Source: Paenibacillus sp. E222 (GTDB taxonomy: Bacteria; Bacillota; Bacilli; Paenibacillales; Paenibacillaceae). Taken from it: a stretch of 64,000 nucleotides of DNA. The stretch covers positions 6,882,001 to 6,946,000 of the forward strand of contig NZ_CP058552.1 of assembly GCF_013401555.1 (NCBI RefSeq), written 5' to 3'. Both the position numbers and the translations under genes were made by a program. The notes under the pieces were generated by a model. That model was given only the letters and a program-made list of their open reading frames with translations, ran no database searches and was not told the origin of the DNA. Positions 1 through 64,000 of the stretch are shown here, piece by piece. The first letter of the stretch is position 1. Each line of letters starts with the position of its first letter.

Positions 1-862
1 AGAGCTTATTCACGAACTGCAGCAGCTCCTTGTATTGGGGATCGGTTGGAATAAAGCGTACTTTATCTGTCTGAGGGTCTGTATCAATGTTAATGTTGGA
101 GGTGCCATGATTATTCAACCCAAATGAACCTCTCAGGTAGTTCACCACACCATTCGTTCCCACACCGCCCCAAGCAATCTCGTCCTTTTGCCCGTTGCCG
201 TTCGGGTCCTTTTCTTTAAATGCTTTCAACATATTATAGAAGTCATCTAATGTCTGCGGTTCCTGCAAACCTAATTTATCAAGCCACTCTTTCTTCACCC
301 AAGGTGTTCCGTACAGAACCGACTTGAATTCCGGATCATACAAGGTTGGCAGCCCATATATGTTACCATCCGGCATCGTAATCCCTTTGCCAATAACCGG
401 ATATTTCTTCATCAGAGCCTTAAAGTTAGGCGCGTATTGGTCGATCAGATCATTCAGAGGAATGAATGCACCTTGCTTGCCGTATTTCAGCAGATCCGAT
501 CTGGAAAACGCCGAGGCGTAGAACAGCTCCGGGTAAGCGCCGCCTGCCAGAAGGAGATTGCGTTTTTCCTTCAAATTATCCTTCTGCACCGTATCCCACT
601 GGATATGAACATTGGACATTTTCTCATACTCTTTCCAGAGTCTGAGATCATTCCAGTCCGCATTGGCAAAAAACTTCCCGGCAAATCCGCTCACTGTAAT
701 GGTGTCATTTACGATCGGAAATCCGCTCGCATTGACTTTGCCATTGGCAGCTCCTTTATCTTTGGTACTTCCCGGATCAGTATCCGTAGAATTGCACCCG
801 GCAAGCATCGAAACGGACATCATACAAACCAGAGCGATACTCCCCCACTTTTTGAGCGTCAT
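1..862 (-). CDS. Extracellular sugar-binding lipoprotein of an ABC importer (partial)
   Basis: The reading frame starts at ATG 862 behind an AGGGAGGAA ribosome site and runs off the left edge, so the C-terminus is missing. The N-terminus is a lipoprotein signal peptide: basic start, hydrophobic stretch, and a lipobox ending LAGC at about residues 20-23. The mature part has the layout of the large (about 500-550 aa) family 1 solute-binding proteins found with LplB/LplC-type permeases, including an acidic stretch of the type DPNGNGQKDE. It should be anchored on the outer membrane face and deliver an oligosaccharide to the two permeases encoded just upstream. The sugar is not predictable from the sequence. 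Confidence 0.88.
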   Translation of the reverse strand, partial: MTLKKWGSIALVCMMSVSMLAGCNSTDTDPGSTKDKGAANGKVNASGFPIVNDTITVSGFAGKFFANADWNDLRLWKEYEKMSNVHIQWDTVQKDNLKEKRNLLLAGGAYPELFYASAFSRSDLLKYGKQGAFIPLNDLIDQYAPNFKALMKKYPVIGKGITMPDGNIYGLPTLYDPEFKSVLYGTPWVKKEWLDKLGLQEPQTLDDFYNMLKAFKEKDPNGNGQKDEIAWGGVGTNGVVNYLRGSFGLNNHGTSNINIDTDPQTDKVRFIPTDPQYKELLQFVNKL

Positions 863-903
863 TCTTATTCCTCCCTTTGTCCCATCGTTAGCCATACAAG
901 GAT

Positions 904-1788
904 TCATCCCTTAATGGCACCAATCATTACGCCTTTAACAAAATATCTTTGCAGGAAAGGATAAAGCAGGAGCACCGGTATATTGGCAACGACGAGTACA
1001 GCATATTTAATGCCCTCCACTTCCCTTTGCTGCTTAATCGCAGACTCGGTTGACATTTTGACCATATCGTTCGTCTGGCCTTGAATCAGAATCTCCCGCA
1101 AAATGAGTTGAAGTGGAAATTTGTTCTTGTCTGACAGATACAACATTGCGTTAAAGAAGGCGTTCCAGTGCCCAACAGCATAGAACAGAATCGTCACCGC
1201 TATAATAGGCATGGATAAAGGCAGGATAATCCGGGTTAACGTTTGAATATTGGAGCAGCCATCAATCGTCGCCGCCTCATGCAACTCATTTGGAATCGAT
1301 TGCTGGAAGAATGTCCGCATAATGATGATGTTCCAGATCGAAACGGCATTCGGAATGATCATGACCCACAATGTGTTTAACATGCCAAGGTTTTTGATCA
1401 GCATATAGGTTGGAATTAATCCGCCACTGAAGAACATCGTGAAAACAAACAGGGCCATGATGGCATTGCGGCCTATAAAATCCTTCCGGGATAGCGGATA
1501 TGCCGCCAGAATCGTCATGACGAGATTAATCAGTGTCCCCACTAACGTATAAATCAGTGTATTGGAATAACCTCTGAGGATATCTTTGTTCTGAAAAATC
1601 TTCTCGTAAGAATGGAGATTGATCCCCTTGGGCCATAGGAACATTTCACCACGCAGGACGGCCTGCGGATCACTGAACGAAGCACTTAACACAAAAACAA
1701 GCGGGTAGATTACAATGAGCGTAATGATAATTAACAAAAGGTGGTTAATCCCATTAAAAATACGATCTCCTCTCGATTCAACAAGCAT
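904..1788 (-). CDS. Carbohydrate ABC transporter permease, LplC/MalG type
   Basis: A 294-aa membrane protein with about six hydrophobic segments and the inner-membrane permease EAA loop (HEAATIDGCSNIQTLTRIILP near residues 190-210). Its length and the C-terminal segment ending in FVKGVMIGAIKG match the LplC/YtcP group of sugar permeases. It lies between the lipoprotein gene and the partner permease, 41 and about 15 bases apart, so the three are almost certainly co-transcribed. No ATPase gene is seen here; systems of this type usually borrow a shared ATPase such as MsmX (family knowledge). Confidence 0.9.
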   Translation of the reverse strand: MLVESRGDRIFNGINHLLLIIITLIVIYPLVFVLSASFSDPQAVLRGEMFLWPKGINLHSYEKIFQNKDILRGYSNTLIYTLVGTLINLVMTILAAYPLSRKDFIGRNAIMALFVFTMFFSGGLIPTYMLIKNLGMLNTLWVMIIPNAVSIWNIIIMRTFFQQSIPNELHEAATIDGCSNIQTLTRIILPLSMPIIAVTILFYAVGHWNAFFNAMLYLSDKNKFPLQLILREILIQGQTNDMVKMSTESAIKQQREVEGIKYAVLVVANIPVLLLYPFLQRYFVKGVMIGAIKG

Positions 1789-1803
1789 GCATCAGCAACT
1801 CCC

Positions 1804-2766
1804 TTACCATAGGCTCGTTTCACTCATACGTTTTGAGATCTGGTTAACAGTAACTAATAAGATGAAATTGATTATGGAGTTAAACAGACCAATCGCCGCC
1901 GAGAAGCTGTATTCAGCATCTTGTATCCCGCTCCGGTAAACGTAGGTAGAGATAATGTCCGAGGTTTCTAAATTCAGTGTGTTCTGCATCAGCAGGACTT
2001 TCTCGAAACCAATACCCATGATGCTTCCGATATTTAAAATGAACAAAATGATAATTGTCGGCATAATACTCGGTATATTAATATGCCATATCCGCTGCAA
2101 CCGGGTTGCCCCATCCACTCGCGCTGCTTCATGAAGCTGAGAGTCCACGCCGGCTAATGCCGCCAAATAAATAATCGAGCTCCAGCCCATGGTCTGCCAT
2201 ACATCCGACATCACAAATAAGGTCTTGAACCAGGATGGCTCAGACATGAAATTAATGGGATTACCGCCAAACATACCAATGAAGTGATTAATGATTCCGT
2301 ATCGCGGCGATAAAAACATCATCATCATGCCTACGACCACGACGGTTGATAGGAAGTGCGGCGCATAGGTTATGGTCTGAACAAATTTTTTAAACTTTTC
2401 CGCCCTTACCTCATTCATCAGAAGCGCCAAAATGATAGGGACTGGAAAACCTACCGCCAAGCTGTACAACCCAAGTCCAAGCGTATTTTTAATTAATCTC
2501 CAGAAGAAATAACTGTGAAAAAAACGTTCAAAATGTTCAAAACCGACCCAGGGACTTCCCCAGATTCCCTTCGTTGCAATGAAATCCTTAAATGCGATTT
2601 GAATGCCATACATCGGCAAGTACTGAAAGACAAGGTAATAAGCAACAACTGGCGAGATTAACAAATAAAGCTGCCAATTTCGTAAAATCGGGTTCCACTT
2701 TTGACGTCTTCTTTTCTTCTTTTCATGTACTGCATTCATTGCAGGTTGTACAGTTGTATTGGCCAT
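1804..2766 (-). CDS. Carbohydrate ABC transporter permease, LplB type
   Basis: About 320 aa, with a basic cytoplasmic N-terminus (KKKRRRQKWN), six predicted membrane spans and an EAA motif (HEAARVDGATRLQRIWHINIP). It is the first gene of the importer operon visible here. Two in-frame ATGs lie 6 bases apart. The second (2766) is chosen because the G-rich Shine-Dalgarno sequence ends six bases before it, whereas it abuts the first ATG. Together with the next gene it would form the channel for the sugar captured by the lipoprotein. Confidence 0.9.
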   Translation of the reverse strand: MANTTVQPAMNAVHEKKKRRRQKWNPILRNWQLYLLISPVVAYYLVFQYLPMYGIQIAFKDFIATKGIWGSPWVGFEHFERFFHSYFFWRLIKNTLGLGLYSLAVGFPVPIILALLMNEVRAEKFKKFVQTITYAPHFLSTVVVVGMMMMFLSPRYGIINHFIGMFGGNPINFMSEPSWFKTLFVMSDVWQTMGWSSIIYLAALAGVDSQLHEAARVDGATRLQRIWHINIPSIMPTIIILFILNIGSIMGIGFEKVLLMQNTLNLETSDIISTYVYRSGIQDAEYSFSAAIGLFNSIINFILLVTVNQISKRMSETSLW

Positions 2767-2825
2767 GAACATCCCCCCCTGGAATTGTCACTACAATTCT
2801 GCCTGGCAAAATGTCTTTGTGTTAC

Positions 2826-2839
2826 CACCAGCGCTTACG
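2826..2839 (-). promoter_or_regulatory. Possible LacI/CcpA-type operator (cre-like) upstream of the sugar importer
   Basis: The minus strand reads CGTAAGCGCTGGTG, whose centre GTAAGCGCT fits the core of catabolite-responsive elements. The outer positions fit poorly. It lies about 60 bases before the first permease gene, next to a divergent-style LacI regulator, so either that regulator or CcpA could bind it. This is a motif match only. Confidence 0.3.
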
Positions 2840-3374
2840 CCGCTCGAAGCAGTTCCCACCTTTCTTTTTTGATTTCTAAGATTTGATTTAAAGTACTTAT
2901 ATGTTAGAAGTTGTTACACAAAGTGAGTGAATAGCGTTAATAGATGACTTCATCATCTAACGCAAAAGGATTTGTTTTTTTTGGATATATATTTGGATAT
3001 ATATTCGGTTCTAGTTTGGAGTATATTTTATGTAAATTGAAAGGAATCAGTTTGGATAATAGGTTGTAAGAGTTTTAGAGGATTCTTGTTTATTTTATAT
3101 AAACATTGATTTAAAGGGGTGTGGAAACGCAATCAAAAATGTGGTTTAAGATATAATCTTAGCTGCTGGCTAAATCCAAAAACATAGAAAATAAAGCCAA
3201 ATGCTTAATTTCATACATCATAATATAGCCCACAGACGGTTGTCAAACATTTTTTTGGTTTTATTTGGATCATTTTTGGCTAAAAAGACAAGAAAAACCC
3301 ACGCGGATGCATTTCTCGCAGGTTTTATATTAAAGTTATCTGGATTCATATGTAATATAATATCACACAACTAA
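2840..3374. other. Intergenic region between importer operon and LacI gene
   Basis: About 535 AT-rich bases without a credible gene. It holds the promoter side of the importer operon, a 12-base tandem duplication (TTGGATATATAT twice, about 2981-3004) and, close to the LacI gene, a terminator-like hairpin listed separately. No clear -35/-10 pair with standard spacing was found for the importer. Confidence 0.6.
3291..3332 (-). terminator. Probable terminator of the LacI-family gene
   Basis: On the minus strand AAAACCTGCG is followed, after a short loop, by CGCGTGGGTTTTT. The stem is imperfect but ends in a T run about 45 bases after the regulator's stop codon. Confidence 0.5.
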
Positions 3375-4427
3375 CTAGTCATTTGTACGATTTGTACGAT
3401 CATAAACAGATGATTCCCTCACAATAAGGGTGCTGGGCAACAAAACTTTATGGAGAGATGAATAACGTCCTTCCAGATAATCGTTAATTAGTTGCGCTGC
3501 CACTTTGCCGATTTCATATTTTGGAACTTGCACGGACGTCAGAGGTGGTGTCGTATACTGCGCCATAGAAATATTATCCATGCCCACGAATGCTATATCT
3601 TGAGGAATACGGCCATTTTGTTCAACAACTGCCCGCATGGCAGGAATAGCGAGCATATCACTTGCACAAAAAATTGCCGTTGGCCAATCAGACTTGGGCG
3701 TCTCGGTCAGGAGATCCGTCAGTCTGCTGTAGCTGAGATTCACATTCCAGTTGGTGTTGATAATCCAATGTTCATTCAGATTCAGGTTTGCTTCCAGCAT
3801 GGCAAATTTATAACCGACATACCTTTCTTCGCTCTCTATTTGTTCCGAATATGCGGGGCCACCGATAAACCCAATCCGGGTATGGCCTTGCTCGATCAAA
3901 TGACGGACTGCTGTGCGGGCAGAAAATATTCGGTCACAGTCAACGACCGGTACAGTAAGCCTTTCGTCATTGAGACTTACACCCAATACAGTGATATTCT
4001 CTTGCTCAAGCATCTCAAACAATTTTTCATCGTACCAGCTGATTGCGACTATACCTTGAGTACCCGTTTCCTGAAGCATCATCTTTATCCGTTCGGCGTC
4101 ACTAAGTTCTTCGCAAGTGCGGACAATTGCTGGAGGCAGCCCCAGTTCCGTCATTTTAACGTGAAAACCAGTCAGTACCTGTGAAAAGTACGGATGATCA
4201 TCCATCAAAATCTGTGGCACGATACAAGCTATCCGTTTGGCTGAGGTATTCTCTTTGCCAATAGCTTTGGAGGATTCATCCAAAATGTATCCCAACTCAA
4301 GAGCAGCTTCCCTAATTTTTCGCTTTGTCCCTTCATTGACCGGTCGATTGGTATCATTGCTGATCGCACGCGAGACCGTTGATATGGATACGCCTACACG
4401 TTCTGCGATATCTTTTAATTTTGGCAT
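3375..4427 (-). CDS. LacI-family transcriptional regulator
   Basis: A 350-aa protein with the classic LacI layout. The N-terminal helix-turn-helix (KLKDIAERVGVSISTVSRAI, residues 3-22) is followed by the hinge helix region and a periplasmic-binding-protein-like sensor domain (motifs GFIGGPAYS near 190, IFCASDMLAIPAMRAV near 255, TSVQVPKYEIGKVAA near 305). It is probably the local regulator of the sugar importer whose genes follow on the same strand. It has its own sigma-A promoter immediately upstream and a hairpin downstream, so it is probably monocistronic. The effector sugar is unknown. Confidence 0.93.
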   Translation of the reverse strand: MPKLKDIAERVGVSISTVSRAISNDTNRPVNEGTKRKIREAALELGYILDESSKAIGKENTSAKRIACIVPQILMDDHPYFSQVLTGFHVKMTELGLPPAIVRTCEELSDAERIKMMLQETGTQGIVAISWYDEKLFEMLEQENITVLGVSLNDERLTVPVVDCDRIFSARTAVRHLIEQGHTRIGFIGGPAYSEQIESEERYVGYKFAMLEANLNLNEHWIINTNWNVNLSYSRLTDLLTETPKSDWPTAIFCASDMLAIPAMRAVVEQNGRIPQDIAFVGMDNISMAQYTTPPLTSVQVPKYEIGKVAAQLINDYLEGRYSSLHKVLLPSTLIVRESSVYDRTNRTND

Positions 4428-4487
4428 TACAGCACCTCACCTCGCTCTCTTCATTTGGAGCCAAAATTTATGTTTAGCAATGATCAT

Positions 4488-4516
4488 ATCATAATATTGT
4501 AATATTTTGGCGTCAA
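4488..4516 (-). promoter_or_regulatory. Sigma-A promoter of the LacI-family gene
   Basis: On the minus strand TTGACG (4516-4511) and TATGAT (4493-4488) are separated by exactly 17 bases, about 60 bases upstream of the start codon. Five of six bases match consensus in each box. Confidence 0.75.
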
Positions 4517-4588
4517 TTAAATATGACTTAGACCGATTTATTCGATGGAAATATTTTCAATAATCAATCACGTAGATCAATACTCGCA

Positions 4589-5233
4589 CTATCCCAGAAA
4601 TACGTTGTTAATACGTTCTCGATCATAATCTAGAATCCAATCGTTATATTCTTTATAGATATCCGTTAGCGCTTCTCTTGATGCTGAAATAACATCGCAA
4701 CCTCTATCATCATAGATATGAAATATCGTTTTCTTACTTATATTAATGAAATACACCCTATGATAGATCATTGGCTTAATGCCAGCATCATGATTACATA
4801 TCGCTTTGATTAACTGACCATATTTTAAGTCCTCAATTCTACATTTTGTCCAGTACCTGTACATGTTGTTCCTTGGATCTGGGGTTTCATCCGGTTCACA
4901 ATCCAAATCTGGAAGTATCTCAAGTCTCAAGGCTCTAATCGGCTCTTTCTTCTTGACATATTTCCTGCACAGGTTCAATTTCTTCACTTTGTGTTTAGGC
5001 TTATCTGCAAAATAAGCTTGAGTTATTAATAGAACCTCATCTTCTTGATCATGAAGAGCCTTAAATAATTCAAGCGATCGATGATACACTCGTTCCATGT
5101 AATGCTCCTTATTTATTCCAAACATCAGAGGATTGCCAAGTTCGAATCGCATTGAAGTATGCCAATTATAGAAAAGAGGCGGTTCTAAGGTCAGGTTTGG
5201 GAAATGCTCTGCCAGGTACGTCTTTAGGTCCAT
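4589..5233 (-). CDS. DUF3885 family protein
   Basis: A 214-aa soluble protein with the features of DUF3885: an N-terminal motif around FYNWHTSMRFELG (about residues 21-33), the central stretch DEVLLITQAYF, and a C-terminal YFINISKKTIFHIYDDRGCD followed by LTDIYKEYNDWILDYDRE. The start ATG overlaps the end of the upstream small gene by 10 bases, which suggests translational coupling. The function is not known. DUF3885 genes are common in Bacillales and often lie among small accessory genes. Confidence 0.75.
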   Translation of the reverse strand: MDLKTYLAEHFPNLTLEPPLFYNWHTSMRFELGNPLMFGINKEHYMERVYHRSLELFKALHDQEDEVLLITQAYFADKPKHKVKKLNLCRKYVKKKEPIRALRLEILPDLDCEPDETPDPRNNMYRYWTKCRIEDLKYGQLIKAICNHDAGIKPMIYHRVYFINISKKTIFHIYDDRGCDVISASREALTDIYKEYNDWILDYDRERINNVFLG

Positions 5234-5451
5234 TCTGTGGCCTCCATTTCAAACCTTGTTTGAATCTCTTTAACGAAATTCGATGTCTCTATCATTCTTA
5301 ATCCCATATCCCCCCAGTAATCTGAGTAAAAGGGAGTTATATTTTGCTTGACAATGTTTTTTCCGTTATACGTACGTAACCATGATTTTGCTGCACGAAG
5401 TCTGCCTTCACGATTAAGCCTTTTATGTCTTAGTGTATTATTTTTCTTCAA
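5224..5451 (-). CDS. Small basic conserved protein of unknown function
   Basis: A start at TTG 5451 gives 75 residues. The first half (RHKRLNREGRLRAAKSW, then YNGKNIVK) resembles a family of about 70-aa Bacillales proteins. The second half (FYSDYWGDMGLRMIETSNFV) departs from what I recall of that family, so the C-terminus could be recombined. The gene begins one base after the stop of the DUF3024 remnant and ends inside the DUF3885 start, so the three formed one operon. An upstream extension of this frame exists, but it overlaps the DUF3024 coding sequence and looks unprotein-like. Confidence 0.5.
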   Translation of the reverse strand: MKKNNTLRHKRLNREGRLRAAKSWLRTYNGKNIVKQNITPFYSDYWGDMGLRMIETSNFVKEIQTRFEMEATEWT

Positions 5452-5452
5452 A

Positions 5453-5778
5453 TTAACCCCAGAACATTCCATTATGACCTTCGTCCACGATCTTGAGCTG
5501 TGTTTCAAAATCTTCGTTCTGTTCGATATCATCGATGAAATGCCACTTGCCTTTACTGTCCTGCCAATACACTTTCCTTGCCTTCTCATCCAATCTGAAC
5601 TGTGCTACCGGCATCTGTACCCATCGATCCGCTTTGAAAGGCTTGTCATTCTTCAATCAACGTCACATGGTTACCTCTGATTTTGTAACCGATCTTTATT
5701 TTTCACATGCTCAGCCCACGCATTTTCAGTGTAATGGTCCATAATCTTTCGAATGCGTTTCTTCGTAAAATCATCCAT
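5453..5778 (-). pseudogene. DUF3024 family protein, frameshifted
   Basis: Three frames together recover a DUF3024-like protein. ATG 5778 opens with a segment containing FTKKRIRKIMDHYTEN; after a shift comes YKIRGNHVTLIEE; after a second shift comes ADRWVQMPVAQFRLDEKARK, then a stretch ending HNGMFWG at 5453. Each piece reads as the corresponding part of one family member of about 110 aa. Two frame changes and the lack of a continuous frame make this a pseudogene unless both are sequence errors. Confidence 0.75.
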
Positions 5779-5860
5779 GCTCTCTAACTCTCATGCCTTG
5801 ATCCGTTTTGCTTTGATTATATCATGTTGTTTTCTCCGATTTAAATGATGCTTTACTTGT

Positions 5861-6126
5861 AAAAGGTAAAACGGGACGCGGCTTATGCAATGCAAGCCGT
5901 GTGAGGATGAGGTGCTGCGCCTGATGGGGCAGCTCCTCACGGGGTTGCACCGCGTGCATTAGCGCGGTGCTCATGCTACCATCACGAGCACACTTCCGTG
6001 ATGGCAGCACTTGGTGCATCACGATCGCTGCACCGTGATGCCAAAATTTGCGTGCATCCACCATTGCTACGCTGTGTGATGCACGCCAAAAAGCGCCACG
6101 ATTGCATAGCCGTGGCGCTTCCTCCT
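5861..6126. repeat. Structured repeat, copy 1 (distal flank of the cassette array)
   Basis: This GC-rich block is made of successive hairpins, for example the pairing arms GCACCGCG/CGCGGTGC and AAGCGCCACG/CGTGGCGCTT. Its first about 115 bases, from AAAAGGT to GCGGTGCTCA, match the block at 24452-24606 in the same orientation, and the ends (AGCCGTGGCGCTTCC versus AGCCATGGTGCTTCC) also match. Between these ends copy 1 carries extra hairpins. No coding sequence is credible. It fills the gap between the DUF3024 remnant and the last cassette. Confidence 0.7.
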
Positions 6127-6230
6127 GTGCATAATGTCATCTGATGCCGGCACTTCTTTTGAAACATCCCAATAAATAAGTTCTTTAATTCATCTCTTTC
6201 AAAAGGTCTTCCCACTCTTCTATTGATAAT

Positions 6231-6527
6231 TTATGGATCTCTTTTTCCAAATGGAACTGGCTCTATTTCAATTGTTTGAAGCCATTTCACACTGTCTCGA
6301 AGATCTTCATAACTCACTCGAAATGCTATATGCCTCAATGATGGATGATAAGAAGTCATATACTCTTCGCCTTGCCATAGACCCACCCAACTCTTGTCTT
6401 TTTCAATCCAGAAGAAAGCTGTATCTTCATCTCTCCAGGCCAGCTCTAATCCTAATTTAGAATAAAATTCGATTGATTGCTGTAAGTTGCTCACTGGTAA
6501 ATGTGCTTCATACAATCCAAGTATCAT
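6231..6527 (-). CDS. VOC/glyoxalase-like protein, apparently C-terminally truncated (most distal cassette gene)
   Basis: This 98-aa frame begins like a vicinal-oxygen-chelate fold protein: YEAHLPVSNLQQSIEFYSKL, then AFFWIEKDKSWVGLWQ and HIAFRVSYEDLRDSVKWLQ. It stops after the PVPFGKRDP stretch, where complete relatives continue for about 25 residues with the last metal-binding strand (DPDGN-like motif plus a Glu), which is missing here. Another frame across the junction reads as a plausible but unrelated protein end (HKLSIEEWEDLLKEMN). No attC-like site follows it, so this is the ragged end of the array. Function is probably lost. Confidence 0.65.
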   Translation of the reverse strand: MILGLYEAHLPVSNLQQSIEFYSKLGLELAWRDEDTAFFWIEKDKSWVGLWQGEEYMTSYHPSLRHIAFRVSYEDLRDSVKWLQTIEIEPVPFGKRDP

Positions 6528-6556
6528 GTTTTTCTCCTTTCAATCTTGCCGGTTTC

Positions 6557-6634
6557 AGATAACGTTGGTGTATTCCCGACGCCCCACCGACTTAAGCCAC
6601 GTTAGGGGCCAACAGCGTGAATACGTTGTTATAT
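6557..6634 (-). repeat. attC-like site 1
   Basis: Outer boxes AGATAAC (6557-6563) and GTTATAT (6628-6634) and inner boxes TATTCCCG and GCGTGAATA pair across a short variable hairpin. It follows the 3' end of the nucleoside phosphorylase gene when read on the minus strand. This is one of the shortest sites in the array (78 bases). Confidence 0.8.
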
Positions 6635-6725
6635 ATTGTATCCACCTTCATATTTACATTTAACTCTTGGTTGTCTATTAGCATTTCCCTTTTAATAATT
6701 AATCAATGGATTATAGCTATTCCAT

Positions 6726-7508
6726 TTATAAAGCACTGCATATCCGCAATGATATTTGAACAAGGTTTAATCTTATTTCTGATCTGCTATTCCAACTTCG
6801 ACTATCCCATTCAACACCACTTAAATCATCACCGCCATACAAGATAATACCTAATTTCACATTTCTAAATTGTGAAACAGCCATAAATGCTGCTGCTTCC
6901 ATTTCTACAGTTACACACCCTTCTGCTTTCCGCAACTCAACCTTTTCTTTAGTCTCTCTGTAAAATGAATCTGTCGTCCAAGTTTTGGCCTTTATATACC
7001 TTATATTATGTATATTAAAATCGTCCTCTATGATTTTTAATACCTCTAGATTACATTCAATTTCTCTTGATGGCTTAATGTAATGGTATGATACCCCTTC
7101 ATCTCTCACTGCAGAATCTGGTACTATTACATGTCCAACAGCAATGTCTTTTTGTAATACACCTGCACCACCACACACTATAAATTTCTGAAAACCATAG
7201 GCTATCAGTTCTTCTAAGAATCCTGCTGAACCTGCAGCTCCTAAATACCCCAAAGTAATATGTACTTTTTTTCCTTGATAATATGTTTCATATATTGGCA
7301 AATCTACAGTCTCGCAATGTAGACATGCAACTTCTTTCAACTTTCCCTCCGTTTTCATCTTTTCAATTACATCTCTAAAAAATGTTATGACACAGTATTC
7401 AAATTCTTCTTTTGGATTGATAAAATTAGTTGCTTCTATTATTGCAACTCGCGATTCATCAAATTCCAATATCGGGAATTCTTTACTATCAATTTTTTTG
7501 CTCTCCAT
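6726..7508 (-). CDS. Nucleoside phosphorylase (PNP/UDP family)
   Basis: A 260-aa protein of the PNP_UDP_1 superfamily, which cleaves nucleosides with phosphate to base plus pentose 1-phosphate. Visible motifs are the phosphate/ribose-site loop ITLGYLGAAGSAGFLEEL (about 84-101), IVCGGAGVL, the substrate-site segment CVTVEMEAAAFMAV (about 198-211) with its conserved Met-Glu, and GIILYGGDDLSG near the end. The length fits the uridine phosphorylase-like group. It is the coding part of a cassette, with site 1 downstream and truncated site 2 upstream. The C-terminal tail after GVEWDSR looks slightly atypical. Substrate preference is not predictable. Confidence 0.85.
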   Translation of the reverse strand: MESKKIDSKEFPILEFDESRVAIIEATNFINPKEEFEYCVITFFRDVIEKMKTEGKLKEVACLHCETVDLPIYETYYQGKKVHITLGYLGAAGSAGFLEELIAYGFQKFIVCGGAGVLQKDIAVGHVIVPDSAVRDEGVSYHYIKPSREIECNLEVLKIIEDDFNIHNIRYIKAKTWTTDSFYRETKEKVELRKAEGCVTVEMEAAAFMAVSQFRNVKLGIILYGGDDLSGVEWDSRSWNSRSEIRLNLVQISLRICSAL

Positions 7509-7563
7509 CTCAACTTACCTCCAAAGGAATTAAATTTTTTTATTATTTCTTTGCGGCTATTAC

Positions 7564-7592
7564 ATATAACGTTACTGTATTCACGACGTCCC
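7564..7592 (-). repeat. attC-like half-site 2 (truncated)
   Basis: Only one arm is present: ATATAAC, a spacer, then TATTCACGACG. The partner arm (GTGAAT, then GTTA) is absent, and the stop codon of the ferritin-like gene lies only nine bases beyond. The deletion seems to have removed the gene-proximal half of the site. Confidence 0.75.
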
Positions 7593-7600
7593 AACCTCTA

Positions 7601-8317
7601 CTATGAATTAGCTATAATCTTCTTTGTTAAGTTAAACTCATGACGGCATTCATAGTAATAACTTTTGAGTTTATATCCCCCAGCTTTAAATACAGACTTA
7701 TGTTGATACCACACTATAATTAGCGTTCCTTCAAAAAGGATTCTACGAAGGATATAAACTATTCTGTTAAAGAGAGCGCTTCTATTTTGAGCAAATTGTT
7801 GAAGTGTTTCGGATTGAAACTGAACATGTTTCTCTTCATCACTTAAAATCTGATTACATAAATCTATTAATACTTCTGACTTTGTAGATTTTTGCAAGGC
7901 TTTATAGTACAACTTAGCAATGATCTCAGCAGTTAATAGAACAATGACTGATTGCTCTAGACTCGCATATCGACGTAATCTTCTAAATACATTGTCCACC
8001 CAATGTCTACGAAGGAGTGGGATTCCCTGTACCTTCATAAATCTGCCTAGATCTCTAGCGTGCCTCTGTTCTTCTTTAATGAATTCTATAAGTGCTTCAT
8101 AGTAATCCTGATCTTGTGTCTGATGTACATATTCTTGCGCACGTTTAATTAGATATTTACCTTCAGAGTTTTCTCCTAATTGAAACTGTTGAATTGACTT
8201 AATGATTATTTCTCTTTCATTAGTTGTTAATTTATAGTTGTCATCCCAATGAATATATTTGAGATTTTGATTATTTCTTCGATAATATTGCACCCATTTC
8301 GAGAAAGTGATATTCAT
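7601..8317 (-). CDS. Ferritin-like superfamily protein (putative diiron protein)
   Basis: A 238-aa, mostly helical protein. Two ExxH motifs sit in predicted helices: EEQRH (residues 82-86) and EEKH (161-164), with further acidic residues nearby (E60-E62 region, E121, E131). This is the pattern of a ferritin-like four-helix diiron centre. A hydrophobic segment (LFEGTLIIVWYQHK, about 194-207) may associate with the membrane. The reaction is unknown; oxidase, oxygenase or iron-storage roles are all possible. It is a cassette gene whose attC-like site is truncated right behind the stop codon. Confidence 0.7.
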   Translation of the reverse strand: MNITFSKWVQYYRRNNQNLKYIHWDDNYKLTTNEREIIIKSIQQFQLGENSEGKYLIKRAQEYVHQTQDQDYYEALIEFIKEEQRHARDLGRFMKVQGIPLLRRHWVDNVFRRLRRYASLEQSVIVLLTAEIIAKLYYKALQKSTKSEVLIDLCNQILSDEEKHVQFQSETLQQFAQNRSALFNRIVYILRRILFEGTLIIVWYQHKSVFKAGGYKLKSYYYECRHEFNLTKKIIANS

Positions 8318-8349
8318 TATTTGCTCCTAAAATGTAATAGGTTTATGTC

Positions 8350-8536
8350 AGATAATCTTCGTGTGTTCACGACGTCCAACTCCCTTAAGCCCGAATGATG
8401 GCCGCGATGTGGTAGGGAGTTGGAGGTGTCCGGCTGATTCCACTTCCCTGCTGCTGCCAATTACTTCTCCGAATCCTCATCTAACTCCTGCCGGACCAAG
8501 GGCCGAATGACTCGAAGCATGAATATGGTGTTAGGT
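8350..8536 (-). repeat. attC-like site 3
   Basis: Box AGATAAT (8350-8356, deviating from TAAC) pairs with GTTAGGT (8530-8536), a perfect GTTRRRY core, and TGTTCACGACG pairs with CATGAATA. The long variable hairpin carries the CGACGTCC/AAGGGCCG elements shared by sites 11, 14 and 15. It follows the phosphatase gene. Confidence 0.8.
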
Positions 8537-8558
8537 AATATTTTCCAAATTATTCATA

Positions 8559-9272
8559 TCACTTCAAAACCTTTATCTGTTCTGTAATATAGGATCCTTC
8601 TTGGAAAATCAAACAATTTAATTGCATCCCATATGCGCATCCGCCATCGATTCCTATCTTGTCATCACTAAACCAAATATCTGATGTGCCATGGATGTCT
8701 ATTGTTTTTGTATGCCCAAAAATAATTTTTTTGTTTAGATCAAAGCTAGCTCGAATAAATTCATCCTTAATATACATAAAGTCATGTTCAGGCTGGTTCT
8801 TCCAATCAATAAAATTGGGATTCAAACCGGCGTGAACATAAATGTGATCTTTGTCTTCGTGATAAAAAGGTAGTTTACTTATATAGTCAATATGATGATA
8901 ATAATGAGTTTTTATAAATTCTATCGCCTGGTCCAGGATCTCATCAGATATTTCTTCATTATTTATATCACAATAACTTTGGAGCGTTTGTTTCCCTCCG
9001 TGTTCTAGAAACTTTGATCTTACCGTTACGCTATCACTGTTTATCAAATCAACTAATCGTTGGTCATGATTACCTCGTAAGGCAATTGCGTTATGATTCA
9101 TTACTAGTTGGATTACTTTATCAACTACTTCTTTACTGTTAGGCCCTCTATCTACATAATCACCTAGCAAAATCAACTTATCCTTAGTAGAGTTGTATTC
9201 GGTAAGTTGCAATATCTGATCTAACTGATCGATACATCCATGAATATCGCTAATCATAATTGTACGCTTCAT
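8559..9272 (-). CDS. Metallophosphoesterase (serine/threonine phosphatase or Ap4A-hydrolase-like)
   Basis: A 237-aa protein with the complete calcineurin-like metallophosphoesterase signature: SDIHG (residues 8-12), GDYVDRG (about 37-43), GNHDQR (about 67-72), the later VHAGLNP and FGHTKT, and a terminal GIDGGCAYG. These residues bind two metal ions. The size and sequence resemble bacterial PrpE/ApaH-type enzymes that remove phosphate from proteins or cleave diadenosine tetraphosphate. It is a complete cassette gene followed by site 3. Confidence 0.88.
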   Translation of the reverse strand: MKRTIMISDIHGCIDQLDQILQLTEYNSTKDKLILLGDYVDRGPNSKEVVDKVIQLVMNHNAIALRGNHDQRLVDLINSDSVTVRSKFLEHGGKQTLQSYCDINNEEISDEILDQAIEFIKTHYYHHIDYISKLPFYHEDKDHIYVHAGLNPNFIDWKNQPEHDFMYIKDEFIRASFDLNKKIIFGHTKTIDIHGTSDIWFSDDKIGIDGGCAYGMQLNCLIFQEGSYITEQIKVLK

Positions 9273-9315
9273 AGAATCTCCTATTTTATCAATGTTTTTA
9301 GTTCTTGGGATTTTC

Positions 9316-9431
9316 AGTTAACGTTCCTGTATTCATGAACCCCAAAGGAGTTGTCTGCTGAAATGCTTCTCCGAATCCCTTCTCGAAGACCAAGGCTCCA
9401 TCGGAGCCGCTGCCTGAATATTATGTTATAA
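9316..9431 (-). repeat. attC-like site 4
   Basis: Outer boxes AGTTAAC (9316-9322) and GTTATAA (9425-9431); inner boxes TATTCATGAAC and CCTGAATA. It follows the phosphatase-like small gene. The adjacent GATGTCGG after GTTATAA recurs beside several sites (see sites 12 and 17). Confidence 0.85.
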
Positions 9432-9503
9432 GATGTCGGGGGCCCCCTTGAGCTACTTACAAAATGCTCTTTTTTCGTACTCAGTTGCTTTTGTTCTTAA
9501 CTA

Positions 9504-9833
9504 TTATTCTGGTACTTCAACGTATTCCGATAGTCTAGATTTCAATATCTCTATTAATTCTTCATCCATATATTCATAATCATCCGATATATTTAAGCAT
9601 ACCAAACGTTTGTTTATTAGTTTATTTGAGAATTTATCTTTAAGTCTTCTTACATGTTTTTTCTCCATTACAAAAATCATTTCTGCCCATCCAACGTGTC
9701 CTTCAGTGACTCTAATTCTAGCTCCCTCTTCTGTTCCAGCAGATCGCACTTGATATCCATTGTATCCATCAAAAATCTTCTCTGCTGTTAAGCTGCGCCA
9801 TTTGTTTCGACTACAAATAAATAGTAATTTAAT
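9504..9833 (-). CDS. Low-molecular-weight protein-tyrosine-phosphatase-like protein, probable ATT start
   Basis: The frame is open well upstream of the GTG at 9749. The extension supplies the missing catalytic loop: LLFICSRNKWRSLTAEKIF contains CX5RS, the phosphatase signature. The later AGTEEGARIRVTEGHVGWAE and IFVMEKKHVRRLKDKF fit the LMW-phosphatase-like family of about 109 aa. The only start matching a ribosome site is ATT at 9833, six bases after AGGTGA, with an in-frame TGA just before it. So either ATT is the start codon or a former ATG has mutated. It should dephosphorylate protein tyrosine or arginine if expressed. Confidence 0.72.
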   Translation of the reverse strand: MKLLFICSRNKWRSLTAEKIFDGYNGYQVRSAGTEEGARIRVTEGHVGWAEMIFVMEKKHVRRLKDKFSNKLINKRLVCLNISDDYEYMDEELIEILKSRLSEYVEVPE

Positions 9834-9906
9834 GCTTCGTCACCTATCTCATATCTATTTTTTTGTTTTATTATAGCACCTGAATTTAAGCAATTATCCC
9901 GATTTC

Positions 9907-10067
9907 TTATAACGTTTTGTATTGACGATGTCCTGGCCCCTTAGAGTCGCTGCTTATAGTTGTGAGGCTTGCCGAACACTTAATGCAGTGACGTCCCGAC
10001 GGGCTTAGGGGCTGAATCTGGTCATTCGCTTCTCAGAGTGACCCGGATCGTCAATATTTTGTTAGTC
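9907..10067 (-). repeat. attC-like site 5
   Basis: Outer boxes TTATAAC (9907-9913) and GTTAGTC (10061-10067). Inner boxes TATTGACGATG and ATCGTCAATA are perfectly complementary but changed from TTCACG to TTGACG in both arms, a compensatory change that supports selection for pairing. The stop codon of the nucleotidyltransferase gene lies inside the outer box. Confidence 0.85.
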
Positions 10068-10829
10068 GAAGGAAGTTCTGGAAGCAGCCATTGCATTTAA
10101 AGCGTTCTCCAAATAGCTATTTACTTCATCTGCAATTCCCAGAAACTCTTCAACAAGTACATTACTATCCAAGTAACAAGCATACAGATAATCAACTAAA
10201 GCAGAGTCAATCTCACAATAGTTTAATATGGCATTCTTCATCTTAATCATGTCATCTTGCCATACCCCTGTATCTTCTAAAACCAAAGAGTATAATGCAC
10301 GAATTAATCTCTTCGAATACCCTTTAATATACCTAGTTTTCATTGTGTTATCACTAGCATTAGAAAGTAAACGATGTATACGATTTACTTCCTCCTTGGT
10401 CTCTGTATTTAAGTCTAAAATGAACTCTGGAGAAATAATGATCGGTGGTACTTTTTCACCAATGTCATGACCATATAGGCAAACACAAATGATCTTAACC
10501 CAAAAACCCCACTCATTCGGTTTACTTAATACATCGTCAATCGAGCAAATTATCGTATCAATCTTAGTTACTACTGGATATTCTTTCAAAAGCCTGTCTT
10601 TAATATTTGACAATCTTTCGTAATCAATATCTTTGGGATTTACACATACAATAGTAAAGTCTGCATCTGACTTAAAAGGTTTAGCCGTTCCTTTTGGAAT
10701 CGAGCCACACATATAAATGCTATGAATCTTACCTTTAAATTCGGCAAGTATATGATCTATATACTTATCAACTAAATCCTTATATTCACTTTGTATTACA
10801 ATTCTATTTATAACTTTTTCTAATATCAT
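10062..10829 (-). CDS. Nucleotidyltransferase-fold protein (aminoglycoside adenylyltransferase-like)
   Basis: A 255-aa protein with the polymerase-beta-type nucleotidyltransferase core near the N-terminus: CGSIPKGTAKPFKSDADFTI (about 41-60), which has the G-S active-site turn and the DxD metal ligands, then a third acidic residue in VTKIDTIICSID. The C-terminal half is helical, as in aminoglycoside nucleotidyltransferases. It could transfer a nucleotide to an antibiotic, protein or RNA; the substrate is unknown. The last codons run into attC-like site 5, so the protein end (SRTSFD) is encoded by the recombination site. Confidence 0.75.
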   Translation of the reverse strand: MILEKVINRIVIQSEYKDLVDKYIDHILAEFKGKIHSIYMCGSIPKGTAKPFKSDADFTIVCVNPKDIDYERLSNIKDRLLKEYPVVTKIDTIICSIDDVLSKPNEWGFWVKIICVCLYGHDIGEKVPPIIISPEFILDLNTETKEEVNRIHRLLSNASDNTMKTRYIKGYSKRLIRALYSLVLEDTGVWQDDMIKMKNAILNYCEIDSALVDYLYACYLDSNVLVEEFLGIADEVNSYLENALNAMAASRTSFD

Positions 10830-10860
10830 ATAGACTCCTCCTAAACTAAGAAATTCTTTT

Positions 10861-10982
10861 GGCTAACGTTTCTGTATTCACGATGCCTGACGCATGTCAG
10901 GTGTGTCCGGCTTTCTCCGCTTCCCTGAAATGCTTCTGCTGGACCGAGGGCGTATGCCCGATGCGTGAATATATTGTTATCT
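10861..10982 (-). repeat. attC-like site 6
   Basis: Outer boxes GGCTAAC (10861-10867) and GTTATCT (10976-10982); inner boxes TATTCACGATG and GCGTGAATA. The variable part contains nested palindromes such as CTGACGCATGTCAG and GGGCGTATGCCC. It follows the SnoaL-like gene. Confidence 0.88.
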
Positions 10983-11021
10983 AATTTTCAGGGTAATCTA
11001 TGAATAACTTTCAATAATGTT

Positions 11022-11405
11022 TCAACTATGATCTTCAATCAGTATTAACTTCTTATCTTTCATTTGAAATATTGATTTCCCTTGAAGTTTTAATGTTTCT
11101 CCTGCTTTCATTCCATTAGGGAGATCACTGGACAATACTCCCTCATAATCAATGTCAACCTCTGCTTTATCTCCTGCAAAAGTAATGTTCTTTATTACTT
11201 GACGCCTTTGAGAAAATACCTGAATTGACTGCTCTGCTAATGTGCGAAATTCCTGAATCCCCTTTGTTTCCGAATTCACTTCACCTTTAGAAAAGTTTCG
11301 AAAATGAATATTTTCATTTAAAACTCCTATCATTCCATCAATGTTAAACGTGTTATATGCGCTCAGGTATTTTTCAATAAGATCTTTTAAATTTGAGTTC
11401 TCCAA
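11022..11405 (-). CDS. SnoaL/NTF2-like protein
   Basis: A 127-aa protein of the NTF2-like fold. The N-terminal helix pair (LKDLIEKYLSAYNTFNIDGM) is followed by a short acidic strand and curved beta-sheet segments (IHFRNFSKGEVNSETKGIQEF, then VIKNITFAGDKAEVDIDYEG). SnoaL-like proteins of this size act as small-molecule isomerases, hydrolases or binding proteins; no catalytic residues can be assigned here. It is a complete cassette gene followed by site 6. Confidence 0.75.
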   Translation of the reverse strand: MENSNLKDLIEKYLSAYNTFNIDGMIGVLNENIHFRNFSKGEVNSETKGIQEFRTLAEQSIQVFSQRRQVIKNITFAGDKAEVDIDYEGVLSSDLPNGMKAGETLKLQGKSIFQMKDKKLILIEDHS

Positions 11406-11453
11406 GTCGAATCACACTCCTAGATTTTGATATTATATATTTGTCCTGATTTC

Positions 11454-11558
11454 AGATAACGTTTCTGTATTCACGAATCCGAGAGGCTCAAAGGAACGTA
11501 GCGACTGGGTCCGTCAGGACCTAGCCTCTCAGTGGTTGTCGCCTGAGTCCGCTTCCGT
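11454..11558 (-). repeat. attC-like half-site 7 (truncated)
   Basis: The arm AGATAAC, then TATTCACGAATCC, and a variable hairpin (GAGAGGCT/AGCCTCTC) are present. The gene-proximal arm with GTGAAT and GTTA is missing. The TTGTCGCCTGA element near the break also occurs in site 15. The acetyltransferase frame reads through this remnant to a stop at 11529. Confidence 0.75.
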
Positions 11559-12084
11559 TCTACTGAATTTCGCTAAAACCTCATCAATGTTATCCCATTC
11601 ATAAATTAATTCATTTAGAACTTTTCCTCCGATTATTATTTGAATTGATTTACATAATTTAGCTCCATAATGTTCATAGAAATATCGTGTCTTATTATCT
11701 TCTAGAACTTCAACAAATATCTTTTGATAGCCTAAAAATTTAAATTGTAGAAACAGTTGTTTAAGTAATTCTTTCCCTAAACCTCTTCCATGATATTCCT
11801 TAAGTATGTATATAGATGTTAAATCACTAGAATTGGCTACTATATTTGTTTCTCTCTTCCAAGAATCTGCAAATCCAATAATTTCTCCTTCTGGGTTTTC
11901 TGCTATAACTACAAAATTATCTTCTCTTTCAATATTTTTAATCCATAATTCAGTTCTTTTTTTTATATGATAGATTATATAAGAATTCATCTGGAATAAT
12001 ACCTTTGTAAGTTGTTCTCCAACTATCCACATAAACTTTTGCAATGCCTTCTGCATCATTAATCGTTGCTTTTCTTATTTGCAT
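11529..12084 (-). pseudogene. GNAT acetyltransferase, frameshifted in an A8 tract and ending in an attC remnant
   Basis: ATG 12084, behind GAGGTGG, begins a good GNAT start (IRKATINDAEGIAKVYVDSW). The frame then ends at an eight-A run (11957-11964). Removing one A joins it to RTELWIKNIEREDNF and the acetyl-CoA-binding core (SIYILKEYHGRGLGKELLKQ, with the Q/RxxGxG loop) and FYEHYGAKL. The last residues, TEADSGDNH, are encoded by the truncated attC-like site. It is a pseudogene unless the A8 tract is a sequencing error or is corrected by slippage. Without the shift, a 176-aa product from 12059 has an aberrant N-terminus. Confidence 0.75.
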
Positions 12085-12136
12085 AATAACCACCTCATAA
12101 GATTAGTTAAAACGAATATTTCAAGCACTTAGCCAT

Positions 12137-12167
12137 AACTGTATATAATGCGTAGCATTATACAGTT
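12137..12167. repeat. Perfect hairpin upstream of the GNAT gene
   Basis: AACTGTATATAATGC is followed by a short loop and GCATTATACAGTT. It lies in the cassette leader between site 8 and the acetyltransferase start and has no T run, so an operator or mRNA stem is more likely than a terminator. Confidence 0.45.
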
Positions 12168-12197
12168 CCTATCTTGTAATTTATTTACGATGATTTC

Positions 12198-12343
12198 TCA
12201 TAACTTTCTTGTATTCACGAAACGCCCCGGCCTTAGATAGCTCTTATCTTAGGCTGGGGCGTTTGTTGACTGAGATTTCTTCCATGATTATACATCTTTC
12301 AATCAAGGGACGATAGCCCTACAGCTTGAATACTGTGTTAAAC
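12198..12343 (-). repeat. attC-like site 8
   Basis: Outer boxes TCATAAC (12198-12204) and GTTAAAC (12337-12343), the latter a perfect GTTRRRY core; inner boxes TATTCACGAA and GCTTGAATA. The apical part is a long near-perfect hairpin (AACGCCCC...GGGGCGTTT). No intact minus-strand gene precedes it; its original gene may be the truncated RES gene, now separated by an inserted block. Confidence 0.82.
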
Positions 12344-12730
12344 GCAGTTTCTGGCTTCATCGAATTATCAAATATTTGCTTTCAGTTTGTTTTATATGAT
12401 GCAGCATATGGTTTATATTCTATAAAATTGTCTATTAGTTTGAAATAGATTCTCCCAATTATCCATCGAAATACTCCAATCATCAGGAATCCCATTGAAA
12501 TAGATATCATTCATCCCGTGATGCATTTATGACCCGATATGGCTTTCTTTATCCATAACCATTCGCAACACGCTTTCCTCGAGACACAAAAAAAGACAAG
12601 GCTATCTAAACGGTATCGATCATAAAAAAGTACTGGATAAGGAGAGAAGCATATTAGGAATAAGTAAATGGCATACAGGAAAACATAAATCCGGGAACTT
12701 CATTAACTAACGGATCTAGGAGGTCGTCAA
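12344..12730. other. Gene-poor stretch between attC-like site 8 and the CAP-domain gene
   Basis: On the minus strand a 36-residue frame (about 12412-12525, containing NGIPDDWSISMDNWENLF) looks like a genuine protein end but has no recognisable start or family; it may be the tail of a lost cassette gene. On the plus strand, near 12660-12708, a fragment reads KWHTGKHKSGNFIN. The last bases hold the ribosome site (CTAGGAGGTC) of the CAP gene. Confidence 0.4.
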
Positions 12731-13435
12731 ATGGCAAAGTTTTTCGTTTTAATAATATTATTATTGGTGGCAGGCTGTTCGTCCCATAACAATATGATGC
12801 AAAAACAAGTGACTCCTGAGCAAAAACAAATTTCAATTCATGATCATGCTGCACCAAACTCTGTCCTCACACAGGCATCATCAACAGCTACATCGTGGCA
12901 AGAGAGATCTATTACAACAAAAGAAGCCCAAAATGGAATTCCATTAGATTTGTTGGATCTGGTTCGAACACCGGATGGAAATCCAGTAAACCAGGCACCT
13001 GCAGGAAATCCTGAAAATAAGGAGCCAACAGGACAAGTACAGGAAGGTAAAAAAAATACTACGGATAAAACCGATTTTGAGCAGCAGGTTATGGATCTAG
13101 TCAATCAAGAAAGGGCCAAAACAGGATTAAGTTCCTTGAGTAGGAATGAAGAATTGTCAAATGTGGCTATGGTCAAGGCACAGGACATGTACAACAACAG
13201 TTACTTTGATCATAATTCGCCAACACATGGATCCCCCTTCGATATGATGAAGGAATTCGGGATCACATATAATACCGCTGGAGAAAACATCGCAAAAGGG
13301 CAAACCTCCCCTACCCAGGTTATGAAGGAGTGGATGAATAGCCCTGGCCACAAAGCAAATATACTGAATAATAGTTATACTCATATCGGTATTGCTTATT
13401 ATAACAACACATGGGTCCAGGAATTTACTGGGTAG
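12731..13435 (+). CDS. CAP-domain (SCP/PR1-like) secreted lipoprotein
   Basis: A 234-aa protein with a lipoprotein signal (lipobox VAGC at about 13-16), a Pro/Asn/Gln-rich linker (NPVNQAPAGNPENKEPTG, about 82-99) and a C-terminal CAP domain of the YkwD type: VMDLVNQERAKTGLSSLSRN, the conserved His in FDHNSPTHGSP, then GENIAKGQ and MNSPGHKANILNNSYTHIG. It lies against the direction of the cassette genes, has its own ribosome site and a strong terminator, and is flanked by IS remnants, so it probably arrived separately from the cassettes. The protein ends soon after VQEFTG, as CAP domains do. Confidence 0.88.
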   Translation: MAKFFVLIILLLVAGCSSHNNMMQKQVTPEQKQISIHDHAAPNSVLTQASSTATSWQERSITTKEAQNGIPLDLLDLVRTPDGNPVNQAPAGNPENKEPTGQVQEGKKNTTDKTDFEQQVMDLVNQERAKTGLSSLSRNEELSNVAMVKAQDMYNNSYFDHNSPTHGSPFDMMKEFGITYNTAGENIAKGQTSPTQVMKEWMNSPGHKANILNNSYTHIGIAYYNNTWVQEFTG

Positions 13436-13458
13436 CGCCTTTCATCTCCCAACAATAA

Positions 13459-13499
13459 AGTATCAAAAGCCCGCAATTTATGTCGGGTTTTTGATACTT
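13459..13499 (+). terminator. Terminator of the CAP-domain gene
   Basis: AGTATCAAAAGCCCG and CGGGTTTTTGATACT form a long stem about 25 bases after the stop codon. The stem is A/T-edged on both sides, so it could act in both directions. Confidence 0.8.
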
Positions 13500-13612
13500 A
13501 CAGATCCTGCATACGCCACCAGTTGTTTTGTTTCCTCGAACCGGATTAAATCGTAAATATTATCCATATTCATCTTATTTGCATTAATTTCACCTACCGT
13601 TTTTACGTGATA
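13500..13612 (-). pseudogene. Possible IS110-type transposase remnant
   Basis: The minus frame reads NIYDLIRFEETKQLVAYAG, similar to the C-terminal helix-hairpin-helix part of IS110-family transposases, where GDI-RF---KQLVAYAG is typical. Only about 110 bases remain between the CAP terminator and the IS30 remnant, so it cannot be active. Identification rests on this short stretch alone. Confidence 0.45.
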
Positions 13613-14199
13613 GATTGTCAAACCAAGTGCGACAGTTCCTCTGTGAAAGATTCGTGAGCTGTTTTCCAGCCCAGACATTTCCGAGGGCGATGGTTGATTA
13701 AATGAAGCGAACGATCCAATGCTGCATCTAATATTTGAGTAAAGTCTGTGCCCTTGGGAAAAAACTCACAAAGTAAGCCGTTTGCATCCTAATTTGAACC
13801 TCGTTGCCAGGAAGAGAAGGTCGGCAAAATAGATCTGTACGTCGTGCGTTTCCTCCAAGTTCGTGTAGCAGGCACATTCCTTCTCACGGTCTGTTGTAGC
13901 AGTTTGAAAAGCTACAGCAAGATACTGAGCAGCGGCTACACCAAAGGCAATCTCCATCGATAGAGCCGTACGAATAGGCATTTGAATCACGGTGTACAGG
14001 CGTGTTTTCCGTTCAATGAAGGTTGCTAAATTGTCGATGTAGGATTTCTAGCTTGCTGCGTTCGATTATGCTAAGATGTGAATAACTCATGAACTGATTC
14101 TCCTTGTGTGAATTCTGGTGTGGTAATTTTCATTCTACACGAATCAGGCTATGGGCCATTTTTTTATTTCCAGTAGGTGTCGCAAATCATATTACAATC
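13613..14199 (-). mobile_element. IS30-family insertion sequence, internally deleted and inactive
   Basis: The ends are inverted repeats: GATTGTCAAACCAAGTGCGAC at 13613 and, at the other end, GTCGCAAATCATATTACAATC (complementary at GATTGT and TGCGACA). Minus-strand frames recover the C-terminal half of an IS30 transposase: LATFIERKTRLYTVIQMP, RTALSMEIAFGV, TNLEETHDVQIYFAD, SSWQRGSN, then FFPKGTDFTQILDAALDRS and NHRPRKCLGWKTAHESF. These are broken by a stop and frame changes, and the N-terminal half is missing. At about 590 bases it is half the normal IS length. No target duplication was recognised. Confidence 0.8.
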
Positions 14200-14247
14200 C
14201 GTCATGTTTATAAACACGAGAGGCTTAATGAGCGTCTGCTTTTCTGC

Positions 14248-14643
14248 TTAACACTCTACTACCTTTAATGTTTCTAATGCAGTACATTCAGCTATTGTGA
14301 CACTTGCATTTAGCCATGGTTGGACTTCTGCAATGACAGTTTCCTTAGCTTCTGCTACATAGAGATAAGAAATACCTTTTGGATTTACCCTACCATAAGA
14401 AGCTTTTCCGTCAGGCGGAGCTCCTAAATCCTTATCCTCATTAAACGGACTCAATCCATTAACCCTTGCTCTATAAAATTTTTGACCATTCATCACTTCA
14501 TATGTTTTTGTTACAAGACTGGAAAGATAATCTTTGATAAAATCATGATCCTGATCGATCAAAAACCTATTATTTTTGAATAGTTCCGTAAATTGAGAAT
14601 ACTTGTTCAGAGCATCATCATTATTGGATATATATATTTCCAT
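14248..14643 (-). CDS. RES-domain protein, truncated
   Basis: A 131-aa frame with the front part of a RES domain: FYRARVNGL (about 57-65), GAPPDGKASYGRVNPKGISY, then LYVAEAKETVIAEVQPWL. RES toxins degrade NAD+ (family knowledge). The frame stops shortly after the LKVVEC stretch, about 40 bases before the IS30 end, whereas full proteins continue by about 100 residues, so the catalytic fold is incomplete. It is probably a cassette gene broken by the block inserted at 12.35-14.2 kb. It has a good ribosome site (AAAAGGAGAAATG). Confidence 0.75.
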   Translation of the reverse strand: MEIYISNNDDALNKYSQFTELFKNNRFLIDQDHDFIKDYLSSLVTKTYEVMNGQKFYRARVNGLSPFNEDKDLGAPPDGKASYGRVNPKGISYLYVAEAKETVIAEVQPWLNASVTIAECTALETLKVVEC

Positions 14644-14686
14644 CTCTCATTTCTCCTTTTATTATGCTTGTAGTTCTGAGTATTTC

Positions 14687-14782
14687 CGATAACGTTCCTG
14701 TATTCACGACCCGACGCACGTCGAGTGTTCGGCGGATGCCGAATCCAGGGCGTATGCCCGCAGCGTGAATATTATGTTATAC
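14687..14782 (-). repeat. attC-like site 9
   Basis: Outer boxes CGATAAC (14687-14693) and GTTATAC (14776-14782); inner boxes TATTCACGACC and GCGTGAATA. The compact variable part with GGCGTATGCC is nearly identical to sites 10, 12, 13 and 16. Read in array order it belongs to the cassette with the two plus-strand genes to its right. Confidence 0.9.
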
Positions 14783-14821
14783 GAAGATTCAGACGCCTTT
14801 GACTACACTTTAACTTCTTTA

Positions 14822-14850
14822 TTGCCCTTCTCCTCTATTCTACGTACAAT
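14822..14850 (+). promoter_or_regulatory. Sigma-A promoter inside a reversed cassette
   Basis: TTGCCC (14822-14827) and TACAAT (14845-14850) with a 17-base spacer, 30 bases before the start of the 86-aa gene and just inside the cassette boundary. The two plus-strand cassette genes therefore need not be read from the array's upstream promoter. Confidence 0.75.
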
Positions 14851-14880
14851 TAAAAGCAAAGAATCAAAGGAGGAAAGGAT

Positions 14881-15141
14881 ATGAAATGGTCTGAGGCTAG
14901 AGTTCAGTTTCCTAATCGTTGGGTTCTTGTTGAAGCAATTTCAGCCTACTCAGCTAATAACATGCGTAATATTGAAGAATTCTCTGTCATTAATGATTAT
15001 GAAGATACTAAGCTTGCTTGGGATGCTTACAAAAAACATCATTCTTCTGAACCTTCACGTGAGTACTATATCTTTCATACTGCCAATGAGAACATCGAAG
15101 TTCAAGAACAAGAATTCATTGGAATTAGAGGTCTTCGATGA
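14881..15141 (+). CDS. Conserved small protein paired with an aspartic-protease-like gene
   Basis: An 86-aa soluble protein (starts MKWSEARVQFPNRWVLVEAI, later REYYIFHTANENIEVQEQEF). I recognise it as the usual upstream partner of retropepsin-like genes in Firmicutes, but it has no assigned function. It has a perfect AAAGGAGG ribosome site, and its stop codon overlaps the ATG of the next gene (ATGA), so the two are translationally coupled. It runs opposite to the cassette orientation set by the flanking sites. Confidence 0.7.
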   Translation: MKWSEARVQFPNRWVLVEAISAYSANNMRNIEEFSVINDYEDTKLAWDAYKKHHSSEPSREYYIFHTANENIEVQEQEFIGIRGLR

Positions 15142-15524
15142 GAATAAGATTAGTTAATGGCCTTCCTATTATTGAAGTTTTATTCACTTATCAAAATCAA
15201 TCTGTCTTGCTTCCCAATGTATTATTGGATACAGGATGTGCAACTACCATCTTTGATATTGATTTAATCGAGCCTACTGGCCTAACCATTGATCCTATAC
15301 AAGGTCGTGCCGTTCGAATGTATGGAATTGGAGGTCAAAGTGAACTTTCATTTCAACAGCCCGTTCACTCGTTGACCTTAAACCACCATACATTAAATGA
15401 TTTCGTCATTCAGCTTGGACAAACAAAAGAACCTTATGGTTTCGATGAAATCTTAGGTGTGGATTTTTTATCGACATTGCAATTGAATATCGATTTTAAA
15501 GATATGGTAGTTAGAAAACCCTAA
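15138..15524 (+). CDS. Retropepsin-like aspartic protease fold protein
   Basis: A 128-aa protein with the active-site motif LLDTGCATTIFD (about 29-40; hDTG), a flap-like region with YGIGGQSELSF and the second family motif ILGVDFLSTL (about 108-117). Such single-domain proteins must dimerise to form a protease (family knowledge). It is the second gene of the reversed two-gene cassette. Its target is unknown; the tight pairing with the 86-aa protein suggests that partner is substrate, inhibitor or adaptor (inference). Confidence 0.8.
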   Translation: MRIRLVNGLPIIEVLFTYQNQSVLLPNVLLDTGCATTIFDIDLIEPTGLTIDPIQGRAVRMYGIGGQSELSFQQPVHSLTLNHHTLNDFVIQLGQTKEPYGFDEILGVDFLSTLQLNIDFKDMVVRKP

Positions 15525-15549
15525 CTGCTTTTTTCTTTTCTGAATTTTC

Positions 15550-15645
15550 GTATAACATTCCTGTATTCACGACCCGACGCATGTCGGGTGTCCGGCTTAT
15601 GCCGGACCAAGGGCGTATACCCGCAGCGTGAATAATATGTTAGAT
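15550..15645 (-). repeat. attC-like site 10
   Basis: Outer boxes GTATAAC (15550-15556) and GTTAGAT (15639-15645; GTTRRRY core); inner boxes TATTCACGACC and GCGTGAATA. It is almost the same sequence as site 9 and follows the LigT-like gene. Confidence 0.9.
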
Positions 15646-15681
15646 GATGTCATTGTCTTCACCGATTAACTTACAAAGATC

Positions 15682-16227
15682 TTATATAAGTGCCTTACTA
15701 ATTACAGTTTCAATCACTCTTTTATTATTCTGGTATATAATTTTGATCAATGATATTTCTTGTACTTCAGTTTGCATACTCTCTAATCTTTTTGTAGTGA
15801 AATGTAATGCTTCTAAAAGTTTTTGATCATCTAAGTGGTTGGCAATCGTACAATGGGGTATCCATCTTTCAGGGTGATACATCAGATTGGAAAAAGCATT
15901 ATATTTCTTGAAGTGGTTATGATAATTAGAGTGAAAGTTTATAAGTTCCTCGGTCGGATTTGGGGATAAGAATAAGGCTCCGCTGTTCATAAAGGTTCCT
16001 AATGTGTTGTAGCTAAGACGAATTTTTGGAGCCGAATTATAGTAACCATCAAACAATTCGCTATACTCCGATTCCTTTAGATCTGAATAATCTGCTAGTG
16101 TTAGATGAGGCTTTCTATTCTCAATCTCATAAGCATAGTTAGATATACCGCTATCGCTTAATTCCTTCCAAAGCGTTTTTATGATTCGTTCTGTTTCTAA
16201 ATCAAAATGAAGGACTACTCCATACAA
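15682..16227 (-). CDS. 2'-5' RNA ligase/LigT-like 2H phosphoesterase
   Basis: A 181-aa protein with the two HxT motifs of the 2H phosphoesterase superfamily, HLTLAD (about 41-46) and HCTIAN (about 123-128), spaced as in LigT-like proteins. Such enzymes open cyclic 2',3'-phosphates or 2'-5' linkages in RNA or small nucleotides, so RNA repair or breakdown of a cyclic-nucleotide signal are possible roles. It is a complete cassette gene followed by site 10. Confidence 0.82.
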   Translation of the reverse strand: MYGVVLHFDLETERIIKTLWKELSDSGISNYAYEIENRKPHLTLADYSDLKESEYSELFDGYYNSAPKIRLSYNTLGTFMNSGALFLSPNPTEELINFHSNYHNHFKKYNAFSNLMYHPERWIPHCTIANHLDDQKLLEALHFTTKRLESMQTEVQEISLIKIIYQNNKRVIETVISKALI

Positions 16228-16298
16228 AATTAAATCCCTACTTTCTACTGTATGTATTCAATAAATACTAAAGAGTTTTTACATTCTGCAATGATTTC

Positions 16299-16464
16299 GT
16301 TTAACGTTCCCGCATTCACGACGTCCCACCGACTTAAGCCCCGCCAGTGACGGCCGCGATGCGGTTAGTCGGTCGGATGATGTGTCCGCTGATCTCGCTT
16401 CCCTGCAGTTTGCTTCTCGCGGACCGAGGGCCGTCAGGCCCGAAGCGTGGATATAATGTTATAC
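16299..16464 (-). repeat. attC-like site 11
   Basis: Outer boxes GTTTAAC (16299-16305) and GTTATAC (16458-16464). On the coding strand the first reads GTTAAAC, a perfect GTTRRRY core. Inner boxes are CATTCACGACG and GCGTGGATA. It has a long variable hairpin related to sites 3, 14 and 15. Confidence 0.88.
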
Positions 16465-16496
16465 GCAGTACCTGACATCTTCGAATCTCATTCACA

Positions 16497-16961
16497 TTAG
16501 CTCTTTTTGTATATCTTCTCTAGTGTTTTATAATCTTCATTAAGAAAAGTCATTTTTGGAACTTTGTCTAACCATTTAACTCCTGTTTCTAAGAATTCAT
16601 TCCGATTAATCAGATCTTTAGGGTTATTTAGATCAATCCCAATCCGGTTCCATCTAACTTGATCAAGAGTAGTTTCAACTTCAGCTACAATTAAACTGCA
16701 TGATAGATCACAGTCATCTGGGCACATTAAGATTGGTACTATCTTAACTTCGTCTGTTGCGTTAAATGTGTTCTCAACTATGTTGGACTCCTCATCAACA
16801 CTCATCCAGTCAACTATCGTTGGAATTAACCCCAAAAACAAATCATCAGGATATAATTCATTCAAAATATGATCCAAAGGCTTTCCATCAACATAAATGA
16901 TTGGATGAGCTTCTTTTACATATTTACTTTTCATGTTCTCGACTAAAATCTTATTTATCAC
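16497..16961 (-). CDS. Uncharacterised cassette protein
   Basis: A 154-aa acidic soluble protein. The N-terminal part contains IIYVDGKPLDHILNELYPD, the middle has a PDDCDLSCS cluster followed by a strand-rich LIVAEVETTLDQVRWNRIGI, and the C-terminus ends in a lysine-rich helix. I do not recognise the family; the style recalls small immunity-type proteins, but no motif supports that. It lies between sites 11 and 12 as a single-gene cassette. Confidence 0.6.
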   Translation of the reverse strand: MINKILVENMKSKYVKEAHPIIYVDGKPLDHILNELYPDDLFLGLIPTIVDWMSVDEESNIVENTFNATDEVKIVPILMCPDDCDLSCSLIVAEVETTLDQVRWNRIGIDLNNPKDLINRNEFLETGVKWLDKVPKMTFLNEDYKTLEKIYKKS

Positions 16962-17009
16962 TTAATTGCACTCCTTTGAACTACAAAAAAAACAAAATCC
17001 AGAAATTGC

Positions 17010-17105
17010 GTATAACGATCCCGTATTCACGACCCGACGTATGTCGGGTGTCTGGCGAATGCCGTACCAAGGACGAATGTCTGCAGCGTGAATATTATGT
17101 TATAG
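17010..17105 (-). repeat. attC-like site 12
   Basis: Outer boxes GTATAAC (17010-17016) and GTTATAG (17099-17105); inner boxes TATTCACGACC and GCGTGAATA. It is of the compact type, with GATGTCGG after the outer box as at site 4, and follows the Mrr-like gene. Confidence 0.9.
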
Positions 17106-17136
17106 GATGTCGGTGCTTTAAAAGTTTATAATATAT

Positions 17137-18035
17137 TCAGTTGATGCCCTTTATGCTTTTTTTAATCTCTTCATCAGTAATCAATTTATTAATACTTCCG
17201 TCTTGATTTCTAATTAATAATTTATGCTTTCCATAAGGATTAACTTCAATTGTTTCATCAGTCTTTAAAAATGGAACACAATATGATAATCCTAACAATT
17301 CAATCAAATGACCAGAAATCTCAAGAAATTGCCCTTTCAAGTAAAAAGAACCTTGTGCCATATCCTCAAAGCCTTTATGTATATTAGTGGATGCTAATTC
17401 ACTTAACGAAGTAATAACATTTCTATTCTCATCATAAAAATTTTCTATAAGAACTTGAACTTTACCTTCTACTAATTTTCCTTCTTTTATCAATTGATCA
17501 ATCTTCTCTTTTCCATTCTCCGAAAAAATTGGTGTATAGACAATCTCATTATCTTTGGGCGTAAAGATACTTATAGTTATAAGAATCTTCGTTATTCTTC
17601 CTTCTTCATCTAACTCTGTTGACGGCCTTAAATTATACAATTGTATATCCTTCCCAAACATCTTCGAACTTGCTTCTGCATATTCCATAGCTGGCTTTGT
17701 ATAATCCGTTGCAGAAAAGAATGCTCCACCTGTTACTTCATTTAGGTCCACTAAAGCTCCACTTAACTTTTGAATATCTCCTCTACCCACTTTTGCTCCC
17801 TTTACAGTATAATCCTTTGCCTCGCTCATTCTTTTTTTGGATTTATCTTCTAGCATCACATCTATTTGATATAATGTGTTACTAAACTCTCCTCTAAGTT
17901 TTTCATCATGCGTTACCTTGCTCTCTTTGTATAGCAATTTCATAACAGCGGCTGAAATTTTCTCATATGCTTCTCCACTTTTTTAGGCTTGAATCCAAAA
18001 AGTTCTTCAAATAAAACATCAATTTTTGAAATCAT
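17137..18035 (-). pseudogene. Mrr-like restriction endonuclease fold protein, frameshifted
   Basis: ATG 18035, behind a GGAGGGAAG site, starts MISKIDVLFEELFGFKPKK. The frame is lost at an A6 run (17979-17984). Adding one base joins it to GEAYEKISAAVMKLLY and the nuclease core. In the downstream frame (from ATG 17943, 268 aa) the PD-(D/E)xK elements are D28 in YQIDVML, E41-x-K43 in SEAKD and Q58 in GDIQKL, followed by GGAFFSATDYT. The core resembles Mrr-type DNA nucleases. Translation from 17943 could still give most of the domain, but without the first helix. Confidence 0.7.
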
Positions 18036-18101
18036 TTTCTTCCCTCCAATAATCATTTAATATTCTTCTATATCTTTTAATTGATAGTTCTTACAGATTT
18101 C

Positions 18102-18196
18102 CTATAACGTTTCTGTATTCACGACTCAGAGTAGCTGAGTGTCTGGCGAATGCCGGACCCAGGGCGTATGCCCGCAGCGTGAATATTATGTTATGT
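18102..18196 (-). repeat. attC-like site 13
   Basis: Outer boxes CTATAAC (18102-18108) and GTTATGT (18190-18196); inner boxes TATTCACGACT and GCGTGAATA; compact type with GGGCGTATGCCC. It follows the single-span membrane protein gene. Confidence 0.9.
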
Positions 18197-18254
18197 GATT
18201 AGCCTGACATCCTCGGAAAATATATTCATTTCGTTTTCATCTCCTAAGAAAATA

Positions 18255-18881
18255 TTACAACCCTAACTCATTCTTCATTTGTTCAAGTATATTCTGTCTT
18301 AATATATCAGCATCAATATATATACTATCTACTAAGTCCTGTATATTGATTGTTGCTTCTTTTTTGTTCAATCTTGCAAGATATGTATCAATATGTTCTT
18401 GAGGTCTTTTGTTAATTATGTTGTTTAGATAATCCAGTATTGCTTTATCTGTCTTATCTCCGAATGTAGCTTCTGCAATAAAAAAAGAACCGATTGATTT
18501 AGGTTTATTTTTATCATACTCAACTAAGCCTTCATATTCATATGGCAAATACTCTTCCAACTCATCTTCTATTCTTCTTTTTTCTTCCATAGAAGCAAAT
18601 TGTTTTCCTTTTGTTCTTGAATGAAGTTCAAGATTAAATTTTAGTTTTGCACTTAGCAAAGTATGATGCATAGCAAGGTCATCTGTAAGTCTTGAAAATA
18701 TCCCAAACTTCTTATCCCATTTTTCTTGTTCTTTAGTTTTATCAAACTGCCAGTTCCATAATGAAAAGGATAAAATTGTAGTAATTAGACTTGTTGTCAG
18801 GGCTGTTAGTATAGTGTTTCTCAATAGAACCTTCCAATTTTCACTTACTTTTTTCCCAGGGTTGTTATTTTTTCTTGACAT
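18255..18881 (-). CDS. Single-span membrane protein of unknown function
   Basis: A 208-aa protein. A basic N-terminus is followed by one membrane span (about 22-42, TILTALTTSLITTILSFSLW). The rest is a charged, helical cytoplasmic domain with a likely coiled coil (EEKRRIEDELEEYLPYEYEG). No family is recognised. The layout, a short anchor plus a helical domain, resembles accessory proteins of defence or stress islands but gives no specific function. Complete cassette gene followed by site 13. Confidence 0.6.
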   Translation of the reverse strand: MSRKNNNPGKKVSENWKVLLRNTILTALTTSLITTILSFSLWNWQFDKTKEQEKWDKKFGIFSRLTDDLAMHHTLLSAKLKFNLELHSRTKGKQFASMEEKRRIEDELEEYLPYEYEGLVEYDKNKPKSIGSFFIAEATFGDKTDKAILDYLNNIINKRPQEHIDTYLARLNKKEATINIQDLVDSIYIDADILRQNILEQMKNELGL

Positions 18882-18972
18882 ATGTTTCTACCACATTTCT
18901 TAAAATAATTATTTAGTAGCTGTGAACACTATTTTTAAAGTTTATACAGATTTTCAAATGATTCGGTTTTTC

Positions 18973-19132
18973 ACATAACGTTCACGTGTTCACGACGTCC
19001 CACCGACTTAAGGCCACAACGTGGCCGGGCGCGATGCGCTAAGTCGATGCGGATGTGTCTGGCTGCTCTCTTCTCCGAATTCCCTCTGCCAGATCGAGGG
19101 CGAATGCCCGATTCGTTAACACCGTGTTATGT
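18973..19132 (-). repeat. attC-like site 14
   Basis: Outer boxes ACATAAC (18973-18979) and GTTATGT (19126-19132), perfectly complementary over seven bases. Inner boxes are TGTTCACGACG and the degenerate TCGTTAACA. Long type. It follows the FRG gene. Confidence 0.85.
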
Positions 19133-19163
19133 AATTACTATGCCATCTAGAATTACTACAAGG

Positions 19164-20033
19164 TTAAGATCGATAATTTATATCAAATTCACCATATAAT
19201 GATTTTGTAAAGCCATCAATTCCTGGATAAATAGTTTCACTAGATATATTCATTAACTTTAATTCTCTTCTAATTTCATTATGAAAATCTTTTGGAATAT
19301 TCACTTTAAGCAATGCACATTCCTGATTCAATAACTCTATTAAATCTTCATCATGATTATCAATTATCTTACTTATTGGTAATTCCTTTCTAAATCTATT
19401 TACAGTTAAGGACAGATTGTATTCAAATGCTTGATGTCCTTCAAATGGAATAGCGAATAGACCTTGCTGACTGGAGAGTCGCTCATGTATATTAAAGGGC
19501 TCAATTAACATTACAAGTGGGCTTGAAGTTTGTTCAATTAATTTTTCATTACAATATTTTCTTGTCCCAAAATACTTCTCATCCTCTAAACCTCTCCATT
19601 TTTCTGTTTCAAGACCCTTCGCATTGATTAACTTTTTATTTAGGCAGAAGACAGTAGATTCTTGCAATGCCTGATCAATTGAAAAAAACAAAGCCACAAA
19701 GTATGAATAGGAAAAGTCTAATAATCTCGTTGGTCCTCCATGATGTTGTATTAAAGATAACCACTCTAAAACATTCTCTACTTCTGGAGGCTTTTCCAAG
19801 TAATGAAAAGCTCTACGTTGAAATTTTTCAATAATTTTTCTTTCAATCATTGGAATATCTCTAATATTAGAGTTATTGATTTTAGCTCCTCTTTCTAATG
19901 TAGTTTGTAATGACCATTGACTATTTGATTGTCCCCTAAATACCCACTTTTCAATGCTTCTAAATAACTTTCTGCAGTCTTCCCATGAATTAATCGTATA
20001 CTCACAGAAAATATTGTCACTGTGCTTACTCAT
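19164..20033 (-). CDS. FRG-domain protein
   Basis: Start chosen at ATG 20033 behind AAGAGGTG; a longer in-frame start would lie in the neighbouring attC-like site. The 289-aa product has the FRG signature FRGQSNSQWSLQTTLERGA (about 32-50) and the second motif QHHGGPTRLLDFS (about 96-108). FRG proteins are common in phage-defence and mobile regions; the biochemical activity is unsettled. There is no membrane span. It is the only gene of its cassette. Confidence 0.85.
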   Translation of the reverse strand: MSKHSDNIFCEYTINSWEDCRKLFRSIEKWVFRGQSNSQWSLQTTLERGAKINNSNIRDIPMIERKIIEKFQRRAFHYLEKPPEVENVLEWLSLIQHHGGPTRLLDFSYSYFVALFFSIDQALQESTVFCLNKKLINAKGLETEKWRGLEDEKYFGTRKYCNEKLIEQTSSPLVMLIEPFNIHERLSSQQGLFAIPFEGHQAFEYNLSLTVNRFRKELPISKIIDNHDEDLIELLNQECALLKVNIPKDFHNEIRRELKLMNISSETIYPGIDGFTKSLYGEFDINYRS

Positions 20034-20109
20034 AAAAACACCTCTTAAGTTATTTTTTTTTGTTAGAATCAGATTATATATAATTGTAAATTGCTTTTGC
20101 ATAGGTTTC

Positions 20110-20266
20110 ACATAACGTTGTGTATTCACGAACCCTCACTGGCTTAAGCGCGTAAGCGCGGGTCGACGGACTTAGCCAGTGCAGGGTTGTCGCCTGATTC
20201 AGCTCCCCCGAAATCCCTCCCTAGCGACCGAGGGCGAATGCCCGATGCGTGAATATGTTGTTATGA
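20110..20266 (-). repeat. attC-like site 15
   Basis: Outer boxes ACATAAC (20110-20116) and GTTATGA (20260-20266); inner boxes TATTCACGAAC and GCGTGAATA. Long type, with internal stems CACTGGCTTAAG/CTTAGCCAGTG and AAGCGCG/CGCGGG. It follows the amber-interrupted Nudix gene. Confidence 0.88.
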
Positions 20267-20280
20267 GATGATGATGTTTT

Positions 20281-20784
20281 CTATGGATTACTTTCAAATA
20301 TTACGCTAGAATATGGTTTTATTACTTGATCCGAAAAATATTCTTTAAAGAATTCATTAGTTGTTCTAGGAAATTTACAATGTTCTAAAGATTCTTCTAG
20401 CCTATACACTGTCCTCTTAATTTCATTAATGGGTAACCATTCAATCCCAACCTGTCCAACATCAGCTTGTAGGCTTCTTAATTCATTATTTAGGAAATGA
20501 GTGCTGCACTCATAAATAAAATCAATAGAATGAACCTCCTTCATTATGAAAGAGTATTCATGATTGCGCGATATGTATTCTCTTACACAAACTAACCTAC
20601 TACTCTATATTTCGATACCCAGTTCTTCCATACACTCGCGACTTAAAGCCTGTTCCAATGTTTCATTCTCTTCTTGAGCTCCTCCAGGTAGTACATAATA
20701 AACACCTATATTTGCTCTCTTTTTCTTTATTAATAAAAGATTGTCTTTCTGAATAATCAATGCTCTTACTGTATTTCGAATCAT
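20281..20784 (-). pseudogene. Nudix hydrolase interrupted by an in-frame amber codon
   Basis: ATG 20784 begins a Nudix protein with the full box GGAQEENETLEQALSRECME followed by ELGI (GX5EX7REUXEEXGU). At codon 60 the frame hits TAG (20607-20605) and then continues without interruption as RLVCVREYISRNHEYSF and the usual C-terminal part to 20281 (167 codons in all). Without readthrough only the N-terminal 59 residues are made. An internal ATG (20544) could yield an 87-aa C-terminal piece lacking the catalytic box. Nonsense pseudogene, or a suppressed amber codon. Confidence 0.8.
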
Positions 20785-20813
20785 TTAGAATAATCCCCCT
20801 CTACATCACTATC

Positions 20814-20909
20814 TCATAACGTCCCTGTATTCACGACCCAGCGTGTGCTGGGTGTCCGGCGAATGCCGGATCAAGGACGTAGGTCCGCAGCATGAATATT
20901 ATGTTATAT
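20814..20909 (-). repeat. attC-like site 16
   Basis: Outer boxes TCATAAC (20814-20820) and GTTATAT (20903-20909); inner boxes TATTCACGACC and GCATGAATA. Compact type. It follows the DUF5919 gene of the two-gene cassette. Confidence 0.9.
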
Positions 20910-21039
20910 GCTGTTCCTGGGTTCAATAAGTTATAAATTGAATGGTTTATTTATCATGAAGTATATTTCATTGACATAAGGACTCAGCCTAGAGTTTATT
21001 CTACTCTTCGCTAAGTCCTTATTTCAAAATCAATATCTC

Positions 21040-21831
21040 TTAATCTTGTTTTGATAGCGAATAATCTTCCGAAATAGACCATATATCTTCAAAATGCTTA
21101 TTGTATATTTCAAAAATCCCTTTATCAATCTCCTTTAAATTCATTAAGGGAGCAGCAGCTCCTCTCAATCCATAAAGATGAGGAGTCACTAACATTTCTG
21201 AATCGAATTTATAAATTGAATTGTAGAGTGGTGCATCATGTAGTCTAATTTCTATAAATCCTTGTTCTAGTAAAGGACTTAATCTGGCCAACGTTGTTTT
21301 AATTCGGTCAGAAATAGATCCTTCGTTCTTCTCTTCTTCGTTTCTTGCTTTTATGTAGTAGCCATCAGGCTTACCTAATAAAATTCTTATACGACATCCT
21401 TCTTTGTTTTTAGTTTCAATCAGCTCATTGAACTCATAATGCTCTGGAAGGAAATGAACAGCATATCCTAAAATATCTATAGTCGACTTAGATTCTTTAA
21501 TTTTCTTTATCCATATCTCGTTATCTATTGACATCCTTCTGCTCCATATCCCTATCAAACCTACTTTGGATGTTTGATTTAAGAGTTCCACCGACTCTTT
21601 CAAACTCAAATCCAACTTTTGCAAACTCGAAACTATAGGAAGAATAGGACTACCTACGAAATGATTCAACAAAAAATATATGATAGCCGAGGCAAGTATA
21701 GATGTTCCAATACTAGTGAAAATACCATTGATAGTGTTTCCTAAGAATTGGCCACTTACAATAGCAATAACCCCTAAAAGTAAAACAACAATATATACGA
21801 GCAATTCATTTTTATTTTTTTCCAATTCCAA
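21040..21831 (-). CDS. Two-span membrane protein with DUF5919 domain
   Basis: About 263 aa. Two membrane spans lie at about 10-31 and 36-57. The cytoplasmic domain begins DILGYAVHFLPE and contains IRILLGKPDG, RLHDAPLYNSIYKFDSEML (about 206-224) and a C-terminal FEIYNKHFEDIWS. This is the DUF5919 layout, a domain usually found at the C-terminus of regulators and thought to be phospholipase-D-like. No HxK catalytic pair was found here. The start may be the TTG two codons further in. It begins three bases after the Nudix gene, so the pair forms a two-gene cassette. Confidence 0.72.
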   Translation of the reverse strand: MELEKNKNELLVYIVVLLLGVIAIVSGQFLGNTINGIFTSIGTSILASAIIYFLLNHFVGSPILPIVSSLQKLDLSLKESVELLNQTSKVGLIGIWSRRMSIDNEIWIKKIKESKSTIDILGYAVHFLPEHYEFNELIETKNKEGCRIRILLGKPDGYYIKARNEEEKNEGSISDRIKTTLARLSPLLEQGFIEIRLHDAPLYNSIYKFDSEMLVTPHLYGLRGAAAPLMNLKEIDKGIFEIYNKHFEDIWSISEDYSLSKQD

Positions 21832-21834
21832 TCC

Positions 21835-22305
21835 CTACCTAATCATTGATTTTGAAGAGTTCGAGAAGAAATCCTCTAACCTAATTTTTTGTGCTGGATG
21901 CATATTCACTTTAAACACTTCTTCTTTTTCAAAAAATCTAACTTCGTAAGACTCATTGCTAACACTAATTTCACCTGATTCTAAAATGCAATGAAAACAA
22001 ATTGAAAATTGTTGTCTGATCTCTCCATTTGAATACTCGATTATATGATTGGGATCTGAATATATGCCAATAAGTTTTTCTACTCGAACTTCTAAACCAG
22101 ACTCCTCTTTCACTTCTCTTATCACAGTTCTCTCAATATTTTCTCCATACTCCATTGCTCCTCCAAGTAGAGACCAAGAATTATTGTCTCTTCTTCTATG
22201 AAGTAATATTTGATTTTCACTATTAGTCACAATGGCCGAAGCTGCTGCAATAATAGAATTTGGCTTAGGAGCGTTATTGTCATAATAATAATCTTTTCTA
22301 CTCAA
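21835..22305 (-). CDS. Nudix hydrolase (first gene of a two-gene cassette)
   Basis: A 156-aa protein starting at TTG 22305 behind AAAGGGTG. The Nudix box GGAMEYGENIERTVIREVKE followed by ESGL is complete (GX5EX7REUXEEXGU with Glu-Ser). The flanking strands (IVTNSENQILLHRRR before, FSICFHCILESGEI after) fit a sanitising or nucleotide-sugar hydrolase. It ends three bases before the DUF5919 membrane protein, suggesting a joint function such as making or removing a nucleotide signal (inference). Confidence 0.85.
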   Translation of the reverse strand: MSRKDYYYDNNAPKPNSIIAAASAIVTNSENQILLHRRRDNNSWSLLGGAMEYGENIERTVIREVKEESGLEVRVEKLIGIYSDPNHIIEYSNGEIRQQFSICFHCILESGEISVSNESYEVRFFEKEEVFKVNMHPAQKIRLEDFFSNSSKSMIR

Positions 22306-22393
22306 AAATTAGCACCCTTTCTAGTTAGCTATCTAGCTAAATTTATTTTAACACGGCTATTGTGTTAACTTGTACATATTTCTCAGGAATTGC

Positions 22394-22536
22394 ATATAAC
22401 GTTCAAAGGTTCACGACGGGCTTCATCCTTATATAGCTCTTATCTTAGGATGAAGTCTGTGTTGGTGATTTACTTCTATTGTATTGACATCTTCCAACCA
22501 AGGACGATTGTCCACTGCGTGAAACTTGTGTTATAG
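22394..22536 (-). repeat. attC-like site 17 (nearest the recombinase)
   Basis: Outer boxes ATATAAC (22394-22400) and GTTATAG (22530-22536); inner boxes GGTTCACGACG and GCGTGAAAC. The hairpin contains TTATATAGCTCTTATCTTA, shared with site 8. GATGTCAG follows the outer box. Confidence 0.85.
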
Positions 22537-22590
22537 GATGTCAGCGCCTTCTTCGATTCACATGCAAAAGGTCTTTTATTCCTTGTTAAC

Positions 22591-23040
22591 TTATAGAGTA
22601 ATTTCTTTAAGAATCTTATCCTTACTCATCTTAACTTGTTCAATCATATGCCCAATATTACCCTCACCTGCAAACAATGACATATCGAAAAAATCCTTAT
22701 TTAAATCGGACCAGTATAATTCATTTTCATCCCCGTAGACGTCTACATGATAATTTAACTCGCCAAAATAAACTTCCACGTAACATTCTTGAATATAGTA
22801 TTTGAAGTCCATTAAATGATGTAGAATAATATCTTTATTAGATATGCCAGTCTCTTCAAATAATTCTCTATATGCCGCCATAATGCCGGATTCTCCGTGT
22901 TCAATTTTACCGCCAACAAGATTACTTAAACCCTTATATGGATTCCTTGATCGCTTGCACATAAGTAATTTATCCATATCTTTGCTGTAAATCATGAGCA
23001 CATTATACCCTTGCACTATTGATCCCCCTTTTAGAGACAT
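22591..23040 (-). CDS. Nudix hydrolase (first cassette of the array)
   Basis: A 149-aa protein with the full Nudix box GGKIEHGESGIMAAYRELFE followed by ETGI, preceded by LLMCKRSRNPYKGLSNLVG, typical of 8-oxo-dGTP diphosphatase-like (MutT/YtkD-style) members. It is the cassette next to the recombinase gene, the position of the most recently acquired cassette in ordinary integrons. Good ribosome site (AAAGGGGG) before ATG 23040. Confidence 0.85.
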   Translation of the reverse strand: MSLKGGSIVQGYNVLMIYSKDMDKLLMCKRSRNPYKGLSNLVGGKIEHGESGIMAAYRELFEETGISNKDIILHHLMDFKYYIQECYVEVYFGELNYHVDVYGDENELYWSDLNKDFFDMSLFAGEGNIGHMIEQVKMSKDKILKEITL

Positions 23041-23216
23041 TTAATATTGTCTGCTAGTTGATTTTTAACATATTGCGCTGATTTCCTATAACATCTAATT
23101 TATGTACTTCGTAAATACCACACACCCTGCATGATATGTGAACTACGTATATGATAACCTATGGTGCAGTATTTGCGAAGAAAAATTTGGTGAAAAAGGT
23201 AGATTTATAGCAACAC
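23041..23216 (-). other. Candidate attI-like region between recombinase and first cassette
   Basis: The recombinase gene's stop codon is followed, in cassette direction, by an inverted repeat (CTTCGCAAATAC and GTATTTACGAAG, 23180-23169 and 23118-23107) around about 50 bases. Then comes a single recombination-core-like box GTTATAG (23092-23086), of the same type as the cassette joints, and the first cassette. A lone core box with no full attC palindrome, at the recombinase-proximal end, is what an attI site looks like. No direct proof. Confidence 0.5.
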
Positions 23217-24335
23217 TCAATCTCCCAGATCCAAACGATCCAGCGGGCTCTGAATACGCTGAATATTCTTCGTACTAACATGCGTATATCGCTGTGTTGT
23301 TCGTGCACTCGTGTGACCAAGCAGCTCTTGGATATAGCGCAGGTCTGTTCCGTTTTCCAGTAAATGCGTGGCGAAAGAGTGTCTTAAGACATGAATACTA
23401 ACCTTCTTCACAATGCCTGCACGTTGTCTGGCTTCTTCAAGAACCTTCTGCACACTCCGCTCCGTAAGATGCCGATCAGAAGATTGCCCTGGAAAGAGCC
23501 ATCGAGTTGGTCTATATTCAGTGACGTATTTCTGCACCATACCCCACGCTAGACTCGATAGGATCGTTCTCCGATCCTTTTGCCCCTCCCCCTGTCTCAA
23601 GATGAGTGTTTGCCTTTCAATATCAAGATCGCTGCACCGCAAACGCACAACTTCACTTACACGAAGTCCAGAAGAATAGGTTAGAAACAATATGGCCTTA
23701 TGTTTAGGATTGGTTACGGATTTGAGCAATTGAGCGACTTCCTTTTCCGACAATACTTGTGGAAGCTTGGTCTGCTTTTTGGGACGAATATACTGGATAT
23801 CCGTAGGGTGATGAAGTACATGTTTACAATAGAAACGTAGCGCGCTAATTGTCTGATTCACGCTTAAATGGGATATCCCTCGCTCAAGCAAGTCTAGACA
23901 ATACGTCTGTAAATTAGATGTCGTGACATCCGTTTTTTCAAAAGGAGTATGTTTCAGAAAACGTTCGACCTGATTACAATACGCTTTAATTGTTTTGCGG
24001 CTGTATCCTCGTAACTTTAGTGCCTTCTGCAATGGTTCTTTGCTCCATGAGTTATTGTTTCCTCTACTCGCTTTCCAGCGCTGTAGATCTTCGCTCTCAA
24101 TCCATAACTCCGGGGTAATATGAACGTCATTTGGATCGAACTAGCTTATGAACTCCTGTACAGCATCAATAGTGTAAGGGATGATCCACACTTTCAGTTG
24201 GGGCTCCCAACGTCTGGCCGTAATCTGGCGAATGCACTGAATATATGCGAGGTTGTATGGGATGCGAATGTGCAGTGAATCAGTGGAACCTACTGTTATA
24301 GTTATCGTTTCCTTGGTTGTAGCCTTATTAGTCAT
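23217..24335 (-). pseudogene. Tyrosine recombinase (array integrase candidate) interrupted by an amber codon
   Basis: One frame of 373 codons runs from ATG 24335 (RBS AAAGGAG) to 23217, with an in-frame TAG at codon 65 (24143-24141). Before it, the N-terminal module reads HIRIPYNLAYIQCIRQITAR, then WEPQLKVWIIPY. After it come a SAM-like core-binding domain and a complete catalytic domain: Arg in SSGLRVSEV, Lys in GQKDRR, HVLRHSFATHLL, LLGHTSARTT and Tyr in RYTHV, ending SPLDRL as in many IntI-like enzymes. The IntI-specific insertion before the HxxR motif is absent. The gene points the same way as the cassettes. A 271-aa product from ATG 24032 would retain both core domains, so activity is possible. 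Confidence 0.8.
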
Positions 24336-24652
24336 CTGAAGCTCTCCTTTGCTTGAAGTTGTTATACCTGAAAAACAAAAAGGAAGGCCCTTCTTCATCC
24401 ACTAGGGAATCAGACGACCTTCCGATGCTTTCGGAACATATATGTTTAGATAAAAGGTGAAGCGGAGCGCGGCTTGTGCAGTGGCAAGCCGCGTAAGGGT
24501 GAGGTGCTGCTCCCAATGGGGCAGCACCTCACGGGATTGGACCGCATCCATAACCGCGGTGCTCACTGTTGTTGCACCAGAACGGCAAAGCCATGGTGCT
24601 TCCCCCACTGCATGCAGCCATCGGCCATGCAGCTCCCCAATGCCGCTGCAAC
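24336..24652. other. Gap between radical SAM gene and recombinase
   Basis: No gene seen. It holds the presumed recombinase promoter region (a TATAAC box lies near 24370 on the minus strand, without a clear -35) and, from 24452, copy 2 of the structured repeat. Confidence 0.5.
24452..24606. repeat. Structured repeat, copy 2 (recombinase-side flank of the array)
   Basis: It matches copy 1 (5861-6126) in the same orientation over about 115 bases with roughly one mismatch in six, then at the far end (AGCCATGGTGCTTCC). Hairpins GGTGCTGCTCC/GGGGCAGCACC and ACCGCATCC/CCGCGGTGC are preserved. It lies just behind the radical SAM gene. Confidence 0.7.
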
Positions 24653-26695
24653 CTACATGGCAGCGGCTTCTTCTCCCAGCGGCAGCGTGTAATACTGCGC
24701 CTGCTGCCCTTCATGCTGCTGGTATACAACGACCAGCAGCGTCCGGCCTTTCGCGGCAAGCGGGCTGACGCCAGCTAGCACACGCTCAAGCCGGAACGGA
24801 AGCACATCCAATACGGTGTGCTTCTGCAGTTCCTTTTCGCCGAGACCGAGGTCGGCGAAAGCACGGGCACCCATGACCGTCTGTGCGGTCATGGCCGAGG
24901 TCATCGGCAACGCACGCGAAGCGTTGCCGTCCACCCCGTCCGCCGCTCCATCCGCGGCGGACCCTGTTGCGTCGCCCGAAGCGAGCGACGCTGCACCCCC
25001 GGCACTGCTGCCGATCACACCCGCCGCATCTGCGGCAGAGTCTTCCCCGGCAGCAGCCGAACTTCCCGCAGCGGCAACTGCACTCGTGCCGCTGCTTTCC
25101 AACCAGGCCGAGCCAGCGGCACCGGCAACGCGTGGCAGGCGAACGTCTTCCGGACGTTCAGCCAACGTTTTCATATAACCCGCCCACTGATCCTTCTGGA
25201 GTGGATCTTCCCACCAGATTTTGCGCGGTTTGTATTTGTGACCGAGGAAATAATCGAGCTTCATCAGGCCAAGCACAACATCCATGTGCGGTGTGTTGCG
25301 CGACTCTAGGAAGCTGTGCAGACGAGTGAACAGATCCTCCAGTTGGTGACCGATCTTCTGCCAACCTTGACCCTCCCAGTAATCCCCGAACGCCTGGAAG
25401 AAATCAAATGGCGAATCAAACTCTTGCTCCATTAGATACTTCAGCGTATGGTCCATCCGGTGTGCGTTCCAGTATTTCTCCAGCACATCCTCCAGCCGCT
25501 TCAGACGCACGATGTCGCTGAACGGCAGCACGTCACTGCCCAGAATTTCATACGGCGCATGATCCATATACGTATAGTTGTACTTCTCCGCATCCAGACG
25601 CAGACCTGTACCACGTAGCATTTTAAGGAATCCAAGCTGCAGCTCTTCCGGCCCCAGAGCAAAAACATCGTTAAACGTCTTGCGGAACGTATTGTAATCT
25701 TCCTCCGGCAGTCCGGCGATGAGATCCAGATGCTGATCGATTTTACCGCTGGCTTTCACCTTGTTCACCGTACGACTCAGCTTCGTAAAGTTCTGGCGGC
25801 GCTTCACCAGTTCATTCGTCGGATCATTGGTTGACTGAACCCCAATCTCGAACCGGAATGTGCCCGGTGGCGCATTCTCTGCCAGATAGTCCAGTACTTC
25901 AGGACGCATAATATCCGCCGTAATTTCAAACTGGAACACCGTCCCCTGATGATTCTCAATCAGGAATTTGAACATTTCGAGCGCATAATCCCGCTTGATG
26001 TTAAACGTCCGGTCCACAAACTTGATCAGCTTCGCACCTTTCTCAATGAGGTACAAAATGTCCGACTTTGTCCGCTCAATATCGTAATACCGCACGCCGA
26101 CCTCAATACTGGAAAGACAGAACTGACAACTGAAAGGACAGCCACGGCTGGTCTCAAAATAAACAACCCGTTTCCCAAGCTCCGGGATATCCTCTTCAAA
26201 TCGATGCGGCGACGGCAAATCGTTCAGATCCGCCTTCGGTCGTCCTGGCATGAGAATGACTTCTTCCCCTTTGCGATACGCCAGTCCATATACGAAGTGG
26301 AACTTCTTGTCTCCCTCCAGCTCCGTCAAAAGCTGATGCAGCGTCTCTTCCCCTTCACCCATCACGATGAAATCCACATTGGGAATCCGGTTCATCCAAT
26401 ATTCCGTGTCGTAGGACACTTCCGGCCCACCCAACAGAATTTTCACCTCAGGCATAACCTTTTTCAGATTATCAATGACCTTGATCGTCTCTTCAATGTT
26501 CCAGATGTAACACGAGAACCCAATCACGTCCGCGCCGCGCTGGTACAGATCAGACACAATATTCATCACTGGGTCCTTGATCGTATACTCCGCCAGGTCA
26601 ATATCAAAATCCTTCTCACTGTACGCCTTCAGACAACGCAAGGCCAAGGATGTATGGATGTACTTTGCATTTAATGTAGAAAGAATAACCTTCAT
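24653..26695 (-). CDS. B12-binding radical SAM protein (DUF4080)
   Basis: A 680-aa protein. The N-terminal cobalamin-binding domain (about 1-140) has ADVIGFSCYIWNIEET and LLGGPEVSYD. The radical SAM core has the cluster motif RGCPFSCQFCLSS (CX3CX2C, about 184-196), and a DUF4080-type C-terminal domain extends from about 380. The residues from about 545 to 605 form an unusual Ala/Gly/Ser-rich, low-complexity insertion. The reaction is unknown; such enzymes usually methylate unactivated carbons or rearrange substrates. Single gene, upstream of the array flank. Confidence 0.88.
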   Translation of the reverse strand: MKVILSTLNAKYIHTSLALRCLKAYSEKDFDIDLAEYTIKDPVMNIVSDLYQRGADVIGFSCYIWNIEETIKVIDNLKKVMPEVKILLGGPEVSYDTEYWMNRIPNVDFIVMGEGEETLHQLLTELEGDKKFHFVYGLAYRKGEEVILMPGRPKADLNDLPSPHRFEEDIPELGKRVVYFETSRGCPFSCQFCLSSIEVGVRYYDIERTKSDILYLIEKGAKLIKFVDRTFNIKRDYALEMFKFLIENHQGTVFQFEITADIMRPEVLDYLAENAPPGTFRFEIGVQSTNDPTNELVKRRQNFTKLSRTVNKVKASGKIDQHLDLIAGLPEEDYNTFRKTFNDVFALGPEELQLGFLKMLRGTGLRLDAEKYNYTYMDHAPYEILGSDVLPFSDIVRLKRLEDVLEKYWNAHRMDHTLKYLMEQEFDSPFDFFQAFGDYWEGQGWQKIGHQLEDLFTRLHSFLESRNTPHMDVVLGLMKLDYFLGHKYKPRKIWWEDPLQKDQWAGYMKTLAERPEDVRLPRVAGAAGSAWLESSGTSAVAAAGSSAAAGEDSAADAAGVIGSSAGGAASLASGDATGSAADGAADGVDGNASRALPMTSAMTAQTVMGARAFADLGLGEKELQKHTVLDVLPFRLERVLAGVSPLAAKGRTLLVVVYQQHEGQQAQYYTLPLGEEAAAM

Positions 26696-27663
26696 GGTTC
26701 ACAACCTTTGCCTGGACACCCAGACCATATTTTTTTTGTAAAAGGAAAGCTCTACAGCCATCCATCCGGCCTCGGACGCTGTTCATACAAACCTCTTTTG
26801 ATAGCCATTCCATGTCACATGGACATATCCAACTTTTGTCTTTCAAAGAGTGGACACTCTTTTCAAAAAGACATATACACCCCGTCATACCAAAACCACA
26901 ACCACAACATACAGTATAAAACCCGAGCATTCAGCCTACATGTCGTAGAATCTACTGTCCACCATTTTTAACGCCAATGTCCACCCTTTGAAAGACAATT
27001 CACCTTCTTTTGTCCACAGTGCAGAGACACCATAATCAACTTCAAACTCAACTTCAACCTGTAAAAGACCTCATTCGCATTCCATCCACAATTCGTTATC
27101 CCATATTACTGCCTTGAGACTTAAGGATTTAGCCTCGAACCTGTGCCAGACACTCCCCCGTATCATGGACGAACCTTCGAGCTCTTACTAGAGTGTGTTT
27201 TCAAACTCAGGCAGGAGATACGTTAAAAGAATACCAGGGTCCAAGCCCCCTTGAAGTCCAGTCTGGATAATCTGGAGAATTGTCCAGACCATTTTCTAAG
27301 GAACCGAGGACGACCTATTTGGCCGTTCGGGTCCCCTCCTTTTATTTTTAAGGAATATCAGACACGTTATTGACCAAAATCATCTTACAAATACGCTGTA
27401 AAGGGCTGTTTATACCAATATAGCGTGTGTCAGATTCCTTAGATTGCTGTGGGCACTTCAAACCCCTGAATAAGACGTCACAGATTCGTTAGCGTTTCCG
27501 CTCCATGTTCCGCTCCTGACACTCAATTGTACTCCGGCTTTCGGCAGGTACTAAGATCCCCTCTAGATTCATATCTATCATCTTTTCGAACATTTAGATT
27601 TACTCACGTGAACTTCAAATATTGGAAAGCGAGAATTCATCAATTCACAATTCAAAATCCACA
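26696..27663. other. 968-base gene-free region between radical SAM gene and recQ
   Basis: No convincing gene on either strand. Frames of up to about 100 codons near 26616-26971 have composition unlike protein. The region contains GC-rich stem-loops at 27265-27295 (TCTGGATAATCTGGAGAATTGTCCAGA) and 27298-27352 (terminator-like, plus strand), and a 90-base segment bounded by AAGGAATATCAGACACG and CGTGTGTCAGATTCCTT (27350-27440). Confidence 0.5.
27298..27352 (+). terminator. Terminator-like hairpin with no evident upstream gene
   Basis: AAGGAACCGAGGACGACC pairs imperfectly with GGCCGTTCGGGTCCCC and is followed by TCCTTTTATTTTT, the form of a plus-strand intrinsic terminator. No plus-strand gene ends here, so it may end an RNA or be a relic. 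Confidence 0.4.
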
Positions 27664-29544
27664 CTAATCATACTCGTAAAACGCATCATCATCCGTATCC
27701 ACGTCTTCGCCCGTTTGCTTCTGGAAAAACTCGAGGAACGGCAGCCCGTACTTACGGTACTTAACCTCACCGACCCCTTTAATATCCAGCATGTCACGTT
27801 CTGTCTGTGGACATACCACACTCATCTCGCGCAAGGTCGCGTCATTGAAAATAATGTACGACGGCACATGCTCTTTCGCCGCCAGATCACGACGGATCAG
27901 ACGAAGCTGCTCAAATACCGTCTCGTTAACCGCAGATGGCATTGCATCGCGTCCACGACGTCCGCCATAGTTCGTACCCGAAGCCGTCGCCGCCGTCTTG
28001 CGGACCACCCGCTGCATCACTTCACGCTGACCTTTGAGCACTTCCACCGCCAGTGGCTGCAAACGAACAACTGGATACTGCCCCTCGGACAGCATCAGAT
28101 ACCCTTCCGATACCATGACGTTGATGATCTCCGCGATCTCACGTTCCGTACGATTACCCATCACGCCATAGGTTGGCAGGGAGTTGAAGCCGTAATCGAG
28201 CACTTTTTTGGCACGGGAGCCTTTGAGCACCGAAGCGACCAGCGATACCCCATACCGTTCACGCATCCGGTGAATGCAGCTGAATATTTTCTGCGCATCA
28301 ATCGTCATATCCACCAGCTCGCGATCGTCCGTACATGAACTGCATATACCGCACGGCTTATCCTCATGCACCTCACCGAAATAATCCAGCTGTGCACTGC
28401 GCAGACAACGCGTCGTATAACAATAATCCACCATCTGTTGCAGCTTCCTGTAGTCGTTCTGCTTGCGGTCGCCCTCCATCGGGTTCTGCTCGATCAGGAA
28501 CTTCTGGGTGATAATGTCCTGTGCCCCGAATAACAAAATGCACTGGCTCGGCTCTCCGTCCCGTCCCGCACGACCGGCTTCCTGCACATACGCTTCCATG
28601 TTCTTCGGCATGCTGTAATGCAAGACATAACGCACGTTGGATTTATCAATCCCCATCCCGAACGCATTGGTCGCCACCATTACCCGGATATCATCGTACA
28701 AAAAAGCTTCCTGGCTCTGGGCTCGTTCATCGTCCGTCATCCCGGCATGGTAGCGTCCTGCTGGCAAGCCTGCCTGCAATAAACGCTGATGCAGATCGTC
28801 CACGTCCTTACGGGTCGCGGCGTATACAATACCCGGCTCGCTGGCATGCTCGCGCGCGTAATTCAGGACAAAGTCCTTCTTGCTCTCGCCGCGCAGCACG
28901 CTAAAAGCCAGATTATCCCGCCCAAGTCCGGTCACATACGTCTGCGGGTCCTGCAAACGCAGTAGCCGCAGAATATCGCCCATGACCTCGGGCGTCGCTG
29001 TCGCCGTGAAGGCCGCAACCACCGGCCGCTCCGGCAAACTGTCCACAAACGGCGCTACCGCCAGGTAGCTCGTCCGAAAATCATGCCCCCACTGTGACAC
29101 ACAGTGGGCCTCATCCACAGCAACGCACGAGATAGGCAAATAGCCCATCTCCTCGCGGAACCAGTCCAGCTCCAGTCGCTCAGGCGCGACATAGAGCAGC
29201 TTCAGCTCACCGCGCTGCGCGGCGCGGATGCGATCATTCACTTCTTTGCCGCTAAGTGTACTATTAATATACGCGGCAGCAATTCCGGCGGTCGTCAACG
29301 CATCGACCTGGTCCTTCATTAACGAGATCAGCGGGGAGACGACAAGCGTCAGACCCGAATATAACAAAGCGGGGATCTGATAACAGATCGATTTCCCGCC
29401 CCCGGTTGGCATAATACCCAGCGTATCTTCACGTTCGAGCAGGCTGGCTACGATCTTTTTCTGTCCCTCACGGAAGTCGGGGTAGCCATAATATTTTTGC
29501 AGGAGACCCTGCGCTTCTTCTAATGTAGGTGTTTGCACACTCAT
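27664..29544 (-). CDS. recQ: ATP-dependent DNA helicase RecQ
   Basis: A 626-aa superfamily 2 helicase. Visible elements: motif [13 protein letters not shown] (about 44-55), motif II VDEAHC (about 141-146) followed by the aromatic-rich loop SQWGHDFR, motif III AFTATAT, motif [12 protein letters not shown], then the zinc-binding Cys set ([15 protein letters not shown]), a winged-helix RQC domain and a C-terminal HRDC domain ([20 protein letters not shown]). It unwinds DNA in recombination repair. It has the full length and domain order of bacterial RecQ. Confidence 0.96.
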
Positions 29545-29887
29545 GTAAAGACTCCTTACTTATCACCGGTGTTCTTCCACCAGCTTGGTCCGATCCGATT
29601 CTGACATCCGAAAGCGGCTTATACCGCATCCTTGACAACAAAATGGCGTTCTCATGACTTGTCCGTCAAGCAAACGCCGCTCCCTTTAGTTTAACGGCCC
29701 AGACCCGAATGAGCAACCGCGTTTTCATGTAAAACGATCTTCGGCAACTGTGTAACAGCGGTATAACCTAAGTGATCAGAAAGATTACAAATAGAATCTG
29801 GTGTGATTGAACATTCTAGGTCAAATAAAAAAACAACCGCCTGCCCTTTTGGGAACAAGACGATTGTTTTGATTTAAAGTGCATTTG
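29545..29887. other. Intergenic region between recQ and the Rpn remnant gene
   Basis: About 340 bases with no gene. It carries the recQ promoter side and, at 29828-29872, a strong terminator for the Rpn pair. Copies of CTTGAC/GTCAAG and GGCGTT/AACGCC near 29630-29685 could form a cruciform. Confidence 0.5.
29828..29872 (-). terminator. Terminator of the Rpn genes
   Basis: On the minus strand AAACAATCGTCTTGTTCCC pairs with GGGCAGGCGGTTGTTTTTTT, a stem with a T run about 15 bases after the small gene's stop. Confidence 0.8.
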
Positions 29888-30157
29888 CTAATCTTTTAGC
29901 GCCTCAACTTCAGACTCGGTTAGACCACTTGTTTTGGCGATGACAGATACTTCGATGCCGAATGAAAGCATATTTTTAGCTATTTCAATCGCCTTTCTTT
30001 TTTCACCTTCCGCTAATCCCTTTTCCGTAGCCCACTCAATCATCGAGGCTTCATCATGCAAATACTTTTGCCGCTCTTCATCCAAGCGACGTGCTTCACG
30101 ATCCTGACTCAGAAACTCAAGCGTATCCATCGCTTTCTTCAATGTAGGTTCATTCAT
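29888..30157 (-). CDS. Free-standing copy of the Rpn C-terminal domain (RpnS-like)
   Basis: An 89-aa protein starting at ATG 30157 behind AGAGGTG. It is nearly identical to the last about 93 residues of the upstream Rpn nuclease (NEPTLKKAMDTLEFLSQDRE, then AIEIAKNMLSFGIEVSVIAK) but lacks five residues near the GLAEGE linker (upstream: GIAKGIVEGE). In Rpn systems of other bacteria an internally translated C-terminal product blocks the toxic nuclease (family knowledge). This copy could serve the same purpose, or it could be the relic of a tandem duplication. Confidence 0.75.
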   Translation of the reverse strand: MNEPTLKKAMDTLEFLSQDREARRLDEERQKYLHDEASMIEWATEKGLAEGEKRKAIEIAKNMLSFGIEVSVIAKTSGLTESEVEALKD

Positions 30158-30211
30158 TTGCAGCACCTCTCATTGTTTGTGGGAACGAGTTTTTTTCTGT
30201 GGGTTGCGTTG

Positions 30212-30493
30212 CTAATCTTTCAATGCCTCAACCTCAGACTCGGTTAGACCACTTGTTTTGGCAATGACCGAAACTTCGATGCCGAATGAAAGCATATTTT
30301 TTGCAATTTCGATCGCCTTCTTTTGTTCGCCTTCCACTATACCTTTAGCAATGCCCTTCTCCGTAGCCCACTCAATCATCGAGGCTTCATCGTGCAAATA
30401 CTTCTGCCGCTCTTCATACAAACGACGTGCTTCACGATCCTGACTCAGAAACTCAAGCGTATCCATCGCTTTCTTCAATGTAGGTTCATTCAT
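30212..30493 (-). CDS. Putative intragenic RpnS (internal start within the Rpn gene)
   Basis: In-frame ATG 30493 is preceded by GGGAGGTGTTGCAA, a Shine-Dalgarno sequence as good as any gene's in this window. The product (93 aa) equals the C-terminal domain and is a close homologue of the free-standing downstream gene, whose start has the same arrangement. Intragenic antitoxins of this kind have been described for E. coli rpn genes. Expression here is inferred. Confidence 0.55.
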   Translation of the reverse strand: MNEPTLKKAMDTLEFLSQDREARRLYEERQKYLHDEASMIEWATEKGIAKGIVEGEQKKAIEIAKNMLSFGIEVSVIAKTSGLTESEVEALKD

Positions 30494-31135
30494 TTGCAAC
30501 ACCTCCCAATTGGATTTGTCAGCACCTTTCAGGAACAAAAGCCAGTTAATCAGACCACCTTCCATCGGAACGGATTGATCATCCAGCTTGGACAGCTCCA
30601 TAAAATGAACTTCGAGATCATCACTCAATTCAAGTCCAGTATGGTCTTCCCTCAGATGAAATACATTATGATAACGCTCATTTTCGATAAACGAGTAATT
30701 TAAAATATTAATTGTCACACACTTTTTCAGTTCCTTGTACGTTTGGCCTTCCTGCAACTGACTGGAATAACGCTTGCTCCAATAGTATAGGGTCCGTTTT
30801 TCAATATCGTATTTATTAAATAACTGCATCTCAATGTTGATCAATTTACCTTCAGCTGTTTTCGCCCAAATATCAAATATGGACTGTTTATCCAGCGGAG
30901 CATCTTTATCGGTATACGGATTAAGGAGTACAATCTCCGTCAGCGGCTGTTCCCCCGATTCTGCAAACGTTCGGTTCAAGAAAACCAGCAGTACATCTTT
31001 ATTTTCTTCACTGCCAAAAATACGCTTGAAAACAAAATCGTTTCGAGGATCGAGCAAATCAGACATCTGACCATCAACTCCGTTTCTTTCTATTATACCA
31101 TGCTTGGCATACTTAATTGCAGCATCAACCACCAT
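30212..31135 (-). CDS. Rpn family recombination-promoting nuclease
   Basis: A PD-(D/E)xK protein of the Rpn/transposase_31-like family. The typical N-terminus LLDPRNDFVFKRIFGSEENK (a start at MSDLL about 23 codons in is also possible) is followed by the nuclease core SIFDIWAKTAEGKLINIEMQ, with Asp and an E-x-Q pair, then NWLLFLKGADKSNWEVLQMN and a helical C-terminal tail. The family acts as DNA endonucleases implicated in phage defence. Inside the gene, GGGAGGTG lies six bases before an ATG at 30493, so a 93-aa C-terminal product is likely made from the same mRNA. Confidence 0.85.
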   Translation of the reverse strand: MVVDAAIKYAKHGIIERNGVDGQMSDLLDPRNDFVFKRIFGSEENKDVLLVFLNRTFAESGEQPLTEIVLLNPYTDKDAPLDKQSIFDIWAKTAEGKLINIEMQLFNKYDIEKRTLYYWSKRYSSQLQEGQTYKELKKCVTINILNYSFIENERYHNVFHLREDHTGLELSDDLEVHFMELSKLDDQSVPMEGGLINWLLFLKGADKSNWEVLQMNEPTLKKAMDTLEFLSQDREARRLYEERQKYLHDEASMIEWATEKGIAKGIVEGEQKKAIEIAKNMLSFGIEVSVIAKTSGLTESEVEALKD

Positions 31136-31396
31136 TATCCAAGTTAAACATTCCTCATCAAACTACTACCTCCAACTGCTTCTTCAAGTCCTGAATTTGC
31201 TAACAAGACACTCTTTCTCCAATTAATTAAGCTCTTGCTTGGTTAAGGATTATTTTAACTTATTTGTTATTAATTATATCTACAATATGTTACCATCAAT
31301 TAATGATTAGCTTACAGAAAAGACATTTGTATACCTACATATCCATTACCGTATATCGTTTGATCCCACTGCCATTAAAGGAGGGCCGTTTTATTG

Positions 31397-31921
31397 ATGT
31401 CGAAACAACATGCACATGCTAGTGACTCTTCAAACATCTCATCACCAAAATCGTGGATACACCGACATCCGATATTCACCGCATTTTCGATACTGATTCT
31501 GGCTCTGTTCGCCGCCGTATTGCTGTATTTCTGGCTTCGCCCGTACTTCTCCACGTTTGATCGTTCCCAACAAGGAGATCTGAGCTACTCCATGCCTTCA
31601 CGGAACGTAGAATATACCGCCGAGATTTACGGCGTGCCTTATGGTGGTGCGGCAGGTGGAGTCACCATCTGGGTGGATGTGAAGAAAACAAATGATCCGA
31701 ATGAATCCACCGTAAAAACCATTTATCGCGCCGAGTATCATGGACATAACCATCTGGAATGGGAAGATGAACACACGCTCCGGATCGAAAACGGGAATGA
31801 ATATGTAGATGAAACCATTACGCTAAACATCGATGAAGAAATCTATGACGGTTGGGGCTGGGCATGCCAAAGCCTGCGTATGAAGGAACAGTACGTTCGC
31901 TGCCTGGCACCCGAAAAATAA
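31397..31921 (+). CDS. DUF5412-family membrane-anchored protein
   Basis: A 174-aa protein. It has a cytoplasmic tail of about 28 residues, one membrane span (about 29-48, AFSILILALFAAVLLYFWLR), then an extracellular beta-rich domain with IYRAEYHGHNHLEWEDEHTLRI (about 112-133), close to the pattern of DUF5412. The ribosome site AAAGGAGGG fits a TTG three bases upstream (31394) slightly better than this ATG. Function unknown. Monocistronic, with its own terminator. Confidence 0.72.
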   Translation: MSKQHAHASDSSNISSPKSWIHRHPIFTAFSILILALFAAVLLYFWLRPYFSTFDRSQQGDLSYSMPSRNVEYTAEIYGVPYGGAAGGVTIWVDVKKTNDPNESTVKTIYRAEYHGHNHLEWEDEHTLRIENGNEYVDETITLNIDEEIYDGWGWACQSLRMKEQYVRCLAPEK

Positions 31922-31934
31922 AAACACAAATAAA

Positions 31935-31971
31935 CAGCCCCGCTCGCCGAATCTCATGGCAAGCGGGGCTG
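31935..31971 (+). terminator. Terminator of the DUF5412 gene
   Basis: CAGCCCCGCT and AAGCGGGGCTG form a strong stem 14 bases after the stop codon. It also faces the end of the glycosyltransferase gene and could be shared. Confidence 0.75.
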
Positions 31972-32004
31972 CTCTTCTTCCACCTCTAGAGCGGAGCAAT
32001 ACTA

Positions 32005-32070
32005 CTCTTACTCTTACTCTTACTCTTACTCTTACTCTTACTCTTACTCTTACTCTTACTCTTACTCTTA
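32005..32070. repeat. Hexanucleotide tandem repeat (CTCTTA) x 11
   Basis: Eleven perfect CTCTTA units. On the minus strand the repeat reads TAAGAG and begins at the glycosyltransferase stop codon (TAA is the first unit's start), so each unit carries a stop in that frame. Confidence 0.95.
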
Positions 32071-33186
32071 CCCTTTCTCTCTTTCTTCCGTGCCCTTGTT
32101 CCCCTTACTCATCACCGCTTCAAGCTTCTGCCGATTGGCAATCAGGCCGGGGTCATTCGGCAGATACTCCCTTGCTTTGCTGTTATGCAGAAGCGCGTGC
32201 TCCCAGTTCCCCATGTGAGCGTAACAAAGGGAGAGTCGGGCGTGGGGCAGCCAAGTGCGGCATGCCGCTGGCACCGGACGCAGACCCGGATCGCGGCTGC
32301 TGACATCGAGCGCCTGCATATACCAGTAGATGGCGGACACAATCTCCTGCCGCTCCTGGAAGCAGGCAGCGATAGCGCAGCAGAAGTCGGCATGCGGCAG
32401 GTCGAATTGAAATGACTGTAACAGTGCCCCCAGCTTCCGGCCCGGCTCGCCAAGCCGTTCGTAACATTCCGCCAGCCGCGCGCAGGCGATGAGCCGATCC
32501 TCGCGATAACCGCTCGGCTCCAGCACCAGCTTCGCGTACGCCCGAACCGCCGCCGCATAACGCCTGCGGTCGTAACATTCGCCTGCATAATAGAACAGCA
32601 GGCGTCCCTGGGCTGCGCCCTCTTCGGCGATCCATTTGCGCAGTATGCGCACGTTTCGCGCCGAATGATGGCCCGCTTCGCGGCGGTGCGTGACGGCAAT
32701 ATCTGCCGTAATGACGCCGCTCTGCGGGAAGCCTAACTGCTCGTGCAGCCGGCCATGCCAGCGGCAGCCCGCTTCCCGCTTGACGAGGCGCAACCGTCGG
32801 TCCGTCACGAGCGGACTTCCCTCCGGGCCCTCGGCCAGCGTATAGCTCAAGATCACAGCCGCCGTCTCTCCCCCGGACGGCAGCTGCTGCTTCAACCTTT
32901 GCAGCTTCGCCAGTTCCGCGGGCAGCAGCACATCATCCGCATCCAGCCACAGGATATATTCCTGTGTGGCCTGATCGAATGAATAATTTCGCGCTGCGGC
33001 GAAATCATCTTTCCACTCATACGTGTAGACCCGGTCGGTATATTGCGCAGCGATCTCTTTCGTACGGTCGGATGAGCCGGTATCTACAATCACGATCTCG
33101 TCCGCGATGCCGACGACCGAGTCGAGACAGCGCGCAAGTGTGCGTTGTTCGTTCTTCACAATCATACACAGACTGATGGTGATCAC
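32068..33186 (-). CDS. Family 2 glycosyltransferase with TPR-like C-terminus
   Basis: A 372-aa GT-A enzyme: ISLCMIVKNEQRTLARCLDS (about 3-22), EIVIVDTGSSDRT, DDFAAARN and the metal-binding LWLDADDVL (about 79-87). The C-terminal 170 residues are helical repeats (YYAGECYDRRRYAAAVRAYA, ARLAECYERLGEP) as in SunS/WaaE-type transferases. It is the last gene of a five-gene minus-strand glycan cluster. The donor and acceptor are unknown. It ends exactly where the hexamer repeat starts. Confidence 0.88.
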   Translation of the reverse strand: MITISLCMIVKNEQRTLARCLDSVVGIADEIVIVDTGSSDRTKEIAAQYTDRVYTYEWKDDFAAARNYSFDQATQEYILWLDADDVLLPAELAKLQRLKQQLPSGGETAAVILSYTLAEGPEGSPLVTDRRLRLVKREAGCRWHGRLHEQLGFPQSGVITADIAVTHRREAGHHSARNVRILRKWIAEEGAAQGRLLFYYAGECYDRRRYAAAVRAYAKLVLEPSGYREDRLIACARLAECYERLGEPGRKLGALLQSFQFDLPHADFCCAIAACFQERQEIVSAIYWYMQALDVSSRDPGLRPVPAACRTWLPHARLSLCYAHMGNWEHALLHNSKAREYLPNDPGLIANRQKLEAVMSKGNKGTEEREKG

Positions 33187-33246
33187 GGTTTAAGCCCCTT
33201 CCTGTCTTACGCGTATTGCGGTTTTTTTCTTTCTCAAACTCGTCTG

Positions 33247-33993
33247 CTACCCTTCCCCCGTCTCCTGACGGCGCAGACGTTTAACCTGCTCCACCGCATT
33301 GTCCAACGCTTTCTTGCGTTGATTCATCAGGCGAAGGTGATTCTTCTCCACAGCGGCAAACTGTACGTGATCCAGCTCCATCCATTCCGTCAGTTGGTTC
33401 AGGGTTGGTGACATATACAGCTGCGTTTTCCGTCTTTTTCGTGCCACACAACATAGATATTTATGATGAACTTCCAGCTTCAATACTTCAAAATACGGCA
33501 GCAAGCACATCGCCAGATTCCCGGCATAAAACGTCTGCTTGTGATCGTAAAAGGGATGGTAACCATACGGCACGGTCACAACCAGAGTTCCCTCCTCCTG
33601 CAGCAGTCGGTGAATTTGCAGCAATAACGTCTCCGGATGGGCAAAATGCTCCAGCACTTCACCAAGCAATACGGTATCAAAGGTGGTTCTTGCTTTCCAT
33701 TGCGTAATGTCCAGCAGGCGAAAATCCACATTGTTCCGCACGGGTCTGGATTCCTTCGCCAGTTCCTCGCGGGCATACTGTATACTCTCTTCTTCCAGAT
33801 CAATTCCGGTCACCCGAAAGCCTTCCCGCCCTAGCAAAATGGAGGTAACTCCCTGGCTGCATCCAATATCCAGAATTCGTTTGCCTGTCGCTTCCCGGCA
33901 CATCCAGTGAATGCGGGTACGTGTGGCTTCATGTGATTCCTCCGAATTGATCTCGCCATAATAACGCTCGTTGACCCGGTCATGATTTGCCAT
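33247..33993 (-). CDS. Class I SAM-dependent methyltransferase
   Basis: A start at ATG 33993 (RBS GGAGGC) gives 248 aa and a 14-base overlap with the preceding dehydrogenase gene. The SAM site is ILDIGCSQGVTSILLGREGF, with acidic residue D in VTGIDLEEES, then LGEVLEHFAHPETLL and LVVTVPYG. The C-terminus is a basic coiled coil (LMNQRKKALDNAVEQVKRLR). It probably methylates a sugar or glycan in the pathway encoded by the cluster. Confidence 0.87.
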   Translation of the reverse strand: MANHDRVNERYYGEINSEESHEATRTRIHWMCREATGKRILDIGCSQGVTSILLGREGFRVTGIDLEEESIQYAREELAKESRPVRNNVDFRLLDITQWKARTTFDTVLLGEVLEHFAHPETLLLQIHRLLQEEGTLVVTVPYGYHPFYDHKQTFYAGNLAMCLLPYFEVLKLEVHHKYLCCVARKRRKTQLYMSPTLNQLTEWMELDHVQFAAVEKNHLRLMNQRKKALDNAVEQVKRLRRQETGEG

Positions 33994-35584
33994 GGCTGCC
34001 TCCGCAATTTTCGTGCGAGTGTTCGTTGGTTGGTTCAATGCTCGGTTTACTGGCTGGTTCAATAATTGGTTCAGTCTGTGCTTTAACGTTTGCCTCACTG
34101 TCTGACCGGATAGGATTGGTGTGTCCCTGCTTATCCCCGTCCACCTTCTGAGACACTCGCATGTTTTCGTGAATTTGCAACTCATGTATTCCCTTCATAC
34201 CTTGCACCACGTTCACTTCTGGTCGAATCGGCTGTCCAAGCACCACGATATTGCCACCGACACATCCGGCTGTAGCATTACGTGTGTCGAAGATGAGCTT
34301 GGCATGATCCGCCATCTCCTGATAATCGAATCCCGTATGATCCGTCGTAATGATGACCAGATCCGCCCCGGCCCACAATGCTGATGATGCTGGTTGAGCA
34401 TGAGCAACCGTGCCATCATCCTTGCGGAATACAGGCACCATTGGATCAGTAAAAACCACATCTGCCCCCGCTTCACAAAGCAGTCTATAGACATCCAGCG
34501 CTGGCGATTCACGCAGATCGTCGATATCTTTTTTGTACGCCATACCCGCCAGCACAATTCGGGCTCGCTGCAACGATGAACCGTTCTGTTCGAGCAGCTC
34601 GGCGGCCCGCTTGACCACTCTTTCCGGCATTTGCCGATTGGTTGCATCCGCAAGCGAAATGAATTTCAGCTCCGACCCCTGACGGCCTGCGGCCCAGGAC
34701 AGATAGATCGGGTCAATTGGAATGCAGTGTCCACCAATGCCCGGACCCGGATAGAACGGCATATAACCGAACGGCTTGGTTGCCGCAGCGTCCAGCACCT
34801 CCCAGATGTTTACGCCCATTTGCTCACAAGCGGGTGTCAGTTCGTTCACAAGCGCGATGTTCACGCTGCGAAACGTATTTTCGAACAATTTTGCCGTCTC
34901 TGCCACAGTCGTAGAACTAACGGGGACGATTTCGTTCAGGAACGAACCGTAGAATGCTTTTCCATAAGATAGACAGGACGGCGTGGAGCCGCCAATGATC
35001 TTCGGTGTATTTTTCACCCCGTAATGCACACTTCCGGGATCTACCCGCTCGGGAGAATAACAGACATGGAACTGCTGCCCTACTTTCCACCCTTTCGCGG
35101 CTTCGATCGGCTGCTTTACACGCTCCTCGGTGGTGCCGGGATACGTGGTACTCTCCAATATAACCAGGCAGCCCTCCTGAAGATAAGGCGTTATGCCATC
35201 CACCGCTGCAGCGATAAATGAAATATCCGGCTGGTGCTCCGCAGTTAAAGGCGTAGGCACACAGATAACAATGACATCGGCCTGCGCTACTGCTGCGAAA
35301 TCCGTGCCTGCGAGGAACAACCCAGCCTGAGCAAGGGATTGCACCACTTTATCCTCAATGCCGATTACATACGATTTCCCGGCACACAGCTTAGCCACTT
35401 TCGCTCCATCGATGTCAATTCCTTGCACCTGATACCCAGCCTGCGCCATCTCCATCGCCATCGGTAACCCGACATACCCCAGACCAATGACGGCGGCTTT
35501 CAGGGAGCGGTTGTTTATGTTTTGAAGCGTGGTTCGTTCCTGTGTTTCCTTATTTCCTACGTGCATGCTGCTGCCCTCTTCCAT
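33980..35584 (-). CDS. UDP-glucose/UDP-ManNAc-type nucleotide-sugar 6-dehydrogenase
   Basis: A start at ATG 35584 behind GGAGGTG. The Rossmann start is AAVIGLGYVGLPMAMEMAQA, followed by VIVICVPTPL, the catalytic-lobe segment GPGIGGHCIPIDP with the active-site Cys, and AGMAYKKDIDDLRESPA. The enzyme oxidises a UDP-sugar at C6 to a uronic acid, using NAD twice. The protein carries a non-conserved tail of about 80 residues (Glu/Ser/Asn/Pro-rich), absent from most relatives. Second-last step gene of the glycan cluster. Confidence 0.9.
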   Translation of the reverse strand: MEEGSSMHVGNKETQERTTLQNINNRSLKAAVIGLGYVGLPMAMEMAQAGYQVQGIDIDGAKVAKLCAGKSYVIGIEDKVVQSLAQAGLFLAGTDFAAVAQADVIVICVPTPLTAEHQPDISFIAAAVDGITPYLQEGCLVILESTTYPGTTEERVKQPIEAAKGWKVGQQFHVCYSPERVDPGSVHYGVKNTPKIIGGSTPSCLSYGKAFYGSFLNEIVPVSSTTVAETAKLFENTFRSVNIALVNELTPACEQMGVNIWEVLDAAATKPFGYMPFYPGPGIGGHCIPIDPIYLSWAAGRQGSELKFISLADATNRQMPERVVKRAAELLEQNGSSLQRARIVLAGMAYKKDIDDLRESPALDVYRLLCEAGADVVFTDPMVPVFRKDDGTVAHAQPASSALWAGADLVIITTDHTGFDYQEMADHAKLIFDTRNATAGCVGGNIVVLGQPIRPEVNVVQGMKGIHELQIHENMRVSQKVDGDKQGHTNPIRSDSEANVKAQTEPIIEPASKPSIEPTNEHSHENCGGSHGKS

Positions 35585-35618
35585 TCCTTCCACCTCCAAA
35601 CGGTCCGCCTCCCTTCTA

Positions 35619-36608
35619 TTAATCGATAAAGCCGCCTGCACGCAAAAATTGGGCAATAGCGGAACGGTTCATCATCGCGCTGTCTGAACGATACTCGGAA
35701 AAGGTCACACGAGGCAGCCCACTATACCGATCTGTCAGGCTTTTCTCCGGTTCTTGTGGCAAAATCACATAATATTGCTCGTCATATTTGTAGGTACGTG
35801 GTGCCTCAAATGGAGAAATGAGTACTTCATGCAATTTTTCGCCCGGTCGAATCCCGGTTACTGTATAGTCGTGAGCCGGACGACCTGCCTGTTCCAGCAT
35901 GACCGAAGCCAGATCTGTCATCTTGCAGGCCTTCATTTTCATTACAAAAGTCTCACCGCCCACCGCTGCCTCAGCTGCCTTCAGCAACAAATGAATGGCC
36001 TCCGTCCGCGTCAGGAAAAAGCGGGTCATGCCTTTGTCCGTAATGGTCAGGCTCTTGCCTTCATCAATCTGACGACGGAACAATGGAACAACACTGCCAC
36101 TGGTCCCAAGCACATTGCCCCCGCGAATACACACAAAACGGGTGGACTCGCTCAATCCATTGGCATGAATCATCATCTTTTCCCCCAAAGCCTTGGTCAT
36201 GCCGTAAACGTTAATCGGATCTACCGCCTTGTCGGTGGAGACGTCAATGACTTTGGCAACCTGCATGCGAATCGCAGCGCGAATAATGTTCTGCGTGCCG
36301 ATGACGTTGGTCTTGAACGCTTCATCCGGCTGATCCTCGCATACCGGAACATGCTTCAGTGCAGCCAGATGGAAGAGAACATCCACTCCGCGACAGGCTT
36401 CCTCCACGGCCCGATCGTCGCGAATATCCCCGATGACAAAGTGCAAACGCGCATCATGACCGAAATCCCGCTGCATCGCAATCTGGGCATACTCATTACG
36501 CGAGAGAATCCGAATCTCGGACGGATTCTGCTCCAGCAGTACCTCCGTCAGCTTTTGTCCCCAGGAGCCTGTTCCTCCGGTGATCAGAATGGTTTGTCCT
36601 TTAATCAT
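35619..36608 (-). CDS. Polysaccharide-biosynthesis SDR (UDP-GlcNAc 4,6-dehydratase-like)
   Basis: A 329-aa extended short-chain dehydrogenase: cofactor loop ILITGGTGSWGQKLTEVLL (about 7-25), DVLFHLAALKHVPVCE, and catalytic VYGMTKALGEKMM (Tyr-x3-Lys, about 139-151, with STDKA before it). The sequence GIRPGEKLHEVL is a mark of the PseB/CapD-like dehydratases. It should convert UDP-GlcNAc to a 4-keto-6-deoxy sugar, supplying modified sugars for surface glycans or flagellin. Confidence 0.88.
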   Translation of the reverse strand: MIKGQTILITGGTGSWGQKLTEVLLEQNPSEIRILSRNEYAQIAMQRDFGHDARLHFVIGDIRDDRAVEEACRGVDVLFHLAALKHVPVCEDQPDEAFKTNVIGTQNIIRAAIRMQVAKVIDVSTDKAVDPINVYGMTKALGEKMMIHANGLSESTRFVCIRGGNVLGTSGSVVPLFRRQIDEGKSLTITDKGMTRFFLTRTEAIHLLLKAAEAAVGGETFVMKMKACKMTDLASVMLEQAGRPAHDYTVTGIRPGEKLHEVLISPFEAPRTYKYDEQYYVILPQEPEKSLTDRYSGLPRVTFSEYRSDSAMMNRSAIAQFLRAGGFID

Positions 36609-36626
36609 GGTTGAATCCCTCCTTGT

Positions 36627-37316
36627 TCAGATCATGAATTCGCGTAATACCGCAGCCATCTCTTCCCGGCTCAACCGATCTTTGGGCGGTACTTTTTTGA
36701 TGGAAGTATTGCTGGAATGCACAATATTCACGTAATTGCGCGGTGCCAGCAGCTCATGCGGCAGGTCAATAACATTGCCATGTGTTCCCCGGCCCGGAAG
36801 CTTCACCCGGTATCCCGCCGCGTACTCTGCAGTCTTATATAAGTAGACATAGAACTGCGGGGAACGATGAAATGCTGGCGCCATCTCATGATTCACGCTA
36901 TCCCACAGATATCCATTCTGATTAATGAGAGCCATTGTTCCTGGCTGTGGCTGCACATCATAGAGCTGTTGAACAAACGTCTTGTGATACAGATCATCTG
37001 AATCCAGTCGGGCTATATAGGTATCCTCTGCTCCCTCGGCAAAAGCCAGAATGGCCCGCACACTCTCGATATGAGTCCCAAACCGGATGTTGGCAGGCAG
37101 CGGCTCCTGTTCCGAGAGAATCTCCTTTATGAGTTCCCCCGATTCTTTTGAAATCTTCACTACCGTCAGATAGTCCTGATTGGTCTGGGCCTTTAGGCAA
37201 TTCAGGGTGAATCTACGAAAAATGCCCATCCGCCGCTCCAACCATTCTCTCGTCAAGCGCTGCGGGTCCATTCCATAATTGTTGAAGTTAATCTCAATAA
37301 CCACTCTTCTGGACAT
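36627..37316 (-). CDS. Putative rhamnosyl/glycosyl transferase
   Basis: The start ATG 37316 lies six bases after GAGGAGG. The 229-aa protein has a GT-A-like pattern: WLERRMGIFRRFTLNCLKAQ, DTYIARLDSDDLYHKTFV (DxDD metal site, about 101-118) and a C-terminal HSSNTSIKKVP, the arrangement seen in the putative rhamnosyl transferase family. First gene of the minus-strand glycan cluster; the gaps to the next genes are short, so one mRNA is likely. Confidence 0.75.
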   Translation of the reverse strand: MSRRVVIEINFNNYGMDPQRLTREWLERRMGIFRRFTLNCLKAQTNQDYLTVVKISKESGELIKEILSEQEPLPANIRFGTHIESVRAILAFAEGAEDTYIARLDSDDLYHKTFVQQLYDVQPQPGTMALINQNGYLWDSVNHEMAPAFHRSPQFYVYLYKTAEYAAGYRVKLPGRGTHGNVIDLPHELLAPRNYVNIVHSSNTSIKKVPPKDRLSREEMAAVLREFMI

Positions 37317-37671
37317 ACCCTTCCTCCTCATCAAGTCTGTGATTTTCTTTCACTTAATTCAGAATGTTTTCATAGTGTTTACAGTCGTTCCCACACCAAA
37401 ATGTCCCTGTCTGCCTGAAGCTCTATACAGAAGCTCTCGCCAATCCAGCCGACTCTATACCGTATGAAAAAATACTAGAATCGGTCCGGACACCTGCACG
37501 GGTTCTCTTATAATTGAGCATTTTACATAAGTCCATTAAGCCCCTCACATGCTTCAAGAAGTAGTTTGATATGCACCAGAAACGCGCCCTGCGGGTCGAA
37601 CACACAATACGTTGCCGAGGCCGAAACATAGAATAGAGCAATTGAATTTTCAAAGGAGGCTTTATACCACT
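37317..37671. other. Divergent intergenic region of the glycan genes
   Basis: About 355 bases with no gene. It must hold the promoters of the minus-strand cluster and of the plus-strand GT-D gene. No clear sigma-A boxes with 16-18 base spacing were found. AAAGGAGG (37650-37657) is the ribosome site of the GT-D gene. Confidence 0.5.
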
Positions 37672-38382
37672 ATGAGTCCAATCTATCTCGAAATGGATGG
37701 TGTGTTGGATCAACTTGAAGCCGCATTGAGGGATAAGCGTCCCTTCTCTCTGGTTCGTGTGGGCGATGGGGAGAATATCGTTTTGTCCCAGGAAACGGTC
37801 TGGAGCACGGAACAGGTTTTGCAGGAGCGATGGGCCATCAAGGCCAATCTGGGACAAAAAGGACTGCGTCTACCCAATCTGCAGCTACGGGATGAGGTCG
37901 CCGCTTCCTTACAGCGGGCGAATATCGTCGGCGTTCTTCCACACGGGGACAGTACCATCAAAGCCCCGGAGCATCTCAAAAGACAGCTGACCGATACGGT
38001 GTTCGCACATTTCGGTATCTCTCCGGCGCTGACTTGCCATGCCTGTGTCAATCGGGAACTCGCGCAGGTGCCCCGCTTCTGGAATATGCTTGCCGGCAAG
38101 CGGATACTGCTCGTTACCCGTGAGATTGAACAGCTGCGAGCCACACTCGTTCAGGAGCCGTATCACCTGAATATTACAGCTGCGCTGCCCTTCGACAGCT
38201 GGGATCAGATGCAGGAAACACTGGAGTGGATTCAAACGAATCAGGATACCTTCGATGTAGCTCTCTTCTCCTGTGGCGTGAACGCGGTTGTCCTTGCGGA
38301 GCGTACAGCGGCACTTGCAGGCAAAGTCGCCATCGACTTCGGCAAAGCCAACAACATTATTTTGAAAGGCCGCGCCAACTAG
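37672..38382 (+). CDS. GT-D fold glycosyltransferase-like protein
   Basis: A 236-aa protein from ATG 37672. The N-terminal motif PFSLVRVGDGENIVLSQ (about 23-39) with its DGE is the catalytic signature of the DUF1792/GT-D fold. Later segments are VGVLPHGDSTI, ILLVTREIEQLR and the end AIDFGKANNIIL. GT-D enzymes in Gram-positives extend glycans on serine-rich proteins (family knowledge). It is transcribed away from the glycan cluster and probably serves the same glycan. Confidence 0.8.
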   Translation: MSPIYLEMDGVLDQLEAALRDKRPFSLVRVGDGENIVLSQETVWSTEQVLQERWAIKANLGQKGLRLPNLQLRDEVAASLQRANIVGVLPHGDSTIKAPEHLKRQLTDTVFAHFGISPALTCHACVNRELAQVPRFWNMLAGKRILLVTREIEQLRATLVQEPYHLNITAALPFDSWDQMQETLEWIQTNQDTFDVALFSCGVNAVVLAERTAALAGKVAIDFGKANNIILKGRAN

Positions 38383-38405
38383 CCTTTAAAAGTAGATACT
38401 ACAAC

Positions 38406-38438
38406 CAAAATCCCGGACTCCTTGGAGCCGGGATTTTG
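38406..38438 (+). terminator. Terminator of the GT-D gene
   Basis: CAAAATCCCGG and CCGGGATTTTG pair perfectly around a short loop about 23 bases after the stop codon. Usable in both directions; it also faces the convergent small gene. Confidence 0.85.
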
Positions 38439-38493
38439 TTCTGCTAATCATAAGATGCCGTAACGTAAACACTCTTTCTGTTGAACCTTTTGT

Positions 38494-38910
38494 TCATAGG
38501 AACCAATTGGTGGCTGCAATACCATAGAACACCTCAGGTCCGGTCCGTACAGATGTGGACACCCCGGAAATGAACGAGGTATACACACTTTCCAGTGCAG
38601 GCGGTGCGGACAAATCCTGTGCAGTGAACGAATGAAATTCAGCGCCACCGTTCTGACCTATGGTACCTTCGGCGCGATAGATTACAAAGAACGGATCGTA
38701 AACACTGCCCCGTACAAGCTCAACAACGAACGTATCTCCCACTTCTCCGGTAACGCCAACCGTGCCATTCAAGGTGATTATGGGGTTTGGGACACCAAGG
38801 GTCTGCAGACCAATGGAGCCGAACGCTTCTGGTGATGGGCCCAGAGACAAACCGGGCTGTCCTACAGTTCCCGAGTTCATCGAAGTTCTCATATCGAGAA
38901 ACACACCCAT
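38494..38910 (-). CDS. Small secreted- or coat-like protein of unknown function
   Basis: A start at ATG 38910 behind GGAGGTG. The 138-aa product is rich in Gly, Ser, Thr and Val, with a conserved-looking core ITLNGTVGVTGEVGDTFVVE and VIYRAEGTIGQNG, suggesting a beta-sandwich like the C-terminal domains of exosporium or spore-surface proteins. No signal peptide, no Cys cluster. Function not known; a spore-surface role is only a guess from composition. Confidence 0.6.
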   Translation of the reverse strand: MGVFLDMRTSMNSGTVGQPGLSLGPSPEAFGSIGLQTLGVPNPIITLNGTVGVTGEVGDTFVVELVRGSVYDPFFVIYRAEGTIGQNGGAEFHSFTAQDLSAPPALESVYTSFISGVSTSVRTGPEVFYGIAATNWFL

Positions 38911-39099
38911 GAGTAACACCTCCAATGCTATGGGATACGTTATTCTATGAATCTCGACTCTCTTTGGATTGGATGGGTAACAGTTTCAGTCCACCTATTT
39001 TTATTTGCCCCCGGTTAATGGTATATTGAACTGCATAACGAAATGAACGGATCGTATGCACACAAGCGGTACAGGCTGTTCAGAAGGAGATTACTATTT

Positions 39100-40233
39100 A
39101 TGAATAAACGTAAACGCCCAACAGGCAATACATCTGCCAAAGGGAAAACATCCGCAGGTTCGTCCACAGCGCGGTCGGGTCGGTCCACTTTTACTTCCGC
39201 CAAATCATCAGGACCATCCGCATCACGCAATACAGGAGCGGCGAAAAAGCCAGCAGCTGCCAAAACCTCGGCGGCTCCCAAGAAAGCCGGAGCACCCAAA
39301 CCCAAAGCAGCCAAACGCTCGGGCAATTCCTATTATCGCAAGCAAGAACCACCACGTCCGTACAAGGTTACTGAACCTGATGAGCTGCTCAGCTTCCTGC
39401 TGAAACATTTGAAGTCCGGCCGTAATGCGGTCAAATCCATTCTGGGTCGCGGACAGGTATCCGTTGATCAGAAAGTGGTGACCAAGTTTAATCTGGAGCT
39501 TACGCCGGGGCAGATCGTAACGATTAGCAAAGAAGGTGCTGTTGCCGCTCCTTCGCTGACGGGGATTAACATTCTGCATGAAGACGATGATATCATTGTC
39601 ATTCGCAAGGAAGCCGGACTGTTGTCCATTGCCGCTGACAAAAGTGATGATCTTACAGCTTATCGCCAGTTGACCGAGCATGTTCGCCGTACCAACGCGC
39701 TGAACCGGATATTTATTGTCCATCGTCTGGACCGCGACACGTCAGGTGTCATGATGTTCGCCAAGAGCGAAGAAGTGCAGCAGAAGCTGCAGGACAACTG
39801 GAAAGAAAATGTACAGGAACGTGTGTATGTTGCCCTTGTGGAAGGCGCCGTTGCAAAAGAAGAGGGCACCATTTCCTCATGGTTGAAAGAAACCAAGACG
39901 CTCAAAATGTATTCCAGTTCTCGCCCGAATGATGGACAACATGCCATTACTCACTACAAACGTCTACAATCGAACCGTGAATTCTCCCTGCTGGAAGTCC
40001 GTCTGGAAACGGGACGCAAAAACCAGATTCGTGTGCATATGGAAGATCTGGGCCATCCCATCGCAGGCGACAAAAAATACGGTGCTCACACCAAAACACT
40101 GGGTCGTCTGGGGCTGCATGCACGGGTACTCTCGTTCATCCACCCAACGTCGGGTGAGCTGATGAGATTTGAGACCGATATTCCAAAACAGTTCCTCTAT
40201 CCATTCCGCACGGATGCTCCATCAGCGAACTAA
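39100..40233 (+). CDS. RluA-family 23S rRNA-type pseudouridine synthase with basic N-terminal extension
   Basis: A start at ATG 39100 (RBS AGAAGGAG). Residues 1-80 are a Lys/Ser/Ala-rich disordered extension. An S4-like domain (LLSFLLKHLKSGRNAVKSIL) and the catalytic domain follow, with HRLDRDTSGVMMFAK holding the active-site Asp and GRKNQIRVHMEDLGHPIAGD. It isomerises uridine in rRNA or tRNA. The extension probably adds RNA binding; its length varies widely between relatives. Confidence 0.9.
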   Translation: MNKRKRPTGNTSAKGKTSAGSSTARSGRSTFTSAKSSGPSASRNTGAAKKPAAAKTSAAPKKAGAPKPKAAKRSGNSYYRKQEPPRPYKVTEPDELLSFLLKHLKSGRNAVKSILGRGQVSVDQKVVTKFNLELTPGQIVTISKEGAVAAPSLTGINILHEDDDIIVIRKEAGLLSIAADKSDDLTAYRQLTEHVRRTNALNRIFIVHRLDRDTSGVMMFAKSEEVQQKLQDNWKENVQERVYVALVEGAVAKEEGTISSWLKETKTLKMYSSSRPNDGQHAITHYKRLQSNREFSLLEVRLETGRKNQIRVHMEDLGHPIAGDKKYGAHTKTLGRLGLHARVLSFIHPTSGELMRFETDIPKQFLYPFRTDAPSAN

Positions 40234-40344
40234 CGGGATGATTCAAAGAACAGGCATCGCTGACTCAACGATTTCAGCCGATACTGGACAAGCCGCGGTG
40301 CCGGAACTGGCCGATGGCCTGACCACGTCTGAAAGGAGGAAGCG

Positions 40345-40926
40345 ATGTTGAAAAACTTGCTTATTACCGGTTATCGTGCACATGAACTACAGATTTTTGG
40401 ACAGAAGCATGAGGGAATTCCTTTCATCAAAAAGGCGATCGCCTCCCGTCTTACACCACTGGTCGAAGACGGGCTGGAATGGGTGCTGACACCAGGCCAA
40501 TACGGTGTAGACCTGTGGGCCTGTGAAGTGGTGCTTGAGCTGAAGAAGACGTTCCCGGATCTGAAGCTGTCGATCATTACCGCTTTTCAGAATCCTGAGG
40601 AACAATGGAAGGAAGACAAACAGGAGTATTATCGCTCCATTCTGCAAGGTGTGGACTATTATGGTGCGATTAGTCATCAGCCGTATATCGGGCCGTGGCA
40701 GTTCACTGCGCGGGATGATTTGCTGCTGCGTAAAAGCGACGGTCTTCTGCTCGTGTATGATGAAGATGCCGGGGATGGCAGTCCCCGTTTTATAAAGGAA
40801 AAAGCGGTCAAAAAACAGCAGAATGAAGCTTACACCATCATCAGCATTACCTCGGAGGATATTCAATCGGTCGCCGAAGATGAACGGATGAACGATGTCG
40901 GGGATTACGAAGATCCTTCATTCTAA
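40345..40926 (+). CDS. ypsA: YpsA-like SLOG protein (DUF1273)
   Basis: A 193-aa protein with LLITGYRAHELQIFGQKHEG at the N-terminus, then WVLTPGQYGVDLWACEV and DGLLLVYDEDAGDGSPRF, the ligand-binding pattern of the SLOG/Rossmann fold used by YpsA. YpsA in Firmicutes affects cell division and oxidative-stress survival. Ribosome site GAAAGGAGG seven bases before the ATG. The length and motif order match the family. Confidence 0.9.
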   Translation: MLKNLLITGYRAHELQIFGQKHEGIPFIKKAIASRLTPLVEDGLEWVLTPGQYGVDLWACEVVLELKKTFPDLKLSIITAFQNPEEQWKEDKQEYYRSILQGVDYYGAISHQPYIGPWQFTARDDLLLRKSDGLLLVYDEDAGDGSPRFIKEKAVKKQQNEAYTIISITSEDIQSVAEDERMNDVGDYEDPSF

Positions 40927-41047
40927 TCTGTACACGACTGGAGCAGCAAAGAATGACGTACATATGTTTTTTTTGGCGGCAGGTTGGGTATAAGTAGTAG
41001 TAAAACTGCGATTACCATGTCGTATGGGACAAAGGGGAACTGCAACC

Positions 41048-41863
41048 ATGACATTAACGCCAGAGCAGCGCATTCAACTGCATGGATTCAACAACCTGAC
41101 CAAGTCGCTGAGTTTCAATATGTACGATATCTGTTATACGAAAACCAAAGATGAACGCGAAGCTTACATTGAATATATTGATGAACAATATAATGCTGCC
41201 CGGCTGAGCAAAATCCTGAACAACGTGTCTGACATTATCGGTGCCCATGTGCTGAATATCGCCCAACAGGACTATGTCCCCCAGGGTGCAAGTGTGACGA
41301 TGCTTGTGTCGGAAGGCCCCATTGTGGAGATCCCTGAGGAATCCTTCGATGAATCTCCCGGCCCCCTGCCCGATAATGTCGTCATGCAGCTCGACAAAAG
41401 CCATATTACCGTTCATACGTACCCCGAATTCCACCCGAGCGAAGGCATCAGTACGTTCCGGGCAGATATTGACGTCTCTACCTGTGGTGAAATCTCGCCG
41501 CTAAAGGCACTGAACTATCTGATCCACTCGTTCGATACGGATATCATGACGATGGACTACCGGGTACGTGGTTTTACACGGGATACGAGTGGACGCAAGC
41601 TGTTCATTGATCATGAGATCGGTTCGATCCAGAATTACATTCCGGATGAGATCAAGAGCAGCTTCGACATGATTGACGTGAACGTCTATCAGGAGAACAT
41701 TTTCCACACCAAGTGCAAACTGAAAGAATTCGATCTCGATAACTATCTGTTTGGTTATACCAAAGATAAACTGAGCAAGGTCGAGCAACAGGAAATTACG
41801 GAGTGGTTGAAGCTGGAGATGGATGAGATTTATTATGGCAAAAACATCAATCGTCCTTCTTAA
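41048..41863 (+). CDS. speD: S-adenosylmethionine decarboxylase, E. coli-type
   Basis: A start at ATG 41048 behind AAAGGGG. The 271-aa protein is of the long (proteobacterial) SpeD class. The self-cleavage site is [14 protein letters not shown], where Ser becomes the pyruvoyl cofactor, and the Cys of [20 protein letters not shown] serves processing. It supplies decarboxylated SAM for spermidine synthesis. The neighbouring genes are not polyamine genes. Followed by its own hairpin terminator. Confidence 0.92.
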
Positions 41864-41901
41864 TAGCTGATTCGTGAGGACTGATTCATACGGGCTGGGA
41901 C

Positions 41902-41966
41902 AAGGATAAGATGTCATGAAGCAGGATTTCCTAATGGAAACCTCCGGCATGCGCTTATCCTTTTCT
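41902..41966 (+). terminator. Terminator of speD
   Basis: AAGGATAAG pairs with CTTATCCTT around an inner stem, followed by TTCTTTTG, about 40 bases after the speD stop. Confidence 0.65.
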
Positions 41967-42001
41967 TTTGCCTGACTTGACAGGCAGCAGCTCATTTTTT
42001 T

Positions 42002-42454
42002 ATGATGAAAGCAATTGCATTTCCATTGAAGGAGACTGAGCCGTTGATTGAAACGAACACTTCCAGACGCAATGAATCCCTGTTACAAGCGCTGAACGCG
42101 CAGCACAAGGTCACCACTGAAAATATTGCCAATGCAGACACACCCAATTACAAAAAGAAATCGGTGGAGTTTGAGGAAGAGCTCAGACGTATCATTGAGA
42201 ATGGCAAAACAGATCAGCTCGCCATGAAGCGGACGCATGAGAAACACTTTCCGGTCAGTAATCCCAATGACTCCATCGTAAACTACCGGATTGTCGAGAA
42301 CAACGAAACTTCCATGAATAATAACAACAATAACGTTGATATTGACAAGGAAATGGCGAACCTTTCGGAGAATCAGCTTATGTATAACTACATGGTTGAT
42401 CGGGTCAGTGGGCACTACAAGAAAATGAAAAACCTGTTGCAGAATATGAAATAA
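42002..42454 (+). CDS. FlgB-like flagellar rod protein (isolated copy)
   Basis: A 150-aa protein with the FlgB pattern: LLQALNAQHKVTTENIANADTPNYKKKSVEFEEEL near residues 27-60 (the ANxxTPxYK motif of rod and hook proteins) and a C-terminal LMYNYMVDRVSGHYKKMKNL helix. An asparagine run (NNNNNN) lies at about 106-111. No other flagellar gene is nearby, so it may be a second FlgB copy or a displaced one. A start at the second ATG (42005) is also possible. Confidence 0.8.
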   Translation: MMKAIAFPLKETEPLIETNTSRRNESLLQALNAQHKVTTENIANADTPNYKKKSVEFEEELRRIIENGKTDQLAMKRTHEKHFPVSNPNDSIVNYRIVENNETSMNNNNNNVDIDKEMANLSENQLMYNYMVDRVSGHYKKMKNLLQNMK

Positions 42455-42683
42455 TGAATGGTAGAGCAGCCCTTTGGCTGCTTTTTGTTTTGGCTACATT
42501 CGGAAATATCCAGATGATCTATATTGAATTATATGGATCTATATTAACCGCATTTAGCGTCGCTTTTCTTTTCCTAATCAGGAGGGTATGCTCCCCTGCT
42601 TCTGCCCTTTTTCGGTATCCTCTCTGTTTCGTAGTATAATGAGATAAAATGTATGATTTCATATCCAATAAAAGAGGTGCAAC

Positions 42684-43784
42684 ATGGCTCCACGTCATTT
42701 AAATGCTTTTCAAGGCTCCAAAATCCGGCTAGCCGCTCCTTGCCCAGAAGACTGCATGCGGCTCTCCCGCTTCACTGACAGTTATGATTACTTGCGTAAT
42801 CTGGATACCGATATTGCTGTCCCGCTAACGCCGGATGAGACGGGGTCATCCGCAGTTCGCAGAGACAACGGTTTTGAATTTGCGCTGCGTACTCTCGAGG
42901 ATAATCGGTTCATCGGATTCACGGCTCTCTACCGAATTGAATGGAATAACCGCTCTGCACGCCTGGCCATTGGTATTGGTGATGATAAAGATCGGGGTAA
43001 AGGATACGGCAGTGATGCTCTCGCCCTGATTATTCGTTATGGATTCCATGAATTGAATCTGAATCGGATTGCGCTGGAAGTAATTGAATACAATGAGACT
43101 GCCCGACGCGCCTATCTGAAAGCCGGATTTCGGGAGGAAGGCCGCCAGCGTTCTGCCGTTCTACGGGATGGCACGCATTATGATCTGATCTCGATGAGTA
43201 TTCTTGCAGAAGAATGGTCAACGCAGACCAAACTTCCGCTCGCGTTTCAGTCCACTCATGCCCAAGGAGCTAAACAGAACGAAGATCACTCAGACTCACG
43301 ATTGGTCGCTGCCGAAGGATCTGCGTTGTCCTTACTTAACACCAAAGGTACAGAGAACTCTCCTGTCCAACCTCGGATTGGTGTGGGAGCAGTCATCCTC
43401 AACGAACGTAATGAAGTCCTTTTGGTTTGGCGGAATCGTCAGCCTGAACAGTACACCTGGAGTATCCCTGGGGGCAAAGTTGACCCATACGAATCCGTTG
43501 AAACGACGGTCATTCGAGAGATCAAGGAAGAAGTCGATCTGGATATTGCCATCGACAAGCTGCTCTGCACCGCAGAGACGATCCGACCTGAACAACAGGA
43601 GCATTGGATTTCCGTCCTCTACTCAACTCGAGTTATTGGCGGTATTGCTCGTAACCTCGAAGAAGGCGGAGCGATTGGTGAGATCGGTTGGTTCCCGTTG
43701 GATGATCTGCCATCGCCGCTCGCTAGTTTCGCGGTGCCTGGTCTGGAAGCTGCGAAGAAACTCCATCTTTATTCTGAAGATTGA
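42684..43784 (+). CDS. GNAT acetyltransferase-Nudix hydrolase fusion
   Basis: A 366-aa protein of two enzymes. Residues 1-175 are a GNAT domain (RIEWNNRSARLAIGIGDD, then RGKGYGSDALALIIRYGF and YNETARRAYLKAGFREEGR). A Ser/Glu-rich linker follows (about 180-228), then a Nudix domain (about 229-366) with the full box GGKVDPYESVETTVIREIKE. No internal ribosome site or stop separates them. The linker and frame are clean, so this is a real fusion. It may process and acylate related nucleotide-linked substrates. Confidence 0.88.
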   Translation: MAPRHLNAFQGSKIRLAAPCPEDCMRLSRFTDSYDYLRNLDTDIAVPLTPDETGSSAVRRDNGFEFALRTLEDNRFIGFTALYRIEWNNRSARLAIGIGDDKDRGKGYGSDALALIIRYGFHELNLNRIALEVIEYNETARRAYLKAGFREEGRQRSAVLRDGTHYDLISMSILAEEWSTQTKLPLAFQSTHAQGAKQNEDHSDSRLVAAEGSALSLLNTKGTENSPVQPRIGVGAVILNERNEVLLVWRNRQPEQYTWSIPGGKVDPYESVETTVIREIKEEVDLDIAIDKLLCTAETIRPEQQEHWISVLYSTRVIGGIARNLEEGGAIGEIGWFPLDDLPSPLASFAVPGLEAAKKLHLYSED

Positions 43785-43832
43785 AATCGGGAGAAACGAA
43801 TCTCATTACGGTCAGACAAGTCATATGATGAA

Positions 43833-43886
43833 TAACAGCCGCCGAACTCCTCTCTCTAACATAAGGGGGAGCTTGGCGGTTGTTTT
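43833..43886 (+). terminator. Terminator of the GNAT-Nudix gene
   Basis: AACAGCCGCCGAACTCC and GGGGAGCTTGGCGGTTGTT form a long stem followed by TTT, about 50 bases after the stop codon. Confidence 0.75.
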
Positions 43887-44017
43887 CAGTTTCTGCGCAA
43901 TTTCCTTCTTGGTGGTAGTCTCAGTACGTGAATACATAACTTTTTTTCCAAAATCAAGAACCGTTTGGCCCTTTCCACGGTCTAATACGCAACAACATCC
44001 ATGAAAGGAGGAGCCAT

Positions 44018-44533
44018 GTGACCCCTGCTCAACTGACCATCGCCGCACAGAAAGGGGATGCCGAGGCTTTTGCAGCCTTAATGGAGATGCATCAGAGCCG
44101 ACTGTACCGGATCGCCTATGCCTATCTGCACAGCGAGGAGGATGCGCTGGAAGCGATACAGGAATGCACCTACAGAGCTTATCGAAAGCTCAAGAAATTA
44201 AAAGAACCCTCCTATTTCGCCACTTGGCTGATCCGCATTCTGCTGAACTACTGTGTGGACGAACGCAAACGCAAGAGCCGGTTCAGCCACGTTACCGAAA
44301 TTCATGAACCTAGCAGCTGGGACCAGACCGCAGACCCTGATCTGGCCGCAGCTGTCTCTGCGCTGGATCCGGATTGCAAACTAATTATTATTCTAAGCTA
44401 TTTCGAAGGTTTCTCCTTAACAGAAGTCGCTGATATTCTCAAAATCCCGACCGGAACCGTAAAATCCCGATTGCACCGGGCACTTAGGCAGCTCCGGGAC
44501 CAACTTGAAACGAAAGGAGATATAACATCATGA
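44018..44533 (+). CDS. ECF-type RNA polymerase sigma factor
   Basis: The start is GTG 44018, six bases after AAAGGAGG. The 171-aa protein has sigma region 2 (AFAALMEMHQSRLYRIAYAY, then DALEAIQECTYRAYRKLKKL, WLIRILLNYCVDERKRK) and region 4 (IILSYFEGFSLTEVADIL, then IPTGTVKSRLHRALRQLRD). It is of the SigV/SigM-like group controlled by membrane anti-sigma factors. Its stop overlaps the start of the next gene (ATGA), which should encode its regulator. Confidence 0.9.
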   Translation: MTPAQLTIAAQKGDAEAFAALMEMHQSRLYRIAYAYLHSEEDALEAIQECTYRAYRKLKKLKEPSYFATWLIRILLNYCVDERKRKSRFSHVTEIHEPSSWDQTADPDLAAAVSALDPDCKLIIILSYFEGFSLTEVADILKIPTGTVKSRLHRALRQLRDQLETKGDITS

Positions 44534-45849
44534 ACGATGAAATAAAGCCATTTGAAGCCCTTGAGCAGCGTCTGAATGATCGTAAAAGGGAATACGACGC
44601 CATATCTGTACCGGATGCCGAAGCATATCAGGCTGTACAGGCCGGAATCCGTCAGGCTGCGCGCAAGCGCAAGTCACGGCTGCGCTGGGTTATGAGCTCC
44701 ATATCTGCAGCCGCGATCATCCTCGTGTTTACGGGATGTATCCGCATCTCCCCCGCCTTTGCGTCCTTTGTGGAGCAATTGCCCGGCATGGAAGGCATTG
44801 TGAGCATGATTCGCCAGGACAAAGGATTAATGATGGCCATCGATCAGTCCCTCTTGCAGAAGGTTGGTGTGACCGATGAGCATGATGGTGCTTCCTTGAC
44901 CGTTGAAGGCATTATCACAGACGAGTCACGTATGGTCATTTTTTACACGATGAAAGGCATGAAAGATCTAGAGAAAGGTCGATATGATATCGATTTGCTT
45001 GATAGGGATGGAAAAAAGCTGCCTGTTGCGTTTAGCTACTTCTCTCCTACGCCGGCTTCAGAAAGTGGCATTTATGAGGATAAAATCGATGTCTCATTCG
45101 CAGAGTCTTTACCACCACAAGAGCTGACCGTTGTATTTAAGGAACAAGGTAAAGAACCGAATAATAAGTGGAAGGTCACCTTCCCAGTGGATCGCAGCTT
45201 AACGAAAGGCATGAAAAAAATCATTCCCGTAAACCAAACAATGACCGTGGACGGGCAGCGTATTCAAGTAAAACAGGCCGTTCTGTATCCCACTCGCCTT
45301 GTTCTTGATATCGAATATGATCGGAACAATACCAAAAAAATCTTCGGAATTCGTGATCTGCAGTTGGTAGATGAGCAAGGCCGAGCATGGCGAACGGATT
45401 CCTCCTCCATCTCAGGCTCTGGAAGCTCTGTCTTTTTCGAAAGCATGTACTTCTCCGCTCCGAAAAAGCTGACGCTGCAAGGGTCTGGCCTTTCAGCAGT
45501 GGATAAGGATGAACTGGTTATCAGCATCGATCCATCTTCAGGTGAAATACAAGGTGGTCCATCGAGTTTGAAATTCCTGAAAAGCACGGCCCAGGGCAAA
45601 AATCTCATCCTCGAGTTTTCAATCGCAAACGCTCAAAATGCTACTTCAGGGCTATCATTTACCAATATCAAGGACAATAAAGGGAACCCTTTCGAAATTA
45701 ATGAAGTAGGCTGGAGCCCTTCCGTCTTTGAAGCAAGGGTTGTCATTAAAAATGGAGCCGCAGCTAAAGGAAATCTGACAATGGAAATAGACTCTTACCC
45801 TGATCAAATTCGTGCACCGTTCTCCATTGAAATTCCGGTGACTCCCTAA
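44530..45849 (+). CDS. DUF4179 membrane anti-sigma-like protein
   Basis: A 439-aa protein: about 55 charged cytoplasmic residues (RQAARKRKSRLRWVMSS), one membrane span (about 57-76, SISAAAIILVFTGCIRISPA), then a large extracellular domain of the DUF4179/DUF5643 type (FASFVEQLPGMEGIV near 80-94, VGVTDEHDGASLTVEGIITDE). The four-base overlap with the sigma gene shows co-translation, so it is likely the anti-sigma factor that senses an envelope signal. The C-terminal part is beta-rich. Confidence 0.83.
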   Translation: MNDEIKPFEALEQRLNDRKREYDAISVPDAEAYQAVQAGIRQAARKRKSRLRWVMSSISAAAIILVFTGCIRISPAFASFVEQLPGMEGIVSMIRQDKGLMMAIDQSLLQKVGVTDEHDGASLTVEGIITDESRMVIFYTMKGMKDLEKGRYDIDLLDRDGKKLPVAFSYFSPTPASESGIYEDKIDVSFAESLPPQELTVVFKEQGKEPNNKWKVTFPVDRSLTKGMKKIIPVNQTMTVDGQRIQVKQAVLYPTRLVLDIEYDRNNTKKIFGIRDLQLVDEQGRAWRTDSSSISGSGSSVFFESMYFSAPKKLTLQGSGLSAVDKDELVISIDPSSGEIQGGPSSLKFLKSTAQGKNLILEFSIANAQNATSGLSFTNIKDNKGNPFEINEVGWSPSVFEARVVIKNGAAAKGNLTMEIDSYPDQIRAPFSIEIPVTP

Positions 45850-45966
45850 AGGAAATGTCAGTAGCCATAATCACAAGCCACATGAAGTAGTCATGTACTA
45901 TAATGAAATGAAAATATCAAACATCTTCGTTAAATCGATATGTTCACAAGAAAGGGTGTTTCCACA

Positions 45967-47010
45967 ATGAATAAGCGTTCGATCCGTTACCCGCAACCCC
46001 TCGCTCCGGGAAATACCATTGGTGTGGCTGCGCCATCCAGCGGTGTAAGTGAATCCTTGCATCATTACCTTGAAGAGAGCAGGCACAACATGGAGCGACT
46101 TGGTTTTGGTGTTCAGGAAAGCCCATTTCTACGGCATAACGCCAAATGTGTAAGTTCATCCAAGGAAGATCGCGCTGCCGAGATGAATGCATTTTTCCGT
46201 GACCCTGAGATTCAGGCTATTATCCCTCCGTGGGGTGGAGAGTTCCTTATGGATATTCTGCCCCTGCTCGATTGGGAAACTTTGAAAACCTTGCCGCCCA
46301 AATGGGTTATGGGATATTCGGATATCAGCACCTTTTTATTCGCATACACCCTGATCACCGGAACAGCTTCGGCACACGGTACGAACTACGTGGACCTTAG
46401 ATCCAATGAACTCGATCCGGTGACCGCCCGCTGGATTGATGTATTACAGACTGGCCAGGGAGGGCAGGTTACCCAATCTTCCTCCACTCACTATCAATCG
46501 GAATGGAAACCGGAGTTGTCGAGGTTCAATCTGGATACTCCTTCTCACTGGAAACAGCTGGGGCAGCCCGAAGGAGCAGACTCGCAGGTTACATTCTCAG
46601 GTCGGTTGATCGGCGGCTGCATGGATACAATCACCTGTCTGATTGGCACGCCTTACGCACCAGTTGAAGCGTATCTTGATCAGTATTGTGCAGAAGAAGG
46701 AACGATCTGGTATCTGGAAAGCTGTGAGATGAATGCGGGTGATATCTACCGTCATCTGTGGCAGATGAGACAGGCTGGCTGGTTTGCTGGCGTTAAAGGC
46801 TTCATGTTTGGCCGACCTGCTGGTTATTCCGATACAGGAGATTTCAATTTCACCGATGCCCTGTCTTCGGCTCTCGGAGATATGGATGTACCCGTTTTGT
46901 ATGACGTGGATCTTGGCCACATCCCGCCACAATTAACTTTTGTGAATGGCGCACTGGGCAGCGTGGCTTATGAGAATGGGCGCGGAAGACTTGAGATGGC
47001 ATTTGTGTGA
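45967..47010 (+). CDS. S66 family LD-carboxypeptidase/MccF-like peptidase
   Basis: A start at ATG 45967 (RBS AAGAAAGGGTG). The 347-aa protein has the S66 pattern: LAPGNTIGVAAPSSGVSE, the strand and nucleophile region IIPPWGGEFLMDILPLLDW and MGYSDISTFLFA, then ASAHGTNY, GGCMDTITCLIGTPYAP and the end FGRPAGYSDT with YDVDLGHIPPQ. The nucleophilic Ser is in GYSDIS; the His of DLGHIPPQ completes the charge relay. The PPWGG variant and length resemble MccF-like proteins, which cleave peptide-nucleotides or L,D-peptides. Confidence 0.87.
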   Translation: MNKRSIRYPQPLAPGNTIGVAAPSSGVSESLHHYLEESRHNMERLGFGVQESPFLRHNAKCVSSSKEDRAAEMNAFFRDPEIQAIIPPWGGEFLMDILPLLDWETLKTLPPKWVMGYSDISTFLFAYTLITGTASAHGTNYVDLRSNELDPVTARWIDVLQTGQGGQVTQSSSTHYQSEWKPELSRFNLDTPSHWKQLGQPEGADSQVTFSGRLIGGCMDTITCLIGTPYAPVEAYLDQYCAEEGTIWYLESCEMNAGDIYRHLWQMRQAGWFAGVKGFMFGRPAGYSDTGDFNFTDALSSALGDMDVPVLYDVDLGHIPPQLTFVNGALGSVAYENGRGRLEMAFV

Positions 47011-47074
47011 TCACCTTTTGTAGGCAGATGCATACCTTGAAGTAAGAAATGATTTTGAGGAAGGGTTGTGCATC

Positions 47075-47380
47075 ATGTCTGAATCCACATCCACACCATC
47101 CTCACGGGTCGTATACCAAGCCAATCAACCAATGCTCCAATCCGTGCAAAGTGTGCGGAATATGCTTCATCATACAGCCCGGCAGCATGTCGGCAAGAAG
47201 GTGCAAGTCCAGAATATCGATGGTCAGGTATGGGAAGGCGTCATTATCAGCGCGGATCGGGGAATTTTGTATCTCCAGGTTACGCCGATGCATGGATATC
47301 CCGAGCCACGTGCCTTGTTTGGACCAACCATTCTGCCACTCGTGCTGTATGAGCTGTTAGTCATTACGCTGTTGATGTAG
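47075..47380 (+). CDS. Small uncharacterised protein
   Basis: A 101-aa product from ATG 47075 behind AGGAAGGG. The middle (ARQHVGKKVQVQNIDGQVWE and GVIISADRGILYLQV) looks like an SH3-type or Sm-like small barrel, and the C-terminus is hydrophobic (LPLVLYELLVITLLM). I do not recognise a named family. Single gene with a terminator downstream. Confidence 0.6.
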   Translation: MSESTSTPSSRVVYQANQPMLQSVQSVRNMLHHTARQHVGKKVQVQNIDGQVWEGVIISADRGILYLQVTPMHGYPEPRALFGPTILPLVLYELLVITLLM

Positions 47381-47412
47381 TTGTTTTTGGTATCGATCGA
47401 TCCTAGCCCAAG

Positions 47413-47460
47413 AAGCTTCCCTCCCTTTGACCATCAGGCCGCGGGAGCGAAGCCTTTTTT
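47413..47460 (+). terminator. Terminator after the small gene at 47.1-47.4 kb
   Basis: GCTTCCCTCCC and GGGAGCGAAGCC pair across a loop and are followed by TTTTTT. Confidence 0.8.
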
Positions 47461-47629
47461 GGGTTTTAAGCGTTAATGGGTTATCAATTTGGTGTCAATG
47501 TAAGCAATAGTCTCTATAGCCTGGATGACTACCTGTGGTTCGTGCGGTATGTTTCCTTGTTAACGTGTGAAATATGATACAATGGTGTCGGCACCAAGCC
47601 TTATCTCATATGAACGGAGCTTGATCCGG

Positions 47630-48442
47630 TTGGAATATATCCCTCATGATCCTCCACCCGCGCCTCAGTCTGAGACGGAGCTGGTTGGGACAAATCATAC
47701 TGAACAATCCCGCGTGATTGCAATCTGTCTACTGGCAGGCAAAATCATGCTGCAAAGCGGCGGTGAAACCTATCGTGTGGAAGATACGATGAAACGCATG
47801 GCTGCCGCGCTGGGCCTTCCCCATTCGCACAGTTATGTTGTGCCCACAGGCATCTTCTTCTCGGTTGATGCAACCGAGCCTGCCAAGCTGATACGGATTT
47901 CTGAACGAACCACGGATTTGCACAAGGTGTCCGAAGTGAATGCCGTTTCCCGGCGTATTGGACAAGGGGAATTGTCCGTTGAGGATGCCTATGCATTGTT
48001 ACAACAAATTGAGGGACAGCCCTCCTCCTATTCTGCGGTTATACGGCTTACGGCGGCGGCGTTATCCAGTGGGTGCTTTACCATTATGTTTGGTGGAGGC
48101 TGGGTCGACTTTCTCCCTGCTGTACTCTGCGGTGGTATTGGCTATGCAGCGGTCATTGCCTTCCATCGACTGGTACTCGTAAAGTTTTTTGCCGAGCTGA
48201 CAGCTTCATTTGTGATTGGTCTGCTCGCCTTTTTGCTTGTCTATATGGGCGCGGGTCATGAACGGGACAAAATCATTATTGGCTCAGTCATGCCCCTGGT
48301 ACCGGGACTGCTGATTACTAATGCTGTGCGTGACCTGATGGCCGGGCATCTCGTGTCCGGGTTATCCAAGGGAGCCGAGGCGTTTCTGACGGCTTTTGCG
48401 ATTGGTACAGGCATTGCTGTTGTTTTTTCACTTTTTACGTAA
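47630..48442 (+). CDS. Threonine/serine exporter, ThrE-type large subunit (YjjP-like)
   Basis: The start is uncertain: TTG 47630 has an ACGGAG site. The earlier GTG at 47567 has none, and a TACAAT box lies between. The product contains the cytoplasmic ThrE domain (VIAICLLAGKIMLQSGGETY, RVEDTMKRMAAALGL, SYVVPTGIFFSV) and then five membrane spans with IIGSVMPLVPGLLITNAVRD. With the next gene it forms the two-part exporter of threonine and serine. The two frames overlap slightly. Confidence 0.88.
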   Translation: MEYIPHDPPPAPQSETELVGTNHTEQSRVIAICLLAGKIMLQSGGETYRVEDTMKRMAAALGLPHSHSYVVPTGIFFSVDATEPAKLIRISERTTDLHKVSEVNAVSRRIGQGELSVEDAYALLQQIEGQPSSYSAVIRLTAAALSSGCFTIMFGGGWVDFLPAVLCGGIGYAAVIAFHRLVLVKFFAELTASFVIGLLAFLLVYMGAGHERDKIIIGSVMPLVPGLLITNAVRDLMAGHLVSGLSKGAEAFLTAFAIGTGIAVVFSLFT

Positions 48443-48461
48443 GACGGAGGAGTTGCAGGTT

Positions 48462-48911
48462 ATGCTTCATTTTATTGAACAAGCCCTGACCAGCTTTGTC
48501 GCCTCGGCCGCTTTTGGCATTATTTTTAACGCTCCTCGGCGCATGCTGCTTCACGGTGGATTTGTCGGCATGATCGGCTGGATCATCTATATTGTGCTCG
48601 AATATGCCGCGGATGCTGTTCCTGCTACCTTGGCAGCGACCATCGCGGTTGGTGTCATAAGCCAGCTGTTCTCCCGCATGTTTCGCGCACCCGTCATTAT
48701 CTTCAGCGTGGCAGGTATCATTCCGCTCGTCCCCGGTGGACTGGCCTATAATGCGATGCGTAATTTTGTGCAAAATGACTACGGTGCTGCCATGGAGATG
48801 GCTGCCAAAGCGCTCATGTTATCCGGTGCCATCGCGATCGGACTTGTATTGTCCGAGGTGTTGAACCAGATGATTCGTCGTATACCTGAATCTTTGCGAG
48901 CAAAACCCTAA
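48462..48911 (+). CDS. Threonine/serine exporter, small membrane subunit (YjjB-like)
   Basis: A start at ATG 48462 behind GGAGGAG. The 149-aa protein has four membrane spans and the family motif VIIFSVAGIIPLVPGGLAYN followed by AMRNF. It starts 19 bases after its partner gene and is followed by a terminator, so the two form one transcription unit. In other bacteria the pair exports amino acids together. Confidence 0.88.
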   Translation: MLHFIEQALTSFVASAAFGIIFNAPRRMLLHGGFVGMIGWIIYIVLEYAADAVPATLAATIAVGVISQLFSRMFRAPVIIFSVAGIIPLVPGGLAYNAMRNFVQNDYGAAMEMAAKALMLSGAIAIGLVLSEVLNQMIRRIPESLRAKP

Positions 48912-48937
48912 CAGCAGATGAATATCATTACAACGAT

Positions 48938-48984
48938 AAAGACCCGTTAGAGACAGGGTAAAATACTGTCCTTCACGGGTCTTC
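48938..48984 (+). terminator. Terminator of the exporter operon
   Basis: AAAGACCCGT and ACGGGTCTT pair, with an inner GACAG/CTGTC stem, about 27 bases after the stop codon. Confidence 0.7.
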
Positions 48985-49121
48985 CATATTTCCAGACAAT
49001 ATTGATCCGTGATCATCTAATATGAGGTGTTTTGTTTTCATCATTGTATCCATTTGTTCGATAACTGTGCGATCCATGTTGAAAAATCCCTGAGTAATGG
49101 ATTACGGTAAACCATTCTCTT

Positions 49122-50984
49122 CTATGGCAATGCACGCTTCATCACCGACGCAAATAAATCCGCCGCGGCACCACTTCCGGATCTCATATAATGCTCTGCA
49201 TCCGTACGATCAAATCCCATCCAGACTGCAGCCGTCCACTTGCTGGTATATCCTACAAACCACAGATCCCTGTTCGCCTCCTTGCTTACACCAGGTATTG
49301 CAGCTTGCGTTGTTCCTGTCTTCCCCGCTACCTTATGCTGACTCAGTTGTGCCCTACTTCCGGTACCTTGACTGACCACATCTTGGAGCATGCCGGTCAT
49401 GGTCGTCGCCGTACTGTTGGAGATCACCTGTTTGTTCTCTGGCTTAAAAGCATAGATTGTCCGGCCGCGTGAATCCGTAATTTCACGAATCAGATGTGCC
49501 GTATTGAACTTGCCGTTATTGGCAAACACGGAATATGCCTGAGACATTTTCAGTGGAGACACCCCTTCATGCAAACCACCCAAAGCGATCGACAGATTGA
49601 GATCCTCCCTGCCCAGTTCAATGCCCAATCGACCTGCAAATTGATGTGCCCGTCCCAGCCCTGTCTCATGCAGCAGCCATACGGCTGGAGCATTGATGGA
49701 ATGTTCAATCGCTTGCGACATCGTAACTGTACCTCTGTAACGCCCGCCCAAATTGCTTGGTTGATAACTCCCATATTTCATGCGTTGATCAGGTAGTATA
49801 CTCTCTGGCTTAAACCGACCAGATTCCAATGCAGGTCCATATACAATAATGGGCTTAAATGCAGAACCGGGTTGTCTTGCATCCGTGGTTGCCCGGTTAA
49901 TGCCTCCTTTTACAGGGTCTCGCCCGCCCATCATCGCTTTGACTTCACCGTTATGCTGATCCAGTATGACCATGCTCGCCTGCACTTGCTCATCCTCACG
50001 ATCATCGGTGAATCGAGAAGATTCACGGAATGCTTGCTCCATCGCCAGCTGCGCCTGATCATCCAATCCCGTACGAATGGTCCAGCCTGCGGATTGAATC
50101 TCTGCTCCACTCTTGCCTGTCAGACGGGAAGCCTCCTCGATTACCGCATCCAAGGCAGACACGTAGGCAGGCACTGTTGAGGCTGGAGTCGATTCAGATG
50201 TTAAATTAGGCGGTGTATAGTCCACACTTCGCGCCTCATTCATCTGTTTCTTGGTGATGATTCCTTGCTCATGCATGAGGCCAAGAACCACAGAACGCCT
50301 CTCTTTGGACAGGTCTTCCCGATCCACCGGATTGTATATGGAAGGTCCCTTCGGAATTCCGGCCAGCGTAGCCATTTGCCAGATCTCCAGTTGATGTAAA
50401 TCCTTGATCCCGAAGTATCGCCATGCCGCGGCTTTAACCCCATATTGCTGGCGTCCCATATAAATATGATTCAAATACAGCTCCAATAGCTCATCCTTGC
50501 TAAATCTCTTTTCCATCGCCATGGCAATCGACATTTCATTCACCTTGCGGACCAGCGTTTTATCCCCGTTCAAGTAGAGATTTCTGGCTAGTTGCTGTGT
50601 AATCGAGCTGCCTCCCTGACTCAGGTTCATATGTAAAACATCCTGCACAACCGCCCTGCCAATTCCGATAAAATCCAGTCCATCGTGGTTATAGAAACGT
50701 CGATCTTCCGTAGCCAGAAACGCCTGCTTTAATAGATCCGGCATATCCTTCAAATCGGCATACTCCATATATCCCTTGGTTTGCACTTGTAATCTCGAAA
50801 TTTCTGTTCCAGCTGCATTGGTAATGATGGTGGAAGAGGCCACTGAAATAGCCTCAGGATGATTGCGAAGCACACCTTCGCCGTAAGTAACTAGATAGAT
50901 ATAGCCAACCGCTAGCAAAATAACGATTACTACAGAGGCATCAAATATGTGATAAATTCCGCGCCTTATGCTGAATCTCAACAT
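49122..50984 (-). CDS. Class A penicillin-binding protein (transglycosylase/transpeptidase)
   Basis: A 620-aa protein. After one N-terminal membrane span (about 17-34) comes a GT51 transglycosylase domain (FLATEDRRFYNHDGLD with catalytic Glu, GGSSITQQLARNLYL, KVNEMSIAMAMEK), and then the transpeptidase domain with the SxxK box GSAFKP, the SxN box HSINAP and KTGTT. All catalytic motifs are present. It should polymerise and cross-link peptidoglycan at the cell surface. It lies downstream of a sensor/regulator set and overlaps the preceding gene by 7 bases, suggesting control by that system. Confidence 0.93.
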   Translation of the reverse strand: MLRFSIRRGIYHIFDASVVIVILLAVGYIYLVTYGEGVLRNHPEAISVASSTIITNAAGTEISRLQVQTKGYMEYADLKDMPDLLKQAFLATEDRRFYNHDGLDFIGIGRAVVQDVLHMNLSQGGSSITQQLARNLYLNGDKTLVRKVNEMSIAMAMEKRFSKDELLELYLNHIYMGRQQYGVKAAAWRYFGIKDLHQLEIWQMATLAGIPKGPSIYNPVDREDLSKERRSVVLGLMHEQGIITKKQMNEARSVDYTPPNLTSESTPASTVPAYVSALDAVIEEASRLTGKSGAEIQSAGWTIRTGLDDQAQLAMEQAFRESSRFTDDREDEQVQASMVILDQHNGEVKAMMGGRDPVKGGINRATTDARQPGSAFKPIIVYGPALESGRFKPESILPDQRMKYGSYQPSNLGGRYRGTVTMSQAIEHSINAPAVWLLHETGLGRAHQFAGRLGIELGREDLNLSIALGGLHEGVSPLKMSQAYSVFANNGKFNTAHLIREITDSRGRTIYAFKPENKQVISNSTATTMTGMLQDVVSQGTGSRAQLSQHKVAGKTGTTQAAIPGVSKEANRDLWFVGYTSKWTAAVWMGFDRTDAEHYMRSGSGAAADLFASVMKRALP

Positions 50985-51790
50985 TCAGGTTTCCTAAATG
51001 CATGTGGATTGGAGCCTGAATGTTCCTGTGGCTTCATTTCCATAGAATCCAGGGCAAGCTCCAGACTTAACGTCTGTTTATACGCCAGTTTGACCCAGTG
51101 CAGAATCTCCGATTCATCCCGGCAGCGTCCTTCCATGATCGTGTCAAGTGAAGAACGAACACCGTAGAGAGTCAGTTTAATCGGCAAATCGGCATTTATA
51201 CGACCAGATTGTGATCCAACCCACTCTTCTTGATTACGTTGCTTATGGTTTCTCTCATTCTCTAACACCATTTGTTCCCGGCTACTTTCATCGCCATACA
51301 TATACTCACTAGGACTGGACCAGTTTTCCCCACTCGGTTCTCTATTTACCCACTCCCGGTCTGAACTGTTTATGTGCTCCGCTTGTATACGTACCACAAC
51401 GTCATTCAGATCGGCTGCAATCTGACGCAGCTCTCCTCCGTTCAACACTTCTATCTGTGCTGGAATTCGGCCATTGGCCAGTTCATGAGTTCCACGACCA
51501 ATCACCTTGAGGTCATCTGCAATCTTCTGGGATCGAATCCAAAAAAACAAAGCAAATAGACCACCCCCGATGAATATAACGAAGGGCGTTGTACCGATAT
51601 GGTTTATCACCCAGTACATAACTCGAGTTAAACCAGTTGTCTCTGACAGGATATGATGGTGGGCAAAACGTAACATGTGATAAACGACAAATAGGAGCGC
51701 TGCGCTAAGTAACGCGCTTGCTCCACAGATATATATGTATCTTAGTCTGACTGTACGTAATAATAATCTCATATTCGGTATCCTCCTCAA
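50978..51790 (-). CDS. Degenerate histidine-kinase-like membrane protein (lacks His and ATPase domain)
   Basis: 270 aa. Two membrane spans (about 18-40 and 68-85) and a HAMP-like linker (IADDLKVIGRGTHELANGRI) are followed by a poorly conserved insertion. The C-terminal segment, from KLTLYGVRSSLDTIMEGR to LAYKQTLSLELALDSMEM, aligns with the DHp helices of the neighbouring kinase (ISHDLRTPLTSILGFLEYIE to IAYEKSLTLRKLIDDLFEY) but lacks the phospho-acceptor His and stops before the ATP domain. It overlaps the PBP gene by 7 bases. Probably a pseudokinase partner of the sensor. Confidence 0.7.
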   Translation of the reverse strand: MRRIPNMRLLLRTVRLRYIYICGASALLSAALLFVVYHMLRFAHHHILSETTGLTRVMYWVINHIGTTPFVIFIGGGLFALFFWIRSQKIADDLKVIGRGTHELANGRIPAQIEVLNGGELRQIAADLNDVVVRIQAEHINSSDREWVNREPSGENWSSPSEYMYGDESSREQMVLENERNHKQRNQEEWVGSQSGRINADLPIKLTLYGVRSSLDTIMEGRCRDESEILHWVKLAYKQTLSLELALDSMEMKPQEHSGSNPHAFRKPEC

Positions 51791-51941
51791 TTTTGCGATT
51801 CATGTGTACGATTGAGGTTAAGAATACAGAATATTTCTTAATGAGGAAGTGGGTAACTTCTTATCATTTTCTTAATTCAGCATTATGCCTACATGTTGAA
51901 TCAAGCAAGCTCTCTTACAATTAGAAGAGAATTCTGCCAGG

Positions 51942-53078
51942 TTACCGTTCCTCTGTATCTCTGTTCATCGGAGGAGCAGTCACCGGAAAACGGGTAACAA
52001 AATCGGTTCGGCCCTGCTCGCTATATGCAGCGATACTCCCGTGATGTAATTCAATCATGGATTTGGCAATAGCCAGCCCCAGTCCGGTGCCGCCCGTATC
52101 ACGCGAGCGGGACTTGTCCACCCGGTAAAATCGATCGAATAAATGCGGCAAATCCTGCGCCGGAATCGGTTCACCATAATTGCTGATGCGCACCACAGCT
52201 TCTTCACCTTCAAGTGACAACGCGATCTCCATCACTTTCCCCTGTGCTCCATAACGGATCGCGTTACTGAACAGGTTCTCATACGCACGAACAAGCTCGC
52301 CAGGAGCAGCCTGAATCCATAAAGGCTCATGTCCACCAATGATCTTATATGTCATGCCCGCTTCTTCCAGCATCGGAGCGAATTCTTCCGCAAGCTGCAT
52401 CAGAAACGGATTCAGGTTCAAGGAAGTCAATGACAAAGGCAGGCTCCCACCACTGACACGGGTATATTCGAACAAATCGTCGATCAGCTTCCTTAATGTC
52501 AATGATTTCTCGTATGCTATGCTCACGTAATAGCGCATCTCAATTTCATCCTGGTACCGATCCTTCTCTATGTACTCCAAAAATCCGAGAATGGAGGTTA
52601 GCGGAGTCCTCAAATCATGAGAAATACCCGTGATCAAGTCATTTTTGGCAGCAACTGCACTACGCTCCTCCTGCAATGACAGTTGCAATTGTTCAGCCAT
52701 CTGATTAATACTGGCAGCCACAACGCCAAACTCATCCGATGTCTTCACCTCGATTCGATGAGACAGCTCTCCTTTGGCAACTTCCTGAATTCCCGCCGTA
52801 ATCTCGTCCAGAACCAGCATCACCCTACGCGTGAACAGGAAAAAGAACAGCACAAAGCCAAGTATGGCAACCATAATCATTAATGGCACCGACCCAATAT
52901 TGTTCACCAGCCACCTGATGCCCCTTGCAGGGATCGAATAATCAGGATAGGTCTGAGCCGCCAGAATGGAGTGTGCAACTTTGCTGCCCCCATACAAGAT
53001 AGCCGCCGTCAAAATGCCACTCAGCAGAAATGCGTAGATAAATTTCCACCGGACTGTGTTAATTAATTTTGAATTCAT
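51942..53078 (-). CDS. Sensor histidine kinase, VanS-like
   Basis: 378 aa: two membrane spans (about 15-33 and 55-85), a HAMP linker, the DHp domain ITGISHDLRTPLTSILGFLE (His near 152) and an ATPase domain with ENLFSNAIRYG (N box), RISNYGEPI, DLPHLFDRFYRVDKSRSRD and GGTGLGLAIAKSMIELHHG. All kinase motifs are present. The gene begins about 55 bases after the response regulator, so the two make one two-component system. Confidence 0.92.
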   Translation of the reverse strand: MNSKLINTVRWKFIYAFLLSGILTAAILYGGSKVAHSILAAQTYPDYSIPARGIRWLVNNIGSVPLMIMVAILGFVLFFFLFTRRVMLVLDEITAGIQEVAKGELSHRIEVKTSDEFGVVAASINQMAEQLQLSLQEERSAVAAKNDLITGISHDLRTPLTSILGFLEYIEKDRYQDEIEMRYYVSIAYEKSLTLRKLIDDLFEYTRVSGGSLPLSLTSLNLNPFLMQLAEEFAPMLEEAGMTYKIIGGHEPLWIQAAPGELVRAYENLFSNAIRYGAQGKVMEIALSLEGEEAVVRISNYGEPIPAQDLPHLFDRFYRVDKSRSRDTGGTGLGLAIAKSMIELHHGSIAAYSEQGRTDFVTRFPVTAPPMNRDTEER

Positions 53079-53132
53079 CTCGGAACTCCCTGCTTACGCC
53101 CTTTATCCAAAAAACCTTATAGACGCACGTGC

Positions 53133-53837
53133 TTATTGTGGTTTGATCATCTTATAGCCAACACCCCATACCGTCTGTATGAACTTGGGATGTTTGCTGT
53201 CGAGTTCGATTTTCTCACGAATCTTGCGGATATGCACCATGACGGTGTTGTTGGACTCCATAAACTCTTCTTTCCAGACCTGCCTGTAAATCTGCTCCAT
53301 ACTCAGCACAGAGCCTTGATGGCGCGCCAGCAGCTCCAGAACGGCAAATTCACGAGGAGTCAAGCGAACAGGCTGCTCATCCAGCCAGACCTCATGCGTA
53401 TCGGTGTTAATGACCAGATCGTCAATCACCCACTCATGTTCCTTGTTCTCCCGGCCTTCATTGAAGGTATGGTACCTGCGAAGCTGCGACTTTGCCCGTG
53501 CCACAAGTTCAAGCGGGTTAAACGGCTTGGTCACATAATCATCAGCACCAATGCTCAGCCCTGTGATTTTATCCATATCCATGCTTTTGGCGGACAGCAT
53601 AATGATCGGCATTTTCTGCTCTTCCCGAATTTTCATACATGCTTCAATTCCGTCCATATTCGGCATCATGACATCCAGAATGATCAGATCAATTGGCTCT
53701 TTCTTCAATTGCTCAAGCGCCTCGATCCCATCACTGGCTGTCAGAACCCGGTATCCTTCATTGCCAAAATAAATCTCCATCAGTTTAATAATATCCTGCT
53801 CATCATCCACAAGCAGAATGGTTGCTGGCTGTGCCAC
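53133..53837 (-). CDS. OmpR-family response regulator, VanR-like
   Basis: The start is chosen at GTG 53837, eight bases after AAAGGA and downstream of a sigma-A-like promoter. Earlier in-frame ATGs lie too close to the promoter. The receiver domain has ILLVDDEQD, the phospho-acceptor Asp in IILDVMMPNMDGIEAC, LSAKS and the Lys in YVTKPFNPLEL. The winged-helix DNA-binding domain follows (RLTPREFAVLELLARHQGSV, NTVMVHIRKIREKIE). It probably controls the PBP operon and itself. Confidence 0.92.
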   Translation of the reverse strand: MAQPATILLVDDEQDIIKLMEIYFGNEGYRVLTASDGIEALEQLKKEPIDLIILDVMMPNMDGIEACMKIREEQKMPIIMLSAKSMDMDKITGLSIGADDYVTKPFNPLELVARAKSQLRRYHTFNEGRENKEHEWVIDDLVINTDTHEVWLDEQPVRLTPREFAVLELLARHQGSVLSMEQIYRQVWKEEFMESNNTVMVHIRKIREKIELDSKHPKFIQTVWGVGYKMIKPQ

Positions 53838-53878
53838 GGCATTATTCCTTTCCATTCCATGAATCATTTGTTGATCAA

Positions 53879-53907
53879 AGTATACCATTAGGAGATGAAT
53901 CTGCGAA
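53879..53907 (-). promoter_or_regulatory. Probable sigma-A promoter of the two-component/PBP gene group
   Basis: Minus strand TTCGCA (53907-53902) and TATACT (53884-53879), spacer 17. Four of six matches in the -35 box and five of six in the -10 box. Confidence 0.5.
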
Positions 53908-53944
53908 AAATCATCGCCTTTGAAAGAAGAGAAAACGTTGTTTT

Positions 53945-54766
53945 TCAGGAATAATATACTTTTTCTATTTTATATAAAGTATGCTCGATTGTTGGGCAGA
54001 GATCAGCATCCACTTTGTGAAATTTGATTCGAAAGTATAAACTTTTCAAAAAGTTCTTTTTATTATTTTTTTGCCTAAAGGCAGGAAGGAATTCTGGATT
54101 TTTCTCCACATCACCAAAACGTTGAATCCATTGCTCTACATAATTCTGACTAAGTATTTTTCTATTTAAAACACTAATTATGGATTTTACCATTCTTTCA
54201 TCTTCCCCATCGGAGTAAACTCGATCAGTGATGGTCATCTTTTCGTAAACCAAATCGAGGATGGTTAAGAGGTCATTTTTATCCAGCTCGGAACATTGGG
54301 CCAATTCGTCTAAAGCATCTGCTGCATGCGCTATGGCATGCGCCCAACCTTTTTCTTCGTCATACCCGCGATAATCTCGCTCTTTATGTACATTGTAAAA
54401 AACGTTCTCTTTTATCTGATGAATATGCTCTCTTGAGAGATATGGTGATTCTCTATGCCTCATGAGGAGGAGCGGGATAACCAGCATAGAGAACGATCGA
54501 GTAAAGACTGCGTCTGTATTGGTTTCACCAATCCTAAAAAGCAAATGCTTATTATCCAAAACAACGGTTAGAAGTTGTTCTAGTTCGTTTACTGTTAAAG
54601 TATTATCAGGAATCCAATTTGATAAGGTTGTATAAATTAGGTCATCACGTAGTTGGGCATCCAAAGAACCGATGTTAACCATCATTTCTTGTATCAACTG
54701 GAATGTATCGGGAGACGCTTGGTAGCCATTCTCTTTTATTAATATCAACTTTTCTTTTAAACTCAT
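53945..54766 (-). CDS. DUF2785 domain protein
   Basis: A start at ATG 54766; an upstream frame exists but starts without a ribosome site. The 273-aa helical protein contains DYRGYDEEKGWAHAIAHAAD followed by ALDELAQC (about 142-169), the signature of DUF2785. Function unknown. The family is cytoplasmic and often lies among transport or resistance genes in Bacilli. Stand-alone gene. Confidence 0.82.
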   Translation of the reverse strand: MSLKEKLILIKENGYQASPDTFQLIQEMMVNIGSLDAQLRDDLIYTTLSNWIPDNTLTVNELEQLLTVVLDNKHLLFRIGETNTDAVFTRSFSMLVIPLLLMRHRESPYLSREHIHQIKENVFYNVHKERDYRGYDEEKGWAHAIAHAADALDELAQCSELDKNDLLTILDLVYEKMTITDRVYSDGEDERMVKSIISVLNRKILSQNYVEQWIQRFGDVEKNPEFLPAFRQKNNKKNFLKSLYFRIKFHKVDADLCPTIEHTLYKIEKVYYS

Positions 54767-55008
54767 TTTACACGTCCCTACTAGAAGATTTTCCGAACTT
54801 ACTATTTTAGTTTCTACTGACAATGTTGCATTTGGAGACGTTGGTTTTCTTTACTTGTAGCTGATCCGGCAATCCCTATTATTAACGTATAGGATCGTCG
54901 ATCTAATCCTTGCTTAACCGCTGCTTATTGCCGATAACATGCTCTATGTATTCTATTAAATCTAGCTCTATATTCAGGCAGAACCTCGCATTATGGACCT
55001 GGGTCTAT

Positions 55009-55476
55009 CTATTCAAATAACGCTACTTTGGGCTCAATACCAGTCAGTGTCAGCATCGTATGCAGTTGACCCCTGTGGTGATACACATGTCCCATGATCT
55101 CAAGCAGCCATTCCAGACGACTGTACGACGCGCCCCAATAGGAGTCAGTCACCTGTAATAATTCCTCCGTATTAAACTGTCTGTATCGATGGTAGAGGTA
55201 CATCTGATTCGCAATCAACGCTTCCCTAATCTCACTCAGTGAATTCGGCTGATTTTCCTCGTAAAACAAAGCCATTTCTTCTTCGGAAGCTCCCTCCGAA
55301 ATATGTACATCTGCACGACAAATGACGGATAGATGAGAAAGCAATTCTCCAACCGGCCGTTTGCCTTCAATCGGAGTCAAAGCCAAGTCCTGCTCCGACA
55401 GTTGGTCACATAAATGGATTAATGATGTCACTGCCACATCAATATGTTTAAATGCAGACTGAATCAACTGTAACAC
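55009..55476 (-). CDS. DinB-family protein
   Basis: 155 aa, four-helix bundle. The conserved metal-binding His residues are in LSHLSVIC (about residue 48) and HVYHHRGQLHTML (about 130-142). This is the pattern of DinB/YfiT-like proteins, which bind a metal with three His. Some family members are thiol transferases for bacillithiol. Stand-alone gene with a good ribosome site (AAAGGGAG) before ATG 55476. Confidence 0.82.
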   Translation of the reverse strand: MLQLIQSAFKHIDVAVTSLIHLCDQLSEQDLALTPIEGKRPVGELLSHLSVICRADVHISEGASEEEMALFYEENQPNSLSEIREALIANQMYLYHRYRQFNTEELLQVTDSYWGASYSRLEWLLEIMGHVYHHRGQLHTMLTLTGIEPKVALFE

Positions 55477-55650
55477 TCCCTTTTTATCCCATTATATAGA
55501 ACATATGATCGCTAATCAACTATAAATTCCCCCTTTATATATAAACCAGCTTTGCTCGAAAACCAACAATGACGAACAAAAAAAGTCCCTCCTCCCTCAT
55601 ATAGACGGAATTTGGGACATTTTGTTGCTCTAATGATAACAAACACGAAC

Positions 55651-56595
55651 TCAACTTGAATATAACGAACAATACGTTTGATCGAACCGTCCCGCGAGCA
55701 AGTCAGCCTTGCGAATGAAAAATTGCAGTTCCCCACAATCCCACCATTGAAAACCGATAGCGTCATGCGTATCAATTTTTAATAGAAGCAAGGTATCCGC
55801 AAGCTCTTGTTGTGTCCGTTTCTCATCCCCGCCATAATGTTCAGTCAGCTTCCTCTCACACGCCTGCTCGTCATAAGCATACTCTTCACCAAGTACGATC
55901 TGTAACAGCGCCTGGTGTTCTGCATCCGGATGCTGACCGTCAGGATATCCAAACATGCCACCCCAGTTCTGCGTACTCGGATGATTCCAGCTGGACTCAA
56001 ATTCCAGGTATCGGTCATATAGACCTTCCTCCCCTTCGACAGCTACCGTTCCACCAGATAGCGGGGCGGCGATTGTATTCAGAGCCAGAGAATCAATGTA
56101 TGCATATGTAGGAAACTCGAGATTAGGCAGCACTGTTACCGAATGTGCTACAAAATCATCCTTACCCAGCGCGGTTTCGCCATCAGGCTCTCGCCTTATC
56201 AGGTTATGAGCATCCGGCTCATAAATCACACGATGCTCAATATGATAAGCAGGTTCATCCACACCAATGAAGAAGTATAACATGCCCCGTTCGGGCAAAC
56301 TCCCGCGCCCATCATTAGGCGTATATGGCGTCAAATCCACGAGATTCAACTGGGCAAGGAACGTCATGGGCACCCCGTCCTGTGTCAAAGGCCATTTCAT
56401 GTTGCTCGGCAGATCCGGATTTCCACCTACACGTGAATTTCCTGTTCTGCGATACTCATCGATTGTCGATACATCAAGGCGAATTCCCCAACGACTTGAA
56501 GATAACAGCAGATCGGCAGCATTACCCAATCCATACTCCTCAAGAGTTTTCCGGGCTTTTCTGGTCAGTCTTTCACATTGTTCAGGTTTAATCAT
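55651..56595 (-). CDS. YwqG-like protein (DUF1963)
   Basis: 314 aa with the DUF1963 features: VGGNPDLPSNMKWPLTQDG and FLAQLNLVDL near the N-terminus, RGMLYFFIGVDE, MFGYPDGQHPDAEHQALLQI and a C-terminal LLLKIDTHDAIGFQWWDCGE followed by LQFFI. Members occur across bacteria; the function is unknown. Stand-alone gene. Confidence 0.85.
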   Translation of the reverse strand: MIKPEQCERLTRKARKTLEEYGLGNAADLLLSSSRWGIRLDVSTIDEYRRTGNSRVGGNPDLPSNMKWPLTQDGVPMTFLAQLNLVDLTPYTPNDGRGSLPERGMLYFFIGVDEPAYHIEHRVIYEPDAHNLIRREPDGETALGKDDFVAHSVTVLPNLEFPTYAYIDSLALNTIAAPLSGGTVAVEGEEGLYDRYLEFESSWNHPSTQNWGGMFGYPDGQHPDAEHQALLQIVLGEEYAYDEQACERKLTEHYGGDEKRTQQELADTLLLLKIDTHDAIGFQWWDCGELQFFIRKADLLAGRFDQTYCSLYSS

Positions 56596-56691
56596 ACAGA
56601 TCCTCCCCTTCTGACACTACATCTATGGTGAGACATATTCAGGTTCACACCTGTATATTCTTCCGCTGACTCTTCTTTCCCTGCTTCTTGC

Positions 56692-56724
56692 AAAAAAAGA
56701 GACTGACATCCGGTGTCAGTCTGC
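56692..56724 (-). terminator. Terminator of the ammonium transporter operon
   Basis: On the minus strand AGACTGACA and TGTCAGTCT form a stem followed by CTTTTTTT, about 30 bases after the stop codon. Confidence 0.85.
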
Positions 56725-56750
56725 TTCCTTATTATCCATTTGGCTCATTC

Positions 56751-58040
56751 TTAACGATTCCGATTCGGTGAATCATCCTGGAAAGCACGAATATGCTCCT
56801 CGCCATCCAGAAATTCATGTGACTGGTGTGCAGCCATTACACCATGATAACTAATATCCAGACCCAAATCTTCCTCTTCTTCCGTGGAACGGACAGGAAC
56901 CATTTTACCAATCAATTTCAAACCCATCCAGGTCATGACAAACCCCCAGACAACCAAAGCCGTGAGGCCGAGCGCCTGAACACCCAGCAGCCTCCAGCCA
57001 CCTCCCATGAACAAGCCACCATCGGTTGCAAACAAACCCACGGCAATGGTACCCCACATCCCGGATACAGCATGAACTGGGAACGCCCCCACCGGATCAT
57101 CAATCTGCCTGCGGTCCAGCCAATTCGTTGCAGCCATCATGAGCAATCCGGATACCGCCCCGATGAATATCGCAGCTACATCACCGACATAAGCACACCC
57201 CGCCGTAATACCAACCAGACCGGCAAGCGAGCCATTAATGACCGATGGTGCGTCTGAACGATTAAACCGGAACAAGGTGTAGAGCAGTGTAACCGCACCG
57301 CCCGAAGCAGCAGATAACATCGTAACGATGGCAATGTGACCGATCCTTACATCAGTTGCACTGAGCGTACTTCCTGCATTGAAGCCAAACCAGCCGAACC
57401 ACAGCAGAAATGCGCCTACAGATGCCAGCGGCAGATTGCTCGGAAGCGCAATGGCACTCACGCCAAGCGACGTGTATTTGCCTTTACGCGGCCCAATAAT
57501 AATCGCTGCGGCCAGTGCGGAGAACCCGCCCAACGCGTGAATGACTGCGGAACCGGCAAAATCCTGCATCCCCAGCTTGCTGAGCCAACCGCCGCCCCAT
57601 GCCCAGTGTCCGCCAATCGGATAAATAATGGCCGTCATCAATATGATGTACAGCAGATAGGCACGAAAGTTAATCCGCTCTGCCACAGCGCCTGATACGA
57701 TGGAAATGACGGCAATGGTAAACGCGGCCTGGAACAACCAGAATGTTTCCAATGATACGGGTACGTCCAGGTGAGACAAATCCCCATGGAGAAAAAATCC
57801 GGTTATGCCTACAAAACCTCCAGCATCAGAGCCATACATCAAGCCAAACCCGATGGCATAGAAAAGCAACGTTCCAATGGTAATATCAGCGAAAACCTTC
57901 ATAATAATATTTACACTATTTTTATAACGTACAAAGCCAGCCTCCAGCAGGGCGAATCCGCCCTCCATCAACAAAATCATGGCTGCACTCAGTACGACCC
58001 AGACCGTATCCATTCCGGAGCTTAACGTCTCCAATGTCAT
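56751..58040 (-). CDS. amt: Ammonium transporter (Amt family)
   Basis: 429 aa with about eleven membrane spans and the family pattern: MEGGFALLEAGFVRYKNSVN, the signature DFAGSAVIHALGGFSALAAA (with the conserved pore His), and LLWFGWFGFNAGSTLSATDV and FPVHAVSGMWGTIAVGLFAT (second pore His). The cytoplasmic tail of about 50 residues ends in a charged stretch. It moves ammonium across the membrane. No glnK/P-II gene is adjacent; instead a coiled-coil gene precedes it, two bases away. Confidence 0.94.
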   Translation of the reverse strand: MTLETLSSGMDTVWVVLSAAMILLMEGGFALLEAGFVRYKNSVNIIMKVFADITIGTLLFYAIGFGLMYGSDAGGFVGITGFFLHGDLSHLDVPVSLETFWLFQAAFTIAVISIVSGAVAERINFRAYLLYIILMTAIIYPIGGHWAWGGGWLSKLGMQDFAGSAVIHALGGFSALAAAIIIGPRKGKYTSLGVSAIALPSNLPLASVGAFLLWFGWFGFNAGSTLSATDVRIGHIAIVTMLSAASGGAVTLLYTLFRFNRSDAPSVINGSLAGLVGITAGCAYVGDVAAIFIGAVSGLLMMAATNWLDRRQIDDPVGAFPVHAVSGMWGTIAVGLFATDGGLFMGGGWRLLGVQALGLTALVVWGFVMTWMGLKLIGKMVPVRSTEEEEDLGLDISYHGVMAAHQSHEFLDGEEHIRAFQDDSPNRNR

Positions 58041-58042
58041 GC

Positions 58043-58456
58043 TTATACATCCTCCGTTTCCCTAAGCTGTCTAATCTCACGGATCGTTTCGGGCGCAAGC
58101 TCGATCTCGTCCCGTTCGATGCTATCCGGATGCTTGATTCGTTCAGCAATGCGGTCCAGTTCACGTATCCGCCGCCGGATTTGTTCCATTTTGCGAAAAC
58201 GTTCCTTCACCTGAACCATATATTCCACCGCCTGGTGATGGGAGGCGGGGCGGCCTGCGAACCATTTGCGTACAGTCGACAAGGATTGATAAGCCACTTC
58301 TTCCGCACGTTTTTTTTGTTCGAATTGTTCAATTTTATGTTTGAGCGTTTCGATCTCATTTTCTTTTTTGACCTTGAGCTGTTGGATAAGGTACAATAAA
58401 TCGGACGATGATATTTGCAATGCTGTATGGTGATACACCTCGTCAATTACTAACAT
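58043..58456 (-). CDS. Coiled-coil protein upstream of amt
   Basis: 137 aa, highly charged and mostly helical. A long coiled coil is predicted (LKVKKENEIETLKHKIEQFE, about 27-46), then another helical stretch (VQVKERFRKMEQIRRRIREL). No family recognised. It ends two bases before the amt start, so the two are co-transcribed and perhaps coupled. A regulatory or stabilising role for the transporter is possible but unproven. Confidence 0.6.
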   Translation of the reverse strand: MLVIDEVYHHTALQISSSDLLYLIQQLKVKKENEIETLKHKIEQFEQKKRAEEVAYQSLSTVRKWFAGRPASHHQAVEYMVQVKERFRKMEQIRRRIRELDRIAERIKHPDSIERDEIELAPETIREIRQLRETEDV

Positions 58457-58740
58457 ACCATGTCAGGACTCCTTACATATCAAGTTACTTGTTATCGATT
58501 ATAGAGTGCAGCACTACTTAGCGTCAATCCTTTTTTGGCGATGACATAATTTGATATGACCCGTTTATAAAAAAAACAGCGTCAATCTCATATACATAAC
58601 TTCAACTAACAAAGTATTTAAAACATATCTTCGCATTCACCTTTCAGATCCTCTATGATGTATATCAAGCATCCACATTTTAGGCACTGTGCTTACACAA
58701 GCTGACATCATAGAACTCATATAAAGGAGAGGATCGCGCG

Positions 58741-59241
58741 ATGTTCACTCGTAATGACGACATTCGGAGCCAAATCTGGGAAGCAGTCTCTGGACTCAAT
58801 GAAGAACAATTGAACCTCCACCCAAAACCTGACCACTGGAGTATTATGCAAGTTCTCCGTCACCTGAATTTGATGGAAAGCATCATTGTGAAGCAAGCCC
58901 GCACCGCGCTAGAGAAGGAACAGACCGTTGCTGTGGACAAAAAGCCATATGAGCTTACACTGGATCGCAGCCACTCTGTTAGTGCTCCATCTCACCTCCA
59001 GCCTCCTGCGGAACCAGAGACGATGGCGAATGTACGCCACGACCTGGAAGACTCGCACCAGGCATTGATGCACGTTGCACAAGATCATGAGTCTGAACTG
59101 CTGCGGAGCAAATCCTTTCTTCACCCGGTTTTCGGTGAGATGGATCTGGCTCAATGGGTCGATTTTGCAAGCTATCATGAAGAGCGTCATCTGGCACAGA
59201 TTCAGGATATTAAACAAAGGCTTGGCGTGTCGCACACCTAA
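58741..59241 (+). CDS. DinB-family protein (second copy)
   Basis: 166 aa. The metal-site His residues are in QVLRHLNLME (about 40-49) and the later SYHEERHLAQI (about 143-153), the YfiT/DinB arrangement. Ribosome site AAAGGAGAGGA. It belongs to the DinB_2 subgroup, as the start SQIWEAVSGLNEEQLNLHPK fits that variant. Stand-alone, with a terminator. Confidence 0.85.
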   Translation: MFTRNDDIRSQIWEAVSGLNEEQLNLHPKPDHWSIMQVLRHLNLMESIIVKQARTALEKEQTVAVDKKPYELTLDRSHSVSAPSHLQPPAEPETMANVRHDLEDSHQALMHVAQDHESELLRSKSFLHPVFGEMDLAQWVDFASYHEERHLAQIQDIKQRLGVSHT

Positions 59242-59273
59242 GTCATCCCCTATTTACTCTATGTAAGCAAAAA

Positions 59274-59308
59274 TAACCTCCAATCCACGCATTGTGGATC
59301 TGGAGGTT
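59274..59308. terminator. Bidirectional terminator between the DinB and GNAT genes
   Basis: AACCTCCAATCCAC and GTGGATCTGGAGGTT form a strong stem between convergent genes, with T-rich sequence on the plus side and A-rich on the other. Confidence 0.85.
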
Positions 59309-59329
59309 TTCATTTATTTTGAAACATGC

Positions 59330-59833
59330 TTATATTTTTTTGCCCAAAATCGCCAAATCCCGGTTGACGCCATCCAGTACAGCCACTTCAGGGTAATATC
59401 CCCACTGTTCAAAGCCATGTTTGCGCAATAACCCCAGACTCGGTTCATTATGTCCAAACACAAAACCCAGAATCGTCTTGATTCCAAGCGCAGGACAAGC
59501 ATCAAAAATCGTATGCAGCAAACGTCCGCCAGCCCCAATTCCTCGGCACTGCTGATCCACATACACACTGACTTCCACCGTCCCATTGTACGCAGGGCGT
59601 CCATAAAACGAACTCAGGCTGGCCCAGGCAACAACCTGTCCCTCATGTCTCATAACCCAAAGTGGGCGGTGATCGGATGAGTGCTCCTCAAACCACGGAA
59701 TACGTTGCTCCACGGTCACCGGCTCCAAATCCGCCGTCACCATTCGGCTTTCAATCGTAGAATTATAGATCTCCACAATCCTTGGCAAGTCCTCACGACG
59801 CGCATACTCAATCTGCACACTATCCAGCTTCAT
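59330..59833 (-). CDS. GNAT acetyltransferase, phosphinothricin-acetyltransferase-like
   Basis: 167 aa. Opening IEYARREDLPRIVEIYNSTI, then AWASLSSFYGRPAYNGTVE, the acetyl-CoA motif SVYVDQQCRGIGAGGRLLHT (about 91-110) and FGHNEPSLGLLRKHGFEQWG. The order and length match the PAT-like subgroup (N-acetylation of amino acids or phosphinothricin). Substrate unknown. Confidence 0.87.
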   Translation of the reverse strand: MKLDSVQIEYARREDLPRIVEIYNSTIESRMVTADLEPVTVEQRIPWFEEHSSDHRPLWVMRHEGQVVAWASLSSFYGRPAYNGTVEVSVYVDQQCRGIGAGGRLLHTIFDACPALGIKTILGFVFGHNEPSLGLLRKHGFEQWGYYPEVAVLDGVNRDLAILGKKI

Positions 59834-59933
59834 GTCTACTCCTCCATCATCCAGATCGATTCTATCTTATGACGGTATTATAACGGAGGAAGGAAGTCGA
59901 CGTCATCCCCCAACATTCGGGTCAACTCCACAC

Positions 59934-61094
59934 TTACTCAGGCAATCCTTGAATTGTATTACCCCGAGTCATCTGCTGGCTCTGATCTGCCCAACGAATG
60001 TTAACAGAACGGGAAGTGAATAGATCCGAGCCGTCCGATACCTGAAAATGCAAATGAGCTTCACTGGAATTACCTGAGTTACCCAGCTCTCCAATGAGGT
60101 CTCCCCGCTTGACTTTATCCCCTTTTTTGACCGCTACACTGCCTTCCTTGATATGCGCGGTGATGCTGTATTCTCCGTTTCCATGGTCAATGACCACATT
60201 GTTACCCGCAGGTTGTTCCGGGTTCATAACACCTGGTATGTTGTCTGGAATATCATTCTTGATATCAACTACAGTTCCGTCCGCAGCTGCATAGAGCGGC
60301 TCACCAAAAGCGTAGTAGTTTTCGTTCACCTTCGGATCTCCGTTGTAACTGAAAGCATCTTTGGTCCGAATGATATCTAGCGCATAACGCTGTGTTTCAT
60401 GCTCGTAATGATAGTTCGACATCACATCATTGCCTCCCCAGAACACATACCATTCACCCTTCATAGGGAACTGAAATTCGGTTTTGGTGAGCTTTTGGTC
60501 CGTATCCTCATGTGACTCCAGTGGTTGGATTAACAGCCCTTCAATCTGATTGGCTTCGGTAAAATAGGCTTGAATGCCTTTGGTTCCCGTTTGATCCTTC
60601 CAGGCGAACTCGGTTATATCGTTCACTTTGGCATCCACCACTAGATCAAAGGAAGTTACACTCTCAAGGAATTGATCCGCAGACGTTTTAAACTGTTCAA
60701 GCGTTAGTGCGTCCTTCAACTCGGGACTCATCTGACTGTAAATGGCATCCTTGGAACCGTTCATTAACGTATCGATGAAATTGTCTGGTGTAATGATGGC
60801 GCTCACCTCTGTACCTGAATTCTCTTCCTGACGGGTATTCTCACTCGCTTCGTTGGTATTTGTCGTCTGTCCCTTGGACTGCTGCTCCGCCTGCTCGGAT
60901 GTAATCGAGTTACTGTTACCGCATGCAGACAACATCACGCAAGCGCCAAGGGTAATGGCAATCATCCTCCAGCTCTTTCTACGCTGTAATTTCTCAGGTG
61001 CCGCATATTCGGATTCCAGCATATTTTCCCCGCAATTTGAACGCTGCTCCTCTATTTCGCTTCCCTCATGCTGCCTGTTCATTCTCCATCTCAT
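59934..61094 (-). CDS. M23 metallopeptidase lipoprotein
   Basis: The start is ATG 61094 (RBS AAAGGA). About 385 aa. A basic N-terminal tail of about 40 residues precedes a lipobox (VMLSAC); then follow a Ser/Thr/Asn-rich linker, a DUF3887-like domain (FIDTLMNGSKDAIYSQMSPE) and the peptidase domain with HETQRYALDI, then GNNVVIDHGNGEYSITAHI and SEAHLHFQV, which hold the Zn ligands. The long N-terminal tail is odd for a lipoprotein. It probably cuts peptidoglycan cross-bridges or acts as an endopeptidase regulator at the membrane. Confidence 0.85.
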   Translation of the reverse strand: MRWRMNRQHEGSEIEEQRSNCGENMLESEYAAPEKLQRRKSWRMIAITLGACVMLSACGNSNSITSEQAEQQSKGQTTNTNEASENTRQEENSGTEVSAIITPDNFIDTLMNGSKDAIYSQMSPELKDALTLEQFKTSADQFLESVTSFDLVVDAKVNDITEFAWKDQTGTKGIQAYFTEANQIEGLLIQPLESHEDTDQKLTKTEFQFPMKGEWYVFWGGNDVMSNYHYEHETQRYALDIIRTKDAFSYNGDPKVNENYYAFGEPLYAAADGTVVDIKNDIPDNIPGVMNPEQPAGNNVVIDHGNGEYSITAHIKEGSVAVKKGDKVKRGDLIGELGNSGNSSEAHLHFQVSDGSDLFTSRSVNIRWADQSQQMTRGNTIQGLPE

Positions 61095-61309
61095 GCTCAA
61101 CATCCTTTCTGGTGTTCGTTATACTTTCCAGTTAAGTGTATAGAATGAATCTTATCCTTCGTCTAACCCATCCTTACATGTAGTTAAACTGTGGCGTCTT
61201 CTATAGCTTCATAATTAAGATTCCGTTAAGATAGCTCACACACTACATAGCCCTCTCGGATGGTATGATTAGCAATAAACAAACAGGAAGCCCTAGGAGG
61301 TCATTACAC

Positions 61310-62077
61310 ATGGATCACGTCTCCATACTGCTAGTTGATGATGAACAAGCCATTTTACATATGCTCAAAACCGTCCTGCTCAAAGAACAATTTGTAGACA
61401 TTGACACCGTTACCACTGGAGAAGAGGCGATTACCGCCTGCGAAAATAAAACCTATCACTGTATCGTGCTGGACATCATGCTGCCTGGCAAAAGCGGACT
61501 GGAAATCTGCCCCTTTCTGCGGCAGGTGACCGATGCACCGATTCTTTTTTTGACCGCCAAAACAACGGATTATGACAAGTTAACCGGATTCGCCGTTGGC
61601 GGCGATGATTATGTCGTTAAACCATTTAATCCACTGGAAGTGGTCGCCCGGATCAAATCACTGCTGAAACGTTATTTACCTACCAAAATAGCGACAACTA
61701 CATCGGCGACTCCGCCCTCTTCTGACGCAACTTCGTCATCTCCTGCTGTGCAGGGAGGGGTATATGATTTTGGCCGTTTTCAAGTGTTTGAACAAGCTGG
61801 TGAGCTTCAGGTTGAGGGGCAGCCCGTAACCTGTCCGGCCCTTGTCTATCAGCTGCTGCTCTTTTTCTGCAAGCATCCCAATCGTATTTTCACCAAATCG
61901 GAATTGTATGAGCGTGTATGGGGTTCGGAAGCGATCAGCGATGACAACACCGTTATGGTTCATATTCACCGGATTCGTGAGCGGATTGAAGATGATCCCT
62001 CTAACCCTGCGTTTCTCGTCAACGTCCGGGGATTGGGGTACAAACTCATTCAGCCTAACCAAGTGTCACGCGCATGA
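61310..62077 (+). CDS. OmpR-family response regulator
   Basis: A start at ATG 61310 behind TAGGAGGT. The 255-aa protein has a receiver domain (SILLVDDEQAI, Asp in IVLDIMLPGKSGLEI, FLTAKT, Lys in VVKPFNPLEV), a Thr/Ser-rich linker (KIATTTSATPPSSDATSSSP) longer than usual, and a winged helix (LFFCKHPNRIFTKSELYERV, NTVMVHIHRIRERIE). Its stop overlaps the start of the following kinase gene (ATGA), so the pair is coupled. Confidence 0.92.
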   Translation: MDHVSILLVDDEQAILHMLKTVLLKEQFVDIDTVTTGEEAITACENKTYHCIVLDIMLPGKSGLEICPFLRQVTDAPILFLTAKTTDYDKLTGFAVGGDDYVVKPFNPLEVVARIKSLLKRYLPTKIATTTSATPPSSDATSSSPAVQGGVYDFGRFQVFEQAGELQVEGQPVTCPALVYQLLLFFCKHPNRIFTKSELYERVWGSEAISDDNTVMVHIHRIRERIEDDPSNPAFLVNVRGLGYKLIQPNQVSRA

Positions 62078-63834
62078 GTATTCGTCGCAGGTTAATGACC
62101 CGATTTATCGGTATGCTTGCTGGCGCAGTAGTCCTTATCATCCTGTTGGGTTCTGCAGCCACCTATTGGGTCGTTCAAAAGGTAAATGAAGTAAGCCTGG
62201 TGGATGACTTCGCTACAAGTGGGCTTGACCAACTGATTAATACCGCAGAAATCATGCCCGATGGTACGGTCCGTTATGATCCCAGGCTGCTGAAACAGGT
62301 CGAGAAAAATCAGGGATGGCTTCAGGTTGTGGACGAAAAAGGCTACGTTATTGATGATTTTGATACACCTGATGACGTCCCGAAGCAATACAAGCCTGGA
62401 GAATTGATCGCATACTGGGAGGCGAAAAAGCCGTTCCCGTACCAGATTGTCATGCTGATTCGGGAGAAAAACGGCGAGATGTTCACCTTGCTGTACGGCG
62501 AACGCAATCAGGCCAAATCCTTACTCGATCAAGCCCGTGTGGACAGTCATTACACCAATGGAGAGCTGATGCTGCAGCCCAAACAAGAGGATGCCATTCG
62601 TTCCAAAGGTGCCTATCTGCAAATTTTGGACGCTTATGGTCAAGAGCTGGCTTCCTATAATAAACCTGCCATGAACGTCCCTAGCAGTTACAACATACAG
62701 GAACTGGCTTTGCGTATTCGTTACCCCAATCGATATGGAATATCGATCGCAACTTTTTACGATGATCAGAATGGCACGACCTGGATGCTCAGTATACCAG
62801 TCGATCCAACTGCTACAGGGGATGAAAATCCTTATAACTTTATTTTGACCCCAGTGGTCATCGTGCTGCTCCTCTCCGTTGTCATTTTGCTTATCCTGCT
62901 GGCCCTATGGTACGCCAATCGTTTCGGTTCTCCCATGCTGCATATGCTCCAATGGCTCCAGCGCCTGGAACAGGGACATTATGAAGAGCCCACAGGCATT
63001 GGCGGCGTACCTCGCAGCCAGCGACGAAATGGCAAATGGAAGCGGAAGTACCACGTTTATGCCGAAGTGCTTCGCTCCATGCAGGCATTATCCGCTACAC
63101 TGAAACAGGACGAAGAGCTCCGTAAACAGACCGAATCTCTGCGCGAGGATTGGATTGCCGGAATAACGCATGATCTCAAGACACCGCTGTCCTCCATCCA
63201 GGGATACGCCCATATGCTTGAAGCACAGAAATATAGCTGGTCCCCGGAAGAAGTGAGAGAATTTGCGAGCATTATGCTGGACAAATCCATGTATATGGAC
63301 CGACTTGTGAATGACCTTGCCATGACGTACCGATTGCGCAGCGGCGGATACCAGCCACAAGTGGAAGAAACTGACGTAAATACGCTGCTGCATGATCTCG
63401 TCCAGCGTGCAGAACGAAACCCGGTATATGGAGAGGGGCGTATTGTATTCCGCCCTGCGAAAGTTCCGGTTTACGGCCATGTGCATATTCCTTCGTTTGA
63501 ACGTATTGTAGATAATCTGACCGCTAATGCCCTTCTGCATAATCCAGCGGAGTCCACATTGACCGTTAGTGTGCATCCAGGTAAGCAGGCGGGTGAGTTC
63601 AGTGTTCATTTTGCCGATGATGGACAAGGAATGGACCCGGAACTGGTCTGGAGGCTGTTTGAACGATATTACCGAGGGACGGATACAGGCACGTCCGATG
63701 TCGGCTCAGGCCTTGGTATGGCCGTAACAAAAGGCTTAATTGAAGCGATGAAGGGTCGTATTGAAGTACAATCGACTTCTGGTGAGGGTACTGTCATTCG
63801 ATTAATATGGGATGGACCATCAGAACAGGGGTAA
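62074..63834 (+). CDS. Sensor histidine kinase
   Basis: 586 aa. Two membrane spans (about 12-35 and 253-280) flank a long extracellular sensor region. After a cytoplasmic linker come the DHp domain WIAGITHDLKTPLSSIQGYA (His near 370) and an ATPase domain with RIVDNLTANALLHNP, FADDGQGMDPELVWRLFERY and GSGLGMAVTKGLIEAMKG. The start overlaps the response regulator by 4 bases. The sensed signal is not evident. Confidence 0.92.
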   Translation: MSIRRRLMTRFIGMLAGAVVLIILLGSAATYWVVQKVNEVSLVDDFATSGLDQLINTAEIMPDGTVRYDPRLLKQVEKNQGWLQVVDEKGYVIDDFDTPDDVPKQYKPGELIAYWEAKKPFPYQIVMLIREKNGEMFTLLYGERNQAKSLLDQARVDSHYTNGELMLQPKQEDAIRSKGAYLQILDAYGQELASYNKPAMNVPSSYNIQELALRIRYPNRYGISIATFYDDQNGTTWMLSIPVDPTATGDENPYNFILTPVVIVLLLSVVILLILLALWYANRFGSPMLHMLQWLQRLEQGHYEEPTGIGGVPRSQRRNGKWKRKYHVYAEVLRSMQALSATLKQDEELRKQTESLREDWIAGITHDLKTPLSSIQGYAHMLEAQKYSWSPEEVREFASIMLDKSMYMDRLVNDLAMTYRLRSGGYQPQVEETDVNTLLHDLVQRAERNPVYGEGRIVFRPAKVPVYGHVHIPSFERIVDNLTANALLHNPAESTLTVSVHPGKQAGEFSVHFADDGQGMDPELVWRLFERYYRGTDTGTSDVGSGLGMAVTKGLIEAMKGRIEVQSTSGEGTVIRLIWDGPSEQG

Positions 63835-64000
63835 AAAACATTCCGCTTGACCTTTTCATTTTCAATCTATATAATCGACACTCAATAACACCTGTTCCAA
63901 CATTTTGATATGGACTTGAACGATATTAAGATCAATTTAATGGATATCGATTTTGCATATTTGGCGATGACCAGAGACAAGATTCCGTTTGCGTGCTGCC
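63835..64000. other. Right edge, no feature recognised
   Basis: 166 bases after the kinase stop codon. No start codon with a ribosome site is visible, and no clear terminator hairpin was found. Confidence 0.5.

Follow-up and report, generated by a model that had tools for sequence, protein, structure and literature searches.

The window, by which we mean the whole 64-kb stretch of Paenibacillus DNA analysed here, contains a tyrosine recombinase gene followed by an array of small genes separated by palindromic sites. Profiles, alignment and a tree identify the gene at 23217..24032 (minus strand) as an integrase core of 271 aa, XerA/IntI-like and without the additional domain of IntI. An in-frame stop separates it from its split-off N-terminal domain (24141..24398, minus strand), which is weakly HARP-like. 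Next to it lies an attI-like site (23082..23150, minus strand) with a fixed GTTA junction at 23089-23092.

A covariance model (E<=1) matches 15 attC-like sites between 6559 and 22534, all on the minus strand, a count that is partly by construction since the model was trained on 13 of them. All features named below are on the minus strand unless stated, and scores are those of the model. Beyond attI, a NUDIX gene (22591..23040) precedes site 1 (22396..22534, 104.8 bits), and a second NUDIX gene (21835..22305) and a DUF5919 gene (21040..21831) precede site 2 (20816..20907, 86.5 bits). Site 3 (20112..20264, 101.2 bits) is followed by a gene with an FRG domain, a candidate PADLOC PDC-S15 (19164..20129), site 4 (18975..19130, 96.1 bits), a gene for which no family was found (18255..18881), site 5 (18104..18194, 88 bits), an Mrr_cat-domain gene (17137..17943) and site 6 (17012..17103, 90.2 bits). 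Then come a gene without a Pfam family found (16497..16961), site 7 (16301..16462, 102.8 bits), a member of the 2'-5' RNA ligase superfamily (15682..16227) and site 8 (15552..15643, 92 bits). The next cassette carries two ORFs in opposite orientation to the array (14881..15524, plus strand), the second of which matches PADLOC PDC-M08B, and it is followed by site 9 (14689..14780, 91.3 bits), a RES-like gene just below the Pfam cut-off (14248..14643) and site 10 (12200..12341, 92.9 bits).

The distal part holds genes for a GNAT acetyltransferase (11529..12059) and a SnoaL-like protein (11022..11405), with a half-site between them (11456..11530), site 11 (10863..10980, 107 bits), a nucleotidyltransferase-domain gene (10062..10829), the diverged site 12 (9909..10065), site 13 (9318..9429, 76.2 bits), a metallophosphoesterase gene (8559..9272) and site 14 (8352..8534, 83.2 bits). 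A ferritin-like gene just below the Pfam cut-off (7601..8317), a second half-site (7566..7592), a PNP/UDP phosphorylase gene (6726..7508) and the short site 15 (6559..6632) complete the array, and a glyoxalase-like gene (6231..6527) lies past the last site. Both half-sites, whose far ends are approximate, retain only the 3' half, CGTGAATA-spacer-GTTA. Sites 12 and 15, which were outside the training set, score 32.2 and 33.2 bits. The 15 complete sites and two half-sites reported between genes by a first-pass annotation are thus recovered; the motif TTCACG alone occurs 58 times in the window against 31.9 expected, and an Rfam search of the 64 kb gave no match.

In the whole 7.5-Mb genome at least 41 matches (E<=0.01; a lower bound, as 150 of 800 candidates were scored) lie on a single strand, all within two clusters, with at least 15 matches at 5,911,483-5,937,923 and at least 26 at 6,842,511-6,904,534. 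The site pattern is symmetric, which makes a reverse-complement control uninformative, and shuffles and the upstream side of the integrase were used instead. Across integrase loci the pattern occurs once in 433,186 upstream bases and 133 times in 260,353 downstream bases (shuffles, 0.8). Weaker site arrays adjoin related integrases in Clostridia.

A XerA/IntI-like recombinase

The first-pass annotation had called the recombinase unusual, and profile comparisons agree. Its top score is with XerA-like profiles, with XerC/XerD close behind; against the XerA profile NF040815 (cut-off 220 bits) it reaches 219.4 bits and two full-length relatives 224.5 and 222.5. The tree places the Paenibacillaceae integrases apart from the IntI group, which is represented by five IntI rows. 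The stretch from the box-I Arg to HxxR spans 92 residues in 30 of the 35 Paenibacillaceae rows and 88-94 across the whole set, whereas seven IntI reference rows have 132-134, about 41 more.

These data bear on the idea that a canonical IntI integron was recently transferred into Paenibacillus. The best PDB sequence match of the integrase is IntI4 (137.7 bits) and its C-terminal SPLDRL resembles IntI, as such a transfer would predict. However, the window integrase scores 200.7 bits on the NCBIfam IntI profile TIGR02249 against a cut-off of 265, which was exceeded in none of the 11 genomes examined, and both the missing residues and the tree position speak against IntI. The sites themselves are present in 74 of 75 genomes of the genus, a distribution at odds with recent arrival, and we consider the transfer very improbable. 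They also occur in 176 of 245 sampled genomes of the family Paenibacillaceae, frequencies that contrast with the rarity of integrons described for Firmicutes: a large RefSeq survey calls them extremely rare there, with one complete case (PMC9024848).

The Paenibacillaceae integrase clade carries about 100 extra N-terminal residues compared with Xer proteins. The N-terminal domains of 16 of 27 members match the HARP family PF07443 at E<=1 (best 1.1e-4), every listed score being below the cut-off of 25 bits, and the full-length proteins of L121, L129, L145 and L157 give no match at E<=0.5. A profile of the domain finds the SMARCAL1 HARP domain (4o66) as its best PDB match, with an E-value of 0.001.

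The window copy has a Glu at a position that is Lys in all 29 aligned relatives. When the catalytic Lys was sought by motif, 34 of the 37 Paenibacillaceae rows showed K; the other three are the window (Glu), one row without a match and L153, with a false match near the start. Because of this substitution and the in-frame stop after the N-terminal domain the window integrase is probably inactive, and the window array is therefore probably frozen. The further close copies of the integrase that turned up in the genome are fragments.

Site pairing and a breakpoint at attI

Each site has outer boxes (T)TCNNNTAAC / GTTANNNGA(A) and inner boxes TATTCACG / CGTGAATA, followed by variable hairpins. For their comparison, 124 alignment rows and the best 150 of 314 model matches gave together a covariation set of 213; two window sites brought this to 215, and removal of 24 that had no clear TAAC and GTTA left 191 sites from 35 genus sources. 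Of these, 185 have a 5' spacer of 4 nt and 175 a 3' spacer of 7 nt. The R''-L''-L'-R' box order proposed from the window is present, and the inner stem covaries within the same site. The fold shows 263 double-change cells against 75 in shuffled and 16-31 in slid controls. The exact integron cores proposed along with it hold for a minority, GTTRRRY in 45 and RYYYAAC in 48 of 191 sites. Both cores occur together in only six, so that, judged by the consensus, these are not canonical attC sites.

The outer box behaves differently from the inner stem. The partners of the three variable bases next to TAAC follow the GTTA of the previous site and so lie at the opposite end of the cassette to which these bases belong. 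Over 142 cassette pairs the three positions agree in 87, 86 and 84% against 50, 32 and 35% when shuffled, and none of 1000 shuffles, which take related cassettes as independent, reaches the observed values; pairing within the same site is at chance level in the 191 sites. A second set combined 49 of 76 model matches with all 18 of another search (67 together, nine dropped without a clear core). Left out of it were six matches from L135, whose contig is as long as that of a genome already included, two opposite-strand matches from L104, 13 outside Paenibacillaceae and one each from L106, L108, L109, L110, L111 and L141. Here all three bases pair in 38 of 47 cassettes versus three of 58 sites. 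In the window they do so in 11 of 15 testable cassettes, and the other four fall short. Since the variable bases pair within a cassette and not within a site, full pairing would be restored only in a circular unit of gene plus site, and a circular cassette intermediate is implied.

Comparison of integrase loci adds a second line of evidence. Among 35 loci (those identical over 250 bases reduced to one each), the sequence is conserved up to the attI GTTA in 29, and all 406 pairwise comparisons of these 29 lack similarity beyond it. Majority identity is 0.90 in the 40 bases that precede GTTA and 1.00 within it; it falls to 0.48 at +1..+3, rises to 0.93 at +4..+7, where the outer box reads GAAA, and is 0.48 at +8..+55. 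The remaining six loci fail to align on the main attI, and four of these have a second, related core in common.

Similarly, shared cassettes lose homology close to their borders. Of 76 pairs, 53 break within 25 bp of the junction at the left end, 57 at the right end and 42 at both; homology runs further in 22 pairs upstream and 11 downstream, as would be expected where neighbouring cassettes are also shared. A 593-bp cassette containing the SnoaL-like gene occurs in eight loci and is 93% identical between the window genome and L079, although the integrases of these two sources are 54-66% identical and their copies of the radical-SAM protein that borders the window array 85%. As the first-pass annotation had noted for the window, most genes run one way: 155 of 172 delimited cassettes run with the integrase, 14 opposite, and three lack an ORF of 60 aa. 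By genome comparison, cassettes are discrete, recurring units of gene plus site with exact boundaries. One array within the Gram-positive cassette pool is plasmid-borne.

Being palindromic and intergenic, the repeats resemble dispersed REP-like hairpins unconnected with gene capture, the alternative that the first-pass annotation had tied to an identical gene order without insertion or loss at the sites. The lack of similarity beyond attI and the pairs breaking at both junctions contradict such a fixed order. The confinement of the genomic matches to two clusters in one orientation also argues against dispersed hairpins, which are contradicted by the same-cassette pairing and the attI breakpoint and hardly compatible with junction-precise sharing; we give this explanation next to no weight.

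A different possibility accepts the cassettes as real and proposes that the recombinase uses double-stranded core sites, the hairpins serving, for example, transcription termination between cassettes. Xer proteins act on double-stranded DNA, and the prominence of XerA-like and XerC/XerD profiles would fit. So would the absence of the IntI additional domain, which touches extrahelical bases of folded attC (PMC3053210). A terminator, however, needs no outer box pairing across both ends of a circular cassette, nor an inner box that covaries within the site or nearly constant spacers of 4 and 7 nt, and on balance we find this explanation unlikely.

We favour, with a probability of roughly 0.9, a sedentary chromosomal integron-like system of non-canonical type, in which the recombinase inserts circular cassettes at its own attI. 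The attI breakpoint and the junction-precise sharing of cassettes support the earlier proposal of a sedentary system of a new type. In the mechanism we propose, a XerA/IntI-related tyrosine recombinase would insert circular cassettes, each one gene with the palindromic site 3' of it, at the fixed attI beside its own gene. Crossover would take place inside the GTTA core or immediately upstream of it. The bases that follow GTTA would then be part of the next cassette, and only in the free circle would the complete outer box (TTCNNNTAAC paired with GTTANNNGAA) be restored. The recognised form would be the site folded as single-stranded DNA, and the HARP-like N-terminal domain may take part in its recognition.

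Relation to known systems

We regard the Paenibacillus system as a new form of integron, in which recombination and single-strand recognition are suggested by sequence patterns. As in chromosomal or sedentary integrons, an integrase gene has an adjacent fixed attI, the mostly co-oriented cassettes each end in an R''-L''-L'-R' palindromic site, and there are decayed integrase copies and one cluster without a close integrase. In contrast to integrons, the integrase has no counterpart of the additional domain that IntI carries around patch III, its gene reads towards the array, the sites seldom fit RYYYAAC/GTTRRRY, and they have a longer outer box, spacers of 4 and 7 nt and several inner hairpins. 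PMC8138268 describes the IntI-specific insertion as essential for integron function, and the system questions its need in cassette recombination. Literature searches on Paenibacillus, Clostridia or domain-less integrons gave no description of this system among the matches listed, most subscription papers lying outside the search.

On a broader scale, we give even odds to a second major integron class that is common in Paenibacillaceae, occurs in Clostridia and may extend to Chloroflexota, Nitrospirota and archaea. In such a class, a HARP-like fork-binding domain would take the place of the IntI additional domain in reading cassette sites folded as single strands. The system also makes a cassette pool of Gram-positive bacteria, including candidate defence genes and a plasmid-borne array, accessible to direct study.

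The core fold and near-cut-off scores on NF040815 connect the integrase with simple tyrosine recombinases of the XerA/XerC type, from which the clade differs by its longer N-terminus. Xer proteins act at dif to resolve chromosome dimers and are not known to have a cassette array. LexA-like boxes lie upstream of four of 80 integrase relatives, where the background rate predicts about 0.75; all four are from Clostridia, and none were found in the window or the Paenibacillaceae loci. In viral contigs, exact-pattern searches for one version each of the site half and the attI core gave no matches; one integrase relative, at 24% identity, was found there, and in phage records the best relatives among the matches listed reach 35-37%. 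Plasmid relatives at 36-39% identity, tyrosine integrases adjacent to IS91-family transposases, also lack the IntI domain but form a separate group in the tree.

Palindromic sites and cassette ends

Judged from its sequence, the system in the window appears to behave like an integron. The 15 complete palindromic sites and two half-sites described in the first-pass annotation are present, and every complete one lies on the minus strand, within 6559-22534. Read on that strand, a short site is laid out as TATAAC-ATAA-TATTCACG-CTGC-hairpin(s)-CGTGAATA-CAGGAAC-GTTATA; of 191 sites from the genus, 185 have a 5' spacer of 4 nt and 175 a 3' spacer of 7 nt. When 147 distinct sites are aligned to the covariance model built from 13 window sites, an alignment that leans towards the model's structure, 93.2% of cells are paired and double changes number 263, against 75 in shuffles and 16-31 with the partner slid. 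The outermost pair is broken in 69 of the 147 sites, a failure within integrated sites that is expected from the cassette model.

In that model, a gene and the site 3' of it would form a cassette inserted as a circle, and the bases after the GTTA of one site would begin the next cassette. Circle insertion predicts that the three variable bases before TAAC pair with those after the previous site's GTTA. Between ends of the same cassette, Watson-Crick pairing at these bases is 0.87, 0.86 and 0.84 (shuffled 0.50, 0.32 and 0.35; 0/1000 shuffles), and within one integrated site it is at chance (0.50, 0.33 and 0.34; shuffled 0.49, 0.32 and 0.33); the counts include related cassettes more than once, but both comparisons draw on one set of sequences. 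In a further set, drawn from Saccharibacillus, Cohnella, other Paenibacillus and one plasmid, all three bases are paired in 38/47 cassettes versus 3/58 sites. For loci outside Paenibacillaceae, our hand sum of the structural-scan table gives matching triplets in 15/21 same-cassette versus 6/42 same-site comparisons. Of the window's 15 testable cassettes, 11 have all three bases paired. The 2,489-bp cassette at 12200-14689, which holds a RES-like gene and a CAP-domain gene in opposite orientation, has unpaired ends (0/3) and is probably composite. Two cassette genes match PADLOC models of candidate defence systems, PDC-M08B (15138-15524) and PDC-S15 (19164-20129).

The attI junction and shared cassettes

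The window's attI junction lies at 23089-23092, and the ends of the first cassette pair. Of 35 distinct loci, 29 share, 3' of the integrase stop, a core ending in ...TACGAAGTACATAAATTAGAT directly before GTTA, or a close variant of it. In these 29, majority identity is 0.90 over the 40 bases 5' of GTTA and 1.00 in GTTA itself. It is 0.93 for the conserved outer-box GAAA (+4 to +7) and 0.48 from there to +55. Cassette variation between genomes, which had been proposed for comparison, is found right at attI: past NNNG, 0/406 pairs among the 29 loci are similar (E<=1e-3, 150 bases). Each of these 29 loci has a different first cassette. A second attI lineage (loci L037 and L078-L080) has a related core ending in ...GTAAATAAGACGTTA or ...GTAAATAATACGTTA.

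Cassettes also recur between loci: for 49 of 172 delimited cassettes, a copy elsewhere covers 60% or more of the cassette. Among 76 non-redundant shared pairs, homology stops within 25 bp of the junction at the left in 53, at the right in 57 and at both ends in 42; it runs past 25 bp at the left in 22 and at the right in 11. A 592/593-bp cassette (window gene 11022-11405) is present in eight loci at 93-99% identity, in one of them (L058) matching over 510 bases only. The copy at locus L079 is 93% identical to that of the window, unlike the integrase of the same genome, at 54-66%; the radical-SAM protein that flanks the window array has a copy there of 85% identity. In 29/75 genomes (counted from two tables), the radical-SAM gene has an integrase, whole or fragmentary, within 1.5 kb, a fixed chromosomal place for this lineage. 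Other genomes have the integrase 20-60 kb from that gene, on a different contig or at some other position.

A non-canonical integrase

The tyrosine recombinase (271 aa, 23217-24032) reads towards the array and scores 219.4 against NF040815 (cut-off 220) and 200.7 against TIGR02249 (cut-off 265). Its earlier description as unusual agrees with the score below the TIGR02249 cut-off and with the spacing from box-I Arg to HxxR in its relatives, 92 residues in 30/35 Paenibacillaceae and 39/46 other rows, shorter than the 132-134 of seven rows of IntI, the canonical integron integrase. In a tree with five IntI rows, IntI forms one group (100/98), and the 72-row cassette-integrase group has support of 86/89, below the program's bar.

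The relatives carry about 100 extra N-terminal residues that weakly resemble HARP (16/27 members at E<=1, best 1.1e-4) and match PDB 4o66, the HARP domain of SMARCAL1, at E 0.001. The window's N-terminal piece matches HARP at E 0.011; the match is missing in four of five other full-length integrases scanned. HARP domains bind forked DNA. This HARP-like domain may be a natural substitute for the IntI contacts with extrahelical bases of folded attC, made by the beta-4,5 strands and the I2 helix (PMC3053210).

In the window, an in-frame stop parts the N-terminal domain from the integrase core. The integrase also has Glu where 29/29 aligned relatives have Lys, which we take to be the catalytic lysine. 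Every other close copy found in the source genome is a fragment; relatives have intact copies. LexA-like boxes lie 5' of the integrase in 4/80 relatives (L120, L136, L145, L164), with about 0.75 expected from the background rate.

Canonical integrons have the IntI domain and attC cores, and the window system departs from both strict features. The proposal of an integron-like cassette system of possibly new type stands as to how the system works, as a non-canonical one. Earlier work takes the additional domain as a defining feature of the integron integrase (PMC9668308), or reports the insertion as incompletely conserved in an integron-like group, yet essential for function (PMC8138268). For Firmicutes, the sources range from no integrons in a 2008 survey (PMC2426708), through inclusion among integron phyla in a review (PMC8618304), to IntegronFinder 2.0, which reports one complete integron, that of Limnochorda pilosa, together with a few clusters lacking an integrase (PMC9024848). 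We found no description of the system in literature, mostly open-access texts, on Paenibacillus, Clostridia or domain-less integrons.

Distribution and further arrays

At E<=1e-4, sites occur in 74/75 genomes of the genus, 176/245 of the family (17/19 of its genera) and 17/151 of a class sample, nine of those 17 belonging to the genus or family. Integrase matches at E<=1e-40 occur in 53/75 genus genomes and a full-length frame (>=370 codons, no stops; counted from the table) in 22/75, so the sites persist longer than intact integrases do. Among named genomes, a scan turned up at least 80 integrase relatives, with 46-94% identity among the matches listed, in Paenibacillaceae, Clostridia, Dehalococcoidia, Nitrospirae, and archaeal and other MAGs. 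Structural scanning of 80 of their loci found 133 sites, 42 outside Paenibacillaceae, in 260,353 bases 3' of the integrases, against 1 in 433,186 bases 5' and 0.8 in shuffles. It found none in several long loci (e.g. L116, L129, L136, L164); repeated site halves are visible by eye in L121 and L164. Since MAG contigs could be misbinned and 17/80 contigs stop 120-310 bases past the integrase, the archaeal cases are leads only.

Within the source genome, model hits fall into clusters of at least 15 and at least 26. A second array (L068, L069; 5911483-5937923 on the same contig), about 1 Mb from that of the window, has at least 15 hits and no close integrase match; eight other genomes (G001, G002, G015, G021, G035, G038, G041, G049) have two arrays each, about 0.87-0.98 Mb apart. 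The 62-kb array to which the window's sites belong contains decayed integrase copies at contig positions 6849007-6849820 and 6873719-6873847; an attI core of its own follows one of them (L066), an arrangement that looks like integrons in tandem. An 82-base direct repeat of 84% identity (window positions 5892-5973 and 24484-24565) brackets the entire array and integrase. The 174-kb Cohnella herbarum plasmid NZ_CP051681.1 (L204) bears an array of 18 model hits with no close integrase (best 31%) and two annotated RelE/ParE-type toxin genes among its cassettes. Within a Saccharibacillus array, two sites are oppositely oriented (L104:8490-8915).
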